The position numbers were made by a program, and so were the translations under genes. From Tannerella serpentiformis (GTDB lineage: Bacteria; Bacteroidota; Bacteroidia; Bacteroidales; Tannerellaceae), in contig NZ_CP028365.1 of the NCBI RefSeq assembly GCF_003033925.1, positions 2,232,001 to 2,296,000 on the forward strand: a stretch of 64,000 nucleotides of DNA, read 5' to 3'. The notes under the pieces are model-generated. The model had not been told where the DNA came from. It did no database searches and saw nothing but the letters and a program-made list of their open reading frames with translations. Shown here in pieces: positions 1 through 64,000 of the stretch (the stretch's first letter is position 1; each line of letters begins with the position of its first letter).

Positions 1-85
1 GGCCGTCAGGGACGCCGGCGAAATAGGCGGGGTGCCAGATCTGGCTTCGCTGGCGGCCGCAGTAGCCCTCTTGATGGAAGAAAGA
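1..85. other. Non-coding edge with dispersed repeat module
   Basis: This is the downstream side of the minus-strand LRR lipoprotein gene. It contains a GC-rich module, CCAGATCTGGCTTCGCTGGC followed by GGCCGC, that recurs in altered form near 57,545-57,565 and 57,635-57,650. The words CAGGGACGCC here and GGCGTCCCTGACGCC near 7,602 are also related. It looks like a fragment of a dispersed intergenic repeat. No gene is seen. Confidence 0.4.
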
Positions 86-1009
86 TCACCAATCTCCGCG
101 GCACCAGAGCACTTCCCAATGCTTCTGGGTGGCGATGCCTTCGTTGCCGGCACCCGTGCGACCGGGGGGCAGGGCGTCTTCGTTGAGGATGAAGATGTGG
201 CCCGGTTCCTCCTCGGTGGTGCGGTCGGGCAGGGAGCGATAGAGATCTTCGGTGGCGGCGTAGCTGAAGTCGTTGTCGCAGCAGTAGGCGGTGCGGAGGG
301 AGTTGCAGCCGGAGAAGTCGAGGTTGGGGAGGTAATTCTTTCCGCAGCTCAGCTCGGTGAGCCAGGCGCAGCCGCGCAGCTGTAGTTCGGTGAGCTTGTT
401 GCGGTAGCAGTAGAGGACGGACAGCTTGCTGCACATGGTCACGTCGAGCTTCGTAAGACCGTTGTTGATGCAGGCGATCATCTCCAGTTTGGGGCATTTG
501 GAGAGGTCGAGGGCTGTCAGCAGATTGTCGCTGCAATTGAGGCGCTCCAGGGAGGGGCAGCGCGAGACGTCGAGGGTGGTCAGGCGGTTGGAGTAGCACT
601 CGAGGATGCGCAGCCCGGAACAGCCGCCGACGTTCAGCTCGGTCAGCGCGTTGTCGTGACACTCCAGACTGCGGAGCATGGTGTCGCGGCTGCAGTCGAT
701 GGCTGTGATGCCGCCGCCGTTGGTGCTGCAATTGAAGGCCGCCACCTCGCCGTGGATCGTCATCTTCTCCGCGTCGGCGATGAAGTAGCGTGCCGGCGTG
801 CGCTTCTTGCCGATGACGAAGCTGGTGTCCAGCTTTCCGCATTGGATGCGGATGGACGTGGTGTCCGTCTTGCCGGCGAAGCTGAGGAAGATTTTGCGCC
901 CGGGATCGACGGTGAGCGTGATGTTGGGCACTTCGTGAGCCGCTTTATGGCAGGCTGTGGTGAGGCTTAGGGCCGCGAGGGCGAGGAAAAGGAGCGTCTT
1001 AGTTTTCAT
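86..1009 (-). CDS. Leucine-rich-repeat lipoprotein
   Basis: The 307-residue product starts with a lipoprotein signal (MKTKTLLFLALAALSLTTAC, lipobox Cys at residue 20), so it should be lipidated and sit in the outer or inner membrane. Residues of about 95-270 are roughly eight repeats of about 21 residues with the pattern L-x-x-L-x-C-x-x-N-x-L-T-x-L-D-x-S-x-C, a cysteine-rich LRR type common in secreted Bacteroidales proteins. The C-terminus (HWEVLWCRGDW) lies outside the repeats. LRR proteins of this kind usually serve in binding or adhesion; no enzymatic domain is visible. The start ATG directly precedes the signal peptide. Its ligand cannot be inferred. Confidence 0.8.
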   Translation of the reverse strand: MKTKTLLFLALAALSLTTACHKAAHEVPNITLTVDPGRKIFLSFAGKTDTTSIRIQCGKLDTSFVIGKKRTPARYFIADAEKMTIHGEVAAFNCSTNGGGITAIDCSRDTMLRSLECHDNALTELNVGGCSGLRILECYSNRLTTLDVSRCPSLERLNCSDNLLTALDLSKCPKLEMIACINNGLTKLDVTMCSKLSVLYCYRNKLTELQLRGCAWLTELSCGKNYLPNLDFSGCNSLRTAYCCDNDFSYAATEDLYRSLPDRTTEEEPGHIFILNEDALPPGRTGAGNEGIATQKHWEVLWCRGDW

Positions 1010-1135
1010 AAAGAGAGAGGTTGTGAATGCGTGAATGATGAGGAAAGAGGGATGAATGGCGGCCGGACACCCCGTATGGCCGAGGCATCCGGCGCGGGCC
1101 GTTCATCAATGAACAAATGATAGGAGTATATAGGA

Positions 1136-2110
1136 TTACTCTTCTGGCAGATGGATCTCCGGGCCGCCGCCTGAGCCTCCCGTACCGCCCGTACCGCCGC
1201 CCTCGCCGGGTTTCTTGGGATCGGGCTTCTTGGGGTCAGGCTGCTTCGGATCGGGCTTTTTGGGCTCCTCCTCGGGCAGTTTGATGTCCGGCTTCCCGTC
1301 GTCCTTACCTGGCTTTTTGGGCTTGGGCTCCTTCGGCGTTTTAGGCTCCTTGGGCGTGTCCTTTTTGCGTGGCACGACGAGGTTGCGCTGCATCGTTTTG
1401 AAGTCGTTCGAGGTGGCGTTCATGTGGTCGGCCAGGCGCTCGAGGAGGGCCTTGTCGTCGGCCGAGGTGGCGCTGTTGTAGGCCGCCTGGATGTATTGGC
1501 AGACGACCTCCAGGGCGGCGTCCGTTTGCGGGCGGATCGCGGAGGCCAGGGGCAGCTTCGTGTCCGTGTTTTCGACGCGGCGGCCGACGTGCAGCTTCTC
1601 GAACTCTTCGTTGAGCTTAAAGAGGTTGTCGAACTCGTCGTTCAGGCCCAGCGTAGCGACCTCGGCGGTGCGTTTGGTGAGGTCTTTTTTCATGCCTTCG
1701 AGGCGTCCACTTTCCATCTCGTAAGCCAGCGAACGAATGTTTTCGTACGGGCTGAGCGTGTTGGAGAGGCGGATGGCGGCCTCGCGGATGTTGGTTTTGT
1801 GCGAATGGCGTTGCGCGCGAATGATTCCGAAGATGTTCGTCAGCTGTTCGTCGCGCTCTGCATCCTTGACTTTGAGCAGGGCGGTATCGTCCGAGATGGT
1901 GGCCTCTTGGTCGATCATTGTCTCGTAGTCGATACCCTTGTTCCACGCCTCAGGCAGTCCGAGGGGGAGTTTGAGTTTCGTTTTGTCCACAGCCATAACC
2001 AGCTCATACTGTTTGCGATGATACTGCACGTGGAGGGTGTTGTTCAATCTTGTGCTACTCACTTTGGTGAAGATTAGCACGCGGGGGATGTCCAATTTGA
2101 CTTGTTCCAT
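1136..2110 (-). CDS. DUF6261 family protein with Pro/Lys-rich tail (copy 1)
   Basis: This is a 324-residue protein that I recognise as DUF6261, a Bacteroidales family of unknown function. Residues 1-245 are largely helical and charged, with no signal peptide and no catalytic motif that I can name. Residues of about 250-324 form a low-complexity PKEPK/PDPKKP tail followed by a Gly-rich stretch, ending in EIHLPEE; a related PDIKLPEE occurs inside the tail. A clear paralogue lies at 43,916-44,857 and ends in DIHLPEE. Both genes run away from a palindromic tandem array just upstream (here 2,225-2,477). A cytoplasmic scaffold or nucleic-acid-associated role is only a guess. Confidence 0.75.
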   Translation of the reverse strand: MEQVKLDIPRVLIFTKVSSTRLNNTLHVQYHRKQYELVMAVDKTKLKLPLGLPEAWNKGIDYETMIDQEATISDDTALLKVKDAERDEQLTNIFGIIRAQRHSHKTNIREAAIRLSNTLSPYENIRSLAYEMESGRLEGMKKDLTKRTAEVATLGLNDEFDNLFKLNEEFEKLHVGRRVENTDTKLPLASAIRPQTDAALEVVCQYIQAAYNSATSADDKALLERLADHMNATSNDFKTMQRNLVVPRKKDTPKEPKTPKEPKPKKPGKDDGKPDIKLPEEEPKKPDPKQPDPKKPDPKKPGEGGGTGGTGGSGGGPEIHLPEE

Positions 2111-2224
2111 AATGGGTCTTGTTTGATGATTTAGCTCGATCTCTGTTGAAAACCACGGCGAAACTACACGTTTTTTCCAATCCTCAAAGCGTCCGTTTTG
2201 GCCTCATTGCATGTTCCTATGGTC

Positions 2225-2477
2225 GATTGTATCGTACAATCGCATGAAAAAGTTTTTTTCGGCTGATTGTATCGTACAATCGCGTGAAAAAGTTTTTTTC
2301 GGCCGATTGTATCGTACAATCACGTGAAAAAGTTTTTTTCGGCCGATTGTATCGTACAATCGCATGAAAAAGTTTTTTTCAGCCCATTGTATCGTACAAT
2401 CACGTGAAAAAGTTTTTTTCGGCCGATTGTATCGTACAATTGCCTCCAGTCAATACCTCTCATTGTATCGTACAATC
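2225..2477. repeat. 40-bp tandem array with palindrome GATTGTATCGTACAATC
   Basis: The 17-bp dyad GATTGTA-TCG-TACAATC starts at 2225, 2265, 2305, 2345, 2385 and 2425, an exact 40-bp period, and once more at 2461 with a 36-bp step. The fifth and seventh copies begin with C and the sixth ends with T. Each full spacer holds a second, A/T-only dyad, GAAAAAGTTTTTTTC. The array lies between divergent genes: the DUF6261 gene on the left and the promoter of the ATPase operon on the right. It has no unique spacers, so it is not a CRISPR. Confidence 0.95.
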
Positions 2478-2518
2478 GCCTGCCCCCGAATGATCGTTTT
2501 CACTTTTCGCGGCCGGCC

Positions 2519-2526
2519 TATCTTTG
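2519..2526 (+). promoter_or_regulatory. Promoter -7 box (TATCTTTG) of the ATPase operon
   Basis: TATCTTTG matches the Bacteroidetes -7 consensus TAnnTTTG and lies 49 bp before the ATPase start codon. I see no clear -33 TTTG at the usual spacing. The last palindrome of the array (2461-2477) is centred about 53 bp upstream, a position from which a bound protein could affect transcription. Confidence 0.55.
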
Positions 2527-2574
2527 CCCGCGGCAAGGCCATGGTGGCCTATACGTATTATATACAGCAACAAG

Positions 2575-3750
2575 ATGAAGGAATCCATCCATATCCAGAA
2601 CTTCGGCCCGCTGCGCGACGTGCGGATCGACGACATCAAGCCCCTGACCGTCCTTATCGGCGACTCGGCCAGTGGCAAAAGTGCGTTGATGAAGGTGATT
2701 GCTTTTATGCGATACATGTACAAAAAGGGCAACGTTAGAGCCTACTTGAAAAAGGCGAATATCGATGTTTCCATAAGTACCCAGCCTTTTTTCAAAGATG
2801 AGCTGGAACCAATGGTTAGCTTAGATACCGAGATCGTATACACCGTGCAGATGGATAGTAGGTTGATGTATACTGTCGAATACAATTCCAATGAGAACCG
2901 GCTGACAGTTGATTATAACTCAGGTAATGAGGACTTGGTTTTCTTCAAAGAATCATACGTATCCGAAACACGTAGCATTATCCCCTTATGGTCTCTGCGT
3001 GGTGCAAGGTTCCCGGGAGCCGATTTAGGCTACTATTTCAATGAGACATTTCGTGACTTCTCTGAGGCTACCGATCGCATCAAAGAACAATCGTTGGATT
3101 ATATAGGAATGAAGATGGAAGTGAAGACCGAGCTTACACGCAAGCACTTTCTGATTTCTCCGAATGACGAAAGCCATGAAGTGTTCGAGTTGGAACACAC
3201 TTCGTCCGGCATACAGGCTTCTGTTCCATTAATGACCATCGTGCGCTACTTCGCTCATAAATTTTCGTTCACTAACGCCTTTCGTCGCTCTGTGTTGGAT
3301 CAACTTTCCGATGATGATATTTCGCAGTTCCGCCCCGAGATCAACTTGAAAGACCTCAAGAAGTACATCCATCTTCATATCGAGGAGCCAGAGCTGAGCC
3401 TCGATCCGAAGACGCAATGCCTCTTCATCAACGACCTGATCCGCGAAGCCTTCTATCGCGGGGATAACAAACGCCCGGACGACGGTCGGCAGCTCGGTCT
3501 GATGTTCGCCACCCACAGCCCCTACATCCTCAACCACCTCAACGTGCTCCTCAAAGCGTCCTACAACGAAAAGGCCCGTGAGCACTATCCCTATATCAAC
3601 CCGGACGAGATTGCGGTGTATCGGTTGCATGACGGAGAGGTGCATTCGCTGGTGGAAGACGATGAGGAAACAGGCGAACGCATCATCGACACGTACAAGT
3701 TTTCCGAGACGATGGAGTGGATCCTCGATAAATACGAAAGCGTAGACTGA
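2575..3750 (+). CDS. AAA/ABC-type ATPase (AAA_21-like), first gene of a two-gene module
   Basis: The product has 391 residues. Walker A is GDSASGKS at residues 29-36. The late block HLHIEEPELSLDP (about residues 266-278) is the Walker B and signature region of the ABC/OLD/SMC-like ATPases, followed by FATHSPYILNHL (about 311-322), the conserved His region of these enzymes. The middle (60-250) is poorly conserved. Such ATPases are common partners in anti-phage modules such as PARIS, Septu and AbiL, but the partner here is not one I recognise. The start is the ATG followed by KESIHIQNFGPL, the usual N-terminal strand. Stop and next start overlap by one base (TGATG), so the pair is probably coupled. 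AT-richer than its flanks. Confidence 0.8.
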   Translation: MKESIHIQNFGPLRDVRIDDIKPLTVLIGDSASGKSALMKVIAFMRYMYKKGNVRAYLKKANIDVSISTQPFFKDELEPMVSLDTEIVYTVQMDSRLMYTVEYNSNENRLTVDYNSGNEDLVFFKESYVSETRSIIPLWSLRGARFPGADLGYYFNETFRDFSEATDRIKEQSLDYIGMKMEVKTELTRKHFLISPNDESHEVFELEHTSSGIQASVPLMTIVRYFAHKFSFTNAFRRSVLDQLSDDDISQFRPEINLKDLKKYIHLHIEEPELSLDPKTQCLFINDLIREAFYRGDNKRPDDGRQLGLMFATHSPYILNHLNVLLKASYNEKAREHYPYINPDEIAVYRLHDGEVHSLVEDDEETGERIIDTYKFSETMEWILDKYESVD

Positions 3751-4421
3751 TGACTGATATGGACAGCGCACTGGTGAAGTTCTTGCTGGTGGATTACCCT
3801 GCACACCGCCATAAGAAGGCCGAGCAGATGAAACCACTCCGAAGAGAGTGTCCCCAATACAAGAAGACATTCGAACTACACGACGACAAAGAGAAGTTGG
3901 CGGACATCCTTTGCTACAAAGACAAGGGAGAGGTCGTGATTCAAAACGATACGAACGTGCCGCTCGAAGTTGTCGACATAGAAGATTACATCGAGCAATT
4001 CCCCGAGGAAGCCAAAGAGCAAGGCCGAAAAGACGATCAAGTCAATTGCAAATGCGACTTCATTATCGGCCCGACAGAAGGCGATCCCTTTATCCTCTTC
4101 GTTGAATTGACCCAAAGCACAAGCAAAAACATCCGAGATAGCAAATTGACTCATGCCGCCCAGCAGCTCGCAAGAAGCATTCAACGGTTCTACGAGAAGG
4201 ACAAGTTCTTCGATCGATATGAGAAGAAGGTCGCGCTGTTTGCATATCGAGTTACAGGCAGCGAAAGGCTTAGCAAGAAAGCATTGAAGAACATGGAGAT
4301 CATGCTAAAGAGTCCGATCGCCGTAGCACGCCAACCCATAAAAAAGGCGACCCATATCATCAAATCTCACGGCTTCACCTTCGAGCAACGCCTTTACCCC
4401 ACGCCCTACATCATCGAGTAG
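3750..4421 (+). CDS. Unknown protein coupled to the ATPase; possible PD-(D/E)XK-like fold
   Basis: This 223-residue protein belongs to no family that I recognise. There is no signal peptide or membrane segment. Around residues 100-121 the pattern K-C-D103-F-I-I-G ... F-I-L-F-V-E119-L-T121 resembles the core strand pair of PD-(D/E)XK nucleases, except that Thr stands where Lys is usual; Lys126 and Lys132 follow. A helix HAAQQLARSIQRF (about 135-147) comes next, as in many of these nucleases. Stop/start overlap with the ATPase gene implies a joint complex. A nuclease effector activated by the ATPase is the inference; a purely structural partner is equally possible. Confidence 0.6.
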   Translation: MTDMDSALVKFLLVDYPAHRHKKAEQMKPLRRECPQYKKTFELHDDKEKLADILCYKDKGEVVIQNDTNVPLEVVDIEDYIEQFPEEAKEQGRKDDQVNCKCDFIIGPTEGDPFILFVELTQSTSKNIRDSKLTHAAQQLARSIQRFYEKDKFFDRYEKKVALFAYRVTGSERLSKKALKNMEIMLKSPIAVARQPIKKATHIIKSHGFTFEQRLYPTPYIIE

Positions 4422-4459
4422 TTTTATATATGCACATAACCCCCAAACACATACACGCA

Positions 4460-5020
4460 ATGCAAACGAAACGCTTCCCTTTTGCGGCGATACTCTTAGC
4501 GTTTATCGCGTTCGTCGCCCCACTGGCGCTCCATGCGCAACACGAGAAACCGGACAATTCGGCCCTCCTCGCCGTCGGTACAGAGGCGCCGGACTTCAGC
4601 CTGCCCACTGTCGACGGTGAAGCTACCATCGCACTCTCGGACTACGCCGGCCGCTACCTCGTCATCGATTTCTGGGCCTCTTGGTGCCCCGACTGCCGCA
4701 AGGCTAATCCCCGCATGGTGGACCTCTACAAGCGCTACGCGGACGAGGCCGTCGGTATCAGCTTCCTCGGCGTATCGTTCGACACCGATCGCGAGGCCTG
4801 CCTCCGGGCGGTTGAGAAAGACGGCATCACGTGGCCTCAGGTGAGCGAGCTCAAGAAGTGGAAAGAGACCGAGATCTCCCGCCAGTACGGTATCCGCTGG
4901 ATCCCGACCGTCTACGTCGTCGACAACGCGGGCAAAGTGCTCTACGCCGGTAATAACCTCGACGAGCTGGAAGAACTCCTGCGCTACCTCGGTGGCGTCG
5001 GCAGCGGCGAAACGAATTAG
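4460..5020 (+). CDS. TlpA/ResA-like thiol-disulfide oxidoreductase
   Basis: The 186-residue protein has an N-terminal signal peptide ([20 protein letters not shown]) and one AhpC-TSA/thioredoxin domain with the redox motif WCPDC at about residues 75-79 and the cis-Pro loop WIPTVYVVD. It should act in the periplasm, reducing or oxidising cysteines of exported proteins. I chose this ATG because it opens the signal peptide; an in-frame ATG 30 bases upstream would add an unlikely tail. It lies 17 bp before panB and may share a transcript with it. Confidence 0.85.
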
Positions 5021-5037
5021 AACGACTCCGCACCGTC

Positions 5038-5859
5038 ATGTCCACAGCCATAGCAGACGACAGCCGCAAGGTCACCACCCACCGGCTCTACGAGATGAAG
5101 CAGCGCGGCGAGAAGATCGCCATGCTCACGGCTTACGATTACTCGATGGCGCAGATCATCGACTGCGCCGGCATGGACGTCATCCTCGTCGGCGACTCCG
5201 CCTCCAACGTCATGGCGGGCAACATCACCACGCTGCCCATCACGCTCGATCAAATGATCTACCACGGCAAGTCGGTCGTCAAGGCCGTCCGCCGCGCCCT
5301 CGTCGTCGTCGACCTGCCCTTCGGCTCCTACCAGGGCAACTCCAAAGAGGCCCTCGCCTCGGCCATCCGCGTGATGAAGCAGACGCACGCCGACTGTATC
5401 AAGATGGAGGGCGGCGCCGAGATCCGCGAGTCCATCCAGCGCGTCCTCTGCGCTGGCATACCCATTATGGGTCACCTCGGCCTTACACCGCAATCCATCA
5501 ACAAGTTCGGCACCTACACCGTCCGCGCCCGCGAGGAAGCAGAGGCCGCCAAGCTCGTTGAAGACGCCCGACTGCTCGAGGAGCTGGGCTGCTTCGCCCT
5601 CGTCTTGGAGAAGATCCCCGCCGAGTTGGCCACACGCGTAGCCAGCGAGCTGCGTATCCCAGTGATCGGGATCGGTGCCGGCGGCGGAGTAGACGGACAA
5701 GTGCTCGTCATGCACGACATGCTGGGCATCAACCAAGACTTCTCGCCCCGTTTCCTGCGTCGCTACGCCGACCTCAACGCCGTCATCACCGACGCCGTCC
5801 AAGCCTACATCGGCGACATCAAAACGCGCGACTTCCCTAACGAAAAAGAACAGTATTAG
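5038..5859 (+). CDS. panB: 3-methyl-2-oxobutanoate hydroxymethyltransferase
   Basis: This enzyme moves a hydroxymethyl group from 5,10-methylene-tetrahydrofolate to 2-oxoisovalerate, giving ketopantoate, the first step of pantothenate and CoA synthesis in the cytoplasm. At 273 residues it has the normal length. Family motifs are visible: [19 protein letters not shown] near the start, [12 protein letters not shown] with the metal-binding Asp, [14 protein letters not shown], and the [21 protein letters not shown] block near the end. CoaBC of the same pathway is encoded at 37,256-38,494, not adjacent. Confidence 0.97.
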
Positions 5860-5876
5860 GCACCCACGAAGTATAG

Positions 5877-6045
5877 TCAGGTACCCAGCCAACTTCCCCG
5901 GCCTCGGCAGAGGCCTTGATTTTCTTTTGCTTCTTTTCTTGCATCAAGGCAAGAAAAGAAGGCCCCCCCCTCAAGAGAAGAAAAGAAGGTCCCCTCAAGG
6001 CAAGAAAAGAAGCCCCCCAGAGAAAAGAAGAATCGATCAAAGAAA
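5877..6045. terminator. Purine/pyrimidine hairpin repeat between panB and proS
   Basis: A perfect 13-bp stem CTTCTTTTCTTGC (5930-5942) / GCAAGAAAAGAAG (5949-5961) with a 6-base loop follows panB, then further AAGAAAAGAAG words to about 6040. To its left is the dyad GGCCTCGGCAGAGGCC (about 5900-5915), which reappears reversed near 57,564-57,580. A sister hairpin follows proS at 7632-7666. It probably acts as a transcription terminator; it also behaves as a dispersed repeat. Confidence 0.65.
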
Positions 6046-6093
6046 GAACCAGGCAGGCACAAAGCCCGCCCCCACACCTATCACATCACCTTC

Positions 6094-7578
6094 ATGGCAA
6101 AAGAATTAAAGGAACTCACCAGTAAAGACGCGAACTACGCGCAGTGGTATCAAGACCTGGTCATCAAGGCCGGGCTGGCAGAAAACTCAGCCGTCCGCGG
6201 TTGCATGGTCATCAAACCCTACGGCTACGCCATCTGGGAACGCATGCAGCGCATCCTGGACGACAAATTCAAGGAGACGGGCCACGAGAACGCTTACTTC
6301 CCCCTGCTCATCCCCAAATCCTTCCTCAGCCGCGAGGCCGACCATGTGGAAGGCTTCGCCAAGGAGTGCGCCGTCGTGACGCATTACAGGCTCAAGAACG
6401 CCCCGGACGGGAGCGGTGTCATAGTCGACCCAGCCGCCCGACTCGAGGAGGAGCTCATCATTCGCCCCACCTCCGAGACGATCATCTGGAACACGTATAA
6501 GAACTGGATCCAGTCCTACCGCGACCTGCCGATCCTCGTCAATCAGTGGGCCAACGTCATGCGTTGGGAGATGCGCACGCGCCTCTTCCTCCGCACCGCC
6601 GAATTCCTCTGGCAGGAGGGTCACACGGCCCACGCCACCCGCGAGGAGGCCGAGGCCGAGGCCATTAAGATGCAAGGCGTCTATGCCGACTTTGCCGAGA
6701 ACTATATGGCTGTGCCCGTCATCCGCGGCGTCAAGACGGCCAGCGAACGCTTCGCCGGCGCCGTAGAGACGTACACCATCGAGGCCATGATGCAGGACGG
6801 CAAGGCTCTCCAAGCCGGCACCTCGCACTTCCTCGGACAGAACTTCGGTCGCGCCTTCGACGTCACCTTCATCGATCGCAATGGCAAGACGGACTACGCC
6901 TGGGCCTCATCCTGGGGCGTCTCTACCCGCCTCGTCGGCGCGCTCATCATGGCGCACTCGGACAACAACGGCCTCGTCCTGCCGCCGCACCTCGCGCCCG
7001 TGCAGGTCGTCATCATCCCCATCTACCGCTCCGCCGAGCAGCTGGCTGCGATCAGTGAAAAGGTAGACCGCATCGCCGCCCGACTCCGCGAGCTGGGCGT
7101 CCGCGTCAAGTTCGACAGCGACGACACGAAGAAGCCCGGATGGAAGTTCGCCGAATACGAGCTCAAGGGCGTCCCCGTACGCCTCGCGATGGGCGGTCGC
7201 GACCTGGAGAACGACACCGTTGAGATCATGCGCCGCGACACGCTCGAGAAAGAGACGCGCCCCTGCGCCGGACTCGAGGAATACGTCCGCGACCTGCTCG
7301 AAGAGATTCAGTCCGGCATCTTCCGCAAAGCCCTCGACCACCGCGCCCGCCGCACCGTCCGGGTCGACACCTACGACGAGTTCAAGGAGCGCATCGAGGA
7401 AGGCCTCTTCATCATGGCTCATTGGGACGGCACACCCGAGACCGAGGAGCGCGTCAAGAACGAGACCAAGGCCACCATCCGCTGCATCCCCCTCGACGAC
7501 ACCGACGCCGAGCCCGGCCGCTGCATGGTCACCGGCCGCCCCTCCGCCCGCCGCGTCCTCTTCGCCCGAGCGTATTAA
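6094..7578 (+). CDS. proS: Proline--tRNA ligase
   Basis: This cytoplasmic enzyme charges tRNA-Pro with proline. At 494 residues it is the short archaeal/eukaryote-like ProRS form that lacks the inserted editing domain, which is usual in Bacteroidetes. Visible class II features are the N-terminal [14 protein letters not shown], motif 2 around [19 protein letters not shown], and the [13 protein letters not shown] segment; the anticodon-binding domain follows from about residue 300. A free-standing YbaK-like deacylase that could supply the missing editing function is encoded at 42,033-42,554. Confidence 0.97.
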
Positions 7579-7593
7579 ATCGGTGCTCGGCCA

Positions 7594-7690
7594 ACTGGGC
7601 TGGCGTCCCTGACGCCTTGACCTTCTTTTCGCTTCCTTTTTCTTGTGTCAAGACAAGAAAAGGAAGATATCAAGGCAAGAAAAGAAGATA
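7594..7690. terminator. Hairpin repeat downstream of proS
   Basis: A stem of 13 pairs with one bulge, CTTCCTTTTTCTTG (7632-7645) / CAAGAAAAGGAAG (7654-7666), is followed by a further AAGAAAAGAAG word at about 7676-7686. Upstream lies the dyad GGCGTC-CCT-GACGCC (7602-7616). The overall design matches the panB-proS hairpin at 5930-5961, so both are probably copies of one terminator-like repeat. Confidence 0.6.
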
Positions 7691-7751
7691 GAAGTCAGCC
7701 GGACGCCAGTCATCATCCCGCTCAAACACAACACACATAATAGATAAACAA

Positions 7752-8138
7752 ATGGAACTCACAGGAAGAATCGTAGCCGTGCAGCCCGTCCAGACGGGCG
7801 AGGGCCGCAACGGCACGTGGAAAAAACAAGAGTATGTCGTCGAGTACGACCGTCAGGCGCAGTATCCGCGCAAGATGATGTTCGTCCTCTGGGGCGACAA
7901 GATCGACCAATACAACATCCAAGAAGGGCAGGAGCTGAAGATATACTTCGACATCGACTGCCGCGCCTACAACGGTCGCTGGTATAACGACATCCGCGCC
8001 TGGAAGGTCGAGCCGGATACGGAGGCCGCACCCGCCGTGCCCTCCGAACCCGCGGGACGCTTTGCGGACAACGTGCCGCCGCCCCCGCCCGAGCTGCTCG
8101 CCTCGCCGTCTGACGCCTCGTCAGATCTGCCCTTCTAA
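7752..8138 (+). CDS. DUF3127 protein, OB-fold-like, with SSB-like C-terminal tip
   Basis: The 128-residue protein matches DUF3127, a Bacteroidetes family predicted to form an OB-like fold. Residues 1-92 hold the domain (MELTGRIVAVQPVQTGEGRN; KMMFVLWGDKIDQYNIQEGQ; the aromatic-rich YNGRWYNDIRAWKVE). A Pro-rich linker follows, and the protein ends in SSDLPF. This acidic-hydrophobic tip resembles the DDDIPF peptide by which SSB recruits repair and replication partners, so a role in single-strand DNA metabolism is a fair inference. The gene is monocistronic between proS and a repeat array. Confidence 0.85.
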   Translation: MELTGRIVAVQPVQTGEGRNGTWKKQEYVVEYDRQAQYPRKMMFVLWGDKIDQYNIQEGQELKIYFDIDCRAYNGRWYNDIRAWKVEPDTEAAPAVPSEPAGRFADNVPPPPPELLASPSDASSDLPF

Positions 8139-8256
8139 AGCCGCGCACGTAGTGCATCCACCTTCGGGGCCTGTCTCTCGGAAACATCAAGAGAGGCAGG
8201 CCCCGATTGCGTGGGTGTAAAGGCGCGTCCGCCCCAAGCCGAGGCGCCCCTTTCAT

Positions 8257-8570
8257 CCAACCACCTGGTTTGACCCTTTCCAGGGGTCGGTTTTGCTTCA
8301 AACCACCTGGTTTGACCCTTTCCAGGGGTCGGTTTTGCTTCAAACCACCTGGTTTGGCCCTTTTCAGGGGTCGGTTTTGCTTCAAACCACCTGGTTTGGC
8401 CCTTTTCAGGGGTCGGTTTTGCTTCAAACCACCTGGTTTGGCCCTTTCCAGGGGTCGGTTTTGCTTCAAACCACCTGGTTTGACCCTTTTCGGAGGTCGG
8501 TTTTGCTTCAAACCACCTGGTTTGACCCTTTCCAGGGGTCGGTTTTGCTTCAAACCACCTGGTTTGGCCC
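8257..8570. repeat. 42-bp tandem array with dyad AACCACCTGGTT
   Basis: The core CCACCTGG begins at 8261, 8303, 8345, 8387, 8429, 8471, 8513 and 8555, eight copies at an exact 42-bp step. Each unit also has a second dyad built on GACCC...GGGTC (GACCCTTTCCAGGGGTC), altered to GGCCC in several units. Because 42 is a multiple of three, open frames run through both strands; these are by-products, not genes. The array fills the gap between the DUF3127 gene and the promoter of the next lipoprotein gene. Confidence 0.95.
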
Positions 8571-8701
8571 TTACTCAAGGGGCAGAAGAAACCAAGACAC
8601 CCAGATCGATTTTTCCGCCAGTAGGGCAGGGGCACACCCGCCTCCGTAGGCCGACTTGAGCGGACGAAAAAGTCGCAATGGCCTAAAGAATGATTTGACT
8701 T

Positions 8702-8709
8702 TACCTTTG
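8702..8709 (+). promoter_or_regulatory. Promoter -7 box (TACCTTTG)
   Basis: TACCTTTG fits the Bacteroidetes -7 consensus TAnnTTTG and lies 37 bp upstream of the lipoprotein start codon at 8747. No clear -33 TTTG is seen at the expected spacing. Confidence 0.5.
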
Positions 8710-8746
8710 CCCGCGTTTCACGAAAAGAGAATCAACAAGAGAGAGA

Positions 8747-9421
8747 ATGAAGAAACTCCTTACCCTATGCTGCATCGCCGCGAGCCTTCTCGTGGTCGGT
8801 TGCAATCGTACAGCTGACAAAGGCGGGGCCGACGGCTCCGAACTCTACGGCTACGTCAATATCCGCCTACCGCACATCGAGGGCATGCACGAATGCCACA
8901 CCCACCCCCGCGTCATGGCCTTCACCGAGCGCTATCGCCAGAGTGGCCCCATCCTGGGTTACTATCTCGACGACGCCACCTACTCCCGTGTCGATAGCCT
9001 AGGACAGATCACGTTCGACAATTATTTCATGATCTACGGCGACTATAACCGCGAGAACTACGACGCTACACCCGCTGACCTCCCCCTCATGCAGGAGCAA
9101 CTCGAGCGCAGCTTAGTCGGCACCAACTGGCAAGAGCAGGGCCGACGCACGGAAGACGCCTACAACACGCTCATGGTCGGTCAGCCCGCCATCCTCCAGA
9201 AGTATAGCCCGCAGGAAGGCGTCCTGACCATGATCATCCTCATGAAATACCGTCAGGAGAACGGCTCCGAATCGACCGTCGTCAGCGCCGCCAACTGCCT
9301 CCTCATCAAGAAGCGCCTGCTGAGCATGGCCTACTACATGGCCTATCAAAACGCCTCCACCATCGACGCCCTCAAGCAGCGCAACGACGCCGCGGTCAAG
9401 GCCGTCATGGCTGCCAATTGA
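8747..9421 (+). CDS. Hypothetical lipoprotein
   Basis: The 224-residue product has a lipoprotein signal peptide with lipobox LLVVGC (Cys19), so it is exported and lipidated. The mature part is mixed alpha/beta without repeats. The segment MHECHTHPRVMAFTERYRQ holds closely spaced Cys and His residues, but I recognise no family or catalytic site. A TAnnTTTG promoter box lies 37 bp upstream. The next gene, a C-terminally anchored membrane protein, follows after 22 bp, so the two probably form an operon. Confidence 0.7.
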   Translation: MKKLLTLCCIAASLLVVGCNRTADKGGADGSELYGYVNIRLPHIEGMHECHTHPRVMAFTERYRQSGPILGYYLDDATYSRVDSLGQITFDNYFMIYGDYNRENYDATPADLPLMQEQLERSLVGTNWQEQGRRTEDAYNTLMVGQPAILQKYSPQEGVLTMIILMKYRQENGSESTVVSAANCLLIKKRLLSMAYYMAYQNASTIDALKQRNDAAVKAVMAAN

Positions 9422-9443
9422 CGCCCGCCCTTACCTTATATAT

Positions 9444-10127
9444 ATGAGAGAAAACCGAAGCGCCCGCCTCTACGCTCGCCAAAGCGACGGCGAGGACGTT
9501 GCCCTTTTCGAGGGGGGGAACCCGCTACCCTTCTTTTGGCTCATGCTGCTCGGCCGTGAGGACGTCGAGCTGTACTGCATACGCATGCGCCGGCTCATCG
9601 CTGCCGGAACCTCACCTTCACACGCCACCCTCCGCCTCGACAAGCTGCAAGCCCTCATGCAGGCCACCATCCGGCGCCCCTATCTGGAGCGACATTTCGC
9701 CTCTTGGCTCGGACTCTTCGACGACTGGATCTACTTCCTCCAGATCTCCGACTTCTCGGATATGAAGATCTATCTCGACCTCTACAGCGTCAGCCTCTAC
9801 TATCCCACCCTCAGCCAGTTTGAGGATAGTCTCCTCCGCGCCCTCGACTGTTTCGATCGCAACATCGCTACCGGTTACGAGGAGTCGATCGCCGGCACCT
9901 GTGGCCACGAAGCCCACAATCGCAACCGCCGACGCTTCGAGCGCTTCTCAGAAAGCTATCGGGTCAAGGCGCAAGACGACATCTACGGACTCTCCAACCG
10001 TCGCATCCATTTGGAGAGAAACTCCCTGCCCAACGAACGTGGCCGCTTCGCCACGCTGGCCTTCCTCCTGGCCCTCATCACTCTGGTGATCGCCGCCATC
10101 GTGGGGCTACTCATTATCAAGAAATAA
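9444..10127 (+). CDS. Hypothetical tail-anchored membrane protein
   Basis: The 227-residue protein has no signal peptide. It has a helical, aromatic-rich soluble part (residues 1-195, including WLGLFDDWIYFLQISDFSDM) and one hydrophobic segment at the extreme C-terminus (ATLAFLLALITLVIAAIVGL), followed by IIKK. This is the layout of a tail-anchored inner-membrane protein with its body in the cytoplasm. I recognise no family. It follows the lipoprotein by 22 bp and precedes trpS by 32 bp on the same strand. Confidence 0.65.
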   Translation: MRENRSARLYARQSDGEDVALFEGGNPLPFFWLMLLGREDVELYCIRMRRLIAAGTSPSHATLRLDKLQALMQATIRRPYLERHFASWLGLFDDWIYFLQISDFSDMKIYLDLYSVSLYYPTLSQFEDSLLRALDCFDRNIATGYEESIAGTCGHEAHNRNRRRFERFSESYRVKAQDDIYGLSNRRIHLERNSLPNERGRFATLAFLLALITLVIAAIVGLLIIKK

Positions 10128-10159
10128 TCGCATACACACATCAAGAGACCTATTATAGA

Positions 10160-11170
10160 ATGACTGAAGAAAAGAAACTGGAGACCGTCGTGAGCGGTAT
10201 CCGCCCCACGGGCAATCTGCATCTGGGCAACTATTTCGGAGCCGTCAAGAGCTTTCTGCGCATGCAGGACGAGTATCGCTGCTTCTTCTTTATTGCCGAC
10301 TGGCACTCCCTGACCACCCACCCGCGCCCCGTCGACATCCGGCGCAGCGTCCGCACCATCCTCTCCGAATACCTCGCCTGCGGCCTCGACCCCGACAAAG
10401 CCGCCATCTATATCCAAAGCGACGTCCATGAGGTGCTTGAGCTTTACCTCTACCTCAACATGAACGCCTACCTCGGCGAGCTCGAGCGTGTCACCACCTT
10501 CAAGGAGAAAGTCCGCCAGCAACCCGACAACGTCAACGCCGGTCTCCTGACCTATCCTACCCTCATGGCCTCCGACATCCTCATCCACCGTGCCGTCAAG
10601 GTGCCCGTCGGCAAGGATCAGGAGCAGAACATGGAGATGGCCCGCAAGTGTGCCCGCCGCTTCAACATGATCTACGAGACCGACTTCTTCCCCGAGCCTG
10701 CCTCCTTCCACCTTACTGAGCGTGCCGTCAAGGTGCCCGGCCTCGACGGTTCCGGCAAGATGGGCAAGAGCGAAGGCAACGCCATCTATCTCGTCGATGA
10801 CGAAGCGACGATCCGCAAAAAGGTCATGAAAGCCGTCACCGACTCCGGCCCCACCACCCCTGACAGTCCCAAACCCGAGCCCATTCAGAACCTCTTTACG
10901 ATGATGGAGATCGTCTCCTCTCGCGACACCTACGACTTCTTCAACGACCAATACAACCGTTGCGCCATCCGCTACGGCGACATGAAGAAGCAGCTCGCCG
11001 CCGACATCAACGCCTTCTGTGCCCCCATCCGCGAACGCATACTCGACATCGCCGCCAATGAAGCCTATCTCGACAAAGTAGCTCGTGAAGGCGCAGAGAA
11101 AGCGGCAGAGAGCGCCTCGAGTACCATCAAGGAAGTTCGCCGAATCATCGGCTTCAGAACTGCTCCGTAA
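10160..11170 (+). CDS. trpS: Tryptophan--tRNA ligase
   Basis: This class I synthetase charges tRNA-Trp. At 336 residues it is of standard bacterial length. The HIGH-type motif appears as RPTGNLHLGNYFGA near residues 17-30, and the KMSKS-type loop as KMGKSEGN near 200. The DSGP and PEPIQNLF segments of the C-terminal half are also typical. The start ATG opens MTEEKKLETVVSGIRPTG, the usual beginning. Probably co-transcribed with the two upstream hypothetical genes. Confidence 0.97.
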   Translation: MTEEKKLETVVSGIRPTGNLHLGNYFGAVKSFLRMQDEYRCFFFIADWHSLTTHPRPVDIRRSVRTILSEYLACGLDPDKAAIYIQSDVHEVLELYLYLNMNAYLGELERVTTFKEKVRQQPDNVNAGLLTYPTLMASDILIHRAVKVPVGKDQEQNMEMARKCARRFNMIYETDFFPEPASFHLTERAVKVPGLDGSGKMGKSEGNAIYLVDDEATIRKKVMKAVTDSGPTTPDSPKPEPIQNLFTMMEIVSSRDTYDFFNDQYNRCAIRYGDMKKQLAADINAFCAPIRERILDIAANEAYLDKVAREGAEKAAESASSTIKEVRRIIGFRTAP

Positions 11171-11236
11171 TACGTTCTGGGGCACATGGCGTGAAAAAAT
11201 ATTTGCGCATACCGATACGCCGTATGCCGATTCGTC

Positions 11237-11244
11237 TACTTTTG
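11237..11244 (+). promoter_or_regulatory. Promoter -7 box (TACTTTTG) with upstream inverted repeat
   Basis: TACTTTTG fits TAnnTTTG and lies 38 bp before the monooxygenase start. Immediately upstream, at about 11207-11227, the arms GCATAC and GTATGC flank a 9-base centre. This inverted repeat sits where a regulator would overlap the promoter. Confidence 0.5.
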
Positions 11245-11281
11245 CGCCGCTCTTTCAGAGCAAATAATAAGAGAAAAGAAG

Positions 11282-11563
11282 ATGCATAAACAGATCATCA
11301 TAGCACGCGCCCGGGTGAAAGTCGGCAGAGAGAACGCTTTCATCGACTCCGCAAAGAAGCTGGCCGATATGGCACGCACTGAGCCCGGTAACCTCTGCTA
11401 TTCCTTCTATCGCTCCGTTACGGAGCCAGAGAACTTCATCTTTTACGAGGAGTATAAGGATGCCGTTGCGGTAACTGCCCACGCCTCATCAGAGGCCTTC
11501 AAAGCCTTTACTGAAGCGGTAAGAGAGCTGCTGGATGGCGATTTAATCGTGGATAAATACTAA
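11282..11563 (+). CDS. Antibiotic biosynthesis monooxygenase (ABM)-fold protein
   Basis: The 93-residue protein is a single ABM/dimeric alpha-beta barrel domain (YgiN/LsrG-like). Family features are IIIARARVKVGRENAFIDSAKKLADMARTEPG, CYSFYRSVTEPENFIFYEEYKD and the HASSEAFKAF helix. Such small dimeric proteins act as quinol or flavin-independent monooxygenases, or as isomerases of small carbonyl compounds; the substrate cannot be told from sequence. It is monocistronic, with its own TAnnTTTG box and a potential operator upstream. Confidence 0.8.
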   Translation: MHKQIIIARARVKVGRENAFIDSAKKLADMARTEPGNLCYSFYRSVTEPENFIFYEEYKDAVAVTAHASSEAFKAFTEAVRELLDGDLIVDKY

Positions 11564-11635
11564 GCAAATAGCCCGCAAGGCGTCACTCTTATTTGGGAAA
11601 AAAAACGTTTTTCGTGTTGCGAAACATTTTTCTGC

Positions 11636-11643
11636 TACCTTTG
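11636..11643 (+). promoter_or_regulatory. Promoter -7 box (TACCTTTG)
   Basis: TACCTTTG matches the Bacteroidetes -7 box 38 bp upstream of the small lipoprotein gene, after an A/T-rich stretch. A TTG at 11617-11619 lies about 16 bp upstream, closer than the usual 19-20 bp. Confidence 0.5.
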
Positions 11644-11681
11644 CGGCGAATTAGACCAATCAGATTTTAAATTCAAACGAG

Positions 11682-12071
11682 ATGAAAAAGATTTCAATGT
11701 TTTTGGTGGCTTCGGCCATGGTAATGATGGTTGCTTGCAACAACAAGAGTGCAGCAACTGAAGGTGAAACGACAGATTCTACGGCTGTAGAAGCTCCGGC
11801 TCCCGCAGCTGAGGCCGCTCCTGCTGAGGGTGGAAGCGCATTCGATCAGTATCTGAGCCTTGTTGACGAGATGCTTCCTCTGTATGAGAAGGCAGCTGCC
11901 GGTGAAGCTGAGGCTAATCAGAAGCTGGCAGAGCTGGGACAGAAGATGCAGGACTTGGCTCCGAGTCTTCAGAACGAAGCAGCCAACCTGACACCGGAGC
12001 AGACGCAGAAGTATCAGGAAGCTATGCAGAAGCTGGCTGAGGCCGCTAAGAAAGCTCAGGAGAAGAAGTAA
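11682..12071 (+). CDS. Small Ala/Glu/Lys-rich lipoprotein
   Basis: The 129-residue product has a lipoprotein signal (MKKISMFLVASAMVMMVAC, Cys19). A Thr/Ala/Pro-rich linker runs to about residue 52, and a helical, coiled-coil-like region covers residues 53-129 (YLSLVDEMLPLYEKAAAGEA; the C-terminus is rich in Ala, Gln and Lys). Codon use is less GC-rich than in the neighbours, which can mark a strongly expressed gene. No family is recognised. It has its own promoter box and a strong terminator, so it is monocistronic and possibly an abundant envelope lipoprotein. Confidence 0.75.
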   Translation: MKKISMFLVASAMVMMVACNNKSAATEGETTDSTAVEAPAPAAEAAPAEGGSAFDQYLSLVDEMLPLYEKAAAGEAEANQKLAELGQKMQDLAPSLQNEAANLTPEQTQKYQEAMQKLAEAAKKAQEKK

Positions 12072-12100
12072 GTTCTACCCTTATTTCTGGCAAGAAAATG

Positions 12101-12134
12101 AAGAAGGCAATCCGCGTAAGCGGGTTGCCTTCTT
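12101..12134 (+). terminator. Rho-independent-type terminator
   Basis: The hairpin AAGAAGGCAATCCGC / GCGGGTTGCCTTCTT has a four-base loop (GTAA) and one mismatch. It begins 29 bp after the stop codon of the small lipoprotein gene. Confidence 0.8.
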
Positions 12135-12238
12135 GTCGATATATACCTCTGCATAGTGGTCACAGCTAGGGCAACCGCATCAAAACCATACCTACGTCCC
12201 AGTCGTCCCAGTCGTCTGCTTATCTACGGAGATCCCAC

Positions 12239-12501
12239 CCACACGTGGTTCTGCTTTCCGTAGGGGTACAGACATTAAAACCACGCGTGGTTCTGCTTTC
12301 CGTAGGGGTACAGACATCAAAACCACGCGTGGTTTTGCTTTCCGTAGGGGTACAGACATCAAAACCACGCGTGGTTTTGCTTTCCGTAGGGGTACAGACA
12401 TCAAAACCACGCGTGGTTCTGCTTTCCGTAGGGGTACAGACATTAAAACCACACGTGGTTCTGCTTTCCGTAGGGGTACAGACATTAAAACCACGCGTGG
12501 G
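12239..12501. repeat. 42-bp tandem array with palindrome CCACGCGTGG (locus 1)
   Basis: The palindrome CCACGCGTGG, or its variant CCACACGTGG, starts at 12239, 12281, 12323, 12365, 12407, 12449 and 12491: seven copies at an exact 42-bp step. The rest of the unit reads through CTTTCCGTAGGGGTACAGAC. The same unit forms the array at 63,098-63,352, in the same orientation. It lies between the lipoprotein terminator and the promoter of the porin-like gene. Confidence 0.95.
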
Positions 12502-12615
12502 TGGGATCTCCGTAGGGCCGTGGAGAGTAAAAAAGCGCCTCAGGCCCGCAGCTATTTGGGTGCGGTGGCCTTAGAGTGGTCAGCCCTGCCACTCAGTGTG
12601 ATACAAAGCAGTCTC

Positions 12616-12623
12616 TATCTTTG
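12616..12623 (+). promoter_or_regulatory. Promoter -7 box (TATCTTTG) fixing the start of the porin-like gene
   Basis: TATCTTTG matches TAnnTTTG only 9 bp before the ATG at 12633. Transcription would start at or just before the start codon, so the in-frame ATG upstream at 12576 is unlikely to be used and the message may be almost leaderless. Confidence 0.5.
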
Positions 12624-12632
12624 GCGCCCGAA

Positions 12633-14795
12633 ATGAAGTACAGCATATACACCTTCACCTTCCTCTTGGGAATCCTGTATATCACGGCCGTATCCGCGCA
12701 AGATCGCACTCGGAGCCGGGGCGATCGCGGCGGGCGTAGATTCTCACTCGCTATGCGTAATGCCGCTCAAGCAGCCGATAGTCTCCTTTCCCCAGACAGC
12801 GCGCGCATCGGTGTCGCGCGTATCAACGCCTACCGTCTCACCGATAAGCTCGGCGATCCATACATCGCACCGATGGATACGGACAGACTCAACACCGCAG
12901 ATCATACCCTGATGGAAAGTCGGAGTCTGGCGGGTGCATATACGGCTAATATGGGTGCACCGTTCCAGTCTCGGATCTTCAGCGAACGGTCCGAGGCGCG
13001 CGATTTCATCTTTGCTGACGCCTTCGATGGAGATATTCTCACGCCCACGAACGCCTATTTCTATGACGTTAAAGTGCCCTACACCAACATCCTCTACACC
13101 CGTGCCGGCGGATCGACCAAACGCGAGGAGCAGCTGCGTGGTGTCATCACCGGTAACTTCGGGCGGAAGATCAACTTGGGCGCAGATTTCAACTACACCT
13201 ACAGCCGTGGCCAGTACACCTCGAATAACAACAAACTGCTCTCCTACCGCCTTTTTGGCAGTTATCGTTCGGACCGTTACGAGGCTTTCGCCCACATCCG
13301 TAACCTGAATTTCGTTACCAACGAAAACGGTGGCCTGACTGACGACCGTTACATCACCGACCCGGACAATTTTGAGGACGGTCGGCGTGGTATCGACAGC
13401 AAATCATTCCCCACGCGATTCACGGAGACCTATAATCGCCTGCGCGGCCGCGACTTTTTCCTCACGCACCGCTATAATCTCGGTTTCTATCGGCGCATGA
13501 CCGCCGATGAGGCCGATCGCAAACGAAAACGTGACGAGCGACGAGAGAAGATCCGTCAGCTGAACGCGGAGAAAGAGGGCACGACCGACGTGCGGCCTCT
13601 CACTCCTCGGAGTCAAGATGATGTGCCAGACGACGACGGTGGACTTCACGCGGACGAGGTGTTCGTGCCTGTCGCGAGCATCATCCACACCTTTGAATGG
13701 GAGGATTTCCGTCGCCGATTCATCTCCAACGACGCGGGGATTGACACCTGCTACACCCATCGATTCGATACGACCACGGCACATCCCGACGATCTCCAGT
13801 CGGCCCGTACGTTTCGCAACACATTCGCCCTCTCTCTTCGCGAGGGCTTCCAGAAATGGGCGCAAATAGGCCTCACGGCCTATATCTCCTTCGAAAATCG
13901 ACGCTTCGAAATGCCCGGTGACACCGCGCGTGGTGTCTTCCAAGGGCGCACGAAGACCGACGAATACGCGGCCTTCCTTGGTGCTGAACTCTCGCGCACC
14001 CGTTCCGAGTGGCTCACCTTCCGCGCCCGGGGAGAGTTCGGTCTGCTCGGCAATGACATCGGTGAAATCCGCCTCATGGGGCATGTCGCGTCCCGTTTTC
14101 GCGTCTTCGGACGTGAAGCGTCGATCCGTGCCGAGGGCGCATTCCAAAATCTCAGAGCACCTTTCTATCAGCGCCACTTTCACAGTCGATACTTCATGTG
14201 GGACAACGATTTGCACAATACGCAACGTATCTATGTAGGTGGTGTGGCCGAGTGGGAACAGACGCGCACCCGCATTTCCGCCGGCGTGGAGAATGTCACG
14301 AATTATGTCTACTTCGGCACCGACGGCCGACCGGCCCAGCACACCGGTAGCCTCCAAATTGTCACCGCACGTCTCCGCCAGGACTTCCGTTACCGCGCCT
14401 TCGGCTGGGACAACGAGATCATCTACCAGGCGACTGGCCACGATGACATCGTTCCGCTGCCCCGGCTTGCACTTTACTCCAACGCCTACGTCGTCATTCA
14501 CCCCGTGCGTGTCCTGACCCTCCAACTTGGCGCTGACGTTCGCTATTTCACCGCCTACCATGCCCCTTATTACGAGCCCGCGACCCAGCAGTTTCAGAAT
14601 CAAACCGAGATAAAAGTGGGCAATTACCCCCTCATCAACGCCTACGCCAATTTTCACCTGCGCCAAGCGCGCTTCTTCGTCATGGCCTATAATCTCGGCC
14701 GCCTCTTCACCGACCCGCGCTACTTCTCCATGCCCCATTACCCGCTCAATCCGATGGTCATCAAGCTTGGCATTGCTGTGACCTTCAACAATTGA
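12633..14795 (+). CDS. Putative porin (Porin_10-like outer-membrane beta barrel)
   Basis: The 720-residue protein begins with a signal peptide (MKYSIYTFTFLLGILYITAVSAQ) and matches the Bacteroidetes putative-porin type. After an N-terminal region, amphipathic strands recur to the end (for example GKINLGADFNYTY-like, FRVFGREASIRAEGAF, LRQDFRYRAFGWDNEIIYQA, LQLGADVRYFTAY), and the last strand closes in LGIAVTFNN. It should form an outer-membrane channel or structural barrel. A Lys/Arg-rich loop around residues 290-320 (DRKRKRDERREKIRQ) is unusual. The start was set by the -7 box and the signal peptide. Confidence 0.85.
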   Translation: MKYSIYTFTFLLGILYITAVSAQDRTRSRGDRGGRRFSLAMRNAAQAADSLLSPDSARIGVARINAYRLTDKLGDPYIAPMDTDRLNTADHTLMESRSLAGAYTANMGAPFQSRIFSERSEARDFIFADAFDGDILTPTNAYFYDVKVPYTNILYTRAGGSTKREEQLRGVITGNFGRKINLGADFNYTYSRGQYTSNNNKLLSYRLFGSYRSDRYEAFAHIRNLNFVTNENGGLTDDRYITDPDNFEDGRRGIDSKSFPTRFTETYNRLRGRDFFLTHRYNLGFYRRMTADEADRKRKRDERREKIRQLNAEKEGTTDVRPLTPRSQDDVPDDDGGLHADEVFVPVASIIHTFEWEDFRRRFISNDAGIDTCYTHRFDTTTAHPDDLQSARTFRNTFALSLREGFQKWAQIGLTAYISFENRRFEMPGDTARGVFQGRTKTDEYAAFLGAELSRTRSEWLTFRARGEFGLLGNDIGEIRLMGHVASRFRVFGREASIRAEGAFQNLRAPFYQRHFHSRYFMWDNDLHNTQRIYVGGVAEWEQTRTRISAGVENVTNYVYFGTDGRPAQHTGSLQIVTARLRQDFRYRAFGWDNEIIYQATGHDDIVPLPRLALYSNAYVVIHPVRVLTLQLGADVRYFTAYHAPYYEPATQQFQNQTEIKVGNYPLINAYANFHLRQARFFVMAYNLGRLFTDPRYFSMPHYPLNPMVIKLGIAVTFNN

Positions 14796-14866
14796 GGCGT
14801 GCAGAGGGCGCGCACCCCATACGACCCATTCTTTTTGTATTTCACCCCCGCAACCGTTCATAAAAA

Positions 14867-15994
14867 ATGAGAACTCGCAGAATGCTTCAAGTCTACATCG
14901 GACTTCTCCTCGTAGCCGTAGGCACGATGGGCCTTATTGGTGTCTATCGCGCTATGAATAAGCGCACGGAGGTGGTGCGCGATTATGCTGACATCCGTCG
15001 TGAGGGCATCCTCCGCTTCGTGGCTGAATATGAACGCCCCGGGAGCTATGTGGCTGTCGATGACACGGCGTTGCAAGGCTTCCAGTACGAGTTGAGTCGT
15101 GCCATTGCCCGTTATGCTGGGCTCGAGATGGAGATGCACTTCGAGATGAGCCTCGAAAACAGTTTCGACGGGCTCCGTGATGGGCGTTACGATATCGTCG
15201 CTCGCAATTTGCCCACCACCGACGAGCTGAAGGCTGACTATTTCTTGACCGATCCCATCCTGACAGACCGTCAGGTGCTCGTGCAACGGCGCGATACGGC
15301 CCGCCTACTCCGTAACCAGCTCGATCTCGCGGGCCACACCATCGTCGTACCCCGTGAATCCCCCGCCATCTTGCGGTTGGAGAATCTCAGACGCGAGATG
15401 GCCGACACGTTCCGCATCGTTGAAGATCCGCTCTATTCGTCTGAGCAACTAATCGCTATGGTTGCGGCTGGCGACATCGATTACACGGTCTGCGACCGCC
15501 GTGTGGCCGCTGCGGCCCTCGAGCTCTACCCCGAAATCGACATCAATACCGACATCGGTTTCACGCAACTCCATGCCTGGGCCGTCCGTAGGACCTCACC
15601 CGTGTTGCGCGATAGCATCAACGCTTGGTTTGCCCGCATGCACGCCGATGGCACCTTCGATCGCATCCTCCGGAAGTATTACCCCGCCGAGGACGCTGCG
15701 ACTGACAGATCGTCAGCTAAGAAGGACGGCGTGAAGGCCGTCGCACCCGTCGGGACGAAGGCCACGCCCGATCAGGCAGCCCCATCAAAGACGAAGGCAG
15801 CAAAGTCAAAGGCTAAGTCGGCCCGACAGAAAGCGAAATCGACGAAGTCAAAAGCCAAGTCGGCCCCGTCGAAGACGAAAGTCACAAAGTCGAAGTCCGG
15901 AGCGGACCGACAGAAGGCGAAAGCGACAAAGGCCAAGTCGTCCAAGGCCAAAAAATCCACCTCGAAACGTACCCGCACCAAGCGTAAGGGGTAA
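14867..15994 (+). CDS. Transporter substrate-binding (SBP_bac_3-like) protein with Lys-rich tail
   Basis: The 375-residue protein has an N-terminal hydrophobic anchor (VYIGLLLVAVGTMGLIGVYR) and a family 3 solute-binding domain at about residues 45-270 (LRFVAEYERPGSYVAVDD, GFQYELSRAIARYAGLEME, DGRYDIVARNLPTTDELK, YTVCDRRVAAAALELYPE). This is the N-terminal layout of MltF, but no lytic transglycosylase domain follows. Instead residues of about 290-375 are low-complexity repeats of AKS/TKSK/RQKAK that give a strongly basic tail like histone H1. The tail might bind nucleic acid, LPS or peptidoglycan. It follows the porin-like gene by 71 bp. Confidence 0.75.
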   Translation: MRTRRMLQVYIGLLLVAVGTMGLIGVYRAMNKRTEVVRDYADIRREGILRFVAEYERPGSYVAVDDTALQGFQYELSRAIARYAGLEMEMHFEMSLENSFDGLRDGRYDIVARNLPTTDELKADYFLTDPILTDRQVLVQRRDTARLLRNQLDLAGHTIVVPRESPAILRLENLRREMADTFRIVEDPLYSSEQLIAMVAAGDIDYTVCDRRVAAAALELYPEIDINTDIGFTQLHAWAVRRTSPVLRDSINAWFARMHADGTFDRILRKYYPAEDAATDRSSAKKDGVKAVAPVGTKATPDQAAPSKTKAAKSKAKSARQKAKSTKSKAKSAPSKTKVTKSKSGADRQKAKATKAKSSKAKKSTSKRTRTKRKG

Positions 15995-16020
15995 ACTGGA
16001 AATGCCTGCAACAGGAATGA

Positions 16021-16215
16021 CCATTGAGACGCCATCGTGTCGCACGATGGGACCAAAATGGTCGTTGAGACGCCATCGTGTCGCACGATGGGACCAAAAT
16101 GGTCGTTGAGACGCCATCGTGTCGCACGATGGGACCAAAATGGCCATTGAGACACCGTCGTGTCGCACGATGGGACCTAAATGGTCGTTGAGACGCCGTC
16201 GTGCCACATGATGAT
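16021..16215. repeat. 41-bp tandem array with dyad CCATCGTGTCGCACGATGG
   Basis: The 19-bp dyad CCATCGTG-TCG-CACGATGG starts at 16032, 16073, 16114, 16155 and 16196, with an exact 41-bp step; the last two copies have CCGTCGTG and the fifth is degenerate. Each unit holds a second dyad, GACCA-AAA-TGGTC. It lies between the substrate-binding-protein gene and the promoter of the phosphoesterase gene. Confidence 0.95.
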
Positions 16216-16365
16216 CGAACTATCACGACATGTAAGCCTCAAAAAAAGGACAGATGAAGGCTTCGCGTTCCTTAGCGGGAGGTTCGGATCGAAGCGACAA
16301 AATGGCACACGAGGAGCAAGACCATCATGTCGTGATTTTTAGCTTTTTACTTTGCTGGCCAGGTC

Positions 16366-16373
16366 TATTTTTG
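16366..16373 (+). promoter_or_regulatory. Promoter -7 box (TATTTTTG), distant from the next gene
   Basis: TATTTTTG matches TAnnTTTG but lies about 180 bp upstream of the phosphoesterase start, so a long leader is predicted. The leader holds two tiny open frames. Confidence 0.4.
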
Positions 16374-16383
16374 CGCGCCGAAA

Positions 16384-16527
16384 ATGGCCCGCAGTAGAGG
16401 TGGTTCGGTCGCGTGGCTGTGGACACGGGTCGGACTACCGATGCAGCGGATGCTCACCGCGCACCATCACACTACACGATAAATGAAAATGAACAAGCGC
16501 CCCACACACGCGGCAACGACGGCGTGA
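16384..16527 (+). other. Two abutting mini-ORFs in the phosphoesterase leader
   Basis: ATG at 16384 opens a 32-codon frame (MARSRGGSVAWLWTRVG...) that ends in TAA at 16482; the next base starts a 14-codon frame MKMNKRPTHAATTA ending at 16527. Both lie between the -7 box at 16366 and the phosphoesterase start at 16555. They may be upstream ORFs or chance frames; no family is recognised. Confidence 0.2.
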
Positions 16528-16554
16528 GGGACCCCAAAACAAACTGCTAAACAG

Positions 16555-17799
16555 ATGAACATTAAATGGATGCTACTCTCCTGCGCGTTATTGGCAGGGC
16601 TCACCTCGGGCTGCGAGGAAAAAACGGAAGAGGCACCACCGCGCAACTCTTACGAACTGAATCGGCGCAATAGCGCGAGGCTCCTTTTGGGTATAGCGAC
16701 GGATCTGATGCGAGAAGATCGGTTTATCCTGGTGCACATTTCCGACGCGCACCTCTCGAGCTGGTCGAGCAACAATCCGTGGCGCCGTCCGGAGAATCTG
16801 ATCGAGGCTGTCAACTTTGTCAACCGTCCGCCGACCAAAGTGAACGCCATGGTTGCCACGGGCGACTTCATTTCGAACTCGCCAAAGACACCCCGACAGA
16901 CGGCCTTGGCCTATCTGAGCGCCTTTGCCACCCATTACTTCAACGCGAACCTCGTCCCCTCCTTCGTTTGCACCGGCAACCATGACGGTAACATGATCAA
17001 TCCCGCGCCCGAGGAGTGGATCACCCGCGAGGACTTCTATTCCGCCGTCACCGCGAGGATCAACTACCCCGTCTATACCGACGGGCGCAGCAACTATTAC
17101 TACACCGACCTGCCGGACAGCCGTGGCGGCCGGATCAGAATCATCGCCCTCGACGAGATGGATCGTACCTACAACGCCGAGAACACCCAGCGCATGGCGG
17201 TATACTCCCCGCGCCAGATCGAGTGGCTCACGCACGTGGCGCTAAAGCAAGGAATGACGGCAGGGCATAGCGTGATCGTCCTCTTGCATCATTCGCTCCC
17301 CTCGGACAACGCCACGGCGCGCCGTTACATCGCCAACGAGCACGTTTATTCGTGGTACATGATCCCGGAAATCATCGAAGCCTTCCGCAGCAAAACCCAC
17401 TTCCAGAAGCGATACCCGAATAAAGTCGTCCCCGGGGATACGCTCACCGTGGATGCCGATTTTACCCAGGCACCGGGGGAATTCATTTGCTATATGGGTG
17501 GCCATGTTCATACCTATTTGAATTACGAAGTCTCGTGGATGTCGAACATCAACCGTGCGCTGCCCAAGCAGCAGGTGCTGGTGGCGAACAACATGTCGCC
17601 GTCGGAAAAGAATCCCCTGTCGCCTATCGAACGTCAGCCGCGCGGCACCCAGAATAATACGTTCAACATCTACGCCATCGACACGCGGGAGAAGATGATC
17701 TATGTCACCTTTTTCGGCGCCACCTTGTCCTATTACCCCCGCGTGATTACCCTCAATTACGGCAACGCGCCCATCAACGATCTCACGAAGGGGAAGTAA
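16555..17799 (+). CDS. Calcineurin-like metallophosphoesterase lipoprotein
   Basis: The 414-residue protein has a lipoprotein signal (lipobox LTSGC, Cys20) and a two-metal phosphoesterase domain: HISDAHL (about 61-67), ATGDF (about 102), CTGNHDGN (about 140-147), VLLHHSLP (about 243) and GGHVHTY (about 313-319). These give the Asp/His/Asn ligands of the family, so it should hydrolyse a phosphoester in the periplasm or at the cell surface. The substrate is unknown. It is followed by a strong hairpin terminator shared with the converging rlmB gene. Confidence 0.88.
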   Translation: MNIKWMLLSCALLAGLTSGCEEKTEEAPPRNSYELNRRNSARLLLGIATDLMREDRFILVHISDAHLSSWSSNNPWRRPENLIEAVNFVNRPPTKVNAMVATGDFISNSPKTPRQTALAYLSAFATHYFNANLVPSFVCTGNHDGNMINPAPEEWITREDFYSAVTARINYPVYTDGRSNYYYTDLPDSRGGRIRIIALDEMDRTYNAENTQRMAVYSPRQIEWLTHVALKQGMTAGHSVIVLLHHSLPSDNATARRYIANEHVYSWYMIPEIIEAFRSKTHFQKRYPNKVVPGDTLTVDADFTQAPGEFICYMGGHVHTYLNYEVSWMSNINRALPKQQVLVANNMSPSEKNPLSPIERQPRGTQNNTFNIYAIDTREKMIYVTFFGATLSYYPRVITLNYGNAPINDLTKGK

Positions 17800-17819
17800 G
17801 ACAGCTTCTTCTAACCAGT

Positions 17820-17876
17820 AAGCCCTGCCTGCGAAGCCCTGAGGTGTGAATACCTCGGACTTGGCAGGCAGGGCTT
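17820..17876. terminator. Bidirectional terminator hairpin
   Basis: The 13-bp arms AAGCCCTGCCTGC (17820-17832) and GCAGGCAGGGCTT (17864-17876) enclose a smaller hairpin with arms CTGAGGT and ACCTCGG. It lies between the converging phosphoesterase and rlmB genes and can serve both strands. Confidence 0.8.
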
Positions 17877-17900
17877 GTCGTTTCTGCGCCGCGGTGCAGC

Positions 17901-18638
17901 CTATCCACGCTGTCGCAGGGCCTCGTAGAGCAGTACGCCGGCGGCCACAGAGACGTTCAGGGAGGCGATTGTTCCGCGTTGTGGGATGCGCACCCACTCG
18001 TCGCACAGTTTGAGGTGCGCGGGCGCCACTCCTGTGTCCTCGGCGCCCATCACGATCGCCGTGGGACCGGTATACGTGATGTCGGTGTACGTCGTGCTCG
18101 CTTTTTCGGTGGCAGCCACCAGGCGCACGCCGCTGTCGCGCAGGAATCGGAGGGCGCTGTGTAGGCTCCGCTCCCGACAAACTGGGACGACGTTGAGTGC
18201 TCCGGCTGACGCCTTCATCGCGTCGGCCGTGGCGGAGGCGCTCCCCTCGGTCGGGATCACAAGCGCGTCGACGCCGACACATTCACACGTGCGCGCGATG
18301 GCTCCGAAGTTGCGGACGTCGGTCACCCCGTCGAGCAGGACATATAAACCGTCGCGCCCCTGCTCATAGACCGCGGGGACGATGTCCTCGATCCGTTGGT
18401 AGGTGATTTCAGCCACGAACGCGATAACGCCTTGATGGTTTTTTCGGGTGATCCGGTTGAGGCGCTCCACAGGAACGTGTTGCACGGGGATCAGCCTGCC
18501 GCGCAGGAGGTCGTGGAGCTCGCGGAGGAGCTCGTTACCCTGTCGATCCTTCTTGATGAGGATTTTATCGATGTCTCGCCCGGCTTGCAGGGCCTCCATG
18601 ACGGCGCGAGTACCGAAGATGATGTGGTTGTCGGTCAT
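17901..18638 (-). CDS. rlmB: 23S rRNA (guanosine-2'-O-)-methyltransferase RlmB-like (SPOUT)
   Basis: The 245-residue protein has the N-terminal substrate-binding domain (IIFGTRAVMEALQAGRDIDK) and the SPOUT methyltransferase domain with its knot motifs: LDGVTDVRNFGAIARTCECVG (motif 1), AIVMGAEDTGV (motif 2) and IPQRGTIASLNVSVAAGVLL (motif 3). It methylates a ribose 2'-O in rRNA, by homology G2251 of 23S rRNA, using SAM. It lies 55 bp downstream of recN on the same strand, at the tail of the dnaN-recN-rlmB cluster. Confidence 0.92.
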   Translation of the reverse strand: MTDNHIIFGTRAVMEALQAGRDIDKILIKKDRQGNELLRELHDLLRGRLIPVQHVPVERLNRITRKNHQGVIAFVAEITYQRIEDIVPAVYEQGRDGLYVLLDGVTDVRNFGAIARTCECVGVDALVIPTEGSASATADAMKASAGALNVVPVCRERSLHSALRFLRDSGVRLVAATEKASTTYTDITYTGPTAIVMGAEDTGVAPAHLKLCDEWVRIPQRGTIASLNVSVAAGVLLYEALRQRG

Positions 18639-18693
18639 TTTGTCGGAAATAATAGGGAAGTAGTATCTGGTGGATAGGTAGGCTGGGAAATGC

Positions 18694-20355
18694 TTATTTC
18701 ATGTCGAGAAGCTCTCGTGCGTTGGCGATGGCTGCATCCGTGAGTGAGGCACCGCTAAGCATGCGCGCGATCTCACCGACACGCTCGTCTGGGGTTAATG
18801 GGCGGATGCGAGTCAGGGTGCGATCGGCCGTATCCTCCTTATAAACGTAGTAATGGGCCGCTCCCTTGGCTGCGATCTGGGGCTGGTGCGTGATGGTGAT
18901 GACTTGCATGCGGTGTCCGAGGGTCTGCATGATGTCGGCCATACGATCCGATATGTCGCCGGACACTCCGGTGTCGATTTCGTCGAATATGATGGCGGGC
19001 AAGGCCGCAAATCCCGCGATCATGGCCTTGATACAGAGCATGAGGCGCGAAATCTCTCCGCCTGAAGCGGTCTGCGCCACCGGACTGAGGGCTTCGTTCT
19101 TGTTGGCCGAAAAGAGGAAGGCCACCTCGTCCATACCGTCCGCCGCGGGACGGGCGCGCCGGGTGAAGTCGATCCGAAAACGTGTGTTGGGGACACCCAG
19201 CGTGCGCATCCGCTCCGCAATTTCTCGCTCGACACCAGCCGCCGCCTCGGTGCGGCGCCGTGTGAGCGCGTCGGCCTGGGTCAGCACGTCTTGCAGAGCC
19301 TCGTCGCGCTCGCGGGTGAGGGCTGCAAGGCGTTCGTCGAACGAATCGATGGCCGCGAGACGGGCCTCGAAGTCGGCCTGAAGGCTGAGGAGCGCTTCGA
19401 CAGACTCCACTCGGTGCTTGCGCTGCAAACTGTAGATGATGTTCAGACGATCATTGACGTACGTCATGCGCTCGGGATCGAAGTCGACATCCTCCTTGAG
19501 GTGATCGATATCCGCGTACAAGTCTTCGAGATCAAGCCTTGCGGTGCGGATCCGCTCGGCGTAATCGGCCGCTCCCGGCAGGTAGTCCTTGATTCCCTCC
19601 ATCAGCCCGAGCGCCTCATGCAGGCGGATCAGGGCCCCCGCGTCGTCGTCGCCCAGCATGCTCGCGGTGCGGAAGAGTGCTTCGCGGATCTCTTCGGCAT
19701 GCGACAACGTCTTCAGCTCCTCCTCGAGCTCCGCTTGCTCACCCTGCTTGAGTCGCGCGGTCGTCAATTCCTCGACTTGGAAACGGAGATAGTCCTCGTT
19801 CTGATTATTTCGCTCAGCGGCATCCTTTAGCTCGTCCAGCCGGCTCTCCGCGTCGCGGTAAGCCCGGAATCGCTCGGCGTACGCACGCTGAAGATCCACC
19901 GTTTGCGCCATCACGTCGACCACGTTGAGCTGAAAACGCGTGTCGGCCAGAAGCAGGTTCTGGTGCTGGGAGTGAATATCAATGAGATGCCCACCCAGCT
20001 CCTTGACCGTGGCCAGCGAAACGGGCGTATCGTTAATGAACGCGCGTGACTTGCCCGTTGCGCTCAGCTCGCGACGAAGTAGGCAGGAGGTGGGATCATA
20101 TTCGAGGTCATTTTCTTGGAAGAACGCCTCGAGGCCATAGGCCGAGATGTCGAACTCGGCCTCAATAACGCACTTGTCGGCTCCCGCGCGTGCGCTTTTG
20201 GCATCTGCACGCCCGCCAAGGACGAGTGCGAGTGCGCCGAGGATGATTGACTTGCCGGCGCCGGTCTCACCGGTGATGACGGAGAAGCCTTGATCGAAGG
20301 TGATATCCAGTCGGTCGATGAGCACAAAGTTTCGTATGTGAAGCGATTTAAGCAT
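18694..20355 (-). CDS. recN: DNA repair protein RecN
   Basis: The 553-residue SMC-like ATPase acts in double-strand-break repair. Walker A is GETGAGKS near residues 30-37, a long coiled coil covers about 160-370, and the C-terminal half has the signature TASGGEISRLMLCIKAM, Walker B PAIIFDEIDTGVSGDISDRM and the H-loop VITITHQPQIAAKG. The length is standard. It is followed by rlmB. The conserved upstream neighbour, the DUF4835 gene, is now about 16 kb away because of the inserted island. Confidence 0.97.
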   Translation of the reverse strand: MLKSLHIRNFVLIDRLDITFDQGFSVITGETGAGKSIILGALALVLGGRADAKSARAGADKCVIEAEFDISAYGLEAFFQENDLEYDPTSCLLRRELSATGKSRAFINDTPVSLATVKELGGHLIDIHSQHQNLLLADTRFQLNVVDVMAQTVDLQRAYAERFRAYRDAESRLDELKDAAERNNQNEDYLRFQVEELTTARLKQGEQAELEEELKTLSHAEEIREALFRTASMLGDDDAGALIRLHEALGLMEGIKDYLPGAADYAERIRTARLDLEDLYADIDHLKEDVDFDPERMTYVNDRLNIIYSLQRKHRVESVEALLSLQADFEARLAAIDSFDERLAALTRERDEALQDVLTQADALTRRRTEAAAGVEREIAERMRTLGVPNTRFRIDFTRRARPAADGMDEVAFLFSANKNEALSPVAQTASGGEISRLMLCIKAMIAGFAALPAIIFDEIDTGVSGDISDRMADIMQTLGHRMQVITITHQPQIAAKGAAHYYVYKEDTADRTLTRIRPLTPDERVGEIARMLSGASLTDAAIANARELLDMK

Positions 20356-20504
20356 GAGGGCTATGTGAACTAAAAACTAATAGTGATGATCTAAAAATGT
20401 GTGTTTTTGAGGGAGAAACACGAAGCGAAAGTCTGAAAATTCGGGGATTTTTGGCCGATCCATAGGCGAGGGCCTCAAAATGAAGTGTGTTTTGGAGCCG
20501 TTCC

Positions 20505-20596
20505 TCGGGATATTTAATACCCTTCGGAACGTGGTGAAATACCGTTCGGAGGTGGTCATAATCACGTTCCGAACGTCATTAAATATGGTTCGGGAG
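20505..20596. repeat. 22-bp repeat array, left part (split by the island)
   Basis: Four units of an AAATAC-based repeat start at 20515, 20537, 20559 and 20581, a strict 22-bp step, with GTTCGGAACG-like words between. The same 22-bp repeat, in both orientations, occupies 35,982-36,230 on the far side of the mobile island. This suggests one original intergenic array between recN and the DUF4835 gene. The rest of 20,356-20,504 shows no gene. Confidence 0.8.
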
Positions 20597-20832
20597 AAAA
20601 CTATTTAGAAATATCCCTCTGTAAAAGAAGAAGTTAGTCGGTCGTAGACATTGGATAGGTAACGAAGTAGAAACGAGCGAAGCGCTTGGGGTTGCTAGAA
20701 TCTGCACAAACAAAGGGCGCTTGTCATTTGAGGGTGCAATGTTACTATGACTATTTGAAAAACAGGCGTTTTTGATGTAATTCTTTCGGTTTGGGAAAGG
20801 TCGGGATGGATGGAGCGGATGAATGTCAAACA
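20597..20832. other. Non-coding left end of the island
   Basis: AT-rich sequence downstream of the mobA stop. No gene is seen. The words AACTATT and CCCTCTGTAAAAGAAGAAG near the edge resemble, in inverted orientation, sequence just inside the right end and may be recombinase arm sites. Confidence 0.35.
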
Positions 20833-21828
20833 TCATATCCCCCTCCCTCGCTTCTTCTTTTTCCCGGTTTGGTTTCTTAAGCGCCGTTGCCATGCGATCT
20901 CGGCGTAGTCTGCGCCGTGTGTCTGTAGAGCTGTGACCTCTCCAGTCTTCGAAAGAAGGCTTTCCGCGGTGTCTAAAGCGGTGTTTACAACGGAACCTGT
21001 GACTTGTATGATAGAGGTACTGTCTTTCGTAGGGCTCATGGAGGAATGGGCGAAGGGGATGATGGGCTTCTGCGCATTGCCGATTTCGAACTGTTTCGGC
21101 AGGGTGCGAAAACCAAACTCACGACCGATCTCGGAGGCCTTGAAACTGTGCTCGCCGTAGGTAAACTTCAGCCCGTAGACTTTGCCCTGTTTGTTTTTCA
21201 TGCGGTCGATCGTGACGCCGCTTTGGTGGAGTTCGTAGAGGAACATGGAGTGACCCGACAAGCCTTTTCCGCGGTGTTTGTCCAGTAGGGTGTAGCAGAT
21301 GCTCCGCACTTGTTGCTTCGTGCGGTCTCTTGCCGGATTGGCTTGGGCTTTTCGATGCGGTCGCGCGGAGTGGACTTCGTTGGCGATGGTCAGCCCGTAC
21401 TTGCGGCTGAGTTCTTCGGCCACTCTCGCCGCACGATTGCTCACGAATGTGGTGTTGTAGGCCTGCCCACCGAGACTGATCCGATTGGCGATGATGTGGA
21501 TGTACAGGTTGTCAGTGTCCTTATGCGTGACGGACACCCATTGATGGTCGTCCAGCCCCATCTGCTTGGCAAAGAGCAGTGCGAGGCGGTTCAGGGTCTT
21601 GAACGTCATCTGCGGCTCGTCCTGCGGGGCGATGCCGATCTCGATGCGCAGGAACTTGTTTTTGCAGCGACTGTTGTAGTCGCCAATCAGCCTCATCTCC
21701 TCGTGGATCTCCTTTGGCGTTTCGCCACAGAGGTTGTGGAGGGCGAGAAGCCGGCCGAGCTTTCCCTCGCGAAAGATGTACTCCAGCGCGTTGCCTCCGT
21801 GTGCGATGGCCTTACACTTTGCGATCAT
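20833..21828 (-). CDS. mobA: Relaxase / mobilisation nuclease MobA
   Basis: The 331-residue MOBP-type relaxase would nick the island's oriT. It starts MIAKCKAIAHGGNALEYI, as Bacteroides relaxases do; this ATG at 21828 is preferred to a TTG three codons upstream. The metal-binding motif HKDTDNLYIHIIANR (about 102-116) has the HxDxxN...HxH layout. The C-terminus is highly basic (GKKKKRGRG). It is short for a relaxase, without helicase or primase domains. The gene overlaps the end of mobC by 17 bases, which suggests coupled translation. Confidence 0.88.
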   Translation of the reverse strand: MIAKCKAIAHGGNALEYIFREGKLGRLLALHNLCGETPKEIHEEMRLIGDYNSRCKNKFLRIEIGIAPQDEPQMTFKTLNRLALLFAKQMGLDDHQWVSVTHKDTDNLYIHIIANRISLGGQAYNTTFVSNRAARVAEELSRKYGLTIANEVHSARPHRKAQANPARDRTKQQVRSICYTLLDKHRGKGLSGHSMFLYELHQSGVTIDRMKNKQGKVYGLKFTYGEHSFKASEIGREFGFRTLPKQFEIGNAQKPIIPFAHSSMSPTKDSTSIIQVTGSVVNTALDTAESLLSKTGEVTALQTHGADYAEIAWQRRLRNQTGKKKKRGRGI

Positions 21829-22216
21829 GGTCTTCAATATTTAAGCGCTTAAATACCTCCTCGGGGACCCGATAGCGGGAGCTGAAGAACCGCTTAAAAG
21901 CGATCTTGGCATAGGTGGCGAGTGCCTTCGTCGCGTCTACCCAGGAGACGTCCTTGACCTTAATCAGGTTAGAAATGTGCGCGTAGAATAGCGCTGTCTG
22001 ACGGAGGATGGCGAGCGCTTCCTTCTCGTTGTCACCCATCGGAGGGACGGCGATGACGGATCCACCCAGTAACATCTCGCGGCAGTAGTCGGAGTATTTC
22101 CGCCCCGCGTTTGTGGCTCTCGAACGGATCCGCTCCTTCTCCTCGGCCGTGCATCTGACCTTGATAAAGGCGGTCTTGTTCGGCTTCTTGTCTTCCTTTT
22201 GGGGGTGTCTTTTCAT
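21812..22216 (-). CDS. mobC: Relaxosome accessory protein MobC-like
   Basis: The 134-residue protein begins with a basic stretch and a ribbon-helix-helix-like segment (KTAFIKVRCTAEEKERIRSRATNAGRKYSDYCREMLLGG), the pattern of Bacteroides MobC/BmgB proteins that bind oriT and help the relaxase. The C-terminal half is helical. Its 3' end overlaps mobA. A candidate oriT hairpin lies about 100 bp upstream. Confidence 0.8.
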   Translation of the reverse strand: MKRHPQKEDKKPNKTAFIKVRCTAEEKERIRSRATNAGRKYSDYCREMLLGGSVIAVPPMGDNEKEALAILRQTALFYAHISNLIKVKDVSWVDATKALATYAKIAFKRFFSSRYRVPEEVFKRLNIEDHDRKV

Positions 22217-22312
22217 GTGGATAGGTCTTTTCTGTGGTACTTATTCTATGGTTCGGGCCGATGAGAACGGATGTGATTACGGCCCTCTCCACCGACCGAC
22301 AGGGGCGGGGGA

Positions 22313-22348
22313 GCAAGCGCAGTTTGTGGGAACAAACTGACGTCTTGC
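22313..22348. promoter_or_regulatory. Candidate origin of transfer (inverted repeat upstream of mobC)
   Basis: Arms CAGTTTGT (22320-22327) and ACAAACTG (22332-22339) flank a GGGA loop and are themselves enclosed by GCAAG (22313) and CTTGC (22348). Position upstream of mobCA is where oriT is found in small Bacteroides mobilisable elements. A terminator for the upstream DUF3408 gene is the alternative. Confidence 0.4.
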
Positions 22349-22481
22349 ATTACCGTCGTCACGCTCCGTTACATACCCTATAATGTTTCTTACAATCACA
22401 GCTTGCTGTGCATTCAGGCAGTTGTTGATTGCTTGACGTGCTTATCGTTCGTGAACTCTTTGATGAATCTGTGTACTTGGA

Positions 22482-22847
22482 TTACAGCTTTCGCCACTCC
22501 TCGATCTCCTCGTCGTAGTCTTCCAAATGGGCACGCACGATGCGCTCCACGAAGCTCGAGAGGTTGGCGCCTCGATCTCCCAATCGACGGACAACGAAGT
22601 CGGCGCGCTCCTGAGTCGCCCGACTGAGGTAGACCGCCCGACGATCTGTCAGCTTGGCGGGGACGAGGAAGGTCTGCTTGTAAGCCTCCAGCGTCCCTCG
22701 TCTCATTTTGGCGCTGATGCGTTTCGGTGTGAGTGCACTCTCGGCATGCACGGATTGCCCGGATGGCTCTGCTTCCTGTGGATGCGTTTCTCCCAAATAG
22801 ACGTCGAGAAACTCCCGATCTGCTTTGTTGGTGTCTTTCTCTTTCAT
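22482..22847 (-). CDS. DUF3408 family protein
   Basis: The 121-residue protein has an unstructured acidic N-terminus and a conserved C-terminal domain (RRGTLEAYKQTFLVPAKLTD; FVVRRLGDRGANLSSFVERI; HLEDYDEEIEEWRKL) typical of DUF3408, a family found almost only in Bacteroidetes conjugative and mobilisable elements. It is thought to be a ribbon-helix-helix-like accessory. The ATG at 22847 starts MKEKDTNKADREF; longer upstream frames read into the primase gene. It follows the primase by 5 bp. Confidence 0.82.
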   Translation of the reverse strand: MKEKDTNKADREFLDVYLGETHPQEAEPSGQSVHAESALTPKRISAKMRRGTLEAYKQTFLVPAKLTDRRAVYLSRATQERADFVVRRLGDRGANLSSFVERIVRAHLEDYDEEIEEWRKL

Positions 22848-22852
22848 GGTTG

Positions 22853-23803
22853 CTATCTCCTTTTTAGTTTGATTGTGTGGGTTGGTTTGGTTGTGATTGG
22901 AGCTTGTCCATGTTGTTCTCGTAGGCGACGGATGCGGTTGACATGGAATTCGTTGAGATCCTTGCATCCTTGGTAGTGTACGGCCATGTCTTCCACCAGA
23001 AACCCAGCTTCGATGAACGTGCCCAAGGTTCGCCTTCCAGCGTCGTCATTATCGAGGAACGCACGAAGGACCGTGATGTGCCGCTCGCGCAAGTAACGGA
23101 TGCACCGCCCGACATTAGCCACAGAGTTCATCACGAGGCAATGGTTACCGACCTTTTCTTTCATTGAAAGGAAGGAGAGGAAGTCCATGAAGCCTTCGAA
23201 GAGGCAGACTGGCTGCCGCCTGTCGGGAAAGATGGGTGTAATGTCCTTCGGCGCTAGTGTACCCTTGAACAGCCCGGTGCCCCGTAGTTCGTAGCCGCCC
23301 GAGGCATTGGCAAAGCCGATGACTTCGTACTCCCGTCCCCTCACTTCGTAGCGGACGCATCGGAGGAAGGGCCAGGCCCGACCGAGGTCGATACACCGCT
23401 CTTTTGTCAGGTAGTCTTGCAAATGTGGCGGAAGGTCATCCGATATGCCGATCAATTTTCTTCCTCCGTCTGTTCTCTCGGGGCTATGAAGGTGGGATTC
23501 CGTCCGCGGGTAATCGCTCGTCGTGCGACCGAAAATCATCTTCCCCAAACAGCGGATGGCCTCCGGAAGGGTGCACCCCTCGAGCCGCATATAGAGGTCA
23601 ATAATGCTACCTCCACGGCCCTCGGAATAGTCGATCCACAGGTTCTTCTCGGTGTCTACCTTGAAGCTGGGGTGGCGTTCATCCCGCAATGGTGAACGGT
23701 ACATTGCATAGGCCGCCAGCCGTCGGACGGGCGTGATGCCTTTACTTTCCAAGTACGCCGTGATGGGGTACCGCCTGATGGTCGATAGGTTTTCTTCTTT
23801 CAT
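22853..23803 (-). CDS. Toprim-domain primase-like protein of the mobile element
   Basis: The protein has about 316 residues, with an N-terminal CHC2-like region (YAMYRSPLRDERHPSFKVDT, in which the zinc-binding Cys residues are replaced) and a C-terminal toprim domain (PVCLFEGFMDFLSF with the catalytic Glu, and LRAFLDNDDAGRRT with the DxD-type Asp pair). Such proteins prime replication of the transferred strand. The ATG at 23803 is chosen over a TTG three codons upstream. The VirE/DUF3987 helicase gene often found next to it is absent. Confidence 0.85.
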   Translation of the reverse strand: MKEENLSTIRRYPITAYLESKGITPVRRLAAYAMYRSPLRDERHPSFKVDTEKNLWIDYSEGRGGSIIDLYMRLEGCTLPEAIRCLGKMIFGRTTSDYPRTESHLHSPERTDGGRKLIGISDDLPPHLQDYLTKERCIDLGRAWPFLRCVRYEVRGREYEVIGFANASGGYELRGTGLFKGTLAPKDITPIFPDRRQPVCLFEGFMDFLSFLSMKEKVGNHCLVMNSVANVGRCIRYLRERHITVLRAFLDNDDAGRRTLGTFIEAGFLVEDMAVHYQGCKDLNEFHVNRIRRLREQHGQAPITTKPTHTIKLKRR

Positions 23804-24288
23804 ACTGATCAAACATTGAGATGGGGAATGAAATGGTGTGGTGTTTTATTGGAATGCAAGTGATTTAAGATCAAACGCCCGTACTTTTTGGCTTCTTCTT
23901 ACTACAAACTACAATCGCCATAATCGACTGTTTCCCAATAGCATCCATGCAAATCGAAGTCACTACGCGGCTGACTACATGTTGCTACTACAGATTTGAA
24001 GGAGGGGAGTTCAGTGATCCACTGAAGTCATTTATGTTGCTTCTATCTGCCTGTTTGGTTGGTTTGGATGAGTTTTCGGGGGGTGAAAGTGTGATGAGCA
24101 TCCCCGGCATCCAAGCATGCAGCGCATTCCGGCATGATGTTGCGTCTGTTTGCTGCCGATTTCTTCAGAGAATAGGCTTTGCAAGGAAGTGATTCGCCCA
24201 TCCGATAAGACAAAATGGCATTGAAAGGAAAAGAGCTTAGAGACGATTCGCAGGTTGATATCTGCATTCAAATGCCGCTGTTTTCCGA
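23804..24288. other. Intergenic part of the island, no convincing gene
   Basis: Short open frames occur on both strands (for instance 23947-24192 plus and 24032-24271 minus) but their translations are Cys- and Ser-rich and match nothing I know. This gap may mark deletion of a replication gene between primase and the excisionase-like gene. Confidence 0.4.
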
Positions 24289-24490
24289 ATGAACGGCAGC
24301 TGCACCCATGCTATGCCAGCCATTTCCTCACTGTTTTGCGAACGACTCTACATCAGCCCTCGCACTTTGCAGGATTATCGCGATCGAAAGATCATCCCCC
24401 TACACGCAGTTCGCCGGTAAGATCCTTTACAAGGTCTCGGATCTTGAAAAGATCTTGGAGGAGGATTACAAAGGGAGAAGCTCCTTATGA
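24289..24490 (+). pseudogene. Frameshifted helix-turn-helix (excisionase-like) gene
   Basis: From ATG 24289 one frame gives ...CERLYISPRTLQDYRDRKIIP, then breaks at the run CCCCC near 24398. The next frame continues PYTQFAGKILYKVSDLEKIL followed by EEDYKG to the stop at 24490. Joined, these make the end of a typical Bacteroides HTH_17/excisionase domain (LHISPRTLQ-Y-D-GxIPY-Q-GxKIxYK-D). One extra C is enough to explain the break. The N-terminal part is also short, so the gene is probably dead and the island perhaps fixed. Confidence 0.65.
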
Positions 24491-24556
24491 ACAACCGTCC
24501 AAGCGAATAGAGGATTCTGCAAATAATATGCAATATCAGCATGTTACATCGGACAG

Positions 24557-25003
24557 ATGAGATCAAATCGTCATCTTTGCAACGTGATAAGGAAAAAGGC
24601 ATATTTATTCAATCTGTGGCTGGCAACACTGTTGGTGCTGTCAGTTACTTTTTTGCCTCATCACCACCATTTGAAAGCGGTGTGCTTTACGGAGGAAATC
24701 TGTGATGTTGACGGTAACATCAACGATCAGCACACGGCACATCACGCTACAGAGCAGGAATCAAACTCAGAAGACTGCTCTATTGACCAAATCAAGCAAA
24801 TATTTATAGGAGAAAAGGGCCTGCAACAACTCAAGCAGGCTGTTTCACAACAGGCACATATGCTGTATGCTGTGGTATTGTCCATTCTCGCAATACCTCA
24901 AGCCGACGTTTCACCTTATGAAAAAGCATTCCAAGAGCCGCTAATCCGCTTTTTAGATTGTTGTATTTCATCGGGTGGATTGCGTGCACCTCCCATACTG
25001 TAA
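24557..25003 (+). CDS. DUF6769 family protein of the metal-efflux operon
   Basis: The 148-residue protein has an N-terminal hydrophobic segment (LFNLWLATLLVLSVTFLP) immediately followed by HHHH, then a His/Cys/Asp-rich stretch (ICDVDGNINDQHTAHHATEQ). It fits the DUF6769 type that precedes CusA/CzcA genes in Bacteroidales. It is probably a periplasmic or membrane-anchored metal-binding protein. A GTG at 24584 (VIRKKAYLF) is an alternative start, since a near-consensus -7 box (CATCTTTG) lies at 24569. It precedes the czcA gene by 81 bp. Confidence 0.72.
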   Translation: MRSNRHLCNVIRKKAYLFNLWLATLLVLSVTFLPHHHHLKAVCFTEEICDVDGNINDQHTAHHATEQESNSEDCSIDQIKQIFIGEKGLQQLKQAVSQQAHMLYAVVLSILAIPQADVSPYEKAFQEPLIRFLDCCISSGGLRAPPIL

Positions 25004-25084
25004 TTATATCTCGTTGTTTTTCTCGGGATCTGCAAGAAGCGGATTCCGGCAATTTCACACACATATAATTCACAGTATAGAAAC

Positions 25085-28000
25085 ATGATCAATCGAATTA
25101 TTTTCTTCTCCATCAAACATAAGTTTTTGGTGGTGCTGCTATTAGTTGCCATTATTGGAGGCGGCCTTTACTCGATGAGCACCATCAACATCGACTCAAC
25201 ACCGGATATTACCAACAATCAGGTGCAAGTCATCACTGTATCAGAAAATCTTTCTGCGGCCGATATAGAGCAGTTTGTCACTTATCCAGTAGAGCTGGCC
25301 ATGTCAAATCTGCCGGGCGTAGAAGATATTCGTTCTGTTTCCCGTTTCGGCCTTTCGGTCGTTACGATTGTTTTTAAGGATGATTTCGGGACTTATCTTC
25401 CACGACAGTTGGTTCAAGAAAAACTCGAAGAAGTCCGCGCAGATATACCCGAAGGATTCGGCACACCCGAAATGGGCCCCATTACTACAGGACTTGGCGA
25501 AATCTATCAGTACACGCTCGTACCCAGGGATTCGGCCCGATATACAGCACAAGAATTACGCACAATGCAAGACTGGCTTGTGAAGCGGCGCTTATCCATG
25601 CTCCCCGGCGTAGTAGAGGTCAATTCGTTCGGCGGAAGTGTAAAGCAATACGAGGTGTCCCTTAATCCGGAAAAGCTCAAAGCAATGAGTGTAAGCATTA
25701 GCGACGTGTATGAGGCCTTGAGCCGCAACAATGCCAATACAGGCGGTGCATACATTGAGAAGAACCATATGGCCCACTTTATTCGAGGTGAAGGCTTGGT
25801 GAAGTCATTAGACGATATAAAAGACATTGTCGTAAAGAACAACAACGGCCGACCGATGCTCATTCGCGACATAGCCGACAAGGTGGATTATGGATCACAG
25901 GTCCGCTATGGCGCATTTACGCAAGATGGGCGAGAAGCTGTGGGTGGAATGATACTGATGCTCAAAGGAGCTAATTCAGACAAAGTGGTAACCGCTGTGA
26001 AGGAAAGGATGAGGCAAGTACAAAAGTCCCTTCCGTCGGACATTGAGCTGAAACCTTTCCTCGATCGATCCAATCTGATAGGCCGCACCACAAGCACCAT
26101 CGCTCGTAATCTGATTGAAGGTGCGCTCATTGTCATCTTTGTGCTCGTCTTATTGTTAGGCAGTGTACGCGGCGGAATCATCACGGCCTCTGTCATACCA
26201 CTATCACTGCTTTTTGCTTTCATTTTAATGCGTGTCTTCGGCGTATGGGCCAACTTGATGAGCCTTGGTGCCATAGACTTCGGCATTATAGTGGACGGCG
26301 CTGTGATTATTGTCGAAGGCGTTGTTTTCGAAATAGAGTGCCGCATTCGTCAGCAGCAAGATTCCCTTAGTCGCACGGATATGGATGAGATCAGTTATAA
26401 GGCCTCTTCCACGATGATGCATTCCGCATTCTTCGGTCAACTCATCATCCTCATTGTGTTTACCCCTATTTTATTCCTCGCCGGCGTAAGTGGAAAGATG
26501 TTTGCGCCTATGGCTTACACCTTCTCGTTTGCTGTACTGGGTGCTCTCATACTTTGCCTAACGTATGTGCCGATGGTGTCTTCATTATGGATGAACCCTT
26601 CAAGCCATGCGGATAGTTATATGGCACGTGCAGAACAAAAATTAGAGCAGCTGAGCAATCGTTTTATCGGGGCCATAATCCGTGTTTACAGGCCGATGCT
26701 TACCTTCGCTTTGCGGCATAAACGGAGTGTTATTCTCTCCGCCATAGGACTGTTTGGGGTGGCTGTCTTTGTTTTCTCGAAAATGGGTGGAGAGTTTATT
26801 CCCGAGCTGGATGAAGGAGACATTGCCATGCAAACGTTTCTGCGACCGGGCAGCTCACTTTCAGAGACTATTGAAAGGGAGAAAGAGGTGGAAAGGCTTT
26901 TGTTAAGGAGCTTTCCGGAGATCAAGACCGTATGTGCCCGGATCGGTGTGGCTGACATCCCCACGGACCCAATGGGCTTTGATTATACAGACAGCTTTAT
27001 CATCTTGGAAAAAGATAGGAGCAAGTGGACATCAGCCAAAAGCAAAGAAGAGCTGATAGAAAAGATCAAGGCGAAACTGCAAACGTTACCCGGACTCAAT
27101 TTCGCTTTCTCTCAGCCCGTAGCGCTCCGTTTTAATGAGTTGCTGACCGGGGTACGCGAGGATGTCGCGGTAAAACTTTACGGTGATGATCTCGAACAAT
27201 TGAATAAGCTGGGCGAACAGATGGTAAATATCATCAGTAAGGTGCCGGGGGCAGGTGATGTGGCTCTTGAACGCACAGCCGGACTACCACAGATCACTGT
27301 AAAGTACGACCGTCGCCGCTTGGCTCAGTACGGGTTGGAGGTAGATAAGCTCAATCGCTATGTGAGTGCAGCCTTTGCAGGAGGTCCGGCCGGAGTCGTC
27401 TTCGAGGGTGAAAAGCGCTTTGACCTTGTGTTACGCTTGAGCGATACTTATCGCAAAGGCATCGACAATCTGAGGTATCTGTTCATCGATCTTCCTGACG
27501 GTAGACAGATTCCGCTTGGTGAGGTGGCCAACATCAGCTATCAATCAGGCCCTATGCAGATCTCGCGCGACCAGGCTTCGCGCCGCATATATGTTGGGGT
27601 GAATGTTCGTGGGCGTGATGTGGCGTCAGTGGTGGCCGACATACAAAAGCAATTAGAGAGACAGCTCGAATTGCCTCCCGGCTACCATCTGACCTATGGC
27701 GGAGAGTTTCAGAATCTACAAGAAGCTAAAGAGCGCCTGGCCGTTGTACTGCCAATCGCCTTATCGCTCATTTTCTTGCTCCTCTATTTCGCTCTCAATT
27801 CGCTTAAGCAAAGCCTGATGATTTACATGGCTGTTCCGCTGGCCACGATAGGCGGTGTTTTTGCTTTGGCCTTACGGGGAATGTCTTTCTCCATCTCGGC
27901 CGGTGTTGGCTTTATCGTGTTGTTCGGTGTGGCTGTGCTTAACGGACTTGTGCTTATCAATCGTTTCAACGCTCTCAAACAAGAAGGTGTGACCGACATA

Positions 28001-29422
28001 AATAGAAGGATCATCTTGGGTACGAAGGAGCGCATCCGCCCTATTTTACTCACAGCTACGGCGGCCATGCTGGGCTTCTTGCCGATGGCGGTGTCTGCTT
28101 CTGCCGGTGCAGAGGTGCAGCGTCCGTTGGCTACGGTTGTAATCGGTGGCCTTTTTACAGCCACGTTACTCACGTTAATCATCGTCCCTGTGCTATATGC
28201 TTTGGAAGAGAAATCGGGGCGGCTATCGTTCAAACGGTCGCTTCCCCTTACGCTGTTAATCATAGCATTTGGGGTAGGTGCTCCCGTCCAAGCCCGTTCT
28301 CAACAGAAAGTAGATCTCAAACAAGCCCTTGTGTTGGCCGAGCAGTATTACCCGACGATGAAAGCTGCGCAATTGTCCGTAGATCATGAAACGGCGATGA
28401 AGGCCGGCGTAAACGACATTGGGACGACCGAATTCTCTGCCGGTGCAGACGAAATCGGTAGGGGAAATGAGGGCACTTTCACCCTGCTCAGTGTGCGGCA
28501 AAACCTTCACTTTTTGGGTAACAAGGCGCGCAGTCGCCATCAATCTCAAATGGTGTCCACGGCCAGCGCTGCGGCAGAACTCACCCGCAAGCAGTTGCAG
28601 AAGAGGGTCAGCCAGGCCTATGTCCAAGCCTATGTCGCCGGCCAACGAATGGAGGTTTATGCGACAATAGACTCTATCTATGGTAGCTTTGAAATGGCGG
28701 CAAAAGCGAAATACGATGCCCGAGAAACCTCCTATCTGGAATACCTCACGGCCAGGAAGAAGGCCATACAGACGGCTGAAGAAAAGCGGCAGGCTGCAGA
28801 TGACTATCGCATAGCCGTGATGCAGCTCTCGCTGTGGTTAGGCGATGGTGTCTACGAGCCGACGGTTGCCCCGGAAGAGCCTTTGCAGGTCGCGGATAGA
28901 GACAGCGTAGCCGATAGCCCACTGTCGAGACTTTACGCCGAGAAAGTGAAGCTGGCAACTGAGAATATCTCTTTGGAAAAATCGAAATCACTCCCCACGT
29001 TCTTCGTAGAAGGAGGAACGAAAATGATGGGAAATCGCATGGGCTATTGGAGCATCGACGTCGGGGTGAGCGTTCCCCTGTTCAGAAAGTCTTATCGGGC
29101 ACGGGAGAAGGCAGCACGCATCGAGCGTGATATGGCTACGGCTGACTTCGAGGCGGCTCAAATAGCACTCCGCGCAACGGAGAACAGCCTCATGGCACAG
29201 TATCAGAAGTGGAAACGTTTGCTGATGTATTATCATCAAACGGCCTTACCCACCGCACGCGAGCAGCAGAAAGGGGCCGCAGCGGCTTATCGCTTAGGGG
29301 CCACCGACTATATCGGATTCATTCAGACTATGGGCGATGCCGTCCAAACAGAACTCGACTATTGGACGGCCTACGAACAGTTACTTCAAACACAAATCGA
29401 TTTACAATATCTCAACCTATGA
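25085..29422 (+). CDS. czcA: CzcA/CusA-type heavy-metal RND pump fused to a TolC-like outer-membrane factor
   Basis: The product has 1445 residues. Residues 1 to about 1045 form a complete HME-RND pump: N-terminal helix, porter loops, the TM4 proton-relay motif IDFGIIVDGAVIIVEG, and the terminal helices ending VLYALEEKSG. A signal-peptide-like helix (LPLTLLIIAFGVGAPVQA) joins it to a TolC-like domain (about 1075-1445: VDLKQALVLAEQYYP, coiled-coil repeats, SVPLFRKSYRAREKAARIE). The chain would thus cover inner-membrane pump and outer-membrane duct of a Co/Zn/Cd or Cu efflux system. Such fusions are known in Bacteroidetes. Its stop overlaps the czcB start. Confidence 0.92.
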   Translation: MINRIIFFSIKHKFLVVLLLVAIIGGGLYSMSTINIDSTPDITNNQVQVITVSENLSAADIEQFVTYPVELAMSNLPGVEDIRSVSRFGLSVVTIVFKDDFGTYLPRQLVQEKLEEVRADIPEGFGTPEMGPITTGLGEIYQYTLVPRDSARYTAQELRTMQDWLVKRRLSMLPGVVEVNSFGGSVKQYEVSLNPEKLKAMSVSISDVYEALSRNNANTGGAYIEKNHMAHFIRGEGLVKSLDDIKDIVVKNNNGRPMLIRDIADKVDYGSQVRYGAFTQDGREAVGGMILMLKGANSDKVVTAVKERMRQVQKSLPSDIELKPFLDRSNLIGRTTSTIARNLIEGALIVIFVLVLLLGSVRGGIITASVIPLSLLFAFILMRVFGVWANLMSLGAIDFGIIVDGAVIIVEGVVFEIECRIRQQQDSLSRTDMDEISYKASSTMMHSAFFGQLIILIVFTPILFLAGVSGKMFAPMAYTFSFAVLGALILCLTYVPMVSSLWMNPSSHADSYMARAEQKLEQLSNRFIGAIIRVYRPMLTFALRHKRSVILSAIGLFGVAVFVFSKMGGEFIPELDEGDIAMQTFLRPGSSLSETIEREKEVERLLLRSFPEIKTVCARIGVADIPTDPMGFDYTDSFIILEKDRSKWTSAKSKEELIEKIKAKLQTLPGLNFAFSQPVALRFNELLTGVREDVAVKLYGDDLEQLNKLGEQMVNIISKVPGAGDVALERTAGLPQITVKYDRRRLAQYGLEVDKLNRYVSAAFAGGPAGVVFEGEKRFDLVLRLSDTYRKGIDNLRYLFIDLPDGRQIPLGEVANISYQSGPMQISRDQASRRIYVGVNVRGRDVASVVADIQKQLERQLELPPGYHLTYGGEFQNLQEAKERLAVVLPIALSLIFLLLYFALNSLKQSLMIYMAVPLATIGGVFALALRGMSFSISAGVGFIVLFGVAVLNGLVLINRFNALKQEGVTDINRRIILGTKERIRPILLTATAAMLGFLPMAVSASAGAEVQRPLATVVIGGLFTATLLTLIIVPVLYALEEKSGRLSFKRSLPLTLLIIAFGVGAPVQARSQQKVDLKQALVLAEQYYPTMKAAQLSVDHETAMKAGVNDIGTTEFSAGADEIGRGNEGTFTLLSVRQNLHFLGNKARSRHQSQMVSTASAAAELTRKQLQKRVSQAYVQAYVAGQRMEVYATIDSIYGSFEMAAKAKYDARETSYLEYLTARKKAIQTAEEKRQAADDYRIAVMQLSLWLGDGVYEPTVAPEEPLQVADRDSVADSPLSRLYAEKVKLATENISLEKSKSLPTFFVEGGTKMMGNRMGYWSIDVGVSVPLFRKSYRAREKAARIERDMATADFEAAQIALRATENSLMAQYQKWKRLLMYYHQTALPTAREQQKGAAAAYRLGATDYIGFIQTMGDAVQTELDYWTAYEQLLQTQIDLQYLNL

Positions 29423-30597
29423 CGACAATGAAAAAGAAAGCATGCTTATATATCGCCGCAGCCCTGCTCGTAGCATCATGCGGCACAAAGAATGAACAGG
29501 AAGAAGGCCGAAGCGAGGACTTGCCCGAAAAGAACACCGTGGAGCTTACCGACAAACAAATGCAACAGCTGAACATCACGACCGGTGCATTGGCCGATCA
29601 CACCTTTGCCGGAACCATTCAAGCAAGTGGGCGGCTCACCACCTCGCCGCAAGGCGAGGCTTCGATAGCGCCCAAGATGGGGGCCAATGTGGAGCGCGTG
29701 CTGGTCAGGGAAGGGCAAGAGGTGACGAAGGGGCAAGTGTTGGCCTACCTGTCTCATCCAGACTTATTAGAGATCCAGTCGCGTTATCTCACGGCGGTTA
29801 ACCGTCGCGATTATCTCAGTAAAGAGTACCAGCGACAAACTCAGATGATGGACGAAAAGGTAGGCGCCGGCAAAGACTACGACAGAACAAAATCGGAACT
29901 GCAAATCATCAACAGCGAGATTCGCATGCTGACGACACAACTGCAACAATTGGGAATCGCACCCTCATCCCTAAGGGCCGGAAAGGCAGTCTCGGCCATT
30001 GCCGTAACCAGCCCCATAGCCGGAACCGTGGAGCGGATCGATGTGGAGACGGGGCAGTATGCCGCCCCTGAAACGCCTATGATGAGAATCATAAACACGC
30101 AAAGCCTCTTCGCCGAATTGCAGGTCTATCAGAGCGATCTGCCCCGATTGCAAAAAGGGCAAGAAGTCGATCTGCAGGTGCAGGCTGCCGGAGATGGAGG
30201 AAAGGTCTTCAAGGGTAAAATCTACGCCATCGGGAAAACGTTTGACAGCAACATGCAGTCCGTCCCCGTAAGGGTGGATATGGATGGGGCTAAGGATGCA
30301 CTCATCTCAGGTCTCTATGTGGAAGCGCAAATTGCAGCAGGCGTTTCGACGATGAAAGCTGTACCGGCAGAAGCCGTGGTGGATGAAGAGGATAAGTCGT
30401 ACATCTTCGCGGCGGTAAGAGTCGGTGACAAATGGACGTTTACCCCCATTGCTGTGACGAAAATCAAAGAAGAGAATGGCATGGTGGCAGTAAAGCCCGT
30501 CCAAGAAGATTTGAAGATGGAGGGAAGAACGGTGGCTCTTTCTGGGGCTTACTATCTACTCTCCGAAATGAAAAAAGGAGAGACCGGCGAGGAGTAG
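29419..30597 (+). CDS. czcB: CzcB/CusB-type periplasmic adaptor lipoprotein
   Basis: The 392-residue membrane-fusion protein has a lipoprotein signal (LYIAAALLVASC) and the usual order of barrel-sandwich, helical hairpin and beta domains: IAPKMGANVERVLVREGQEV, a coiled coil around residues 120-185, TSPIAGTVERIDVETGQYA, then FKGKIYAIGKTFDSNMQSVPVRVD and a C-terminal domain. It would bridge the CzcA pump and the outer-membrane duct. The ATG at 29419 overlaps the czcA stop (ATGA), supporting coupled translation; a second ATG three codons later is possible. Confidence 0.9.
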   Translation: MTTMKKKACLYIAAALLVASCGTKNEQEEGRSEDLPEKNTVELTDKQMQQLNITTGALADHTFAGTIQASGRLTTSPQGEASIAPKMGANVERVLVREGQEVTKGQVLAYLSHPDLLEIQSRYLTAVNRRDYLSKEYQRQTQMMDEKVGAGKDYDRTKSELQIINSEIRMLTTQLQQLGIAPSSLRAGKAVSAIAVTSPIAGTVERIDVETGQYAAPETPMMRIINTQSLFAELQVYQSDLPRLQKGQEVDLQVQAAGDGGKVFKGKIYAIGKTFDSNMQSVPVRVDMDGAKDALISGLYVEAQIAAGVSTMKAVPAEAVVDEEDKSYIFAAVRVGDKWTFTPIAVTKIKEENGMVAVKPVQEDLKMEGRTVALSGAYYLLSEMKKGETGEE

Positions 30598-30627
30598 CAG
30601 AGGCGATAAAGCCTTCCTTTCCTCGAT

Positions 30628-31080
30628 GGGGAAATGGCCTCTCCCGAAGGTTGGACCCATTTCCTCAGTCGGGAAATGACCTCTCCCGAAGGTTGGACCC
30701 ATTTCCTCAGTCGGGAAATGGCCTTTCCCGAAGGTTGGACCCATTTCCTCAGTCGGGAAATGGCCTCTCCCGAAGGTTGGACCCATTTCCTGACTCGGGA
30801 AATGGCCTCTCCCGAAGGTCGGACCCATTTCCTCAGTCGGGAAATGACCTCTCCCGAAGGTTGGGCCCATTTCCGAGGCTCGGGAGTGGCCTCTCCCGAA
30901 GGTTGGGCCCATTTCCGAGGCTCGGGAATGCCCTCTCCCGAAGGTTGGACCCATTTCCGAGGTTCGGGAATGCCCTCTCCCGAAGGTTGGACCCATTTCC
31001 GAGGCTCGGGAATGCCCTCTCCCGAAGGTTAGACCCATTTCCGAGGCTCGGGAATGGCCTCTCCCGAAGGTTGGATTCCT
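30628..31080. repeat. 42-bp tandem array inside the metal-efflux locus
   Basis: The word CTCCCGAAGG recurs at 30641, 30683, 30725 (as TTCCCGAAGG) and on to 31061, eleven positions with a 42-bp step. Each unit pairs GGAAATG with CATTTCC across its length, and CTCGGGA with TCTCCCGA in the later units. Two sub-types follow one another (CCTCAGTC then CGAGGCTC). It separates czcB from the P-type ATPase gene, within the acquired island. Confidence 0.95.
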
Positions 31081-31157
31081 TTGAGGCTTGGGGAAGAAGG
31101 TGGCTGGCATACGTCGAATCATTACTGCATAAGAATTGCATATCCAATCACATCATC

Positions 31158-33041
31158 ATGATAAAGAACAAGAAATTACAGCGAATCATCCTCTCCGCAC
31201 TCCTACTCATCGCAGCCGTGGCGGTGGAGAGAAACGCCGTGTTGCCCGTATGGCAACTACTGTTGATCTACTTGCCTTCCTACCTGCTCGTGAGTTACGA
31301 CATCTTGGCTGAAGCCTGGGAGGGCATTATGGAACGAGATCCATTCAACGAACATCTGCTGATGAGCATAGCTACGCTTGGCGCTATGCTGATCGGCTTC
31401 CTGCCCGGCGCCGAGCCGGAGTTCACCGAGGCTGTCTTTGTGATGCTCTTCTTTCAGGTGGGCGAACTGTTTGAAGAATATGCCGAGGATCGCAGCCGAC
31501 GCTCCATCGCCGAGCTGATGGACATCCGTCCGGATACGGCCACGGTGGAGCGTAACGGTGTAACCGAGGCGGTGCACCCCGAGACTGTAGCCGTGGGAGA
31601 GCTGCTTGTGCTGCGACCAGGAGACAAAGTGCCGATGGACGGCATCGTCATCGAAGGGACATCAAGCCTGAACACCGTGGCGCTGACGGGCGAGAGTGTT
31701 CCGCGCACAGTGGGCCGCGGCGACAGGGTCATCTCGGGCTGCGTCAATGTCAGCGGAATGATCAAGATGCGGGTGGAGAAGAGCTTCGGCGAATCTACCG
31801 TCTCCAAGATCATTCGTCTGGTAGAAAGCGCCGGAGAGAACAAGTCGAAGAGCGAAAACTTCATCACCCGTTTTGCGAAGGTCTATACTCCCATCGTGGT
31901 CTATATCTCTCTTGCGCTGGCCATCCTGCCGCCACTGCTCTCGGGCGACTTTGTAGCCGTCTTCCCGCTTTGGCTGAATCGCGCACTCACCTTCTTAGTT
32001 GTGTCCTGCCCCTGCGCCTTGGTGCTATCCATCCCTCTGACCTTCTTTGGTGGCATCGGTGGGGCTTCGCGACAAGGCATCCTTATCAAGGGCGGAAACT
32101 ACATGGACACGTTGGCCAAGGCGGACACGGTGGTGTTTGACAAGACGGGCACCCTCACGCGGGGCGTGTTCAGCGTAAACGCCATACACCCCAAGGCAAT
32201 CAGCGATCGGGAGCTGCTCCATTTAGCCGCTCACGTAGAGCGTTTCTCCACGCACCCCATCGCACAGTCGCTGCGTGAGGCATACCCCGAAGAGTCGGAC
32301 GACTGCACGGTGAAGGATGTGGAGGAGATAGCCGGACATGGCATCCGCGCTCAAGTCAATGGCCGCAGCGTGAGCGTGGGTAACACGAAAATGATGGACA
32401 GCATTGGCGCCCAATGGCTGCCTTGCAAGCTGATAGGTACAATCATACATCTGGCTGTGGATGGCACATACATGGGGCACATCGTCATCTCTGACGAGAT
32501 CAAAGACGACGCCAGCGAAGCCATTGATGCGCTTAAAGCCTTGGGCGTACGAAAGACCGTCATGCTTACCGGCGACCGCAAAGAGGTGGGTGAGGATGTG
32601 GCCAAGCGGATCGGAATCGACGAGGTGCAGACCGGATTGTTACCGGCCGATAAGGTGAGCCACCTTGAGCGATTGATGAAGGAGAAGAAAGCCGGAGGCA
32701 GTCTGCTCTTCGTCGGCGACGGCATCAACGATGCGCCTGTACTAGCCCGTGCGGACGTAGGCGTGGCTATGGGTGCCCTCGGATCGGACGCAGCAGTAGA
32801 GGCTGCCGATGTGGTATTGATGGACGATCGTCCGTCGAAGGTGGCAGGAGCCATATCCATCTCTCGCAAGACCATCGGTGTGGCCATGCAGAACGCATGG
32901 TTTGCTATTGTGATCAAGGTGCTCGTACTCCTTTTGGCCGGATTTGGCATCGCCACGATGTGGATGGCCGTCTTTGCAGATGTCGGCGTCACCGTCTTAG
33001 CCGTGTTCAATGCCATGCGGACACTGCGAGTGAAGAGTTGA
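31158..33041 (+). CDS. Zn/Cd/Pb-type P1B ATPase (ZntA/CadA-like) without N-terminal HMA domain
   Basis: The 627-residue protein has the P-type ATPase motifs: TGES (actuator), CPC in the ion-path helix (SCPCALVLSIPLTFFGG), DKTGTLT with the phosphorylated Asp (about 327), the HP dipeptide FSTHPIAQ, MLTGDR and GDGINDAPVLARADVGVAMG. The last helices contain DVGVTVLAVFNAMR, whose DxG motif marks the Zn/Cd/Pb subgroup P1B-2. The N-terminal HMA metal-binding domain is missing. The frame is open far upstream through the repeat array, but ATG 31158 is the natural start. It exports metal from the cytoplasm to the periplasm, where CzcCBA-type pumps can take over. Confidence 0.92.
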   Translation: MIKNKKLQRIILSALLLIAAVAVERNAVLPVWQLLLIYLPSYLLVSYDILAEAWEGIMERDPFNEHLLMSIATLGAMLIGFLPGAEPEFTEAVFVMLFFQVGELFEEYAEDRSRRSIAELMDIRPDTATVERNGVTEAVHPETVAVGELLVLRPGDKVPMDGIVIEGTSSLNTVALTGESVPRTVGRGDRVISGCVNVSGMIKMRVEKSFGESTVSKIIRLVESAGENKSKSENFITRFAKVYTPIVVYISLALAILPPLLSGDFVAVFPLWLNRALTFLVVSCPCALVLSIPLTFFGGIGGASRQGILIKGGNYMDTLAKADTVVFDKTGTLTRGVFSVNAIHPKAISDRELLHLAAHVERFSTHPIAQSLREAYPEESDDCTVKDVEEIAGHGIRAQVNGRSVSVGNTKMMDSIGAQWLPCKLIGTIIHLAVDGTYMGHIVISDEIKDDASEAIDALKALGVRKTVMLTGDRKEVGEDVAKRIGIDEVQTGLLPADKVSHLERLMKEKKAGGSLLFVGDGINDAPVLARADVGVAMGALGSDAAVEAADVVLMDDRPSKVAGAISISRKTIGVAMQNAWFAIVIKVLVLLLAGFGIATMWMAVFADVGVTVLAVFNAMRTLRVKS

Positions 33042-33088
33042 ATCTCTCTCTCTACACAAAGGCATATCACATGAAAGAGGAATGAAAA

Positions 33089-33155
33089 AGAAGGGGAGTA
33101 AGGTGTAGTCAGAATGGTTTCATCTATCCTGACTACACCTCAACCCCTCTTCTTT
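33089..33155. terminator. Terminator hairpin after the P-type ATPase gene
   Basis: Arms AGGTGTAGTCAG (33101-33112) and CTGACTACACCT (33129-33140) form a perfect 12-bp stem, extended with gaps by AAGGGG / CCCCTCTT outside. It lies about 60 bp after the ATPase stop and about 110 bp before the converging recombinase stop. Confidence 0.75.
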
Positions 33156-33247
33156 CACTGTATTACCCCCATTGTAGTCATGTAGTAAGATAGAATCAGT
33201 GAAAGGGAAAAAGTATGCCGTTTTACGTTAGACAGCCGTCCTAGGAA

Positions 33248-34456
33248 TCACACTGAAGCCGCTTGTTGCTTTTGGATCAGCTTGTCCATGTCTTCCGAGA
33301 TCTTTTTGTCCGTCACCTGCGCATAGATCTGCGTGCTGGAGATGGAGGCATGTCCCATCATCTTGGCGATGCTCTCTATCGGGATGCCTGCGCTGAGCGA
33401 CAGGGTTCCGAACGTGTGGCGTGCCATGTGGAAAGACAGTCGTTGCCTGACGCCACACGCCAGTCCCACAGTACTCAGTTTGCTATTCATCACACTGCGG
33501 CTGCAACTGCGTGGAAAGATAAGGTCCTCGCCTTTTCCTTTCACCGCCTGATTCTCCCGGCATCTGCTAAGGATCTCCTCCGCGATCGGATGTAGCGGCA
33601 CGACAGACTCGACTTTTGTCTTCTGCCGTTCCTTGCGGATATACCTCCCGCCATCGGCAGCTGTTTGAATGTGCGAGAACTTCAGGCGTTCCATATCCGC
33701 AATGGCCAGTCCGGTGAAGCAGGAAAAGAGGAACATCTGCCGGGCCTGCTCTGCGTCCCTGTCGTTCACTTTCAGCGCCATGAGCTTGGCCACGTCGCTC
33801 TTTTGCAAGAATCGAATCTTCCTTTCCTCTTTTTCATAGGTGACATCTTCAAAAGGATGGCAGCGGATGACTTTCAAGTCTACCGCACGATACATCAATC
33901 GACTCAATCGGCAGAGGTGCTTGTTCATGGTCGATGCCGCCAAACCGCGTTTTTTGAGAAAGAAGCGGAAGTCCTCAAACAGATCTTCCGTAATGCCTAC
34001 GAGGGGGATGTCTCGCCCTCCGTTTTCCTTCATGAACGCCCGAAGCAGCTTGTCCGAATAGATCAGGTTTTGGTAGGTGCTTTCAGCTTTCGACTTGCCT
34101 ACGCATGCCTTCACAGATTGCAGTTCCGCCTCGCTCATGGCCAAAAGGGTGGTCGGTACGGCGGCAACGCCCTGCAAGCGGTTCTTGAGCAGTTCTGCAC
34201 TGACTATGCCGTCCTTCGTGAGCATTTCCGCGTAAGTCTTTTCCACAAGCTCCTTGAACGCTGCGAGGCGTTGGTTGATTTTCTTTTCGCCGGCTGTCCC
34301 CTGTCTGCTGTTCCATTCGGCCGGCAGACATTCCTCACCTGTGGTAATAGCTGTGCTCCTACCATCGATAGTGACGCGGCAAAAGATGGCTGTCTTGCCG
34401 TCTGCTTTTGTCTTCTGCCTGTTGATGTAGAACAGGATCTTGAATGTACTTCTCAT
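33248..34456 (-). CDS. Tyrosine recombinase / integrase (Bacteroides type), copy 1
   Basis: The 402-residue protein has an N-terminal arm-binding domain (TFKILFYINRQKTKADGKTA, Bacteroides style), a SAM-like core-binding domain (about 100-195) and a catalytic domain. HMARHTFGTLSL supplies HxxR, GHASISSTQIYAQV supplies the second His and the nucleophilic Tyr. At the position of the first catalytic Arg it reads FTGLAIADM, with Ala; such changes are common in Bacteroidetes integrases. It lies 12 bp downstream of a second recombinase gene, so both are co-transcribed. Confidence 0.9.
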   Translation of the reverse strand: MRSTFKILFYINRQKTKADGKTAIFCRVTIDGRSTAITTGEECLPAEWNSRQGTAGEKKINQRLAAFKELVEKTYAEMLTKDGIVSAELLKNRLQGVAAVPTTLLAMSEAELQSVKACVGKSKAESTYQNLIYSDKLLRAFMKENGGRDIPLVGITEDLFEDFRFFLKKRGLAASTMNKHLCRLSRLMYRAVDLKVIRCHPFEDVTYEKEERKIRFLQKSDVAKLMALKVNDRDAEQARQMFLFSCFTGLAIADMERLKFSHIQTAADGGRYIRKERQKTKVESVVPLHPIAEEILSRCRENQAVKGKGEDLIFPRSCSRSVMNSKLSTVGLACGVRQRLSFHMARHTFGTLSLSAGIPIESIAKMMGHASISSTQIYAQVTDKKISEDMDKLIQKQQAASV

Positions 34457-34468
34457 GTTGGTCTGTGG

Positions 34469-35698
34469 TTAAATGGTTAGGTGCAAATCTTCGGTGAAGG
34501 CGATTAAGCGATCGAACTCCTCGAATAACTTCTGCGGTGTCACCTTCGCATATCGCTCGGTCATGCGCACTGTGCTATGTCCAAGCATCTTGCTGACGGT
34601 CTCGATGGGCACGCCCTGTTCCAAGGTGATGAGCGTAGCGAAGGTGTGTCGAGCGGTGTGTGTGGTGAAGGGCAGCGTGATACCGGCCCGCAGTCGGAGG
34701 GCTTTCAGATGCGATTGATAGGTTATGTAATGGATGTGAGGAAGCAACGTATCCCTCGATTCATCATGCAATTTGTTCATCAGTTGAAGGGCCTCGGGCA
34801 ACAGCTTTACACGGCAGAGGACACCCGTCTTCTGCCGGTTGAACTTCAGCCAAAGGGCGCCTTCGTCGTCGCAGACAAGATGCCCACGGTTCAGTGCCAT
34901 TAGATCGCAATAGGCGGCGCCGGTGTAACAGGCGAAAAGAAACACATCGCGCGCTGTCTCCAAGTCAGCCTCCCAGCCGTCAAAACAGAGCGCCTTTAAC
35001 ATGTCCAACGCTTCCCTATCGAGCGCTTTGGGCAGTCGACTGTCTCCCTTGTCTACATGCACATTGTCGAATAACAAGGTGTCTGCCGCGCCTTCTCGAT
35101 ACGCCAGCTTGCAGACCTTTTTGACAAGGACGACCATGTTGTAGCAGGTGCTTTGTTTTAGCCCTACCTCTCCGGTTGCGAACTGCTCGAACCGCTTGAC
35201 GAAGTCTTCCGTGAGCTGCGAAAAGGTCAAGTCCGAAGCGTTATGCTTCGCCCGAATGAACTGTTGCAGCCTCATTCTTGTCTGACGATACAAGACCAAA
35301 GACTCTCTTTTGATGTCTATCCCGACGTGCTCCTCCATATCCTCGATCAGGCCGTCAAACCGCTCCAAAAGCATGGTTCGACTCTGCACGCTGCCTTGGA
35401 AATGCTCCTTGATGTCGGTTGCGTCAAATGGAGATCCCTTGGCAAGCAAGGACTGATAGGAAGACTGAACGGCAAGAAGGAGGTTGTCCAATCGTCCATT
35501 GACTTCGACCGCCTCACGGCTCTTCCCGTCCACCCGACTTTCGCGCGGGTTCCACAAATCGGGATTGCAGAACAGCTTGCAACTGAACTGTGCAATGGAA
35601 CGCCCCAGCGTGATCCGTCCCATGATCGGCGCCTTGCCCGACCTGTCGCGACTGCTCTTTTTGAGGTAGAGCAACACCTTCATTTTCATGTCATCCAT
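34469..35698 (-). CDS. Tyrosine recombinase / integrase (Bacteroides type), copy 2
   Basis: The 409-residue protein has the same domain order as its downstream neighbour: arm-binding domain (KMKVLLYLKKSSRDRSGKAP), core-binding domain and catalytic domain, with HTARHTFATLITLEQGVP and MLGHSTVRMTERYAKV supplying HxxR, His and Tyr. At the first-Arg position it reads YTGAAYCDL. Tandem recombinases are a hallmark of Bacteroides mobilisable transposons and some CTns; which one drives integration here is unknown. It is the gene nearest the right end of the island. Confidence 0.9.
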   Translation of the reverse strand: MDDMKMKVLLYLKKSSRDRSGKAPIMGRITLGRSIAQFSCKLFCNPDLWNPRESRVDGKSREAVEVNGRLDNLLLAVQSSYQSLLAKGSPFDATDIKEHFQGSVQSRTMLLERFDGLIEDMEEHVGIDIKRESLVLYRQTRMRLQQFIRAKHNASDLTFSQLTEDFVKRFEQFATGEVGLKQSTCYNMVVLVKKVCKLAYREGAADTLLFDNVHVDKGDSRLPKALDREALDMLKALCFDGWEADLETARDVFLFACYTGAAYCDLMALNRGHLVCDDEGALWLKFNRQKTGVLCRVKLLPEALQLMNKLHDESRDTLLPHIHYITYQSHLKALRLRAGITLPFTTHTARHTFATLITLEQGVPIETVSKMLGHSTVRMTERYAKVTPQKLFEEFDRLIAFTEDLHLTI

Positions 35699-35981
35699 AC
35701 GCTTTGAAAACTGTGGGCAAAATTACCCGGTTCAAAGCGTCCGTTACCTGTGCAGAATCCTGTATATCAATGCAAAAGAACCGTGTGCGAGAAAGACTCA
35801 GTTACCTGCTTTTGCACCCTCGTTACCTGTCGCGGGGCGGGGTAATGCTTTGGTAACTGAACTTCTGCCTAAAATCGCACTTTTCTGCCTTTTACGCTCG
35901 ACGCAATCGGAAGCATATCGACCCCTTTCTGCCTAATTATCAGTCCACTTACTCCGACATCGAGACTTCTGCTTTTGAGGG
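35699..35981. other. Non-coding right end of the island
   Basis: This is the promoter side of the recombinase pair. Repeated words GTTACCTG and TTCTGCCT occur (for example TTACCTG at about 35743, 35799 and 35824, and CTTTCTGCCTAA / CTTCTGCCTAA). They may be recombinase or excisionase binding sites. No gene is seen. Confidence 0.35.
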
Positions 35982-36230
35982 GAATAGTTGGTTCAGGACG
36001 TGATTAAATACCCCGCCGAACCGTATTAAATACCCTTCGAAACGGTATTAAATACCCCTCAGGACGTCATTAAATACCCCTCTAAACCATATTAAATACC
36101 CCTCGGAACGTGGTTAAATAACGTCCAGAACGTGGTTGTGACCACCTCTGAAGGGTATTTAATGAGGTTCGGAACGTATCGACGACCACCTCCGAACGGT
36201 ATTTCACCACGTTCCGAAGGGTATTTCACG
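35982..36230. repeat. 22-bp repeat array, right part, with internal inversion
   Basis: ATTAAATACCCC-type units start at 36003, 36025, 36047, 36069, 36091 and 36113 (strict 22-bp step). From about 36135 to 36225 the same unit runs in inverted orientation (GGGTATTTAATG, CGGTATTTCACC, GGGTATTTCACG). It is the counterpart of 20,505-20,596 on the other side of the island. From 36,231 to the DUF4835 stop at 36,338 nothing else is seen. Confidence 0.85.
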
Positions 36231-36337
36231 TGGGCTCGTACGCGTCGAACTCACATGATTTAGAGGATTCAGGCTTTGCGGGTCGTGCAGGGTGATGAGC
36301 CCTTTGTTGGGGTGCACGTGGTGTGAGTCATGCCCAG

Positions 36338-37252
36338 TCAATTACGGAGCGACTCGAAGCGACTGGTGGATCCGGGGAAGAGGTTGGAGAGCAGCTTATA
36401 TCCCTCTTGCTTTTCCTGCGTGGTCGCCTTGGCATAGATGGCGGTCAGCTCGTCGAGTTTCGCGTCGGAGAAGAGGTTCAACAGGACTGAGGTGGGACGT
36501 GCGCTTTTGAGCGCAGTCAGCGCGGGGAGCGCGGCGATGATGTTCGTGCGCCCGCGATCCGGATTGGCGGCCATCTCGTCGAGCCCCTTGCGGTGATAGT
36601 CATACCAGAACTGCCGGAAGCCCTCGCCCTGCGGTTCGGTGAGTGCCGTGATGAGGGCGTGGCGATTGGCCGTGTTGTCGAAGGCCTTCCAGCCGTTCCA
36701 GGAGGGCTCGGACTGCGCGAGGGTGACTATCTGCTGTGCTTGGCTCAGAAATGGGCTGCCACCTTTGGGGGAAAAGCTGTCGAAATCCAACCCGAGGATG
36801 GTGTAGATATAGAACACGATGGTGGCGGTGAGATTACTCTGGAGCGTGGCCTCGTTATACTCGAGCGGCTCGTGCTCGGTGTAAGTGAAATCGAGCTTCG
36901 TGTCGCGAAAATTCAGAATGGTCGTGGTGTAGGCGGAGTTATAGACGGGGCGGCGGGCTTGGACTTGGAGTTCGCAACTAAACCTATCGTTTTCCATCGT
37001 GTTGACGATGAGCGTGAAGGTGCAATCGATGCGCTCATTGGGCGCGAAGCGCGCGTTAGTCCATTTCCTGTTGTTGATGAACTCGTTGAGCGCGGTTTGA
37101 AGGGTCTTGAAGATGTCCTTATTCGTGCCTTGGATCTTATCGCTGTTTATCGTCAGGCGGGCATTCAATTCGGAGACTTGTGCGGGGGCTGCCACGGCGG
37201 TGAGAAGGGTAAAAACCAAGAAAAGCGTGGCTCGGATGCTGTGCTTCGTCAT
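36338..37252 (-). CDS. DUF4835 family exported protein
   Basis: The 304-residue protein has a signal peptide (ATLFLVFTLLTAVAAPAQ) and matches DUF4835 (PorD-like), a Bacteroidetes-specific exported family of unknown function. The segments LNARLTINSDKIQGTNKDIFKTLQ and TILGLDFDSFSPKGG are characteristic. It starts four bases after the coaBC stop, so it belongs to the dnaN-exonuclease-coaBC cluster; the expected next genes, recN and rlmB, lie beyond the inserted island. Confidence 0.88.
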   Translation of the reverse strand: MTKHSIRATLFLVFTLLTAVAAPAQVSELNARLTINSDKIQGTNKDIFKTLQTALNEFINNRKWTNARFAPNERIDCTFTLIVNTMENDRFSCELQVQARRPVYNSAYTTTILNFRDTKLDFTYTEHEPLEYNEATLQSNLTATIVFYIYTILGLDFDSFSPKGGSPFLSQAQQIVTLAQSEPSWNGWKAFDNTANRHALITALTEPQGEGFRQFWYDYHRKGLDEMAANPDRGRTNIIAALPALTALKSARPTSVLLNLFSDAKLDELTAIYAKATTQEKQEGYKLLSNLFPGSTSRFESLRN

Positions 37253-37255
37253 TGT

Positions 37256-38494
37256 TTACTCGTTTTTTGGGGGGAGGAAGGGGAGCAGGCAGTCGATGAT
37301 GTCGTCGGCCAGCTCTGTCTTGCTTTTGAGAGGGAAGTCGCGTGCGTTCCCGAGGGTGTCGATCACGGTGATCTTGTTCGTGTCGACGCCGAAACCGGCG
37401 CCCGCGTCTTGCAGGGAGTTGAGGACGATGAGGTCGAGGCGCTTACGGCGGAGCTTCTCCTCAGCGTGCGCGCGCTCGTCGTTCGTCTCGAGTGCGAAGC
37501 CCACGAGGCGCTGGTCGGGACGTTTGCGACGGCCGAGCGCGGCGGCAATATCGCGGTTGGAGACGAGCGGCAGGGTGAGGTGGCCCGTCTCTTCACGTTT
37601 GATTTTCACCTCCGCGGGGGTGTGGGGCCGATAATCTGCGACGGCGGCGGCCAAGATGGCGATGTCGCACCCCGGGAAGAGTGCAGTGGCGGCGTCATAC
37701 ATTTCGTCGGCCGACTCGACATCGGTGCGAGTGATGTGCGGGTGTGTCGTGCCCAGCGCCACGGGGCCGGCCACGAGTCGCACCTCTGCGCCGCGGCGTG
37801 CGCAGGCCTCGGCGAGGGCAAACCCCATTTTGCCGGAGGAGTAGTTGCCGATGAAACGGACCGGATCGATCTTCTCATAGGTCGGCCCGGCGGTAATCAA
37901 GACTGTACGCCCGCGCAGATCGCCCACCTCGTTGAGTGCAGAGGCCAGTATGTCGACGATGCGCTCCGGTTCCTCCATCCGCCCACGGCCCACGAGTGTG
38001 CTGGCCAGCTCTCCCTCAGCGGGCTCAATGATCCGGTTGCCAAAGGTGCGCAAGCGAGCGAGGTTTGCCTGTGTGGCGGGGTGCGCATACATGTCGAGAT
38101 CCATTGCAGGGGCCACGAAAACGGGCGCCTTGCACGAGAGGTAAGTGGTGACGAGCATATTGTCAGCCACGCCCTGAGCCATCTTGCCGATCGTAGCCGC
38201 CGTGGCGGGCGCGATGAGCATGGCGTCGGCCCAGAGACCCAGATCGACGTGGCTGTGCCACGAGCCGTCGCGTCGGGAAAAGAACTCGCTGACGACGGGC
38301 TTTCGACTGAGGGTAGAGAGGGTGAGCGGGGTGATGAACTCCTTGGCTGCGGGCGTCATAACCACCTGCACCTCTGCGCCCTCCTTGATGAGGGCACGAG
38401 TGAGGTAGGCCGCCTTATACGCGGCTATACTTCCCGTGACGCCGAGGATGATCTTCCGCTCCGCGAGTCTTGGGGAGGGGGATTGACTATTCAT
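37256..38494 (-). CDS. coaBC: Bifunctional phosphopantothenoylcysteine decarboxylase / phosphopantothenate--cysteine ligase
   Basis: The 412-residue CoA-synthesis enzyme couples cysteine to 4'-phosphopantothenate and decarboxylates the product. The N-terminal flavoprotein CoaC half begins KIILGVTGSIAAYKA and contains APAMDLDMYAHPATQANL. The C-terminal CoaB half contains VLITAGPTYEKIDPVRFIGNYSSGKMG and ends with VLNSLQDAGAGFGVDTNKITVI. The frame is open upstream, but the ATG at 38494 gives the family N-terminus. PanB of the same pathway is encoded at 5,038. Confidence 0.96.
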   Translation of the reverse strand: MNSQSPSPRLAERKIILGVTGSIAAYKAAYLTRALIKEGAEVQVVMTPAAKEFITPLTLSTLSRKPVVSEFFSRRDGSWHSHVDLGLWADAMLIAPATAATIGKMAQGVADNMLVTTYLSCKAPVFVAPAMDLDMYAHPATQANLARLRTFGNRIIEPAEGELASTLVGRGRMEEPERIVDILASALNEVGDLRGRTVLITAGPTYEKIDPVRFIGNYSSGKMGFALAEACARRGAEVRLVAGPVALGTTHPHITRTDVESADEMYDAATALFPGCDIAILAAAVADYRPHTPAEVKIKREETGHLTLPLVSNRDIAAALGRRKRPDQRLVGFALETNDERAHAEEKLRRKRLDLIVLNSLQDAGAGFGVDTNKITVIDTLGNARDFPLKSKTELADDIIDCLLPFLPPKNE

Positions 38495-38532
38495 CGTGCT
38501 TGGGTTGGGGGATAAGCGGTGTGATTCGCAGG

Positions 38533-39294
38533 CTACTTGAGGCGCATGCGTATCTCGGTCAGTTTTTGTTTGGTGTTCAGCGGGAAATCGCCGCTCATCA
38601 TCCACGCATAATAGCCCGGATCGGCCTTCAAGACCTCCGTGACGAGGCGCCCCTTGTATTTGCCGAAGTTGATCACCTCTTCGCCCTTGTCGTTGTAGAT
38701 CATACGGCCGGCAAAGTCCACGTTGTTCGTGAAGCAGGAGAACTCCGATAGGAAGCGGATGTCGTTTTTGAGGTCCGGGTAACGGTCCAGTTGCGCCTTG
38801 AGCACCTCGTACGTAGCGAAGGTATCTGCCGCGGCACTGTGGGCGTCCTCGAGGCTTTTTCCGCAATAAAACTTGTATGCGGCAGACAGTGTGCGCTGTT
38901 CCATCTTATGGAAGATGGTCTGCACGTCGACAAATTTGCGTTTGGAGAGATCGATATCGACGTCCGCCCGCAGAAATTCCTCGGCAAGGAGGGGAATATC
39001 AAATCGGTTGGAATTAAATCCCGCTAAATCGCAGCCTTCAATCTGTGCAGCGAGTGATTTGGCGATCTCTTTGAAGGTGGGACAGTCCTTGACATCTTCG
39101 TCGCTGATACCGTGAATAGCCGTCGCCTCTGGTGGGATGGGTATGCCCGGATTGATACGACGAGTCTTACTTTCCTCCTTACCGTTGGGGGCGACTTTCA
39201 GGAGAGAAATTTCGATGATCCTATCCTTACTGATATTTACGCCGGTGGTCTCGAGGTCGAAGAAGACGATAGGGTTGGCTAAGTTCAGTTGCAT
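38533..39294 (-). CDS. DnaQ/DEDD-type 3'-5' exonuclease
   Basis: The 253-residue protein has the DEDDh exonuclease motifs: FDLETTGVN (ExoI, Asp and Glu), NSNRFDIPLLAEEF (ExoII) and HSAAADTFATYEVL (ExoIII, His and Asp). It resembles the Bacteroidetes epsilon-like exonuclease that sits beside dnaN and may proofread for DNA polymerase III or act in repair. The C-terminal 90 residues form a small extra domain (INFGKYKGRLVTEVLKADPGY), as in related proteins. It lies between a short inverted-repeat insertion (on the dnaN side) and coaBC. Confidence 0.9.
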   Translation of the reverse strand: MQLNLANPIVFFDLETTGVNISKDRIIEISLLKVAPNGKEESKTRRINPGIPIPPEATAIHGISDEDVKDCPTFKEIAKSLAAQIEGCDLAGFNSNRFDIPLLAEEFLRADVDIDLSKRKFVDVQTIFHKMEQRTLSAAYKFYCGKSLEDAHSAAADTFATYEVLKAQLDRYPDLKNDIRFLSEFSCFTNNVDFAGRMIYNDKGEEVINFGKYKGRLVTEVLKADPGYYAWMMSGDFPLNTKQKLTEIRMRLK

Positions 39295-39297
39295 GAC

Positions 39298-39510
39298 TTA
39301 GAAGCTGTTTGGAATTTATTGAGCGATTGTTTTATGGAACTGTTTGGGCGGGTCATTCTCCTTTCTATTTCGGGTCTATCGGGGCCTGTTTCTGCCTTTT
39401 TGTTCCATCATTAATCCTCACATAGCTTACTATGCTCGTCTAATGATGAAACAAAATCATCAGAAACATACTTCCGATATCCTCCGAAATAAATTCCAAA
39501 CAGCTTCTTA
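39298..39510. mobile_element. MITE-like element with 20-bp terminal inverted repeats
   Basis: GAAGCTGTTTGG... at 39301-39320 and its exact 20-bp reverse complement at 39488-39507 bound a segment of about 207 bp, with TTA on both sides (39298-39300 and 39508-39510) as a possible target duplication. The inside has further partial inverted words (CATCATTA / TAATGATG, CATAG / CTATG). No ORF of note. The right-hand TTA is the complement of the dnaN stop codon. Confidence 0.7.
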
Positions 39511-40641
39511 ATTGTTCAGCATCATGGGCATGAGTAGGGCAAGCAGCTGTTCGTCCTTCTCGTTTTCTGTGGGTACGATGACGCCCGGGCGCGACGGATC
39601 GGCCAGTTCGATGCAGATCTCGGTGGCGTTGATGTTGTTCAACATTTCGATTAGGAACGTCCCCTTAAAGCCAATGTCTAAGTTGGTACCGTCGTATTGG
39701 CACTTAACGATCTCCTCGGCCGAGGTGGAGAAGTCGATATCCTGTGCTGAAATGGTGAGCCCGTCCTCCTGACTTAGCTGCAATCGCACAAGTCCGCTGG
39801 CGGGATTGGAGGAGAGAGAGATACGCTTGAGAACGTTTAGCAGATAGAGCCTATCGACCGTTACACGATTCGGATTGTCCTTCGGAATCACACTGCTATA
39901 GTTGGGATAACGTCCCTCAATCAGGCGGCAAACCATCTCAAAATGGGAGGCCTTGATAGAGGCGGTGTTTTCGTCGAAGCGAATACTCACTTCTTCTGTC
40001 TCTTTGGCTAGCAACGTCTTCAGAAGGGTTGCCGATTTTTTCGGTAGCACGAACGACGCATGGGTTCCGCTCCTCGTCGCCAGATTGCTAATCTGCACCA
40101 GCTTGTGGCCATCAGAAGCGACGAATGTGACACTGTTCGGCTGGATATCTAAGAAAACGCCATTCATTACCGGGCGGAGCTCGTCCTCGGCCGTAGCAAA
40201 GAGTGTTCGGCTGACGCCGTTAAGCAGTACTGGTGCTTCTATTGAGAATGTGGCGGCGTCGCTCTTCATTTCCTTTTGCTGTGGGTAGGTGTCGCCTCGT
40301 TGTGCAACAAATTCATACTTCCCATTTTCGTATAGCATGACTGTTGAGAGGTTGTTGTCGTTAACGTCAAACATTAGCGGCTGCTCCGGCAATTCCTTCA
40401 ACGGATCCAATAATATTTTAGCAGGTATGGCGAATACGCCTTCTCCTTCCACGTTCAGCGCAGTGATCGAGGTCTCTAAGCGCGTCTCAATGTCCGAGGC
40501 GGTGATGAGGAGTCTACGTCTTTCTTTATCCAGACGAAAGAAGAAGCAATCAAGGATGGGAACCGTATTCTTTGAAGCGATTACTTTACTGATTGCCTGT
40601 AAGTGAAATGATAGTGCTGAGCTTGATACATCGAATTTCAT
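39508..40641 (-). CDS. dnaN: DNA polymerase III beta subunit (sliding clamp)
   Basis: The 377-residue protein has the three repeated clamp domains and forms the ring dimer that tethers DNA polymerase III. The N-terminus MKFDVSSSALSFHLQAISKVI, the middle VASDGHKLVQISN and the last block (VPTENEKDEQLLALLMPMML, then NN) are typical. The length is normal. Its TAA stop coincides with the edge of a MITE-like insertion, so the element landed exactly at the 3' end without altering the protein's last residues. Confidence 0.97.
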   Translation of the reverse strand: MKFDVSSSALSFHLQAISKVIASKNTVPILDCFFFRLDKERRRLLITASDIETRLETSITALNVEGEGVFAIPAKILLDPLKELPEQPLMFDVNDNNLSTVMLYENGKYEFVAQRGDTYPQQKEMKSDAATFSIEAPVLLNGVSRTLFATAEDELRPVMNGVFLDIQPNSVTFVASDGHKLVQISNLATRSGTHASFVLPKKSATLLKTLLAKETEEVSIRFDENTASIKASHFEMVCRLIEGRYPNYSSVIPKDNPNRVTVDRLYLLNVLKRISLSSNPASGLVRLQLSQEDGLTISAQDIDFSTSAEEIVKCQYDGTNLDIGFKGTFLIEMLNNINATEICIELADPSRPGVIVPTENEKDEQLLALLMPMMLNN

Positions 40642-40732
40642 GAGGGTCTATATTTTTTGATTTTGTACAGCTAAGTGAGATATAGCAATGTGGCATTGGC
40701 CGGGTTCGATTTCGCGGAGGGTCTAACTAAAT

Positions 40733-40777
40733 AGTAAAAGCTCTTACCCAATAAGATATTGAGTAAGAGCTTTTACT
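40733..40777 (-). terminator. Terminator of the rpmB-rpmG-DUF4295 operon
   Basis: Arms AGTAAAAGCTCTTAC (40733-40747) and GTAAGAGCTTTTACT (40763-40777) form a 15-bp stem, extended inward by CAAT / ATTG. It begins 25 bp after the DUF4295 stop on the minus strand. Confidence 0.85.
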
Positions 40778-40801
40778 ACTTGCGATTCTTATTCAAAAAG
40801 A

Positions 40802-40957
40802 CTATTTCTTGAAATATTCTTTTACGTCGTCATTCGGGATCATCTCTTCCTGAAAAACGTAGGCTCCAGTTTTTGGTGACTTAACCATTTTGATCACTTT
40901 CGAGTAAGTACGTCCGCCTTCTCCAGACTTAAACGTTGCGACGGTCTTTTTTGCCAT
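40802..40957 (-). CDS. DUF4295 small basic protein
   Basis: The 51-residue protein (MAKKTVATFKSGEGGRTYSK...VKEYFKK) matches DUF4295, a small Bacteroidetes protein nearly always encoded right after ribosomal proteins L28 and L33. Its basic character and constant neighbourhood suggest a ribosome-associated role, not proven. It follows rpmG by 21 bp and ends just before a strong terminator. The gene is too short for many ORF callers. Confidence 0.88.
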   Translation of the reverse strand: MAKKTVATFKSGEGGRTYSKVIKMVKSPKTGAYVFQEEMIPNDDVKEYFKK

Positions 40958-40978
40958 GATCTACGATCTCCTTATTGA

Positions 40979-41167
40979 TTACTTTATCTCTTTGTGTACT
41001 GTCATTCTTTTCAGAATCGGATTGTATTTCTTCAACTCAAGTCGCTGTGTAGTGTTTTTGCGATTTTTCGTTGTGATGTAACGCGACATTCCGGGCATAC
41101 CGCTCTCTTTATGCTCTGTGCATTCGAGAATCACTTGTATTCTATTGCCTTTTACCTTCTTTGCCAT
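40979..41167 (-). CDS. rpmG: 50S ribosomal protein L33
   Basis: The 62-residue protein ([20 protein letters not shown]...) is L33 of the large ribosomal subunit. It lacks the four zinc-binding Cys residues (only one Cys is present), so it is the zinc-independent form. It lies between rpmB and the DUF4295 gene in one operon. Confidence 0.95.
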
Positions 41168-41200
41168 CGCTTGTTTCCTCCTTTTATATGTGCGTTATAG

Positions 41201-41437
41201 TCAGCTCAAGAAACCTTGAGCGGCTGCGTTTTTGATTGCTGCATCGAGTCCTATTTTGTTGATGAGCCGTAATCCTGCGGCTGAGACATTCAATGTAACC
41301 CAGCAATCCTGCTCTACCCAATAGAACTTCTTTGCGAAGAGGTTCACGTTGAACTTGCGCCTTGTTCGCACATTAGAATGAGCGACGTTGTTTCCCGACA
41401 TCGCTTTCTTTCCCGTAATCTGACAACTCTTAGACAT
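41201..41437 (-). CDS. rpmB: 50S ribosomal protein L28
   Basis: The 78-residue protein ([20 protein letters not shown]...) is L28 of the large subunit, with the usual [15 protein letters not shown] and the ending [15 protein letters not shown]. It is the first gene of the rpmB-rpmG-DUF4295 operon and lies 93 bp downstream of a tRNA-Leu gene on the same strand. Confidence 0.96.
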
Positions 41438-41530
41438 TGCTTCGTATTTTCTATCTTGTTTATTCGGTGATGTGGAGACGAAAAAAAAGAGAATCGCTTC
41501 TCTTTTCTATTTATCTTCTTCCACTTCTTG

Positions 41531-41614
41531 TACGCAGGATGAGATTTGAACTCACACACCGTTACCGGCACTACCCCCTCAAAGTAGCGTGTCTACCAAT
41601 TTCACCACCTGCGC
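41531..41614 (-). tRNA. tRNA-Leu (anticodon GAG)
   Basis: The 84-nt gene starts GCGCAGG and ends CCTGCGT plus the discriminator A. Anticodon stem CTACT/GGTAG holds the loop TTGAGGG (anticodon GAG). The long variable arm TGCCGGTAACGGTG fits a class II tRNA. CCA is not encoded. It is the last of three consecutive minus-strand tRNA genes. Confidence 0.9.
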
Positions 41615-41627
41615 ATTATGAAAGGGG

Positions 41628-41709
41628 TGCCCAGAACAGGACTCGAACCTGCATGCCTCTCGACACACGCACCTGAAACGTGCGCGTCTACCAATTCCGC
41701 CACCTGGGC
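41628..41709 (-). tRNA. tRNA-Leu (anticodon CAG)
   Basis: The gene starts GCCCAGG and ends CTGGGC followed by A. Anticodon stem CACGT/GCGTG holds loop TTCAGGT (anticodon CAG); the variable arm is long (TGTCGAGAGGCA), as in leucine tRNAs. The T arm GCAGG-TTCGAGT-CCTGT is standard. It lies 14 bp upstream of the tRNA-Leu(GAG) gene in the same orientation. Confidence 0.9.
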
Positions 41710-41827
41710 CTATTCATCTATTGCTGGAAAGACGAGCGTTCATTCATTTTATTCTTTTGCTGTATCTCTTTCTTCTTGTATTCTATGAGGCTACAGTGAT
41801 TGGAGGTGTTACTCGTCTATAAAAAAG

Positions 41828-41900
41828 AGCGGAAGACGGAACTCGAATCCGCGACCCCAACCTTGGCAAGGTTGTGCTCTACCAACTGAGCTACTTCCGC
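41828..41900 (-). tRNA. tRNA-Gly (anticodon GCC)
   Basis: The 73-nt gene starts GCGGAAG and ends CTTCCGC plus T. The D arm is AGCTCAGTTGGTAGAGC, the anticodon arm CAACC-TTGCCAA-GGTTG (anticodon GCC), and the T arm GCGGATTCGAGTTCCGT. First of three tRNA genes on the minus strand upstream of rpmB. Confidence 0.93.
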
Positions 41901-42032
41901 TTATGTTTTTTGTCTCTCTCTCTCGATTGACGGGCGCAAAGATAGAGCCGTTTTCCAAACGTCCAAACGTTCTGCGATTATTTTTTTCTCGTGATTTCTG
42001 AGGAGAATCGCTGGCGGAGCAGGCTATCTTAC

Positions 42033-42554
42033 TTATTCTGAGTCTGTCTGCTGTGGCTCGTCGGGATAAAGATCGATCCATTCGTAAGCGTTTCCGGTGT
42101 GATCCATGAAGCGAATGAAGCCCTCAAGTGGTAGAGTTAGGGAGGCTGTGTTGAGGCAGGGATGGAAGCTGAGGTGAGAGGATTGGAGGAGGTTCTTGTC
42201 GAGGAAGACGCGTACATGGTGGTCGGTGTCGTGGATGAGGGCGAAGGGGGTGACGGAGCCGGGCGTGACACCGAGGTAACGTAGCAAGCGGTGCTCGGAG
42301 GCGAAGGTGAGCTTGCCCTCGTGAAGGCGATGCTCGATGGCATGGATGTCCATCGAGCTGTCGCCGGAGAGGATGACGAGGTAGTGACGGTTGCCCTTGT
42401 GATTGCGGAAGAAGAGGTTCTTGCAGAGGTGGACGTCGCGGTCACGGAGGACTTCGCGGGCTACGTCGAGGGTGGGGAGTGGGGGATGCTCGATGTAGTC
42501 GAAGGGGATGTCGAGACGTCGCAGGAGGGCGTAGAGTGGGGCGGGGCCGATCAT
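42033..42554 (-). CDS. YbaK/ProX-type aminoacyl-tRNA deacylase
   Basis: The 173-residue protein is a free-standing INS-like editing domain of the PrdX/ProXp family, which clears Ala or Cys wrongly attached to tRNA-Pro. Visible features are IPFDYIEHPPLPTLDVAREV, the substrate-pocket Lys in LCKNLFFRNHKGNRHYLVIL, GVTPGSVTPFALIHD and the C-terminal FIRFMDHTGNAYEWIDL. The short ProS of this organism has no inserted editing domain, so this enzyme may do that work in trans. It follows the purine phosphorylase gene by 15 bp. Confidence 0.9.
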   Translation of the reverse strand: MIGPAPLYALLRRLDIPFDYIEHPPLPTLDVAREVLRDRDVHLCKNLFFRNHKGNRHYLVILSGDSSMDIHAIEHRLHEGKLTFASEHRLLRYLGVTPGSVTPFALIHDTDHHVRVFLDKNLLQSSHLSFHPCLNTASLTLPLEGFIRFMDHTGNAYEWIDLYPDEPQQTDSE

Positions 42555-42569
42555 GGAGGGAGGGGCGCT

Positions 42570-43394
42570 TTACTCGGTGCGTTCGATGAGGGCGGTGAAG
42601 AGGCGTGTCATGACGTCGGTGGCTCGATTGGCGGCACGGACGACTTCATCGGCGTCGTTGACGAAATCGTCGGCGAAGTGGTAGCCTTCGTTCGTGATGA
42701 CGGACATGCCGAAGACCCGTAGGCCGGCGTGACGGGCGACGATGACTTCGGGGACGGTGCTCATACCGATGGCATCGCCACCGAGGCGACCGTAGGCGGC
42801 GTATTCGGCGGGAGTCTCGTAGGAGGGGCCGGTGAGGCCGACGTAGACACCTTTCCGGAGGGTGATGCCTTGCTCGAGGGCGATCTCTTCGGCGGCGCGG
42901 ATGAGGTCGCGATCGTAGGCGCGGGTCATGTCGGGGAAGCGTGGGCCGAAGCGTTCGTCGTTGGGGCCGATGAGCGGGTTGGGCATCATGTTGATATGAT
43001 CGCGGATGATCATGAGGTCGCCGACGTGGAAGGTGTTGTTAATGCCACCGGCGGCGTTGGAGACGAGCAGGCGGCGGACACCGAGGAGGGCCATGACACG
43101 GATCGGGAAGGTGACCTGCTCCATGGTGTATCCTTCATAATAATGGAAGCGGCCCTGCATGGCCATGACCGACTGACTGCCGAGGCGGCCGAAGAGGAGG
43201 TTGCCTTTGTGGCCCGTAGCCGTGGAGCGCGCGAAGTGGGGGATGGCGGCGTAGGGGATGGCGGTGGCGTCGGTGAGGCGGTCGGCTAGGGCGCCGAGGC
43301 CGCTGCCGAGGATGATGGCCGTCTGGGGTATGTCGGGGATGAGGCCGGCGAGGAAGTCGGCGGATTCTTGATAGGTGGAGAGTGAGGTTTTCAT
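42570..43394 (-). CDS. Purine nucleoside phosphorylase (PNP-I, trimeric type)
   Basis: The 274-residue enzyme cleaves inosine or guanosine with phosphate to base and ribose-1-phosphate in purine salvage. Typical blocks are [36 protein letters not shown] with the phosphate-binding Arg/His, [45 protein letters not shown] and the base-specific SVITNEGY (Asn). ATG at 43394 begins [17 protein letters not shown], the family N-terminus; the frame is open further upstream but that part is the VOC gene in another frame. Confidence 0.95.
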
Positions 43395-43416
43395 ATTCCT
43401 GTGAGGTGTTTGGGGG

Positions 43417-43812
43417 TTAGTCTTTTTCGTAGAGTTCGAGGGGGAGGCGGTCGGGGTCGGTGAAGAAGAGGAACCGTCGGCCGGTGTAAGGGTCGGTGCG
43501 GACGGGCTCGTGGGGGACGCCGAGGCGGTCGAGGTGACGGACGGCGTCGTCGATGTTGTCGACCTCAAAGGCCAGGTGACGCAATCCTGCGGCTTCGGGA
43601 TGCGACGGCCGCGGGGGCGGGGAGGGGAAGGAGAAAAGCTCGACGACGTAGGTGTCACCCAGTGCAAGGTCGGCTTTGTACGACTGCCGATCGGCGCGAT
43701 AATGTTCGGCGCGGAGGGTGAGCCCGAGGACGTCGGTATAGAACTGTAGCGATCGGCGATAGTCGCTCGCGATGACGGCTACGTGGTGCAGGCGGCGGAG
43801 GGGGAGGGGCAT
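43417..43812 (-). CDS. VOC (glyoxalase-like) metalloprotein
   Basis: The 131-residue protein has two beta-alpha-beta-beta-beta modules of the vicinal-oxygen-chelate fold: [24 protein letters not shown] with a metal-ligand His, and [23 protein letters not shown] with a second His; Glu ligands are likely in VVELFSF and PLELYEKD. It resembles the YaeR/GloA2-like subgroup. A lyase acting on a small alpha-keto aldehyde adduct is likely, but the substrate is not known. It precedes the purine phosphorylase gene by 22 bp. Confidence 0.85.
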
Positions 43813-43915
43813 GTGGTCTCGGATGATTCTGTGATCAATGGGGGTGGGCCGATGATCACCCGGGGATCAGTCCCTTTGGGGCCGTCCCCGGATAATCATT
43901 AGCCTCGTGCTCCTT

Positions 43916-44857
43916 TTATTCTTCCGGCAGATGGATGTCCGGATTGCCATCGTCGCCACCCGGTTTCTTCGGATCCTTCGGTTTCTCGCCACCCGGTTTC
44001 GGCGGCTGAGGCGTCTCCGGCTGCTTCGGTTCCTTCGGCTGCTCCGGAGTTTTCGGATCCTTGGGGGCCTTCGGTTCCTTGGGTTGCTTGGGAGCGTTCG
44101 GATTCTTAGGCTTGCGACTGGCCAAGATCTGACGCTGGTTGCCCTTAATGTCGATCACAACCTTATTCATACGATCGACGAGCTGCTCGATCATCGCCTT
44201 GTCCTCCTCGGCCGTAGCGGTGAGGTAGGCTGACTGAATGTACTGGCAGACTACATCGTAGGCGGCGTCAGTCAGCGGACGCACCTGCTGAGCTGTCGGG
44301 AGTTTCTCGTCGGAGGTTTGGATACGGCGATCGGTGCGGAGCTTTTCGTACTCCTCATTGACGGTATGCAGTCGCGTCAGAACGTCGGTGAGGCCAACGG
44401 CTGCAATGTCCGCCGTCTTTGTCTTCATGTCGTCTTCCAAGCCGCGTATACCCACACTTTCCATTTCGAACGGGCGACTGCGGAGGTTGCTGTACGGTTT
44501 CAGTTTGGCCTCGAGGCGTAGCGCGGCTTCGCGGGTATCTTCCGTGGGCGAGTACTTCAAACCGCTAACGACATGAAAGATGCCGTCCAGCAGGTTGTCG
44601 CGTTCGTTGTCCAGAGCCAGCATTTTGGCGGTACGCTCGGAAACGGCCGATTGTTCGACGAGCTTCGTCTGCGCGCCGATCGTCGTGTCCCAAGCGTTCA
44701 TCACTGTGACAGGGATTTTGAGCTTTGTCTGATCCACCGCCTTCACCAGTCCGTATTGCAGGTAGTGAAACTGGGTGTGGAGCGAGATGTTCAACATCTG
44801 TCTGTTGCCCCCTTCAAATTTCATGACCCGGGGCAAGGTCACTTCGAGTATTTTCAT
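43916..44857 (-). CDS. DUF6261 family protein with Pro/Lys-rich tail (copy 2)
   Basis: The 313-residue paralogue of the protein at 1136-2110 shares the core blocks [66 protein letters not shown] and the final DIHLPEE. The tail of about 70 residues is PKEPK/PQPPKPGGEKP low complexity. I set the start at 44857 (MKILEVTLPRVMKFEG), which aligns with copy 1; an in-frame upstream ATG would add an unrelated 26 residues. Upstream, ATGCAAAGGTGCAT (44881-44894) is a perfect dyad over a promoter-like CACCTTTG on the minus strand. A palindromic array lies further upstream. Confidence 0.75.
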   Translation of the reverse strand: MKILEVTLPRVMKFEGGNRQMLNISLHTQFHYLQYGLVKAVDQTKLKIPVTVMNAWDTTIGAQTKLVEQSAVSERTAKMLALDNERDNLLDGIFHVVSGLKYSPTEDTREAALRLEAKLKPYSNLRSRPFEMESVGIRGLEDDMKTKTADIAAVGLTDVLTRLHTVNEEYEKLRTDRRIQTSDEKLPTAQQVRPLTDAAYDVVCQYIQSAYLTATAEEDKAMIEQLVDRMNKVVIDIKGNQRQILASRKPKNPNAPKQPKEPKAPKDPKTPEQPKEPKQPETPQPPKPGGEKPKDPKKPGGDDGNPDIHLPEE

Positions 44858-45029
44858 TTCTCTCAGGGTGTTTATTAACCATGCAAAGGTGCATGAAATG
44901 CCAAAAGATTCGATGCTCCCCCTGAATTGGAGCAAGATGTTTTTGAAGCAGAAAGGTCGTCCTCAAACACGAAATGGATCTCTGCTCCCGTGAAACACCA
45001 AAATGAAACGCGAAACCGATCGCTGATTT

Positions 45030-45340
45030 CCAAAAACGCCTTCCCGCCGCGGGAAACCGATCAAAACTTCCGAAAAACGCCTTCCCGCGGCGGGAAATGG
45101 GGTAAATTCTCCGAAAAACGCCTTCCCGCGGCGGGAAATGGGAAAAATTCTCAGAAAAACGGTTTCCCGCGGCGGGAAGGCGATAAAATCTCCCGAAAAA
45201 CGGTTTCGTGCGGCGGGAAGGCGGTAAAATTTTCTGGAGATCGGTTTCCCGCGGCGGGAAATGGGGCAAAATCTCCGAAAAACGCTTTCCGCCGCGCGAA
45301 GAGCATTTTCAAGAAGCCGCCGTCCCCGCCGCGGGAAGCG
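45030..45340. repeat. 41-bp tandem array with palindrome TTCCCGCGGCGGGAA
   Basis: The 15-bp dyad TTCCCGC-G-GCGGGAA starts at 45041, 45082, 45123, 45164, 45205, 45246 and 45287, an exact 41-bp step, with small changes in some copies; a degenerate eighth lies at about 45323. Spacers share CTCCGAAAAACG. It lies between the DUF6261 copy 2 gene and ugd, which diverge. The step of 41 cycles frames, so open frames here are shadows. Confidence 0.95.
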
Positions 45341-45410
45341 CCCTCCGCCCGCTTCCCTGCAAATCGTTTCTTTTGCGCCCCAAATCACTTACCTATTATA
45401 TACGTAACGA

Positions 45411-46724
45411 ATGAAGATTGCAATCGTTGGAACAGGCTACGTCGGTCTCGTCACCGGCACCTGCTTTGCTGAGATGGGCGTCGAGGTGTTCTGTGTGGAC
45501 ATCGATCGCCAAAAGATTGAGAACCTCCGGAACGGCGTCGTGCCGATCTATGAACCCGGCCTCGAGGAGATGGTGATCCGCAACTACGAAGTGGGCCGGC
45601 TCCATTTCACCACCGACCTGACCGAGGTGCTCGACCAGGTCGAGATCGTCTTTAGCGCCGTCGGTACGCCGCCGGACGAGGACGGCAGCGCCGACCTCAA
45701 GTACGTCCTCGACGTGGCCCGCACCATCGGCCGGGCGATGAACAAATACCTCCTGGTGGTGACCAAGAGCACCGTCCCTGTGGGCACCGCTCGCCGCATC
45801 CGCCAGACCATCGCCGACGAGCTCGACCGCCGCGGCGTCACGATCGACTTCGACATCGCCTCCAACCCCGAGTTCCTCAAGGAGGGCGCCGCCGTGAAGG
45901 ACTTCATGCACCCCGACCGCATCGTCGTCGGCGTCGAGTCCGACCGCGCCAGACGGCTCATGGAGAAGCTCTATCACCCCTTTATGCTCAACAATTTCCG
46001 CATCATTTATATGGACATCCCCTCGGCCGAGATGACCAAATATGCTGCCAACGCCATGCTCGCCACCCGCATCAGCTTCATGAACGACATGGCCAACCTC
46101 TGCGAGATCATCGGCGCCGACGTCAACATGGTGCGCAAGGGCATCGGCGCCGACACCCGTATCGGCAGCAGCTTCCTCTACGCCGGCTGCGGCTACGGCG
46201 GCTCGTGCTTCCCCAAGGACGTCAAGGCGCTCATCAGCACCGCCTCCGATCACGGCTACCCGATGCGCATCCTTCAGGCCGTGGAGGACGTGAACGAGGA
46301 GCAGAAGACCCTCCTCTTCCGCAAACTCTCGGCCCACTTCGGCGGCGATCTCCAAGGCCGCAAAGTGGCCATGTGGGGCCTGGCCTTCAAGCCCGAGACG
46401 GACGACATGCGCGAGGCCCCCTCGCTCGTACTCATCGACCGTCTGCTCGAGGCCGGTTGCCAGATTACGGCCTACGACCCCGTGGCCATCCCCGAGGCGC
46501 GCCGCCGCATCGGCGATCGCATCGCCTACGCCAAGAACATCTACGAGACCGTCGAAGGCGCCGACGTGCTCATGGTGGTCACCGAGTGGAAGGAGTTCCG
46601 CCTGCCCGCCTGGGCCCGCATCCGCAGCCTCATGAAGACGCCCCTCATCCTCGACGGCCGCAACATCTACAACATCGCCGAGATCGAAGAAGCCGGCTTC
46701 ACCTATCACTGCATCGGCCGGTAA
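45411..46724 (+). CDS. ugd: UDP-glucose 6-dehydrogenase
   Basis: The 437-residue enzyme oxidises UDP-glucose twice with NAD+ to UDP-glucuronate for surface polysaccharide synthesis. The N-terminal Rossmann motif is IVGTGYVGLVTGTCFAEMG, the catalytic loop is GCGYGGSCFPKDVKAL (catalytic Cys about residue 265), and the C-terminal UDP-binding domain begins near WGLAFKPETDDMREAPS. Start and length are standard. A palindromic array and divergent DUF6261 gene lie upstream. Confidence 0.96.
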   Translation: MKIAIVGTGYVGLVTGTCFAEMGVEVFCVDIDRQKIENLRNGVVPIYEPGLEEMVIRNYEVGRLHFTTDLTEVLDQVEIVFSAVGTPPDEDGSADLKYVLDVARTIGRAMNKYLLVVTKSTVPVGTARRIRQTIADELDRRGVTIDFDIASNPEFLKEGAAVKDFMHPDRIVVGVESDRARRLMEKLYHPFMLNNFRIIYMDIPSAEMTKYAANAMLATRISFMNDMANLCEIIGADVNMVRKGIGADTRIGSSFLYAGCGYGGSCFPKDVKALISTASDHGYPMRILQAVEDVNEEQKTLLFRKLSAHFGGDLQGRKVAMWGLAFKPETDDMREAPSLVLIDRLLEAGCQITAYDPVAIPEARRRIGDRIAYAKNIYETVEGADVLMVVTEWKEFRLPAWARIRSLMKTPLILDGRNIYNIAEIEEAGFTYHCIGR

Positions 46725-46751
46725 TCCACCATCATTATTGATTATAGAGAA

Positions 46752-47213
46752 ATGAAGAAGAACCTCTTACTCTGCGGTACGGTCGCCGCGCTGACGCTGA
46801 GCTTGGCGTCATGCAATTCGGCCGGAAAAGTGAACGACAACGCCGAGGCGCCGACCGATAGCACGGTCGCCGTGGCCGAGGCCCAACCGGAATCCACCGC
46901 CTTCGACAAGGCGGGCGTCTACACTGGCGTCATCCCCTGCGCCGACTGTGGCGGCATCGAGACGACCCTCGAGCTGCGTGCCGATGGCACCTACAGCCTG
47001 ACCGAGATCTACAAGGACAAGAAGGACGGCCGATTCGAGTCCAGCGGGAAGTTCCAGTGGGACGCCGCTAACGCCTGCATCACCGTGGGCGAAGGCGACG
47101 ATATGATCTCTTACATCGTCGAGGGCGACCACCTCATCATGCTCGATCAGGACGGCCACCGCGTCACCGGTGAGTTGGCCGACCACTACGTGTTGACTAA
47201 GCAGGCCGTGTAA
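46752..47213 (+). CDS. NlpE-like copper-resistance/stress lipoprotein
   Basis: The 153-residue lipoprotein (lipobox LSLASC, Cys20) has the N-terminal NlpE domain: GVYTGVIPCADCGGIETTLE with its CxxC, LRADGTYSLTEIYKDKK, GKFQWDAANACITVGEGDD. In E. coli NlpE senses surface and redox stress; here it is probably an outer-membrane lipoprotein with a similar fold, without proof of signalling. It lies 27 bp after ugd and ends at a bidirectional terminator. Confidence 0.87.
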   Translation: MKKNLLLCGTVAALTLSLASCNSAGKVNDNAEAPTDSTVAVAEAQPESTAFDKAGVYTGVIPCADCGGIETTLELRADGTYSLTEIYKDKKDGRFESSGKFQWDAANACITVGEGDDMISYIVEGDHLIMLDQDGHRVTGELADHYVLTKQAV

Positions 47214-47231
47214 GCGAAAAGCTGAAAACTG

Positions 47232-47286
47232 AAGCCGGGTACACGAGGGAACGCATCCCATCATGTACCCGGCTTTTCGTTTTTAG
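47232..47286. terminator. Bidirectional terminator between nlpE-like gene and porU
   Basis: Arms AAGCCGGGTACA (47232-47243) and TGTACCCGGCTT (47264-47275) form a 12-bp stem followed by TTCGTTTTTAG. It serves converging genes; the porU stop lies at 47283. Confidence 0.85.
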
Positions 47287-50200
47287 TTTTTCGCTCCGAG
47301 GATCACCATCTTCTGGGCGCGGGTGGCCTCTGACGAGCCCGCCGTACGGATGGCCGCGCGGTAGATGTACACGCCGGGGCGCAGACGGGCGCCGCGTCCG
47401 TTGGTCAAGTCCCACGTGACGGTGTAGGCGTGGAAGAGCTCCGACGATCCCTGCTCGGTGTGCTGCCATTGCAGGCGACCCGCCAGATCGTAGACGCCGA
47501 TCGTGACTTCCATGCGTGACTCCGGGCGATTGTGGTCGAGGTAGAAGGTCACCTGGTCGCGGGCTGGCACGGGGCCGGCGCGTAGCTCGGTGATGGACGG
47601 TCGGAGTCCCTTCTCGACTTGGAAGGTGAAGGTGCGCGTGGTGGAGTTGTTGAAGATGTCCCACACCTTGAACTCCGCCGTGTGCGTCCCCTCGGCAAGG
47701 CGCGGGATGGAGAAGCGCACCACGCCCTCACCAGCGACGTCGGTGCGGTCGGCGTAGTAGCTGTTCAGGTTGTAGCTGAGGGCGGGATTGTTGTCGATGG
47801 TCAGCGTGATGTCGTGCCCGACGCTGCTGCCGGTGATGTTGATTCCCGAGGCGTCGCGCAGGTGGGCGACGAAGAAGGGCGTCTCGTTCGTCTTGTCGCC
47901 CTCGCTCCAGGTGCTGTCGTTGAGGTAGAGCAGGCGGATGTCCGGGCCGACGGTGTCGCGTTCGATCTGGGTGGCGGTGCCGCCCACGGTATAGCGACGG
48001 TAGGCGCCGTTTGCCTCGCGCTGCTGCGCGGCGTCGTAGGCGTAGAGGCTCATTTTCCCGTTGCGATTGGAGTAAGAGATGTCGGCAGGGACGGTGAAGC
48101 TGAGCGTGAACTGGCCATTGGTGACGACGGTGTTACCCCGGTGGATGGTGTTCGGGTAATCGGTGTAGGTGTAGGTGTGGCCCGTGCGGTTGTTGTTGAG
48201 CGTGGTGATCTCTTTCTCGCTGTCGAGGACGACGGCCGTCAGGGCGCCGTTGAAATCCGTGAGCCGCGCGCTGTCCAATCCGATCACCTCGCCCTTGATC
48301 GTCACTCGGTCGAGGGCCCGGAGGTTCACCGTCCCCTCGGTGGCGGACTTGCCGTTGATCTCTGTCACACGGATCCCGTAGGTGGGGAAGGAGAGCGTCA
48401 GGGCCGGGTCGCCGATGAGGACGAAGCAGCGGTTGAGGTACGACAAGTAGCCGTTTTTCATCCCCATCAGTGCCTCCCCAAGGGTGGCCCGACGACCGTC
48501 CGCGCGGCGTTTGAAAAGTTGCTCGAGGAGGATGCCATTCATATTGAAATTAGGCTCATCGTAGGCCACGCGCGAGGTGGTGATCAGCGCAATGCCGCCA
48601 CTCTTCTCGTTGAGGAAGACATCCTCTCCGGCAGAGGTGACCGTATGATCGAAGGGCGTGAAATCGCACGAAGCCGTGATCCAGAGCGGCAGGTGGGAGT
48701 AGGTATATTGCTGGATCATGCTCTGGGTGATGACGTGCTCATCGCTCAGGGCCTGGGCGTTACCGTGGCCATTGTAGTTGATCAGCATGGTGCCTTCGCG
48801 CTGCAGGTTTCGGAGGGCGGTGACCACGTCGGGGTAGGCGCCGCTGCCGCCTCCGCCCGAGCTGCTCTTCTTATAAGCGTCGAAAAGGAGGCGGTGGTTG
48901 ATGTACTCCGGGTAATTCTGCTCCACGAATTGCGAGAGGCGGTTGGCGTCGCTCATGTGGCGCGTCTTGTAGCCGTCGGTGGAGTTGCCGTCGTCGCCGA
49001 TGAAGCAGAGATTGTTTTTCCAGGCGCCGAAGGAGGGGTTATCGATGTAGCCGACGACCTTGTTGACGGCCGCGCGTGCCTGGGTGACTGTGCGGACGGG
49101 GAATCGGCCGATGCCGAGTCGCAGGTTGCAGGTGCCGATGCGAGATCCCTCGCCGTCGTCCAGGAAACCGAAGTAATCATCCGTCACAAAGGTCTCGTGC
49201 TCCTCGCCGCCGCCCGTCCAATTGCCACCTAAGGAGAAGTGGGACTGGTAAGTGAGGAGGAAATTCGTCATGTCGATGCCCTTCCAGGCCGAAGAAAGCT
49301 GACGGTTGTCGTGCGACCCATCGCCGAAGAGCAACAGATATTTCGGGGCGTCGGACTCCGAGGAGCGACGGTCGTAAAACATCTTCATGAAGCGACGGAT
49401 GGCGGTCGCATCTGGCGTGCCGCTCGAGAATTCGTTGTAGACCTGCTCGGGAGTAACGATGGTGACGCTGATCGAGTCGCGCTTCGTGCGGTGCTTGGCG
49501 GCCAGCCGCTCGGCTTCGCTGAGGAAGGCCGGGGGAGAGAGGATCACCATGTCGGTTTGCGGAAGGGCGTGCAGGTTTTGCGCCGTCACGGCCCCGACGG
49601 TCTCGGGGGTGGGGAAGGTCTTCGTGGGGTCGATCAGCACGAACTCCCGGAGGGTGTCGCCACTGGCGGGGATGGAGAACGTGAGCGCGGAGCCGTCGCG
49701 GCGTGTCGCCATGCGGCTGACGCGTTGAGGGTGGGTGACGTCGAGGACGATCATCGCCTCCGTGGCGCCGGAGATGACGAAGCGGGAGGCGGAACGCATC
49801 GAGGTCAAGTCGCGGAAGAAGGTGAAGGGCGCGTCGTAGGCGCGGAGCGTGCGGCGGACCTGGAGGCGGATGTAGTCGAGGAAGCTGTTGGCGGCCGCTG
49901 CCTTGTCGTAGGCCACGGTCACCTTCGGCGCCTCGCTCTTTTCGCCGCGCCAGGAGCTGGTGCCGACGTATTCGTGGGCTTTGGTGTAGGTCTCGTTGTC
50001 GAACGGGATCGTGCCGCGGAGCAGCTGCGTGCCGTCGATCGCGAGCGTGACTGTGCCGGCGCCCGTCACCCCGGTGTAGGCCACGAAACGGAGCGTGACT
50101 TTGCCCTCTTCGGCCGTGATGCCCGGCACGGAGAAGGGAAAAGTCTGCGATAGGGTGCTGGAAAAACTCTCGCCGAAGAGGTCACGGCCGGATCCGGTCT

Positions 50201-50741
50201 GCCCCAATTTCTGAAGGAACTCGCGATCCACCTCGTGCAGCAGGTGGTCGTCGAAGACGGTCACGTCGCGTGCGGCCGTGACGTCGGCGGAGGTCGTGCC
50301 CGCGTCGGCGGTGGGCGTGGCGTCGGTCACGAAGTAGTAACCGTGCGTGGCGTAGGGGTTCACCTCGTGGGTGAAGGTGCCGGCCTTGCGGTCGTAGGTC
50401 CACTTGATGGGGCCGCGCCCGTAAAAGAGGATGTAGTCCGCGCCTCGGTAGACGGGTGTGGCGGGCAGGTCGTCGACATAGCCGCCGTGCGAGAAGTCCT
50501 CGTCGAGGATGTAGCCGCCGTAGCCGTGGACAGAGACCTTGGTCGGGTCCGCGAAGCCCATGGCGCGGAGCTGGTCGTAGGTGAGTTTGTAGATGCCGTC
50601 GTCGGCAACGCGGACCTTCACCCACCGTCCCTCAGCCAGCGCAGAGCTGCGGGCATAGAGCTTGGCGTCTGCGCGCGCGGCCGTGGCGGTAAGGGCCCAG
50701 AGGGCGAGGGCGCAGCATATCGTGGTCAGTATACGTGTCAT
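47283..50741 (-). CDS. porU: Type IX secretion system sortase PorU (C25 peptidase family)
   Basis: The 1152-residue protein (P. gingivalis PorU is about 1158) has a signal peptide (ILTTICCALALWALTATAARA), an N-terminal domain, and a gingipain-like C25 peptidase domain. The catalytic His is in LINYNGHGNAQALSD (about 660) and the catalytic Cys in PLWITASCDFTPFD (about 690). The C-terminus holds an immunoglobulin-like region and a CTD-like ending (GARLRPGVYIYRAAI, then MVILGAKN). PorU cleaves the C-terminal signal of T9SS cargo and transfers the cargo to A-LPS at the cell surface. It is the only T9SS component in the window. Confidence 0.95.
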   Translation of the reverse strand: MTRILTTICCALALWALTATAARADAKLYARSSALAEGRWVKVRVADDGIYKLTYDQLRAMGFADPTKVSVHGYGGYILDEDFSHGGYVDDLPATPVYRGADYILFYGRGPIKWTYDRKAGTFTHEVNPYATHGYYFVTDATPTADAGTTSADVTAARDVTVFDDHLLHEVDREFLQKLGQTGSGRDLFGESFSSTLSQTFPFSVPGITAEEGKVTLRFVAYTGVTGAGTVTLAIDGTQLLRGTIPFDNETYTKAHEYVGTSSWRGEKSEAPKVTVAYDKAAAANSFLDYIRLQVRRTLRAYDAPFTFFRDLTSMRSASRFVISGATEAMIVLDVTHPQRVSRMATRRDGSALTFSIPASGDTLREFVLIDPTKTFPTPETVGAVTAQNLHALPQTDMVILSPPAFLSEAERLAAKHRTKRDSISVTIVTPEQVYNEFSSGTPDATAIRRFMKMFYDRRSSESDAPKYLLLFGDGSHDNRQLSSAWKGIDMTNFLLTYQSHFSLGGNWTGGGEEHETFVTDDYFGFLDDGEGSRIGTCNLRLGIGRFPVRTVTQARAAVNKVVGYIDNPSFGAWKNNLCFIGDDGNSTDGYKTRHMSDANRLSQFVEQNYPEYINHRLLFDAYKKSSSGGGGSGAYPDVVTALRNLQREGTMLINYNGHGNAQALSDEHVITQSMIQQYTYSHLPLWITASCDFTPFDHTVTSAGEDVFLNEKSGGIALITTSRVAYDEPNFNMNGILLEQLFKRRADGRRATLGEALMGMKNGYLSYLNRCFVLIGDPALTLSFPTYGIRVTEINGKSATEGTVNLRALDRVTIKGEVIGLDSARLTDFNGALTAVVLDSEKEITTLNNNRTGHTYTYTDYPNTIHRGNTVVTNGQFTLSFTVPADISYSNRNGKMSLYAYDAAQQREANGAYRRYTVGGTATQIERDTVGPDIRLLYLNDSTWSEGDKTNETPFFVAHLRDASGINITGSSVGHDITLTIDNNPALSYNLNSYYADRTDVAGEGVVRFSIPRLAEGTHTAEFKVWDIFNNSTTRTFTFQVEKGLRPSITELRAGPVPARDQVTFYLDHNRPESRMEVTIGVYDLAGRLQWQHTEQGSSELFHAYTVTWDLTNGRGARLRPGVYIYRAAIRTAGSSEATRAQKMVILGAKN

Positions 50742-50845
50742 ATGTAGAAGTTAGATGTAGACATGAGCGAAAAAGTGGGGCGAATCTATGGATAACGCGC
50801 CATGGATTCAAACGAAGAAGTTCGAAAAATGTACCCATCTCTCGC

Positions 50846-51280
50846 TGTTTTGAGCAATAAGAAATGCCTCGTGCCTGAAGGTCTCATTGTCCGAAACAAT
50901 AGAAAACACCTTTTGCCCGAAGGTCTCATTGTCCGAAACAATAGGAGGAAACGAGTGCCTACGAGAACCGTTGTCTCAGACAATACTAAATACCTGATCG
51001 AGGTATTCGTGATTGATTGAGACAGCACTAAACAACAGTCATCTCATTTATGACTATCTGAGACGATCGTAGATTCTTTTCGCGCACGTTTGCTATTGTC
51101 TGAGACATTATTGAATACCCGGATCAGGTATTTAGTATTGTCTGAGACAACGGGATTTTCCTGTGGTGGAAACGCGTCATTGTTCAAGATAATGAGCGGT
51201 TCCGAGAGCAGACGTTACCCATTGTTTGAGACAATAAGAGATCCCAGTCGCAGACGTTTCCCACTGTTTGAAACAACGGG
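50846..51280. repeat. 42-bp degenerate array with dyad ATTGTCTGAGACAAT
   Basis: ATTGTCTGAGACAAT-like dyads (variants ATTGTCCGAAACAAT, ATTGTTTGAGACAAT) begin at 50886, 50928, 50970, 51012, 51054, 51096, 51137, 51179, 51221 and 51263. All steps are 42 bp except one of 41. The spacer sequences have diverged almost completely, so only the dyad and the distance are preserved. It lies between porU and the FAH-family gene. Confidence 0.9.
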
Positions 51281-51298
51281 AGATGGGGGAAACCCAAA

Positions 51299-51913
51299 TT
51301 ACTTAATGTAGAAATCGAGCAACCGCTTGTCGCCGATGAAGCCCTCTAAATGGTCGCCGATGGCTACGGGGCCGACGCCCGAGGGGGTGCCGGTGTAGAT
51401 CAAGTCGCCCATGCGCAGGGTAAAGAATCGACTGACGAAGGCAACGATGCGGTCGACGGGGAAGAGCATGTCGGCCGTTCGGCCCAGTTGCACTGTCTGA
51501 CCGTTGAGGTCGAGACGGAAGGTGATTTGGCCGATTTCGCCGCCCACCTCTTGCAAGGGGACGAAGCGGCCGACGGCTGCGGCGTTGTCAAAGGCCTTAC
51601 AGAGCTCCCAGGGAAGACCTTTGGAGCGCAGGTCTCGCTGCCGATCGCGAGCGGTGAAGTCTATGCCGACGGTCACCTCGTCATAGTATCGAGCAGCGAA
51701 CCGTTCGTCGATGTTTTTACCCAGCCTGTTGATCTTGATGACGAGCTCCGTCTCGTAGTGCACCTCGTCCGTAAAGTCGGGGAGGAAGAAGGGCTTGCCA
51801 TCTTTCAGCACGGGATCGGATTTCATGAAGATCGTAGGCTCCGGGGAGAAAAACGTGTGCTGTAGTTCTTTATTGTGATCGGCGTAGTTCATGCCGACGG
51901 CGAAAATCTTCAT
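51299..51913 (-). CDS. Fumarylacetoacetate hydrolase (FAH) family protein
   Basis: The 204-residue protein is a single FAH catalytic domain (YcgM/FAHD1-like): KIFAVGMNYADHNKE, the metal-site ETELVIKI with its Glu, GIDFTARDRQRDL, GKAF-like CKAFDNAA, and the end DLIYTGTPSGVGPVAIGDHL. Such enzymes act as acylpyruvate hydrolases or oxaloacetate decarboxylases; the substrate is not certain. It is the last gene of the operon, with its start overlapping the rex stop by four bases. Confidence 0.9.
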   Translation of the reverse strand: MKIFAVGMNYADHNKELQHTFFSPEPTIFMKSDPVLKDGKPFFLPDFTDEVHYETELVIKINRLGKNIDERFAARYYDEVTVGIDFTARDRQRDLRSKGLPWELCKAFDNAAAVGRFVPLQEVGGEIGQITFRLDLNGQTVQLGRTADMLFPVDRIVAFVSRFFTLRMGDLIYTGTPSGVGPVAIGDHLEGFIGDKRLLDFYIK

Positions 51914-52566
51914 CGGGTGGTGAGGCTGTTTAGGCGATTGAACATGACGGCGAGATTGGCATAGATGGAGGTATTCTGCACCACGACGTTGTGGGGTACC
52001 CGGATGCGGAAGGGGGTAAAGTTCCAGAGGGCGCGGATTCCGCAGGCCAGGACTTGGTCGGTGACGCGCTGGGCTTCCTCTACCGGCACGGTAATGACGG
52101 CAATGGTGGCGTCGAGCGTGGGGCAGCGGTCCGGGAGGTCGTCGATGTGGTAGACGGGGATGCCTTCGATCTCGGTGCCCACCAGCTCGGGGCGGACATC
52201 GAAGCCGGCAACGATGTCGAGTCCGTATTGCCCCAGACCGGCGTCACGCATGAGGGCGGCCCCCAGCTGACCGACGCCGAAGAGTAGGGCTCGGTGGGCG
52301 TGCGAGAAGCCGAGGAAGTCGTCGAGGATGCCTATCAGGGCGTCCACCTCGTAACCGACGCGGGTTTTACCCGAGATGTTGATGTAGGAGAGGTCCTTGG
52401 CCACCTGCACGGGGGTTACGCCCGTCTCCGCTCCGATGCGGGTGGAGGAGACGACCGTTTCGCCACGCCCGCGGATCAGCTTGAGGTAAGCCAGATACCA
52501 GGGCAGGCGGCGGAGTGTGGGTTCGGGCAGGCGTTCGTGGCGGGGACGTTCGTCGGAGGCGGTCAT
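51910..52566 (-). CDS. rex: Redox-sensing transcriptional repressor Rex
   Basis: The 218-residue repressor has an N-terminal winged helix (PEPTLRRLPWYLAYLKLI; IGAETGVTPVQVAKDLSYI) and a Rossmann NAD(H) domain (ALLFGVGQLGAALMRDAGLGQYGLDIVAGFD). A high NADH/NAD+ ratio releases Rex from DNA, switching on fermentation and respiration genes. It overlaps both neighbours by ATGA-type junctions: the acyltransferase stop upstream and the FAH start downstream, so the three are translationally coupled. Confidence 0.95.
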   Translation of the reverse strand: MTASDERPRHERLPEPTLRRLPWYLAYLKLIRGRGETVVSSTRIGAETGVTPVQVAKDLSYINISGKTRVGYEVDALIGILDDFLGFSHAHRALLFGVGQLGAALMRDAGLGQYGLDIVAGFDVRPELVGTEIEGIPVYHIDDLPDRCPTLDATIAVITVPVEEAQRVTDQVLACGIRALWNFTPFRIRVPHNVVVQNTSIYANLAVMFNRLNSLTTR

Positions 52567-53735
52567 TCGGGTTTCGTGTCCCAGTGGTTCTTGAGGGGGT
52601 TGGCGTACATCTCGAGCATTTTGGTGCGCAGGTAGGGCTCGTCTTTTTGGGGCAGGTCGATGCGGTCGAGTTGTCGCTGGAGGTAAGCCTCGAAGCGGGC
52701 TTTGTCGCGGAGGTCGTAGTTCATGCGGAAGCGCAGCGTGGCGTGTAGCAGATCGTAGGCCACGTAATTGCTTGGGTAGAAGCGGTAATGGGCGTAGATG
52801 TCGCGGTCGATAGCCGTTGCGGCGGCCGCGAGGAGCTCGTGGCGGGGCATGGCGGGGTCGAACTGTCGGAGGGTGTCGTTCAGGGGCGTGCCGATGGTGA
52901 AATGCACGCGCCCTTTGTCGCCCATGATGCCGGTCTCCATGCTCAGCAGGTCGTCGCGCTCGCTCTTGACGTAGTTCAGGTCGTCGCGCCTCAGTTGGAA
53001 CTCTCGGGCTTTGAGGTAGTCGCAGGGGTCGTACTCGTAGGAGATGGCGATGGGCACGATGTTGAGCTCCATCAGGTTGTCGAGCAGGCCCTCGTCGCCC
53101 TCTCCGGCCATGCAGAGCATTTTGAGGACTGAAGTCTGGGTCTGGTCGTTGGAGTCTTTGGCGCGACCCTCTCGCTGGGCGATCCAGATGGACTCGTGCG
53201 TCTGGCGGAGGGTGTGGCGGATGTAGGCCGAGAGGATGCGGCTGTTTTCGAGCAGTCGCCGGGCCGATAGGTTGCGCTTGACGATGAAGCTGTTGTTGAG
53301 CCGCACCAGGAGTCGGATCCAGGGATAGATGAGGAGGTTGTCCCCGATGGCAATTTGGGTCATGTCGTAGCCCACGTCGTAGAGTAGGACGTTGAGGAAG
53401 GCGGCGTCGAGGACAATGTCGCGGTGGTTGGAGATGAAGGTGCAGGGCGCTTTGCCTTCGGGCAGTCGGCTGCGGCCGGAGATGGTCAGCGAGAAGGTGC
53501 TCCGCCGTGCAATGGCCATGACTGTCTTGTAGCCGATGGTCTGCTTAAATTCCGCCTTGGTGCGGCAGGAGCGCATCGTCTCGATGAGGGCTGCGCGGTC
53601 GGCATCCGGGGCGATGTAGCTGAGGGCGCGCCAGAGTCCGTCGGACGAGATCAGATCCTCGACGGCTTGGGGCACTTCCGCGTCGTTTACGGGGCGGATG
53701 TCGTCGAATGCGGGGGAGGGGTAGGTCGTTTCCAT
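52563..53735 (-). CDS. PlsC-like acyltransferase
   Basis: The 390-residue protein has the glycerolipid acyltransferase motif FISNHRDIVLDAAFLN (NHxxxxD, about residues 98-105) and the later motif ESIWIAQREGRAKDSND (about 175-190). It is longer than a simple PlsC protein, with an N-terminal extension of about 90 residues and a helical C-terminal part. It resembles Bacteroidetes acyltransferases annotated as 1-acyl-glycerol-3-phosphate acyltransferase; acyl donor and acceptor are unknown. It is embedded in the ddl-rex operon. Confidence 0.82.
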   Translation of the reverse strand: METTYPSPAFDDIRPVNDAEVPQAVEDLISSDGLWRALSYIAPDADRAALIETMRSCRTKAEFKQTIGYKTVMAIARRSTFSLTISGRSRLPEGKAPCTFISNHRDIVLDAAFLNVLLYDVGYDMTQIAIGDNLLIYPWIRLLVRLNNSFIVKRNLSARRLLENSRILSAYIRHTLRQTHESIWIAQREGRAKDSNDQTQTSVLKMLCMAGEGDEGLLDNLMELNIVPIAISYEYDPCDYLKAREFQLRRDDLNYVKSERDDLLSMETGIMGDKGRVHFTIGTPLNDTLRQFDPAMPRHELLAAAATAIDRDIYAHYRFYPSNYVAYDLLHATLRFRMNYDLRDKARFEAYLQRQLDRIDLPQKDEPYLRTKMLEMYANPLKNHWDTKPE

Positions 53736-53785
53736 TGCGATGTCTCGGTGTTTATGTGGATAGGAAGGGTGAGGTGGGGCGTTGT

Positions 53786-54775
53786 TCAGCGGTTGTTCAG
53801 CTCGTTCTCAATGATTTCCGTCATCACCTCGGAGATTTGGAGACCGGCGGCGCGGATCTGCTGCGGGATGAAGCTCGTTGTGGTCATGCCCGGGGTGGTG
53901 TTTACCTCCAGCACGACGGGTTCGCTGCCGTCCGGGGGGATAATGAAGTCCACGCGGATGATTCCCTTGGCCCCGATCAGGCGGTAGATGTTTTGCGTCA
54001 AGTTTTGGACCCACCGGGTCATCTCGTCTGAGATCCGCGCGGGGGTGATCTCGCTCACCTGTCCGTTGTATTTGGCGTCGAAGTCGAAGAAGTCGTTACT
54101 GGTCACGACCTCCGTCAGCGGCAGCAGCGTCATGCGCCCATTCGCCTGGTAACAGCCGCACGTCACCTCGGTACCGGCCACGAAGCGCTCGATGATCACC
54201 TCGTCGTCGCAGGTGAGGGCTCGCCGTACGGCCTCCTCGATCTTGTCGGCCACCTTCACCTTTGTCGTGCCGAGGCTGCTCCCCCCCGCGTTGGGTTTGA
54301 CGAAGACGGGCAGGCCGAGGCTCTTGACGACCGTGTCCTCGGAGACCTGCTCGCCGCGCCGCAGACGGATCGCGTCGGCGACGCGTAGGCCTTGGCTCCG
54401 TAGGAACTGCGTGCAGGTGTATTTATTAAAGGTGAGGGCCGAGGCCAACGTGCCGCAGGAGGAGTAGGGGAGGCCGATCATGTCGAAATAGCCCTGCAGC
54501 CGACCGTCCTCGCCTGGCGTGCCGTGGATGGTGATGTAGGCCAAGTCGAAGTGTACTTGTCGGCCGTCAGGGGTGCGGTAGCTGAAGTCATTGCGATCTA
54601 TAGGCATCTGGGATCCGTCGGCCAGAAGTACGCTCCAGGCTTCACGGGTCAGGAGGACGCGATGGAGGTCGTAGCGCGTTCGATCGATAAAGGAATAGAG
54701 GCCGTCGGCGCTCTTGAGCGAGACTTCGTACTCGCCGGAGTAGCCCCCGGCTACCAGTGCAATCTGCTTTTTCAT
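53786..54775 (-). CDS. ddl: D-alanine--D-alanine ligase
   Basis: The 329-residue ATP-grasp enzyme joins two D-Ala for peptidoglycan precursors. Visible blocks are IALVAGGYSGEYEVSL, AYITIHGTPGEDGRLQGYF, YSSCGTLASALTFNKYTCTQFL, FVKPNAGGSSLGTTKV and RVDFIIPPDGSEPVVLEVNTTPGMT. The ATG at 54775 gives the standard start MKKQIALVAGG. It lies between an rluD-like gene (23 bp upstream) and the acyltransferase gene. Confidence 0.96.
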   Translation of the reverse strand: MKKQIALVAGGYSGEYEVSLKSADGLYSFIDRTRYDLHRVLLTREAWSVLLADGSQMPIDRNDFSYRTPDGRQVHFDLAYITIHGTPGEDGRLQGYFDMIGLPYSSCGTLASALTFNKYTCTQFLRSQGLRVADAIRLRRGEQVSEDTVVKSLGLPVFVKPNAGGSSLGTTKVKVADKIEEAVRRALTCDDEVIIERFVAGTEVTCGCYQANGRMTLLPLTEVVTSNDFFDFDAKYNGQVSEITPARISDEMTRWVQNLTQNIYRLIGAKGIIRVDFIIPPDGSEPVVLEVNTTPGMTTTSFIPQQIRAAGLQISEVMTEIIENELNNR

Positions 54776-54798
54776 TGTTCGTCTATGGGTGGTAAGGG

Positions 54799-55899
54799 TT
54801 AGGTGTTGTTGGCGCAGTAGGTGCGCCATTTATTGATCAGCCCCTGCATATCGTCGGGCAAGGGAGCCGTGAAAAAGAGCTCCTTTCCCGTGGTGGGATG
54901 CACGAAGCCTAACGTCTCGGCGTGCAAAGCCTGACGCGGACAGGTGTCGAAGGCCTCCTGCACGAACTGTCGGTAGCTGCCCGTGGGGCGTCCCTTGAGG
55001 ATGCGTTCGCCGCCGTAGCGGGCGTCGTTGAAGACGGGATGGCCGATGTGGCTCATGTGGGCGCGGATCTGGTGCGTGCGACCGGTCTCGAGTTGGCAAG
55101 TTAGGAGACTGACGTATCCCAGCCGTTCGGTGACGCGGTAGTTTGTGGCGGCCCACTTTCCCTCCTCGCTTCCGGGCGGATAGACTGCCATGCGGAGGCG
55201 GTCGCGTAGGTCGCGGCCGATGTTACCCTCGATGTGCCCCTCGTCCGCTTTGGGGATACCCCAGACGAGTGTCTGGTAGCAGCGTTGGGTAGTCTTCTCG
55301 AAAAATTGGCGGCTGAGGTGGGCCTTCGCGTCGATGTTTTTGGCTACGACGAGCAGTCCGGACGTGTCTTTGTCGATACGGTGCACGAGTCCCAGGCGGG
55401 GGTCGTTGGGGTCGTAATTCGGCAGGTTGCGGAGGTAGTAAGCCAGAGCATTGACCAGCGTGCCGGTGTAGTTGCCGTGCCCGGGATGCACAACAAGACC
55501 CGCCGGCTTATTGACCACCAGCAGGTCCTCGTCCTCATAAACGATATTGAGGGGAATATCCTCCGCGATGACTTCGAAGGCGTGCCGCGGACGCGCCATG
55601 ACGATCGTGACCACGTCGCCCGGCTTCACCCGGTAGTTGTTCTTTACCGGCACCCCGTCCACCCGCACATAGCCTGCATCGGCAGCCAGCTGAATGCGGT
55701 TGCGGCTCGTATGCGTCATGCGGTCGATGAGGAACTTGTCGACGCGGAGCAGAGATTGGTTCGGGTCGGCCGTAAACCGGAAATGCTCATAGAGCACTTC
55801 GGGAGCCTCGTCGTCGTCCTCTTCATTGAAGAGGCCGTCTGCCATGGCATCTTGGAGGGTCATAGGTCGGTGGTCGGTAGTTACTTCGTTGGGGATCAT
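54799..55899 (-). CDS. rluD: RluD-family 23S rRNA pseudouridine synthase
   Basis: The 366-residue enzyme has an N-terminal S4 RNA-binding domain (about 55-110: SLLRVDKFLIDRMTHTSRNRIQLAADAGYVRVDG) and a catalytic domain with the motif GLVHRIDKDTSGLLVVAKN, whose Asp is the nucleophile. HQIRAHMSHIGHPVFNDARYGG is also typical. By homology it makes pseudouridines in helix 69 of 23S rRNA, but assignment within RluA/C/D is tentative. The ATG at 55899 overlaps the stop of the PASTA gene (ATGA), supporting this start over an ATG 12 codons later. Confidence 0.92.
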   Translation of the reverse strand: MIPNEVTTDHRPMTLQDAMADGLFNEEDDDEAPEVLYEHFRFTADPNQSLLRVDKFLIDRMTHTSRNRIQLAADAGYVRVDGVPVKNNYRVKPGDVVTIVMARPRHAFEVIAEDIPLNIVYEDEDLLVVNKPAGLVVHPGHGNYTGTLVNALAYYLRNLPNYDPNDPRLGLVHRIDKDTSGLLVVAKNIDAKAHLSRQFFEKTTQRCYQTLVWGIPKADEGHIEGNIGRDLRDRLRMAVYPPGSEEGKWAATNYRVTERLGYVSLLTCQLETGRTHQIRAHMSHIGHPVFNDARYGGERILKGRPTGSYRQFVQEAFDTCPRQALHAETLGFVHPTTGKELFFTAPLPDDMQGLINKWRTYCANNT

Positions 55900-56576
55900 T
55901 CTTCGTCGTCGGTTCCTCGTTCTTCGTCGTCGTCTGAGTCATCGCTGCTGCGAGAGGCTCGCCATTCCGATTCGGAGCGTGGCGACCAGAATGTGGAGTC
56001 TGTGCCGCCTTCGCCGCCGTCGCTTACCCGGAGCACGATCTTGGCTGCGATGGGTGCGCGATCGCCTGCCCTCAGCGTCTTACCGCGCAACTGCACGCCC
56101 AACGCCAGATCGCGGTAGCTGCCACTGACGTAGACGACGTCGATGGACGTGAATCCGTGCGATTGCAGCAGGGCGAAGGCTTGGCGCAGAGAGAGGTCGG
56201 TGACGTCCGGTACGATGGCCATCTGTGCCGTGCGGGCGTTGATAGTCAGGTAGAGGATGCGGTCTTTCTTGACCTTCGATCCGATGGCGGGCACCACCTC
56301 GACGATGGCTCCCGGAGCCATATCCTTGGAATAGATGGAGTCGAGTACGATGTAACGCAGCCCTATTTTTCGGATCTCCCGATGGGCCTCTTCGGGCGTC
56401 TTCCCCTTCACGTTGGGCACGACGATGGACTCGTTGTGGCGGGTGTATACGTCCAGGGACTTCAGCACCATGAGTGAAAGGAGCCAGAGTGCGATGGCAG
56501 CTAGGAAGATGTGCACTACCACCGGTAGGCGCATGAACCATTCCCGTATGTCTTCGGCGTCTTTTTTCTTTTCCAT
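55896..56576 (-). CDS. PASTA-domain membrane protein
   Basis: The 226-residue protein has a short cytoplasmic N-terminus, one membrane helix (VVHIFLAAIALWLLSLMVLKSL, about 20-41) and two PASTA domains (VPNVKGKTPEEAHREIRKIGLRY...; VPDVTDLSLRQAFALLQSHGF...), with an acidic low-complexity C-terminal tail. PASTA domains bind peptidoglycan or muropeptides, so it probably monitors or organises wall synthesis; no kinase or transpeptidase domain is present. Its position just upstream of rluD and ddl supports a cell-wall link. Confidence 0.9.
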   Translation of the reverse strand: MEKKKDAEDIREWFMRLPVVVHIFLAAIALWLLSLMVLKSLDVYTRHNESIVVPNVKGKTPEEAHREIRKIGLRYIVLDSIYSKDMAPGAIVEVVPAIGSKVKKDRILYLTINARTAQMAIVPDVTDLSLRQAFALLQSHGFTSIDVVYVSGSYRDLALGVQLRGKTLRAGDRAPIAAKIVLRVSDGGEGGTDSTFWSPRSESEWRASRSSDDSDDDEERGTDDEE

Positions 56577-56614
56577 AAGGCTGCGTGTGCGTTTTGTTTG
56601 GGGCTTAAAACGAA

Positions 56615-56650
56615 GAAAGTAAAAGTCTTTTCCTTCAAACTTTTACTTTC
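56615..56650. terminator. Hairpin between rpmH and the PASTA gene
   Basis: Arms GAAAGTAAAAG (56615-56625) and CTTTTACTTTC (56640-56650) form an 11-bp stem with a 14-base loop. On the minus strand it follows rpmH and precedes the PASTA-rluD-ddl operon, so it probably ends the rpmH message. Confidence 0.7.
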
Positions 56651-56705
56651 TCATGTGTGGGGCCAGACAGTTTTTTCTGTGGCTTTTTATTCCCGATGGG
56701 GGCTT

Positions 56706-56861
56706 TTAGGCCTTCGGATATTCGTCGGATACGGTCAGTTTCTTACGTCCCTTTGCACGACGTGCGGCCAATACGCGGCGTCCGTTAGCGGTCGACATTC
56801 TCAGGCGAAAACCATGCTTATTCTTTCTCTTTCGGTTGGAGGGTTGGAATGTTCTTTTCAT
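56706..56861 (-). CDS. rpmH: 50S ribosomal protein L34
   Basis: The 51-residue very basic protein ([20 protein letters not shown]...VSDEYPKA) is L34 of the large ribosomal subunit, of normal length for Bacteroidetes. It is a short gene with its own promoter box upstream and a hairpin downstream. The usual neighbours dnaA and rnpA are not here. Confidence 0.95.
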
Positions 56862-56905
56862 TTGATCTATCTGTTATTGTTATGATTATCCGTGGATTCA
56901 GGGCG

Positions 56906-56913
56906 CAAATGTA
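56906..56913 (-). promoter_or_regulatory. Promoter -7 box of rpmH (TACATTTG on the minus strand)
   Basis: Read on the minus strand, TACATTTG matches TAnnTTTG 45 bp upstream of the rpmH start codon. No clear -33 element is visible. Confidence 0.45.
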
Positions 56914-57098
56914 AATCCATTTTTGATTGCAGCAAGCCGGCCGGTCGGGCTGGAAACGGCCGGTAGAGCCATGAAATACCCCCTGTTTAACGTGAGTTCG
57001 GTGTAAGAATAAAGCTCGCAGAGAGTTTCTACGGAAGCCCGACCAAAACGTTTTTGGAAATACCTACAACACTGTTGCAAGTGCCTCGAAGAACTTTT

Positions 57099-57310
57099 GG
57101 GCGTTTGCGGGGTGTCCCGCAAGTCTCGCGGCATTTGCTTTGACGTTTGCGGGTACTCCCGCAAGTCTCGCGGCATTTGCTTTGACGTTTGCGGGGAGTC
57201 CCGCAAGTCTCCCGGCATTTGCTTTGGCGTTTGCGGGAGTCCCGCAGGTCTCTCGGCATTTGCTTTGGCGTTTGCGGGGAGTCCCGCAAGTGCTTCGGAG
57301 AACTTGTTGG
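57099..57310. repeat. 42-bp tandem array with dyad TTGCGGGACTCCCGCAA
   Basis: TTTGCGGG begins at 57104, 57146, 57188 and 57230 (42-bp step), then at 57271 (41 bp, one base lost in the dyad centre). Each unit has a GCGGGxxxTCCCGC dyad with a variable centre and a shared spacer GGCATTTGCTTTG. It lies in the long gap between rpmH and the PAP2 gene. Confidence 0.93.
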
Positions 57311-57424
57311 CCGTTACAACATGCTATCAATGACATCCTCTATGAATAAGGGTATCTCATTCTTTTGTTGAACTCACGTCTGTTTACCGTCTGCTGAAGC
57401 CTTTTGTTGGCGCCCGAATTACGC

Positions 57425-57890
57425 TGCTTATCCGGGCCACTGTGCGAAGCCGGTCGAGTGCCTGTTTGAGGCCGCGCAGGCCTCCGCCGAGGCCGGGGAA
57501 GTATGCTTGGTACATGATGAGGTGGGATTTTGTCTCGTAACAGACCAGATTTCGCTGGCGGCCGGCCTCTGCCGAGGCCGGGGAAGTATGCTTGGTACAA
57601 GAATGAGGTGGGATTGGCTTTGTACCCGGCCAAACTTCGCTGGCGGCCGCAGCCGCCCCAATCGAGCGCTTGTTTCGGGCCGCGCAGTGTGCGCGAAGCC
57701 AATCGAGTGCTTGTTTCGGGCCGCGCACACTGCGCGAAGCCAATCGAGTACTTGTTTGAGGCCGCGCACACTGCGCGGAGCCAATCGAGTACTTGTTTGA
57801 GGCCGCGCACACTGCGCGAAGCCAATCGAGTACTTGTTTGGGCCCAAACATTTTCGCTGAAGCAATCGAGTGCCTGTTTGGCTTTGCACG
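57425..57890. repeat. 41-bp array with dyad CGCGCACACTGCGCG plus two 85-bp units
   Basis: The dyad CGCGCAGTGTGCGCG or its sister CGCGCACACTGCGCG begins at 57681, 57722, 57763 and 57804, a 41-bp step, with spacers sharing AAGCCAATCGAGTACTTG; a worn copy follows at 57845 and a fragment lies at 57445-57475. Between them, two units starting with GCCGAGGCCGGGGAAGTATG at 57486 and 57571 repeat at 85 bp and contain TTCGCTGGCGGCC and GGCCTCTGCCGAGGCC, words shared with 1-85 and 5,888-5,920. No gene is seen in 56,914-57,975. Confidence 0.88.
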
Positions 57891-57942
57891 GAAGGGATGA
57901 GAGGCGAAAGGAAGGCCGATCGGCGTGAAAAGTGCCCCGGTC

Positions 57943-57950
57943 TATCTTTG
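57943..57950 (+). promoter_or_regulatory. Promoter -7 box (TATCTTTG) of the PAP2 gene
   Basis: TATCTTTG matches TAnnTTTG and lies 25 bp before the start codon at 57976, implying a short leader of under 20 bases. No clear -33 element. Confidence 0.5.
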
Positions 57951-57975
57951 CGCCCATGATTTTTGACTCGTAAGC

Positions 57976-59409
57976 ATGAAAAGACAACCCATCCACAGCG
58001 TGATCGCTTTGCTACTGATCCTCCTTTTTGCCCCACATACGGCGGCGCAATACGCCCATTATCCGCCAGCGGCGCCTGATACGGTGACAGTCGGCGGCTA
58101 CGGGATGCGACATATGCTTGACAGTGCGACCATCGTTCCCCGTCGTCGTATGCACACTGTCTTTGACCATGACGCTATGCGCATTGGCTTTGCCCCGGCA
58201 CTCTTCTTTACCGCCTCGGCACTGACGTGGAGCGAGCGCGAACATATCCGACATATCCGCAATCGTTATGTGCCGGGTTTTCGCAATACGTTCGACAACT
58301 ACCTGCAATATGCGCCAGCGGTGGCGACCTATGGATTGAAACTGGCGGGTGTCCGTGGGCGTAACAAGTGGCCCCGGACGCTGCTTTCGCACGCTGCGAG
58401 CCTAGCCATTATGACGGCCGTGGTGAACTCCATCAAGTACACCGCCCGCGTGGAGCGGCCCGACGCCTCGACGCGCAACTCCTTCCCCTCGGGGCACACG
58501 GCCACGGCTTTTGCCAACGCTACCTTACTGCACAAGGAGTATGGCGATGTGAATCCCATCTACAGCATCTCGAGCTATGCCAGCGCCACCTTCGTGGCCT
58601 TCGGGCGCAGCCTGAACAACCGCCATTGGGTGCCTGACATTCTGGCCGGTGCTGGTATTGGTATCCTCTCCACGCAGCTCGGCTATTTCTTCATCGATAA
58701 GATCTATCACAACCGCGGCGACAACCTCAGCCTCTTCTCGCGCTTCGAGAGTAGTGGCACGCCGTCGTTCCTAACCGTGCGCGTGGGCAGCGCCGTGGCC
58801 ATGCATAATCTGCTGGCCTATCCGGGTACGGGTGCCGATGCGCCGACGCGCCCGGGGCTGGAGGCGGGCTTCGAGGGTGCGTGGTTTACTGGGCCACGCT
58901 GGGGAGTGGGCGGCGAGTGTGCTTTCGTGACGTTCGCTGTCGATCCGTCGGAAGAGATGGCGGTCGACGCCGCACGGCCTGAGCGTGGACACATGCGGTT
59001 GCAGGCGCAGTCCGTGGGGACGGTGAACATGAGCGTGGGCCCCTACTTCGCCGTCGATCCGGGCGAGCGTTGGGTGCTAATGGCCAAGGCGAACGTGGGG
59101 CTGGCCCTTGCCGCCAAGGGGACGGTGACGGCCGAACCGGCGCACGACACCAGGGATCTACAACGCGAACTCTCGCTCTACACCTACGAGCCACAGACGG
59201 CCTGGATGGGTGGCGTGGGGGCGTCGATGACATACAAATTTCGCGACGAGCTGGGCGTGACGTTTTACACTGACTACCATTACGCCCGCCCTTCGGTGCG
59301 CATTACTTACACCGATCCCGACCGCCCCGAGGATCAAATCCGGTCTGTCAGTCAGGTGCGCACCTTCGATTATCTCTCCGCCGGCTTGCGCTTGACGGCC
59401 TTCTTCTGA
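57976..59409 (+). CDS. PAP2-family phosphatase with C-terminal outer-membrane-barrel-like domain
   Basis: The 477-residue protein has a signal peptide (SVIALLLILLFAPHTAAQ). The PAP2 domain (about 70-250) keeps the three acid-phosphatase motifs: KYTARVERP (KxxxxxxRP), PSGHTA and GRSLNNRHWVPD (SRxxxxxHxxxD with Gly for Ser). After about residue 270 there are alternating beta strands (LTVRVGSAVAMHNL, GWGVGGECAFVTF-like, WVLMAKANVGLALAA, LGVTFYTDYHYA, and a last strand DYLSAGLRLTAFF), the pattern of an outer-membrane barrel. It may dephosphorylate lipid A or undecaprenyl pyrophosphate; the substrate is not known. Confidence 0.83.
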   Translation: MKRQPIHSVIALLLILLFAPHTAAQYAHYPPAAPDTVTVGGYGMRHMLDSATIVPRRRMHTVFDHDAMRIGFAPALFFTASALTWSEREHIRHIRNRYVPGFRNTFDNYLQYAPAVATYGLKLAGVRGRNKWPRTLLSHAASLAIMTAVVNSIKYTARVERPDASTRNSFPSGHTATAFANATLLHKEYGDVNPIYSISSYASATFVAFGRSLNNRHWVPDILAGAGIGILSTQLGYFFIDKIYHNRGDNLSLFSRFESSGTPSFLTVRVGSAVAMHNLLAYPGTGADAPTRPGLEAGFEGAWFTGPRWGVGGECAFVTFAVDPSEEMAVDAARPERGHMRLQAQSVGTVNMSVGPYFAVDPGERWVLMAKANVGLALAAKGTVTAEPAHDTRDLQRELSLYTYEPQTAWMGGVGASMTYKFRDELGVTFYTDYHYARPSVRITYTDPDRPEDQIRSVSQVRTFDYLSAGLRLTAFF

Positions 59410-59430
59410 TGCGGAATTGCAAACTGCTTC

Positions 59431-59438
59431 TATATTTG
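59431..59438 (+). promoter_or_regulatory. Promoter -7 box (TATATTTG) before tRNA-Leu
   Basis: TATATTTG matches TAnnTTTG 60 bp upstream of the tRNA-Leu gene and 22 bp after the PAP2 stop codon. It probably drives the tRNA. Confidence 0.45.
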
Positions 59439-59498
59439 CCGCCCGTTAACGCATCGCCCACCTCAGGGCGGATACAAACCCGGATAATCCCGAAACAG

Positions 59499-59580
59499 GC
59501 GGCTGTGGTGTAATTGGTAGCCACGTCAGACTTAGGATCTGATGCCTCCGGGCGTGGGGGTTCGAGTCCCTTCAGCCGCA
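59499..59580 (+). tRNA. tRNA-Leu (anticodon TAG)
   Basis: The 82-nt gene starts GCGGCTG and ends CAGCCGC plus A. Anticodon stem TCAGA/TCTGA holds loop CTTAGGA (anticodon TAG); the long variable arm (TGCCTCCGGGCG) is of the class II type; the T arm is GGGGGTTCGAGTCCCTT. CCA is not encoded. It is the third leucine tRNA in the window. Confidence 0.93.
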
Positions 59581-59665
59581 CGCAGAGAGAAAGAGAGAGG
59601 GGGTGTCGACAGCAGATGTCGGCACCCCCTCTTCATTTTCCTTCTGGGGCGAGGCAGAGGAGGGG

Positions 59666-60394
59666 TTATTCCTCCTCTTCGCTCTCCTTCATGTTGTGGA
59701 AGACGTTCTGCACGTCTTCATCCTCCTCGAGTCGCTCGATGAGCTTGTCGATCGTCTCGCGCTGCTCGGGCGTCACGTCCTTGAGGTCGTTGGGGATGCG
59801 GACAAATTCGCTGGAGGTGATCTCGTAGCCGTTCTCTTCGAGATACTTCTGGATGGCGGCGTTCTGCGCGAAGTCGCCATAGAGGATCACCTCGCCCTCG
59901 TCTTCTTCCAGCTCGTCAACGCCGTAGTCGATCAGCTCCAGTTCGAGGTCGTCAAGCGACACGCCGTCCTTCTTGAGGATGTGGAACACGCACTTATGAT
60001 CGAAGAGGAATTCCAGCGATCCGGTCGTGCCCAGTGTGCCGCCGGCCTTGTTGAAATAGCTGCGGACGTTGCCCACGGTGCGTGTGGTGTTGTCCGTGGC
60101 AGTCTCCACGAAGACGGCGATGCCGAACGGGCCGTAGCCCTCGTAGTTCATCTCCTTGTAGTCCGTGTAATCTTTTGAACTGGCTCGTTTGATGGCGCGG
60201 TCGACGTTGTCCTTGGGCATGTTCTCCTTCTTGGCTGTCTGCATCAGTACGCGCAGCCTCGGGTTGCTGCCCGGGTCCGGTCCACCGGCTTTGACGGCGA
60301 TGGTGATCTCCTTACCCAACTTCGTGAATACGCGGGCCATGTTGCCCCAACGCTTGAATTTCCGCGCTTTGCGGAACTCGAATGCTCTTCCCAT
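59666..60394 (-). CDS. YebC/PmpR-family translation/transcription factor
   Basis: The 242-residue protein has the YebC family N-terminus MGRAFEFRKARKFKRWGNMA, the TKLGKEITIAVKAGGPDPGSNPRLR block and the middle YEGYGPFGIAVFVETATDN. The family has been described as a transcription regulator and, more recently, as a factor that helps ribosomes at difficult proline stretches. The acidic C-terminus (EDEDVQNVFHNMKESEEEE) is longer than usual. It follows pheT by 45 bp on the same strand. Confidence 0.93.
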   Translation of the reverse strand: MGRAFEFRKARKFKRWGNMARVFTKLGKEITIAVKAGGPDPGSNPRLRVLMQTAKKENMPKDNVDRAIKRASSKDYTDYKEMNYEGYGPFGIAVFVETATDNTTRTVGNVRSYFNKAGGTLGTTGSLEFLFDHKCVFHILKKDGVSLDDLELELIDYGVDELEEDEGEVILYGDFAQNAAIQKYLEENGYEITSSEFVRIPNDLKDVTPEQRETIDKLIERLEEDEDVQNVFHNMKESEEEE

Positions 60395-60439
60395 AGTCTG
60401 TCTCTTTTATCTTATTGTTTTACGGTTTGCAGTTTACAG

Positions 60440-62908
60440 TTATCTCAGTTGTGCCCCCAGCTTCGATTCCAAGTTGCGACGAAGCTTAGCCATGAGGTCG
60501 TCTATACGGCGGTCGGTGAGGGTGCGTTCAGCGTCTTGCAGGTAGAAGCTCACGGCGTACGACTTCTTGCCGGCCGGTAGATTCTTGCCCTCATAGACAT
60601 CGAACAGAACGACGCGGCGGAGCAGTTTGCGATCCGTCTCGGCAGCTGTTTGTTCGATCTCGGCGAACGTCACAGCGGTGTCGACGAGCAGCGCCAAATC
60701 ACGCCGCACTTCGGGGAATTTCGGGATCTCACTGAAGACGGTTGTCGCCCGACGTGTCTCTTTCATCAGTGCCGTCCACGATAGTTCGGCAAAGCTGACT
60801 TCCGTGTCGATGTCTGCCTGTCGAGCAATGCGTCGGTCGACGATGCCGAAAGTGGCCAGTGTGCGTCCCGCGGCCGTCTCGATGGTCATGCCGGAGGAGT
60901 AAATCTCGTCGGTGAATGTGCGTCGCACGGTTTTCTTCTCATCTACGCCGAGGCGCCGGAGGATGTTCTCCACATAAGCCTTCAGCTCGTAAACAGAGGT
61001 CTGTTCGTCGGCGTGCAGCCAACTGTTTTCCGTGCGTGTGCCACTCAGCCAAAGGCCCAGTCGATGCTCCTCTTCGAAGCCTTTAAGCGGTGTGTCAGCC
61101 TCCGCAGACGGTCCCTCAGCGCGGCGCATGTAGCAATTGCCGAACTCGAAGAAGCGGAGGTTGCGCTGCTTATGGTTGATGTTGTGCGCGATGGTCTGCA
61201 AGCCGCCGAAGAGGAGCGTTTGGCGCATTACGTTCAGGTCGGCACTCAGCGGATTCATGAGCGTCACGCAGGCGTCGGCAGGCATCGTTGCGAGGCCTTC
61301 GTAGTTGGCTCGGCGCGTGAGCGAATTGTTCATGATCTCGTGGAAGCCTGCGCCGCAGAGCTGCTCGGAGATGAGCGACTCTAAGCGTTGGCTGCGGTCC
61401 GTCGGCGTGCGATAGCTCAGCGTGGACTGCACGCGGTCGTCGAAGGCCACGTTGTTGTATCCATAAATGCGAAGGATGTCTTCGATTACGTCCACGTCAC
61501 GGCGGACGTCGATGCGGTAGACGGGCACACGCAGCGAGAGGCCCTCGGGTGTCTCATGAGCAATCTCTATTTCTAACGAGCGGAGGATGCTCTTCACTGT
61601 CTCGGGTGGGATGGTCTGCCCGATTGTCTCATCAATCTTGCGGTAGGTGATGTCAACGGCGTACGGCTCGACTTTGTTCGGATAGACATCTTGAATCTCA
61701 CCCGTGATGCGTCCGCCAGCCACCTCACGGATGAGTAATGCGGCGCGTTTGAGCACCTCAATCGTGCCGTTCGGATCCAGGCCGCGCTCGAAGCGGAAGG
61801 AGGCATCTGTGCTCAGTCCGAAGCGCCGTGCCGTGCGACGGATCCATGTGGGATTGAAGCAAGCCGACTCGAGGAAGATATCCGTCGTGGACGCTGTCAC
61901 GCCCGAATCGAGTCCGCCAAATACGCCGCCGATACACATCGGTTTCTCGGCGTCGCAGATCATCAGATCATCGGCTGTGAGTGTGCGTTCTATGCCGTCG
62001 AGCGTCGTGAACGGCGTGCCCGTGGGCATGGTGCGAACCTGAATCCGGCCGCCGGCGATCTTCGCCGCGTCAAAGGCGTGCAACGGCTGACCAAGCTCGT
62101 GCAGGACGTAATTCGTCACGTCCACCACATTGTTGATCGGTCTGAGGCCAATGGCCGTCAATCGACGGCGCAGCCACTCGGGACTCTCGCGGACGGTCAC
62201 GCCGCGGATCGTCAGGCCGGAGTAACGTGGGCAGCCCTCGGAGTCGACGGACTCGATGACGATGGCCGGCGACGGGTCGTCCATGCCGAAGCCCTCGGTG
62301 GATGGGCGTTGGAGCGCAACGGGTGTGCCCCGTTGCTGGAGGTAGGCGGCTAAGTCGCGGGCCACGCCGTAGTGCGACGTTGCATCGACGCGGTTCGGCG
62401 TGATGTCGACCTCCAGCACGTGGTCCGTCTCGACCTTATAGTATTCCGCCGCGGGCAGGCCCACGGGCGTGTCAGCGGGCAGGACAATGATGCCGTCGTG
62501 GCTCACACCGACGCCGATCTCATCTTCGGCGCAGATCATGCCGAACGACTCCTCACCGCGTATCTTGCTTTTCTTGATTACAAACTCCTTGTCGCCGTCA
62601 TAGAGCTTTGCGCCGATCACGGCCACGACGACCATTTGTCCGGCCGCCACATTGGGCGCGCCACAGACGATCTTCAGCGGCTCGTCGCTGCCCACATCGA
62701 CCGTAGTCAGGTGCAGATGGTCCGAATTGGGGTGCGCCGTGCAGGTCAGCACGCGACCCGTCACGAGTCCAGCTAATCCACCACGGACGGACTGCACCGT
62801 CTCTACGCTGCCCGTTTCGAGTCCGATGGACGTCAGCGCCGCCGCCACCTCGTCAGGCGTCAGGTCGAACGGCAGATAATCTCTTAGCCAGTTGTACGAT
62901 ATATTCAT
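60440..62908 (-). CDS. pheT: Phenylalanine--tRNA ligase beta subunit
   Basis: The 822-residue beta subunit of the alpha2-beta2 enzyme has domains in the usual order: N-terminal MNISYNWLRDYLPFDLTPDE, the EMAP/tRNA-binding OB domain (RVLTCTAHPNSDHLHLTTVDVG), the B3/B4 editing domain (GDKEFVIKKSKIRGEESFGM; DVTNYVLHELGQPLHAFDAAK), the B5 domain, the catalytic-like domain and the C-terminal anticodon-binding FDX-ACB domain (PKFPEVRRDLALLVD). The partner pheS is not in the window. Length is normal. Confidence 0.97.
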   Translation of the reverse strand: MNISYNWLRDYLPFDLTPDEVAAALTSIGLETGSVETVQSVRGGLAGLVTGRVLTCTAHPNSDHLHLTTVDVGSDEPLKIVCGAPNVAAGQMVVVAVIGAKLYDGDKEFVIKKSKIRGEESFGMICAEDEIGVGVSHDGIIVLPADTPVGLPAAEYYKVETDHVLEVDITPNRVDATSHYGVARDLAAYLQQRGTPVALQRPSTEGFGMDDPSPAIVIESVDSEGCPRYSGLTIRGVTVRESPEWLRRRLTAIGLRPINNVVDVTNYVLHELGQPLHAFDAAKIAGGRIQVRTMPTGTPFTTLDGIERTLTADDLMICDAEKPMCIGGVFGGLDSGVTASTTDIFLESACFNPTWIRRTARRFGLSTDASFRFERGLDPNGTIEVLKRAALLIREVAGGRITGEIQDVYPNKVEPYAVDITYRKIDETIGQTIPPETVKSILRSLEIEIAHETPEGLSLRVPVYRIDVRRDVDVIEDILRIYGYNNVAFDDRVQSTLSYRTPTDRSQRLESLISEQLCGAGFHEIMNNSLTRRANYEGLATMPADACVTLMNPLSADLNVMRQTLLFGGLQTIAHNINHKQRNLRFFEFGNCYMRRAEGPSAEADTPLKGFEEEHRLGLWLSGTRTENSWLHADEQTSVYELKAYVENILRRLGVDEKKTVRRTFTDEIYSSGMTIETAAGRTLATFGIVDRRIARQADIDTEVSFAELSWTALMKETRRATTVFSEIPKFPEVRRDLALLVDTAVTFAEIEQTAAETDRKLLRRVVLFDVYEGKNLPAGKKSYAVSFYLQDAERTLTDRRIDDLMAKLRRNLESKLGAQLR

Positions 62909-63035
62909 TGCTTATAAATAAGTAGGTAGTAAAAATGCAGCCTCTGGGGGAGTGCCCGGCCTCCGTATCACTATATATAATAGGTATAGGGGTAACCGAC
63001 TATATAGCTAATCCCCCCCTTTGAAAATAGGCGCG

Positions 63036-63043
63036 CAAATGTA
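63036..63043 (-). promoter_or_regulatory. Possible promoter -7 box of pheT (TACATTTG, minus strand)
   Basis: On the minus strand TACATTTG matches TAnnTTTG. It lies 128 bp upstream of the pheT start, implying a leader of about 120 bases; no leader peptide or riboswitch is obvious in it. Confidence 0.4.
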
Positions 63044-63097
63044 AACTAAAATGGACGGTGGCTCTTGTGAAGTAGCCGCCGCAGGCAGGGCAACTGC

Positions 63098-63352
63098 GTC
63101 AAAACCTTGTATCCCTACGGAGATTAAAACCACACGTGATTCCGATCTCCGTAGGGGTACAGAGATTAGAACCACACGTGGTTCTGCTTTCCGTAGGGGT
63201 ACATACATTAGAACCACACGTGGTTTTGATCTCCGTAGGGGTACAGACATTAAAACCACGCGTGGTTTTGCTTTCCGTAGGGGTACAGAGATTAGAACCA
63301 CGCGTGGTTTTGATCTCCGTAGAGGTACAGACATTAAAACCACGCGCTGGGA
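63098..63352. repeat. 42-bp tandem array with palindrome CCACGCGTGG (locus 2)
   Basis: CCACACGTGG or CCACGCGTGG-like cores begin at 63130, 63172, 63214, 63256, 63298 and 63340, with an exact 42-bp step. The unit is that of 12,239-12,501 in the same orientation. Spacers alternate between a CTTTCC...CAGACATT form and an ATCTC...GAGAT form, the latter being a second dyad around CGTAGGGGTACA. It lies between pheT and the ferredoxin operon. Confidence 0.95.
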
Positions 63353-63506
63353 GTGGCTCCCTATTCCTTGATATCGGAGATACGCAAGAGGGATCGGCGC
63401 ACGGATCCACCTTCGGATGGCCTTCGTTAGAGGTTTTCACTCTGTTCCGTCTGCTCCTATATAGATGTAAGCAAAGGCCTGCGTGGTAAAGAAAATTTGA
63501 AAGTTA

Positions 63507-63537
63507 TTTGCTGCTGTGATAAGCTTTTCTATTTTTG
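63507..63537 (+). promoter_or_regulatory. Full Bacteroidetes promoter (TTTG - 19 bp - TATTTTTG)
   Basis: TTTG at 63507-63510 and TATTTTTG at 63530-63537 are 19 bp apart, the best match in the window to the consensus TTTG / N19-20 / TAnnTTTG. Transcription would start about 63544 and the ferredoxin gene begins at 63565. Confidence 0.75.
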
Positions 63538-63564
63538 CGACGGATACCTAAAAAACAATAGCTT

Positions 63565-63795
63565 ATGGCAAGAGTAAAAGGAATGGTAGTCGTAAACACC
63601 GAAAGGTGTAAAGGCTGCGACTTATGTGTAGTAGCGTGTCCCAGTGACGTCTTGGAGTTGCATCCGCGAGAGGTCAACAACAAGGGATACCATTATGTGT
63701 ACATGAAGACGCCTAAGGCGTGCACTGGCTGCTGTAGCTGCGGCTGGGTGTGCCCAGACGCCTGTCTGACGATTTACAGGGCTAAAGTAGGATGA
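63565..63795 (+). CDS. 4Fe-4S ferredoxin subunit of a 2-oxoacid:ferredoxin oxidoreductase
   Basis: The 76-residue protein has two 4Fe-4S motifs, CKGCDLCVVACP (with following Cys-Pro) and CTGCCSCGWVCPD. It is the small delta-like subunit that precedes KorA/VorB-type genes, and it passes electrons from oxidation of 2-oxoglutarate or branched 2-oxoacids to ferredoxin. The start ATG opens MARVKGMVVVNTERCKGC. The alpha-subunit gene begins 8 bp after its stop, so the two are one operon. Confidence 0.93.
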   Translation: MARVKGMVVVNTERCKGCDLCVVACPSDVLELHPREVNNKGYHYVYMKTPKACTGCCSCGWVCPDACLTIYRAKVG

Positions 63796-63802
63796 ACGAG
63801 CC

Positions 63803-64000
63803 ATGGAAGATGTCAGATTAATGAAGGGAAACGAAGCGATCGCACATGCTGCGATACGCTCCGGTGCGGACGGCTATTTCGGTTATCCGATCACGCCACA
63901 GTCCGAGGTAATGGAGACATTGATGGCTGAGAAGCCTTGGGAAACGACCGGTATGGTTGTCCTGCAGGCTGAGAGCGAGGTCTCCTCGATCAACATGGTG
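63803..64000 (+). CDS. 2-oxoacid:ferredoxin oxidoreductase alpha subunit (5' part)
   Basis: The first 66 codons are present before the window edge: MEDVRLMKGNEAIAHAAIRS, then GADGYFGYPITPQSEVMETL and VVLQAESEVSSINMV. GYPITPxSE and the QxESEVxSINM block are the hallmarks of the pyrimidine-binding alpha domain of KorA/VorB/PorA proteins. Whether the enzyme prefers 2-oxoglutarate or 2-oxoisovalerate cannot be told from this fragment. It is cut by the window end, not truncated in nature. Confidence 0.93.
   Translation, partial: MEDVRLMKGNEAIAHAAIRSGADGYFGYPITPQSEVMETLMAEKPWETTGMVVLQAESEVSSINMV

Follow-up and report, generated by a model that had tools for sequence, protein, structure and literature searches.

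Arrays of phased dyads upstream of DUF6261 genes in Tannerella serpentiformis suggest a so far undescribed protein-DNA system

Tandem arrays in the window and the genome

The window, by which we mean the whole 64,000-nucleotide stretch of Tannerella serpentiformis DNA that was analysed, holds two DUF6261 genes and a series of tandem arrays whose units carry dyads, mostly at a spacing of about four helical turns (Table 1). The initial annotation described at least nine arrays of 40-42 bp, and TRF recovers nine. The array with a 22-bp step (35998, 5.6 copies) lacks a strong dyad (arm of 3). Five block-shuffled copies of the window yielded one TRF row of period at least 18.

Table 1. Genes, arrays and associated repeats, in window coordinates.
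Feature	Position	Strand	Basis and remarks
DUF6261 (PF19775) gene	1136..2110	-	profile E 5e-88; PF19775 search G000:C1:2233418-2233885
40-bp array, 5.4 copies, dyads CGATTGTATCGTACAATCG and GAAAAAGTTTTTTTC at 20-bp distance	2224..2440	.	TRF
42-bp array, 7.5 copies, dyad TCAAACCACCTGGTTTGA	8259..8572	.	TRF
Second-kind inverted repeat TAGGGCAACCGCATCAA, 1 mismatch	12167..12183	+	left of 12239 array; G000:C1:2244167-2244183
42-bp array, 6.2 copies, dyad AACCACGCGTGGTT	12239..12500	.	TRF; family of 63116
41-bp array, 4.4 copies, dyads CCATCGTGTCGCACGATGG and GACCAAAATGGTC	16024..16203	.	TRF
42-bp array, 10.9 copies	30618..31075	.	TRF; within duplication of at least 12 kb
22-bp array, 5.6 copies, without strong dyad	35998..36120	.	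TRF
DUF6261 (PF19775) gene	43916..44935	-	profile E 3e-93; PF19775 search G000:C1:2276165-2276632
41-bp array, 6.5 copies, dyad TTCCCGCGGCGGGAA	45026..45290	.	TRF
C25 peptidase gene	47283..50741		upstream gap mostly filled by 50844..51304 array
Diverged array, 11 units, ATTGTCTGAGACAAT-type dyads, nine steps of 42 and one of 41	50844..51304	.	near-random linkers
MITE-like element, TIR ACGTGAGTTC.../...GAACTCACGT	56990..57379	.	7-bp direct duplication CTGTTTA; contains 57100 array
42-bp array, 4.6 copies, dyad TTGCGGGGAGTCCCGCAA	57100..57291	.	TRF
41-bp array, 4.6 copies, dyad CGCGCACACTGCGCG	57658..57844	.	TRF
Second-kind inverted repeat CAGGGCAACTGCGTCAA, 2 mismatches	63086..63102	+	left of 63116 array; G000:C1:2295086-2295102
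42-bp array, 5.4 copies, dyad AAAACCACACGTGGTTTT	63116..63343	.	TRF; family of 12239

The same design recurs throughout a genome sample of 1.264 Mb (60 systematic 20-kb stretches and the window) out of 3.01 Mb. This sample contains 166 arrays with a 39-44-bp step, a density of 131 per Mb or 3.6% of the DNA, and the neighbouring steps are nearly empty. TRF assigned a period of 40-43 bp to 180 of the 311 merged arrays, and a fixed-step scan found 7, 71, 78 and 3 loci at steps of 40, 41, 42 and 43 bp, with zero loci at steps 36-39, 45-47, 50-55 and 57-62. The common design proposed in the initial annotation is thus borne out by a genomic peak at 40-43 bp. By simple gene calls, 137 of the 144 non-edge arrays are intergenic, and arrays make up about 15% of the sample's non-coding DNA.

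A second array-rich genome, G022, has the identical step. Arrays of 40-43 bp were absent from 0.2 Mb of E. coli used as a control, as were 39-44-bp arrays from 0.138 Mb of pooled metagenome-assembled genomes of the same genus. In T. forsythia, the fixed-step scan gave about four loci at every step, which we took to be runs of N. The sample held one gene pair syntenic with T. forsythia, with a gap of 487 that contains an array here and a gap of 150 in T. forsythia. When IMG/VR was scanned with four patterns, one pattern led to two contigs, and the contig that was followed equals this genome over the 3,001 bases compared. Ratios of indels to substitutions in TRF arrays were set aside as evidence of selection on the step, being biased by detection. 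They were 259:3546 in the 40-43-bp class, 60:457 in the 20-24-bp arrays of the same genome, 11:214 in arrays of that size from other Bacteroidales, and 39:456 in G022.

Dyads, families and diverged arrays

A perfect dyad with arms of at least 6 bp occurs in 92 of 153 unit consensuses, compared with 6.0% of shuffles, and this excess agrees with what the initial annotation had claimed. Averaged over the sample, a second, weaker dyad lies at the half step; within the window, the frequent second dyad that had been reported is found 20-21 bp from the first in only three of the nine TRF arrays. The idea that each array owns its dyad did not hold. Instead, the 153 arrays fall into 61 clusters, the largest of 17 and 32 of them singletons, and the arrays at 12239 and 63116 share a unit family with 13 places in the genome, both included.

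Changes in the arms tend to preserve the dyad. In zero-indel arrays with arms of at least 6, we counted 74 complementary against 5 non-complementary changes, and between arrays of the same family 51 against 20, where shifted registers gave 3-13 against 20-54. With looser criteria this compensation is weaker in the own genome (136 against 51), and G022 does not show it (6 against 17). Palindrome correction during replication could be an alternative source of it. Divergence is 6.5% in arms, 8.6% in linkers and 15.7% in loops. Arm mismatches on the coding strand comprise 57 GU and 47 AC and therefore lack an RNA-strand bias, on which ground RNA hairpins were rejected.

Several other candidate roles and causes were also set aside. 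Terminator-like signals were seen in 18 of 152 unit consensuses, where shuffles gave 10%; their orientation was the same in three cases and the opposite in seven. Among 116 array-to-gene gaps of 20-400 bp, 42 contain the -7 box TAnnTTTG and 3 contain it reversed; promoters inside arrays were rejected because the box is not enriched there (0.126 vs 0.154 per kb and strand). At the gathering threshold, Rfam reports four tRNAs only in the window. Loss of SbcCD as a permissive cause was discarded since SbcD above the cut-off is absent here, yet one is present in array-rich G022.

Of the 13 hidden places revealed by the step scan, seven were used as diverged arrays and the others dropped (three low-complexity, two ordinary arrays, one beside a TRF array). 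In these seven, linker identity is 0.33-0.56 against 0.26-0.29 for random sequence, and 44 of 47 steps fall at the array's own modal value, a figure to be read in light of detection itself by regular step. A seed consisted of four equal steps and extension allowed only the step +/-2, so larger indels end a diverged array unseen. The linkers are near random, yet the dyad and the 41/42-bp step are retained. The array at 50844, missed by TRF, shows 10 pattern matches with at most two mismatches against 0.06 expected; for this eye-picked array, the probability of at most one indel is about 4e-6, given the young-array ratio and an estimated 206 or so linker substitutions. The argument that constant spacing with changing sequence reflects selection on geometry has thereby gained ground, as the same step is found in unrelated families and in G022, and linker-randomised arrays, themselves found by regular step, keep both dyad and step.

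Association with DUF6261 and its possible meaning

The arrays at 2224 and 45026 lie 114 bp and 91 bp, respectively, upstream of the DUF6261 genes at 1136 and 43916. DUF6261 genes were identified with an iterated profile that started from four proteins assigned to the family by Pfam. In the genome sample, an array lies within 400 bp upstream of 14 of 20 such genes (two of 22 were excluded as near a stretch end), compared with 131 of 770 other genes (p = 4e-7); six of the 20 have none in that interval. Downstream arrays accompany 2 of 20 DUF6261 genes and 113 of 770 others. The arrays of the 14 linked genes came from TRF in ten cases and from the hidden arrays of the step scan in four, and the linkage is 10 of 16 once the four loci that prompted the idea are removed. 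DUF6261 also adjoins five of the seven diverged arrays.

A similar picture emerges from 22 genomes, in which 30 DUF6261 loci were picked by the protein alone. An upstream array is present at 21 of these and a downstream array at two, one locus having both; outside the own genome, to which L319 and L340 belong, the upstream count is 19 of 28. Among loci with at least 600 bp of upstream sequence, 18 of 22 have an upstream array, and among those with 500 bp downstream, 2 of 27 have a downstream one. Four loci (L326, L330, L332 and L337) have no upstream array in the at least 1.3 kb examined. DUF6261 copy number climbs with array density across four genomes: 55 copies and 131 arrays per Mb here, 44 and 136 in G022, 26 and 16 in G023 (a small sample, two arrays in 0.122 Mb), and 0 and 0 in T. 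forsythia. Another Tannerella genome, G454, has 0 arrays in 25 kb despite nine DUF6261 copies, some at contig ends. Because extrapolation gives about 395 arrays genome-wide against 55 DUF6261 genes, most arrays are orphans; in sampled clusters of 11 and 8 arrays, two and one, respectively, adjoin a DUF6261 gene.

The protein itself has no recognised DNA-binding domain, no weighty NCBIfam or PHROG match and no credible relative among PDB sequences (best E 0.014). Its structure model is all-helical with nine helices, at low confidence (pLDDT 63.8), and found no PDB fold match at E 0.001; a known enzyme fold or family was not found either. One window DUF6261 protein searched against IMG/VR was not found there. 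In the open-licence literature searched, the word DUF6261 was met in one paper, on streptococcal daptomycin resistance.

The step, the dyads, the average half-step symmetry, the compensation in the own genome, the linkage and the upstream position are all observed. We infer that DUF6261 proteins bind, or act under control through, private phased dyads. At roughly even odds (about 0.5), the arrays are protein-linked DNA sites rather than idle minisatellites, and each DUF6261 protein binds its own dyads in an array that acts as operator and assembly platform for its own gene. In the basic unit, a dyad array would lie immediately in front of a DUF6261 gene, and a DUF6261 dimer or larger assembly would recognise the dyads of that array. 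The 40-42-bp step would bring bound copies onto approximately one face of the helix, where neighbours could touch; cooperation and autoregulation are predicted. The 55 paralogues would have drifted to private dyads, and orphan arrays belonging to these dyad families may offer the same proteins additional sites, some of which miniature transposable elements may have moved.

Somewhat short of even odds, we would place the broader proposal that DUF6261 and four-turn dyad arrays make up a protein-DNA system of a new class, shared by Tannerella, Parabacteroides and their kin, with private addresses and orphan platforms. If so, up to dozens of paralogues per genome would each have a palindromic address repeated on one helix face, and hundreds of orphan arrays would be orthogonal binding platforms with a possible role in chromosome organisation or in the regulation of neighbouring genes. 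PF19775, whose function is so far unassigned, gains a concrete and testable hypothesis in own-array binding. A single genome would also supply numerous natural pairs of protein and site, each with a different palindrome, from which a recognition code could be read, and a reason is offered for about 15% of the sample's non-coding DNA.

A selfish origin appears unlikely but accounts for several features of dispersal. Here, the arrays would be autonomous and non-autonomous selfish elements that DUF6261 helps to make or spread by copying or amplification, with the upstream array as template and the orphans as passive offspring, in a RAYT/REP-like logic; this would be a new route to phased tandem repeats from many seeds. 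In 267 of 344 same-family pairs, homology does not extend past either end of the array, and arrays can therefore disperse by themselves. Array ends cluster just past a complete dyad (53 of 148 in the 0.15-0.30-unit bins, 22 expected if even), and both the surplus of arrays over DUF6261 genes within families and the rise of array density with DUF6261 number fit as well. Against this origin, DUF6261 matches no known enzyme fold or family, and isolated unit-like places are rare (12 in the sample), for which reason REP-like single units were also rejected as a reading. Direct repeats of at least 7 bp occur at the ends of 12 of 150 arrays against 2.1%, mostly within related repeats or misplaced, so that none is a convincing target duplication. 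Reverse transcriptases, with seven loci in this genome, three matches in G022 and 0 in T. forsythia (G021), were rejected as a candidate; the loci read hold group II introns.

Improbable, and already weakened, is the proposal that these are ordinary minisatellites in MITEs of the BrickBuilt or MITE464 (PgRS) type, amplified by slippage, with an inherited step and without function. Two terminal inverted repeats speak for it, TIR1 TAACGTGAGTTCGA, found at 40 sites (1 in the control), and TIR2 CAGGGCAACCGCATCAA, found at 25 (0 in the control). The 57100 array belongs to an element of 390 bp whose TIRs are of the MITE239/700/ISPg3 type and which shows a 7-bp duplication, and the family of 12239 and 63116 has a TIR of the second kind. 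For P. gingivalis MITEs, 23-nt repeats are reported and 41-nt repeats cited (Klein et al., 2015, PMC4596501). However, TIR1 flanks both sides of only 7 of 153 arrays and TIR2 of 3, with one side only in 11 more, counts from which decayed TIRs could escape; a flank inverted-repeat score of at least 12 is reached by 15 of 148 arrays against 1.3% of mismatched pairs. The initial annotation saw no terminal inverted repeats, which is true of most arrays and wrong for the minority of 10 in 153 with TIRs on both sides; the BrickBuilt kinship it raised is matched by intergenic repeats and a period of 40-43, but only in this minority by TIRs around arrays. Moreover, repeated sequence is less common in array flanks (70 of 256) than in other intergenic DNA (70 of 170), and the DUF6261 linkage, the dyad compensation and the in-step linker-randomised arrays are left unexplained.

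Hairpin-driven replication errors, in which template switching between two palindromes about 21 bp apart would create a 42-bp translation and quasi-palindrome correction would keep the arms matched with no protein partner, agree with the average half-step dyad, the within-array compensation, the fast loops and the missing strand bias, but are very doubtful as they explain neither the constant distance of about 21 bp, nor step retention in diverged arrays, nor the link to DUF6261.

Comparison with known systems

Among the open-licence matches listed, nothing alike was found for intergenic tandem repeats of Tannerella or Parabacteroides, and no comparable system for palindromic 22-bp repeats or phased minisatellites. 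As described in PMC4596501, BrickBuilt and MITE464/PgRS resemble the present arrays in having intergenic tandem repeats and IS5-family TIRs in the same order, and TIR1 corresponds to the MITE239/MITE700/ISPg3 type in Table 2 of that paper. BrickBuilt is reported to contain promoter elements active in both directions and has 19 copies in 2.35 Mb, against 131 arrays per Mb here (Klein et al., 2015, PMC4596501). Unlike BrickBuilt, the arrays here comprise many unrelated unit families, most without detected TIRs, and show dyad compensation, DUF6261 linkage and no enrichment of -7 boxes within arrays. Two genomes rich in the MITE464 type, inferred to be Porphyromonas, had some 21-23-bp and no 40-43-bp arrays at 10 loci each.

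REP/BIME elements with RAYT (TnpA-REP) likewise have many intergenic alternating palindromes and a protein gene beside its own repeats, whereas here the dyad varies by family across 61 clusters and isolated units are rare. RAYT itself was rejected, with one Y1_Tnp in the own genome and none in array-rich G022. The diverged arrays are CRISPR-like in their palindromic repeat and nearly unrelated linkers of constant length; in contrast to CRISPR, the repeat core is about 12-16 bp, the step is 41/42 and some linker homology is retained (0.33-0.56 against 0.26-0.29 for random sequence), which makes the linkers more likely homologues that have diverged than spacers that were acquired. Nine proteins near five diverged arrays included no Cas.

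In parC/ParR centromeres and iteron/Rep sites, phased repeats lie directly upstream of the gene for their presumed binder. The arrays described here share this feature, lying directly upstream of DUF6261 at 14 of 20 own genes and 21 of 30 loci, and differ from both systems in being chromosomal and in going with 55 paralogues whose dyads differ.

Census and geometry of the arrays

The Tannerella serpentiformis genome is a single contig of 3,013,500 bases, and its PheT shares 75% identity over the best segment with that of Tannerella forsythia ATCC 43037. The sample (1.264 Mb in total) consists of the window plus 60 stretches 20 kb long, placed with few exceptions 50 kb apart. TRF listed nine arrays of 40–42 bp in the window, for which the initial annotation had claimed at least nine, and the annotation's ATTGTCTGAGACAAT array is real though missed by TRF. 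The period was 40–43 in 180 of 311 merged TRF arrays of the sample, and arrays of 39–44 bp with at least 2.5 copies (n = 166, 131 per Mb) occupy 45,109 bp, or 3.6% of it. Longer TRF periods (such as 82–85, 123–126, 165–172, 210, 252, 294 and 378 bp; loci L026–L085) approximate multiples of 41–43.

A fixed-step scan independent of TRF, requiring four successive 14-mers, bore out the period peak at 40–42 bp that the annotation had proposed as a check: in the 1.264-Mb sample, 7, 71, 78 and 3 loci were found at 40, 41, 42 and 43 bp, and steps of 36–39, 45–47, 50–55 or 57–62 bp yielded no locus. The other steps were 21–22 bp (14 and 7 loci), 44 bp (6 loci), multiples of 7 (28, 35, 49, 56 and 63 bp; 3 to 8 loci each) and 23, 27, 30 and 48 bp (single loci). 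A control of 0.2 Mb from E. coli K-12 held no 40–43 bp array. At pheT loci of other Bacteroidales (L086–L165), tandem arrays peak at 21–23 bp, equal to two turns, and 12 of 25 have a dyad arm of at least 5, compared with 14% in shuffles.

Array geometry outlives sequence. In array 50844 (arrays are named by their start in the window) identity is 0.62 in dyads and 0.36 in linkers, with 0.25 for random sequence, and the steps are 42 bp nine times and 41 bp once. If indels arose as often relative to substitutions as in young arrays (37 to 499), and assuming our estimate of ~206 linker substitutions, at most one indel would have a probability of about 4e-6, which is a guide only because this array was picked by eye. 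Outside TRF arrays, chains of at least five similar 13-mers in step appeared only around 40–43 (six distinct arrays, two ordinary), with zero at the eleven other steps tested. Seven diverged arrays, picked from 13 places found by scan, have linker identities of 0.33–0.56 (at most 0.41 in six of them; random 0.26–0.29). The modal step of 41 or 42 is held by 44 of their 47 steps, a count that longer indels would escape because equal steps were the seeds of these arrays and extension was by the step ±2. Among ordinary TRF arrays, indel ratios leave the question of a kept step undecided.

Dyad symmetry and compensation

Dyads exceed shuffled expectation, the annotation's other proposed check, with perfect arms of at least 6 bp in 92 of 153 unit consensuses versus 6.0% of shuffles. 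Across 96 arrays, when the unit is mirrored at its main dyad, bases surrounding the opposite point pair as well; complementarity there is 0.39–0.58 at distances 1–5, 0.34 at 6, 0.54 at 7 and 0.26 at 10, against ~0.25 when shuffled. A separate second dyad with an arm of at least 4 occurs in 46 of the 92 arrays with a strong dyad, and lies 19–21 bp off in 27 of these (~11 expected). Dyads therefore alternate about every 21 bp on average, but only three of the nine window arrays alternate in this way.

In arrays with zero indels and arms of at least 6, arm positions altered on both sides were complementary in 74 cells and non-complementary in 5; counted as distinct events, the figures are 24, spread over 17 of the 62 arrays, and 5. 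Shifted registers within arrays gave 6–34 complementary and 17–75 not, and looser criteria gave 136 versus 51. Between arrays of the same family the counts were 51 versus 20, while registers shifted by 1–3 gave 3–13 versus 20–54; TTGCGGGAGTCCCGCAA, TTGCAACACTGTTGCAA and TTGCAGGAACGCTGCAA are example dyads sharing one backbone. Arm mismatches on the gene strand (57 GU, 47 AC) gave no sign of RNA pairing, and compensation was not seen in G022, a second array-rich genome (6 complementary, 17 not).

DUF6261 genes beside arrays

Of the nine proteins adjoining array 50844 and four diverged arrays, four belong to DUF6261 (PF19775), and each of these diverged arrays has one of them as a neighbour. An iterated profile built on the four proteins found 22 DUF6261 ORFs in our sample and three in G022, and none in the samples from T. 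forsythia, G023 (a DUF6261-bearing genome with few arrays), G454 (another Tannerella), other MAGs or pheT loci. With genes near stretch ends left out, an array lies at most 400 bp upstream of 14 of 20 DUF6261 genes, at 21–211 bp, versus 131 of the 770 other genes (p = 4e-7), and downstream of 2 of 20 versus 113 of 770. The arrays counted were TRF arrays of 39–44 bp or multiples plus ten hidden arrays, the latter supporting four of the 14 cases; without the four loci that prompted the idea, the upstream count is 10 of 16. A 41-bp array stands upstream of all three sampled DUF6261 genes in G022.

A PF19775 search matched 22 of 30 genomes. Array densities of 131, 136, 16 and 0 per Mb accompany 55, 44, 26 and 0 copies in this genome, G022, G023 and T. 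forsythia (samples of 1.264, 0.183, 0.122 and 0.402 Mb); another genome of the genus has 15 copies, two genomes of another genus in the family have 38 and 36, and 14 control genomes have none. As an independent test, 30 loci were selected by DUF6261 protein alone: a 40–42 bp array lies no more than 500 bp upstream of the domain in 21 (in one of them with a period of 165, four times 41) and downstream in two. Of the 22 loci with at least 600 bp of upstream sequence, 18 have an upstream array, as do 19 of the 28 loci that remain when this genome's two are excluded; of the 27 loci with 500 bp of downstream sequence, 2 have a downstream array. Dyad arms reach at least 6 in 16 of 23 upstream arrays. 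Loci L336 and L337 were assigned by elimination to G022 and G056.

An alignment of 16 members defines a domain of ~250 residues, often with a Pro/Lys-rich tail, in which R219 is invariant and H53, R112, D169, L199 and D223 nearly so. Neither a named family nor a solved structure was convincingly close, and a nine-helix model from two window sequences (pLDDT 63.8) had no fold match at E 0.001. We therefore infer binding of DUF6261 proteins to array dyads from where the arrays lie, from their dyads and symmetry, and from copy number.

A −7 box, TAnnTTTG, lies between array and gene in 42 of 116 gaps and is reversed in three, so arrays tend to stand upstream of the promoter. The simplest reading is that a DUF6261 dimer would occupy every dyad, the four-turn step placing all bound dimers on about one helix face, and that the array would be the operator of its own DUF6261 gene, with orphan arrays as additional sites. 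In the chief rival reading, DUF6261 would produce or spread the arrays.

Coordinates of features and loci (window positions unless a locus or contig is named)
Feature	Position or locus	Remark
DUF6261 gene	1136-2110	upstream array 2224
DUF6261 gene	43916-44935	upstream array 45026
ATTGTCTGAGACAAT array	50844-51304	
MITE239/700/ISPg3-type element	56990-57379	holds array 57100; CTGTTTA on both sides
DUF6261 loci, no upstream array	L318, L320, L323, L334	contig end within 270 bp
DUF6261 locus, no upstream array	L321	342 bp upstream sequence; array on other side
DUF6261 loci, no upstream array	L326, L330, L332, L337	despite at least 1.3 kb of sequence
Duplication, at least 12 kb	24001-36001 and L058:7845-19845	99.98% identical
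Inverted duplication	L065:12047-15530 and L079:269-3755	96.8% identical
Weak SbcD match	G000:C1:1779354-1779617	this genome
Reverse-transcriptase loci	G000:C1: 923967, 1668536, 1693613, 1696260, 1705888, 1974961, 2821979	seven loci

Array families and mobile elements

The statement that each array has its own dyad fails for single arrays, as 153 arrays form 61 clusters, and stands for families. In 267 of 344 pairs of same-family arrays, homology goes no further than the array itself at either end. The larger duplication carries an AcrB-type pump gene, two tyrosine integrases and array 30618, at equal copy number in both copies; the aligned ends of the inverted duplication fall within arrays, and one array pair differs in copy number (8.1 and 6.0). 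The reverse-transcriptase loci that were read lie within group II introns. SbcD was absent above cut-off from this genome, and T. forsythia has one.

The annotation saw no terminal inverted repeats, which is true of most arrays; some are flanked, with either of two repeats on both sides in only 10 of 153 and on one side only in 11. The CAGGGCAACCGCATCAA repeat (25 sites, 0 in control) stands on the left of arrays 12239 and 63116 and bounds a broken IS, which we take to be of ISAs1 type, with transposase pieces matching PF13808 (just below cut-off) and PF01609. Beside arrays, fragments of another dispersed repeat, GGGCGTATGCAATACGCCCCTACC, occur more often than expected (for example in flanks in L073, L037 and L050). 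The TAACGTGAGTTCGA repeat has 40 sites in this genome and one in the control and is of the MITE239/700/ISPg3 type described by Klein et al. (PMC4596501). Neutral MITE minisatellites account for a minority of the arrays, and not for the DUF6261 linkage.
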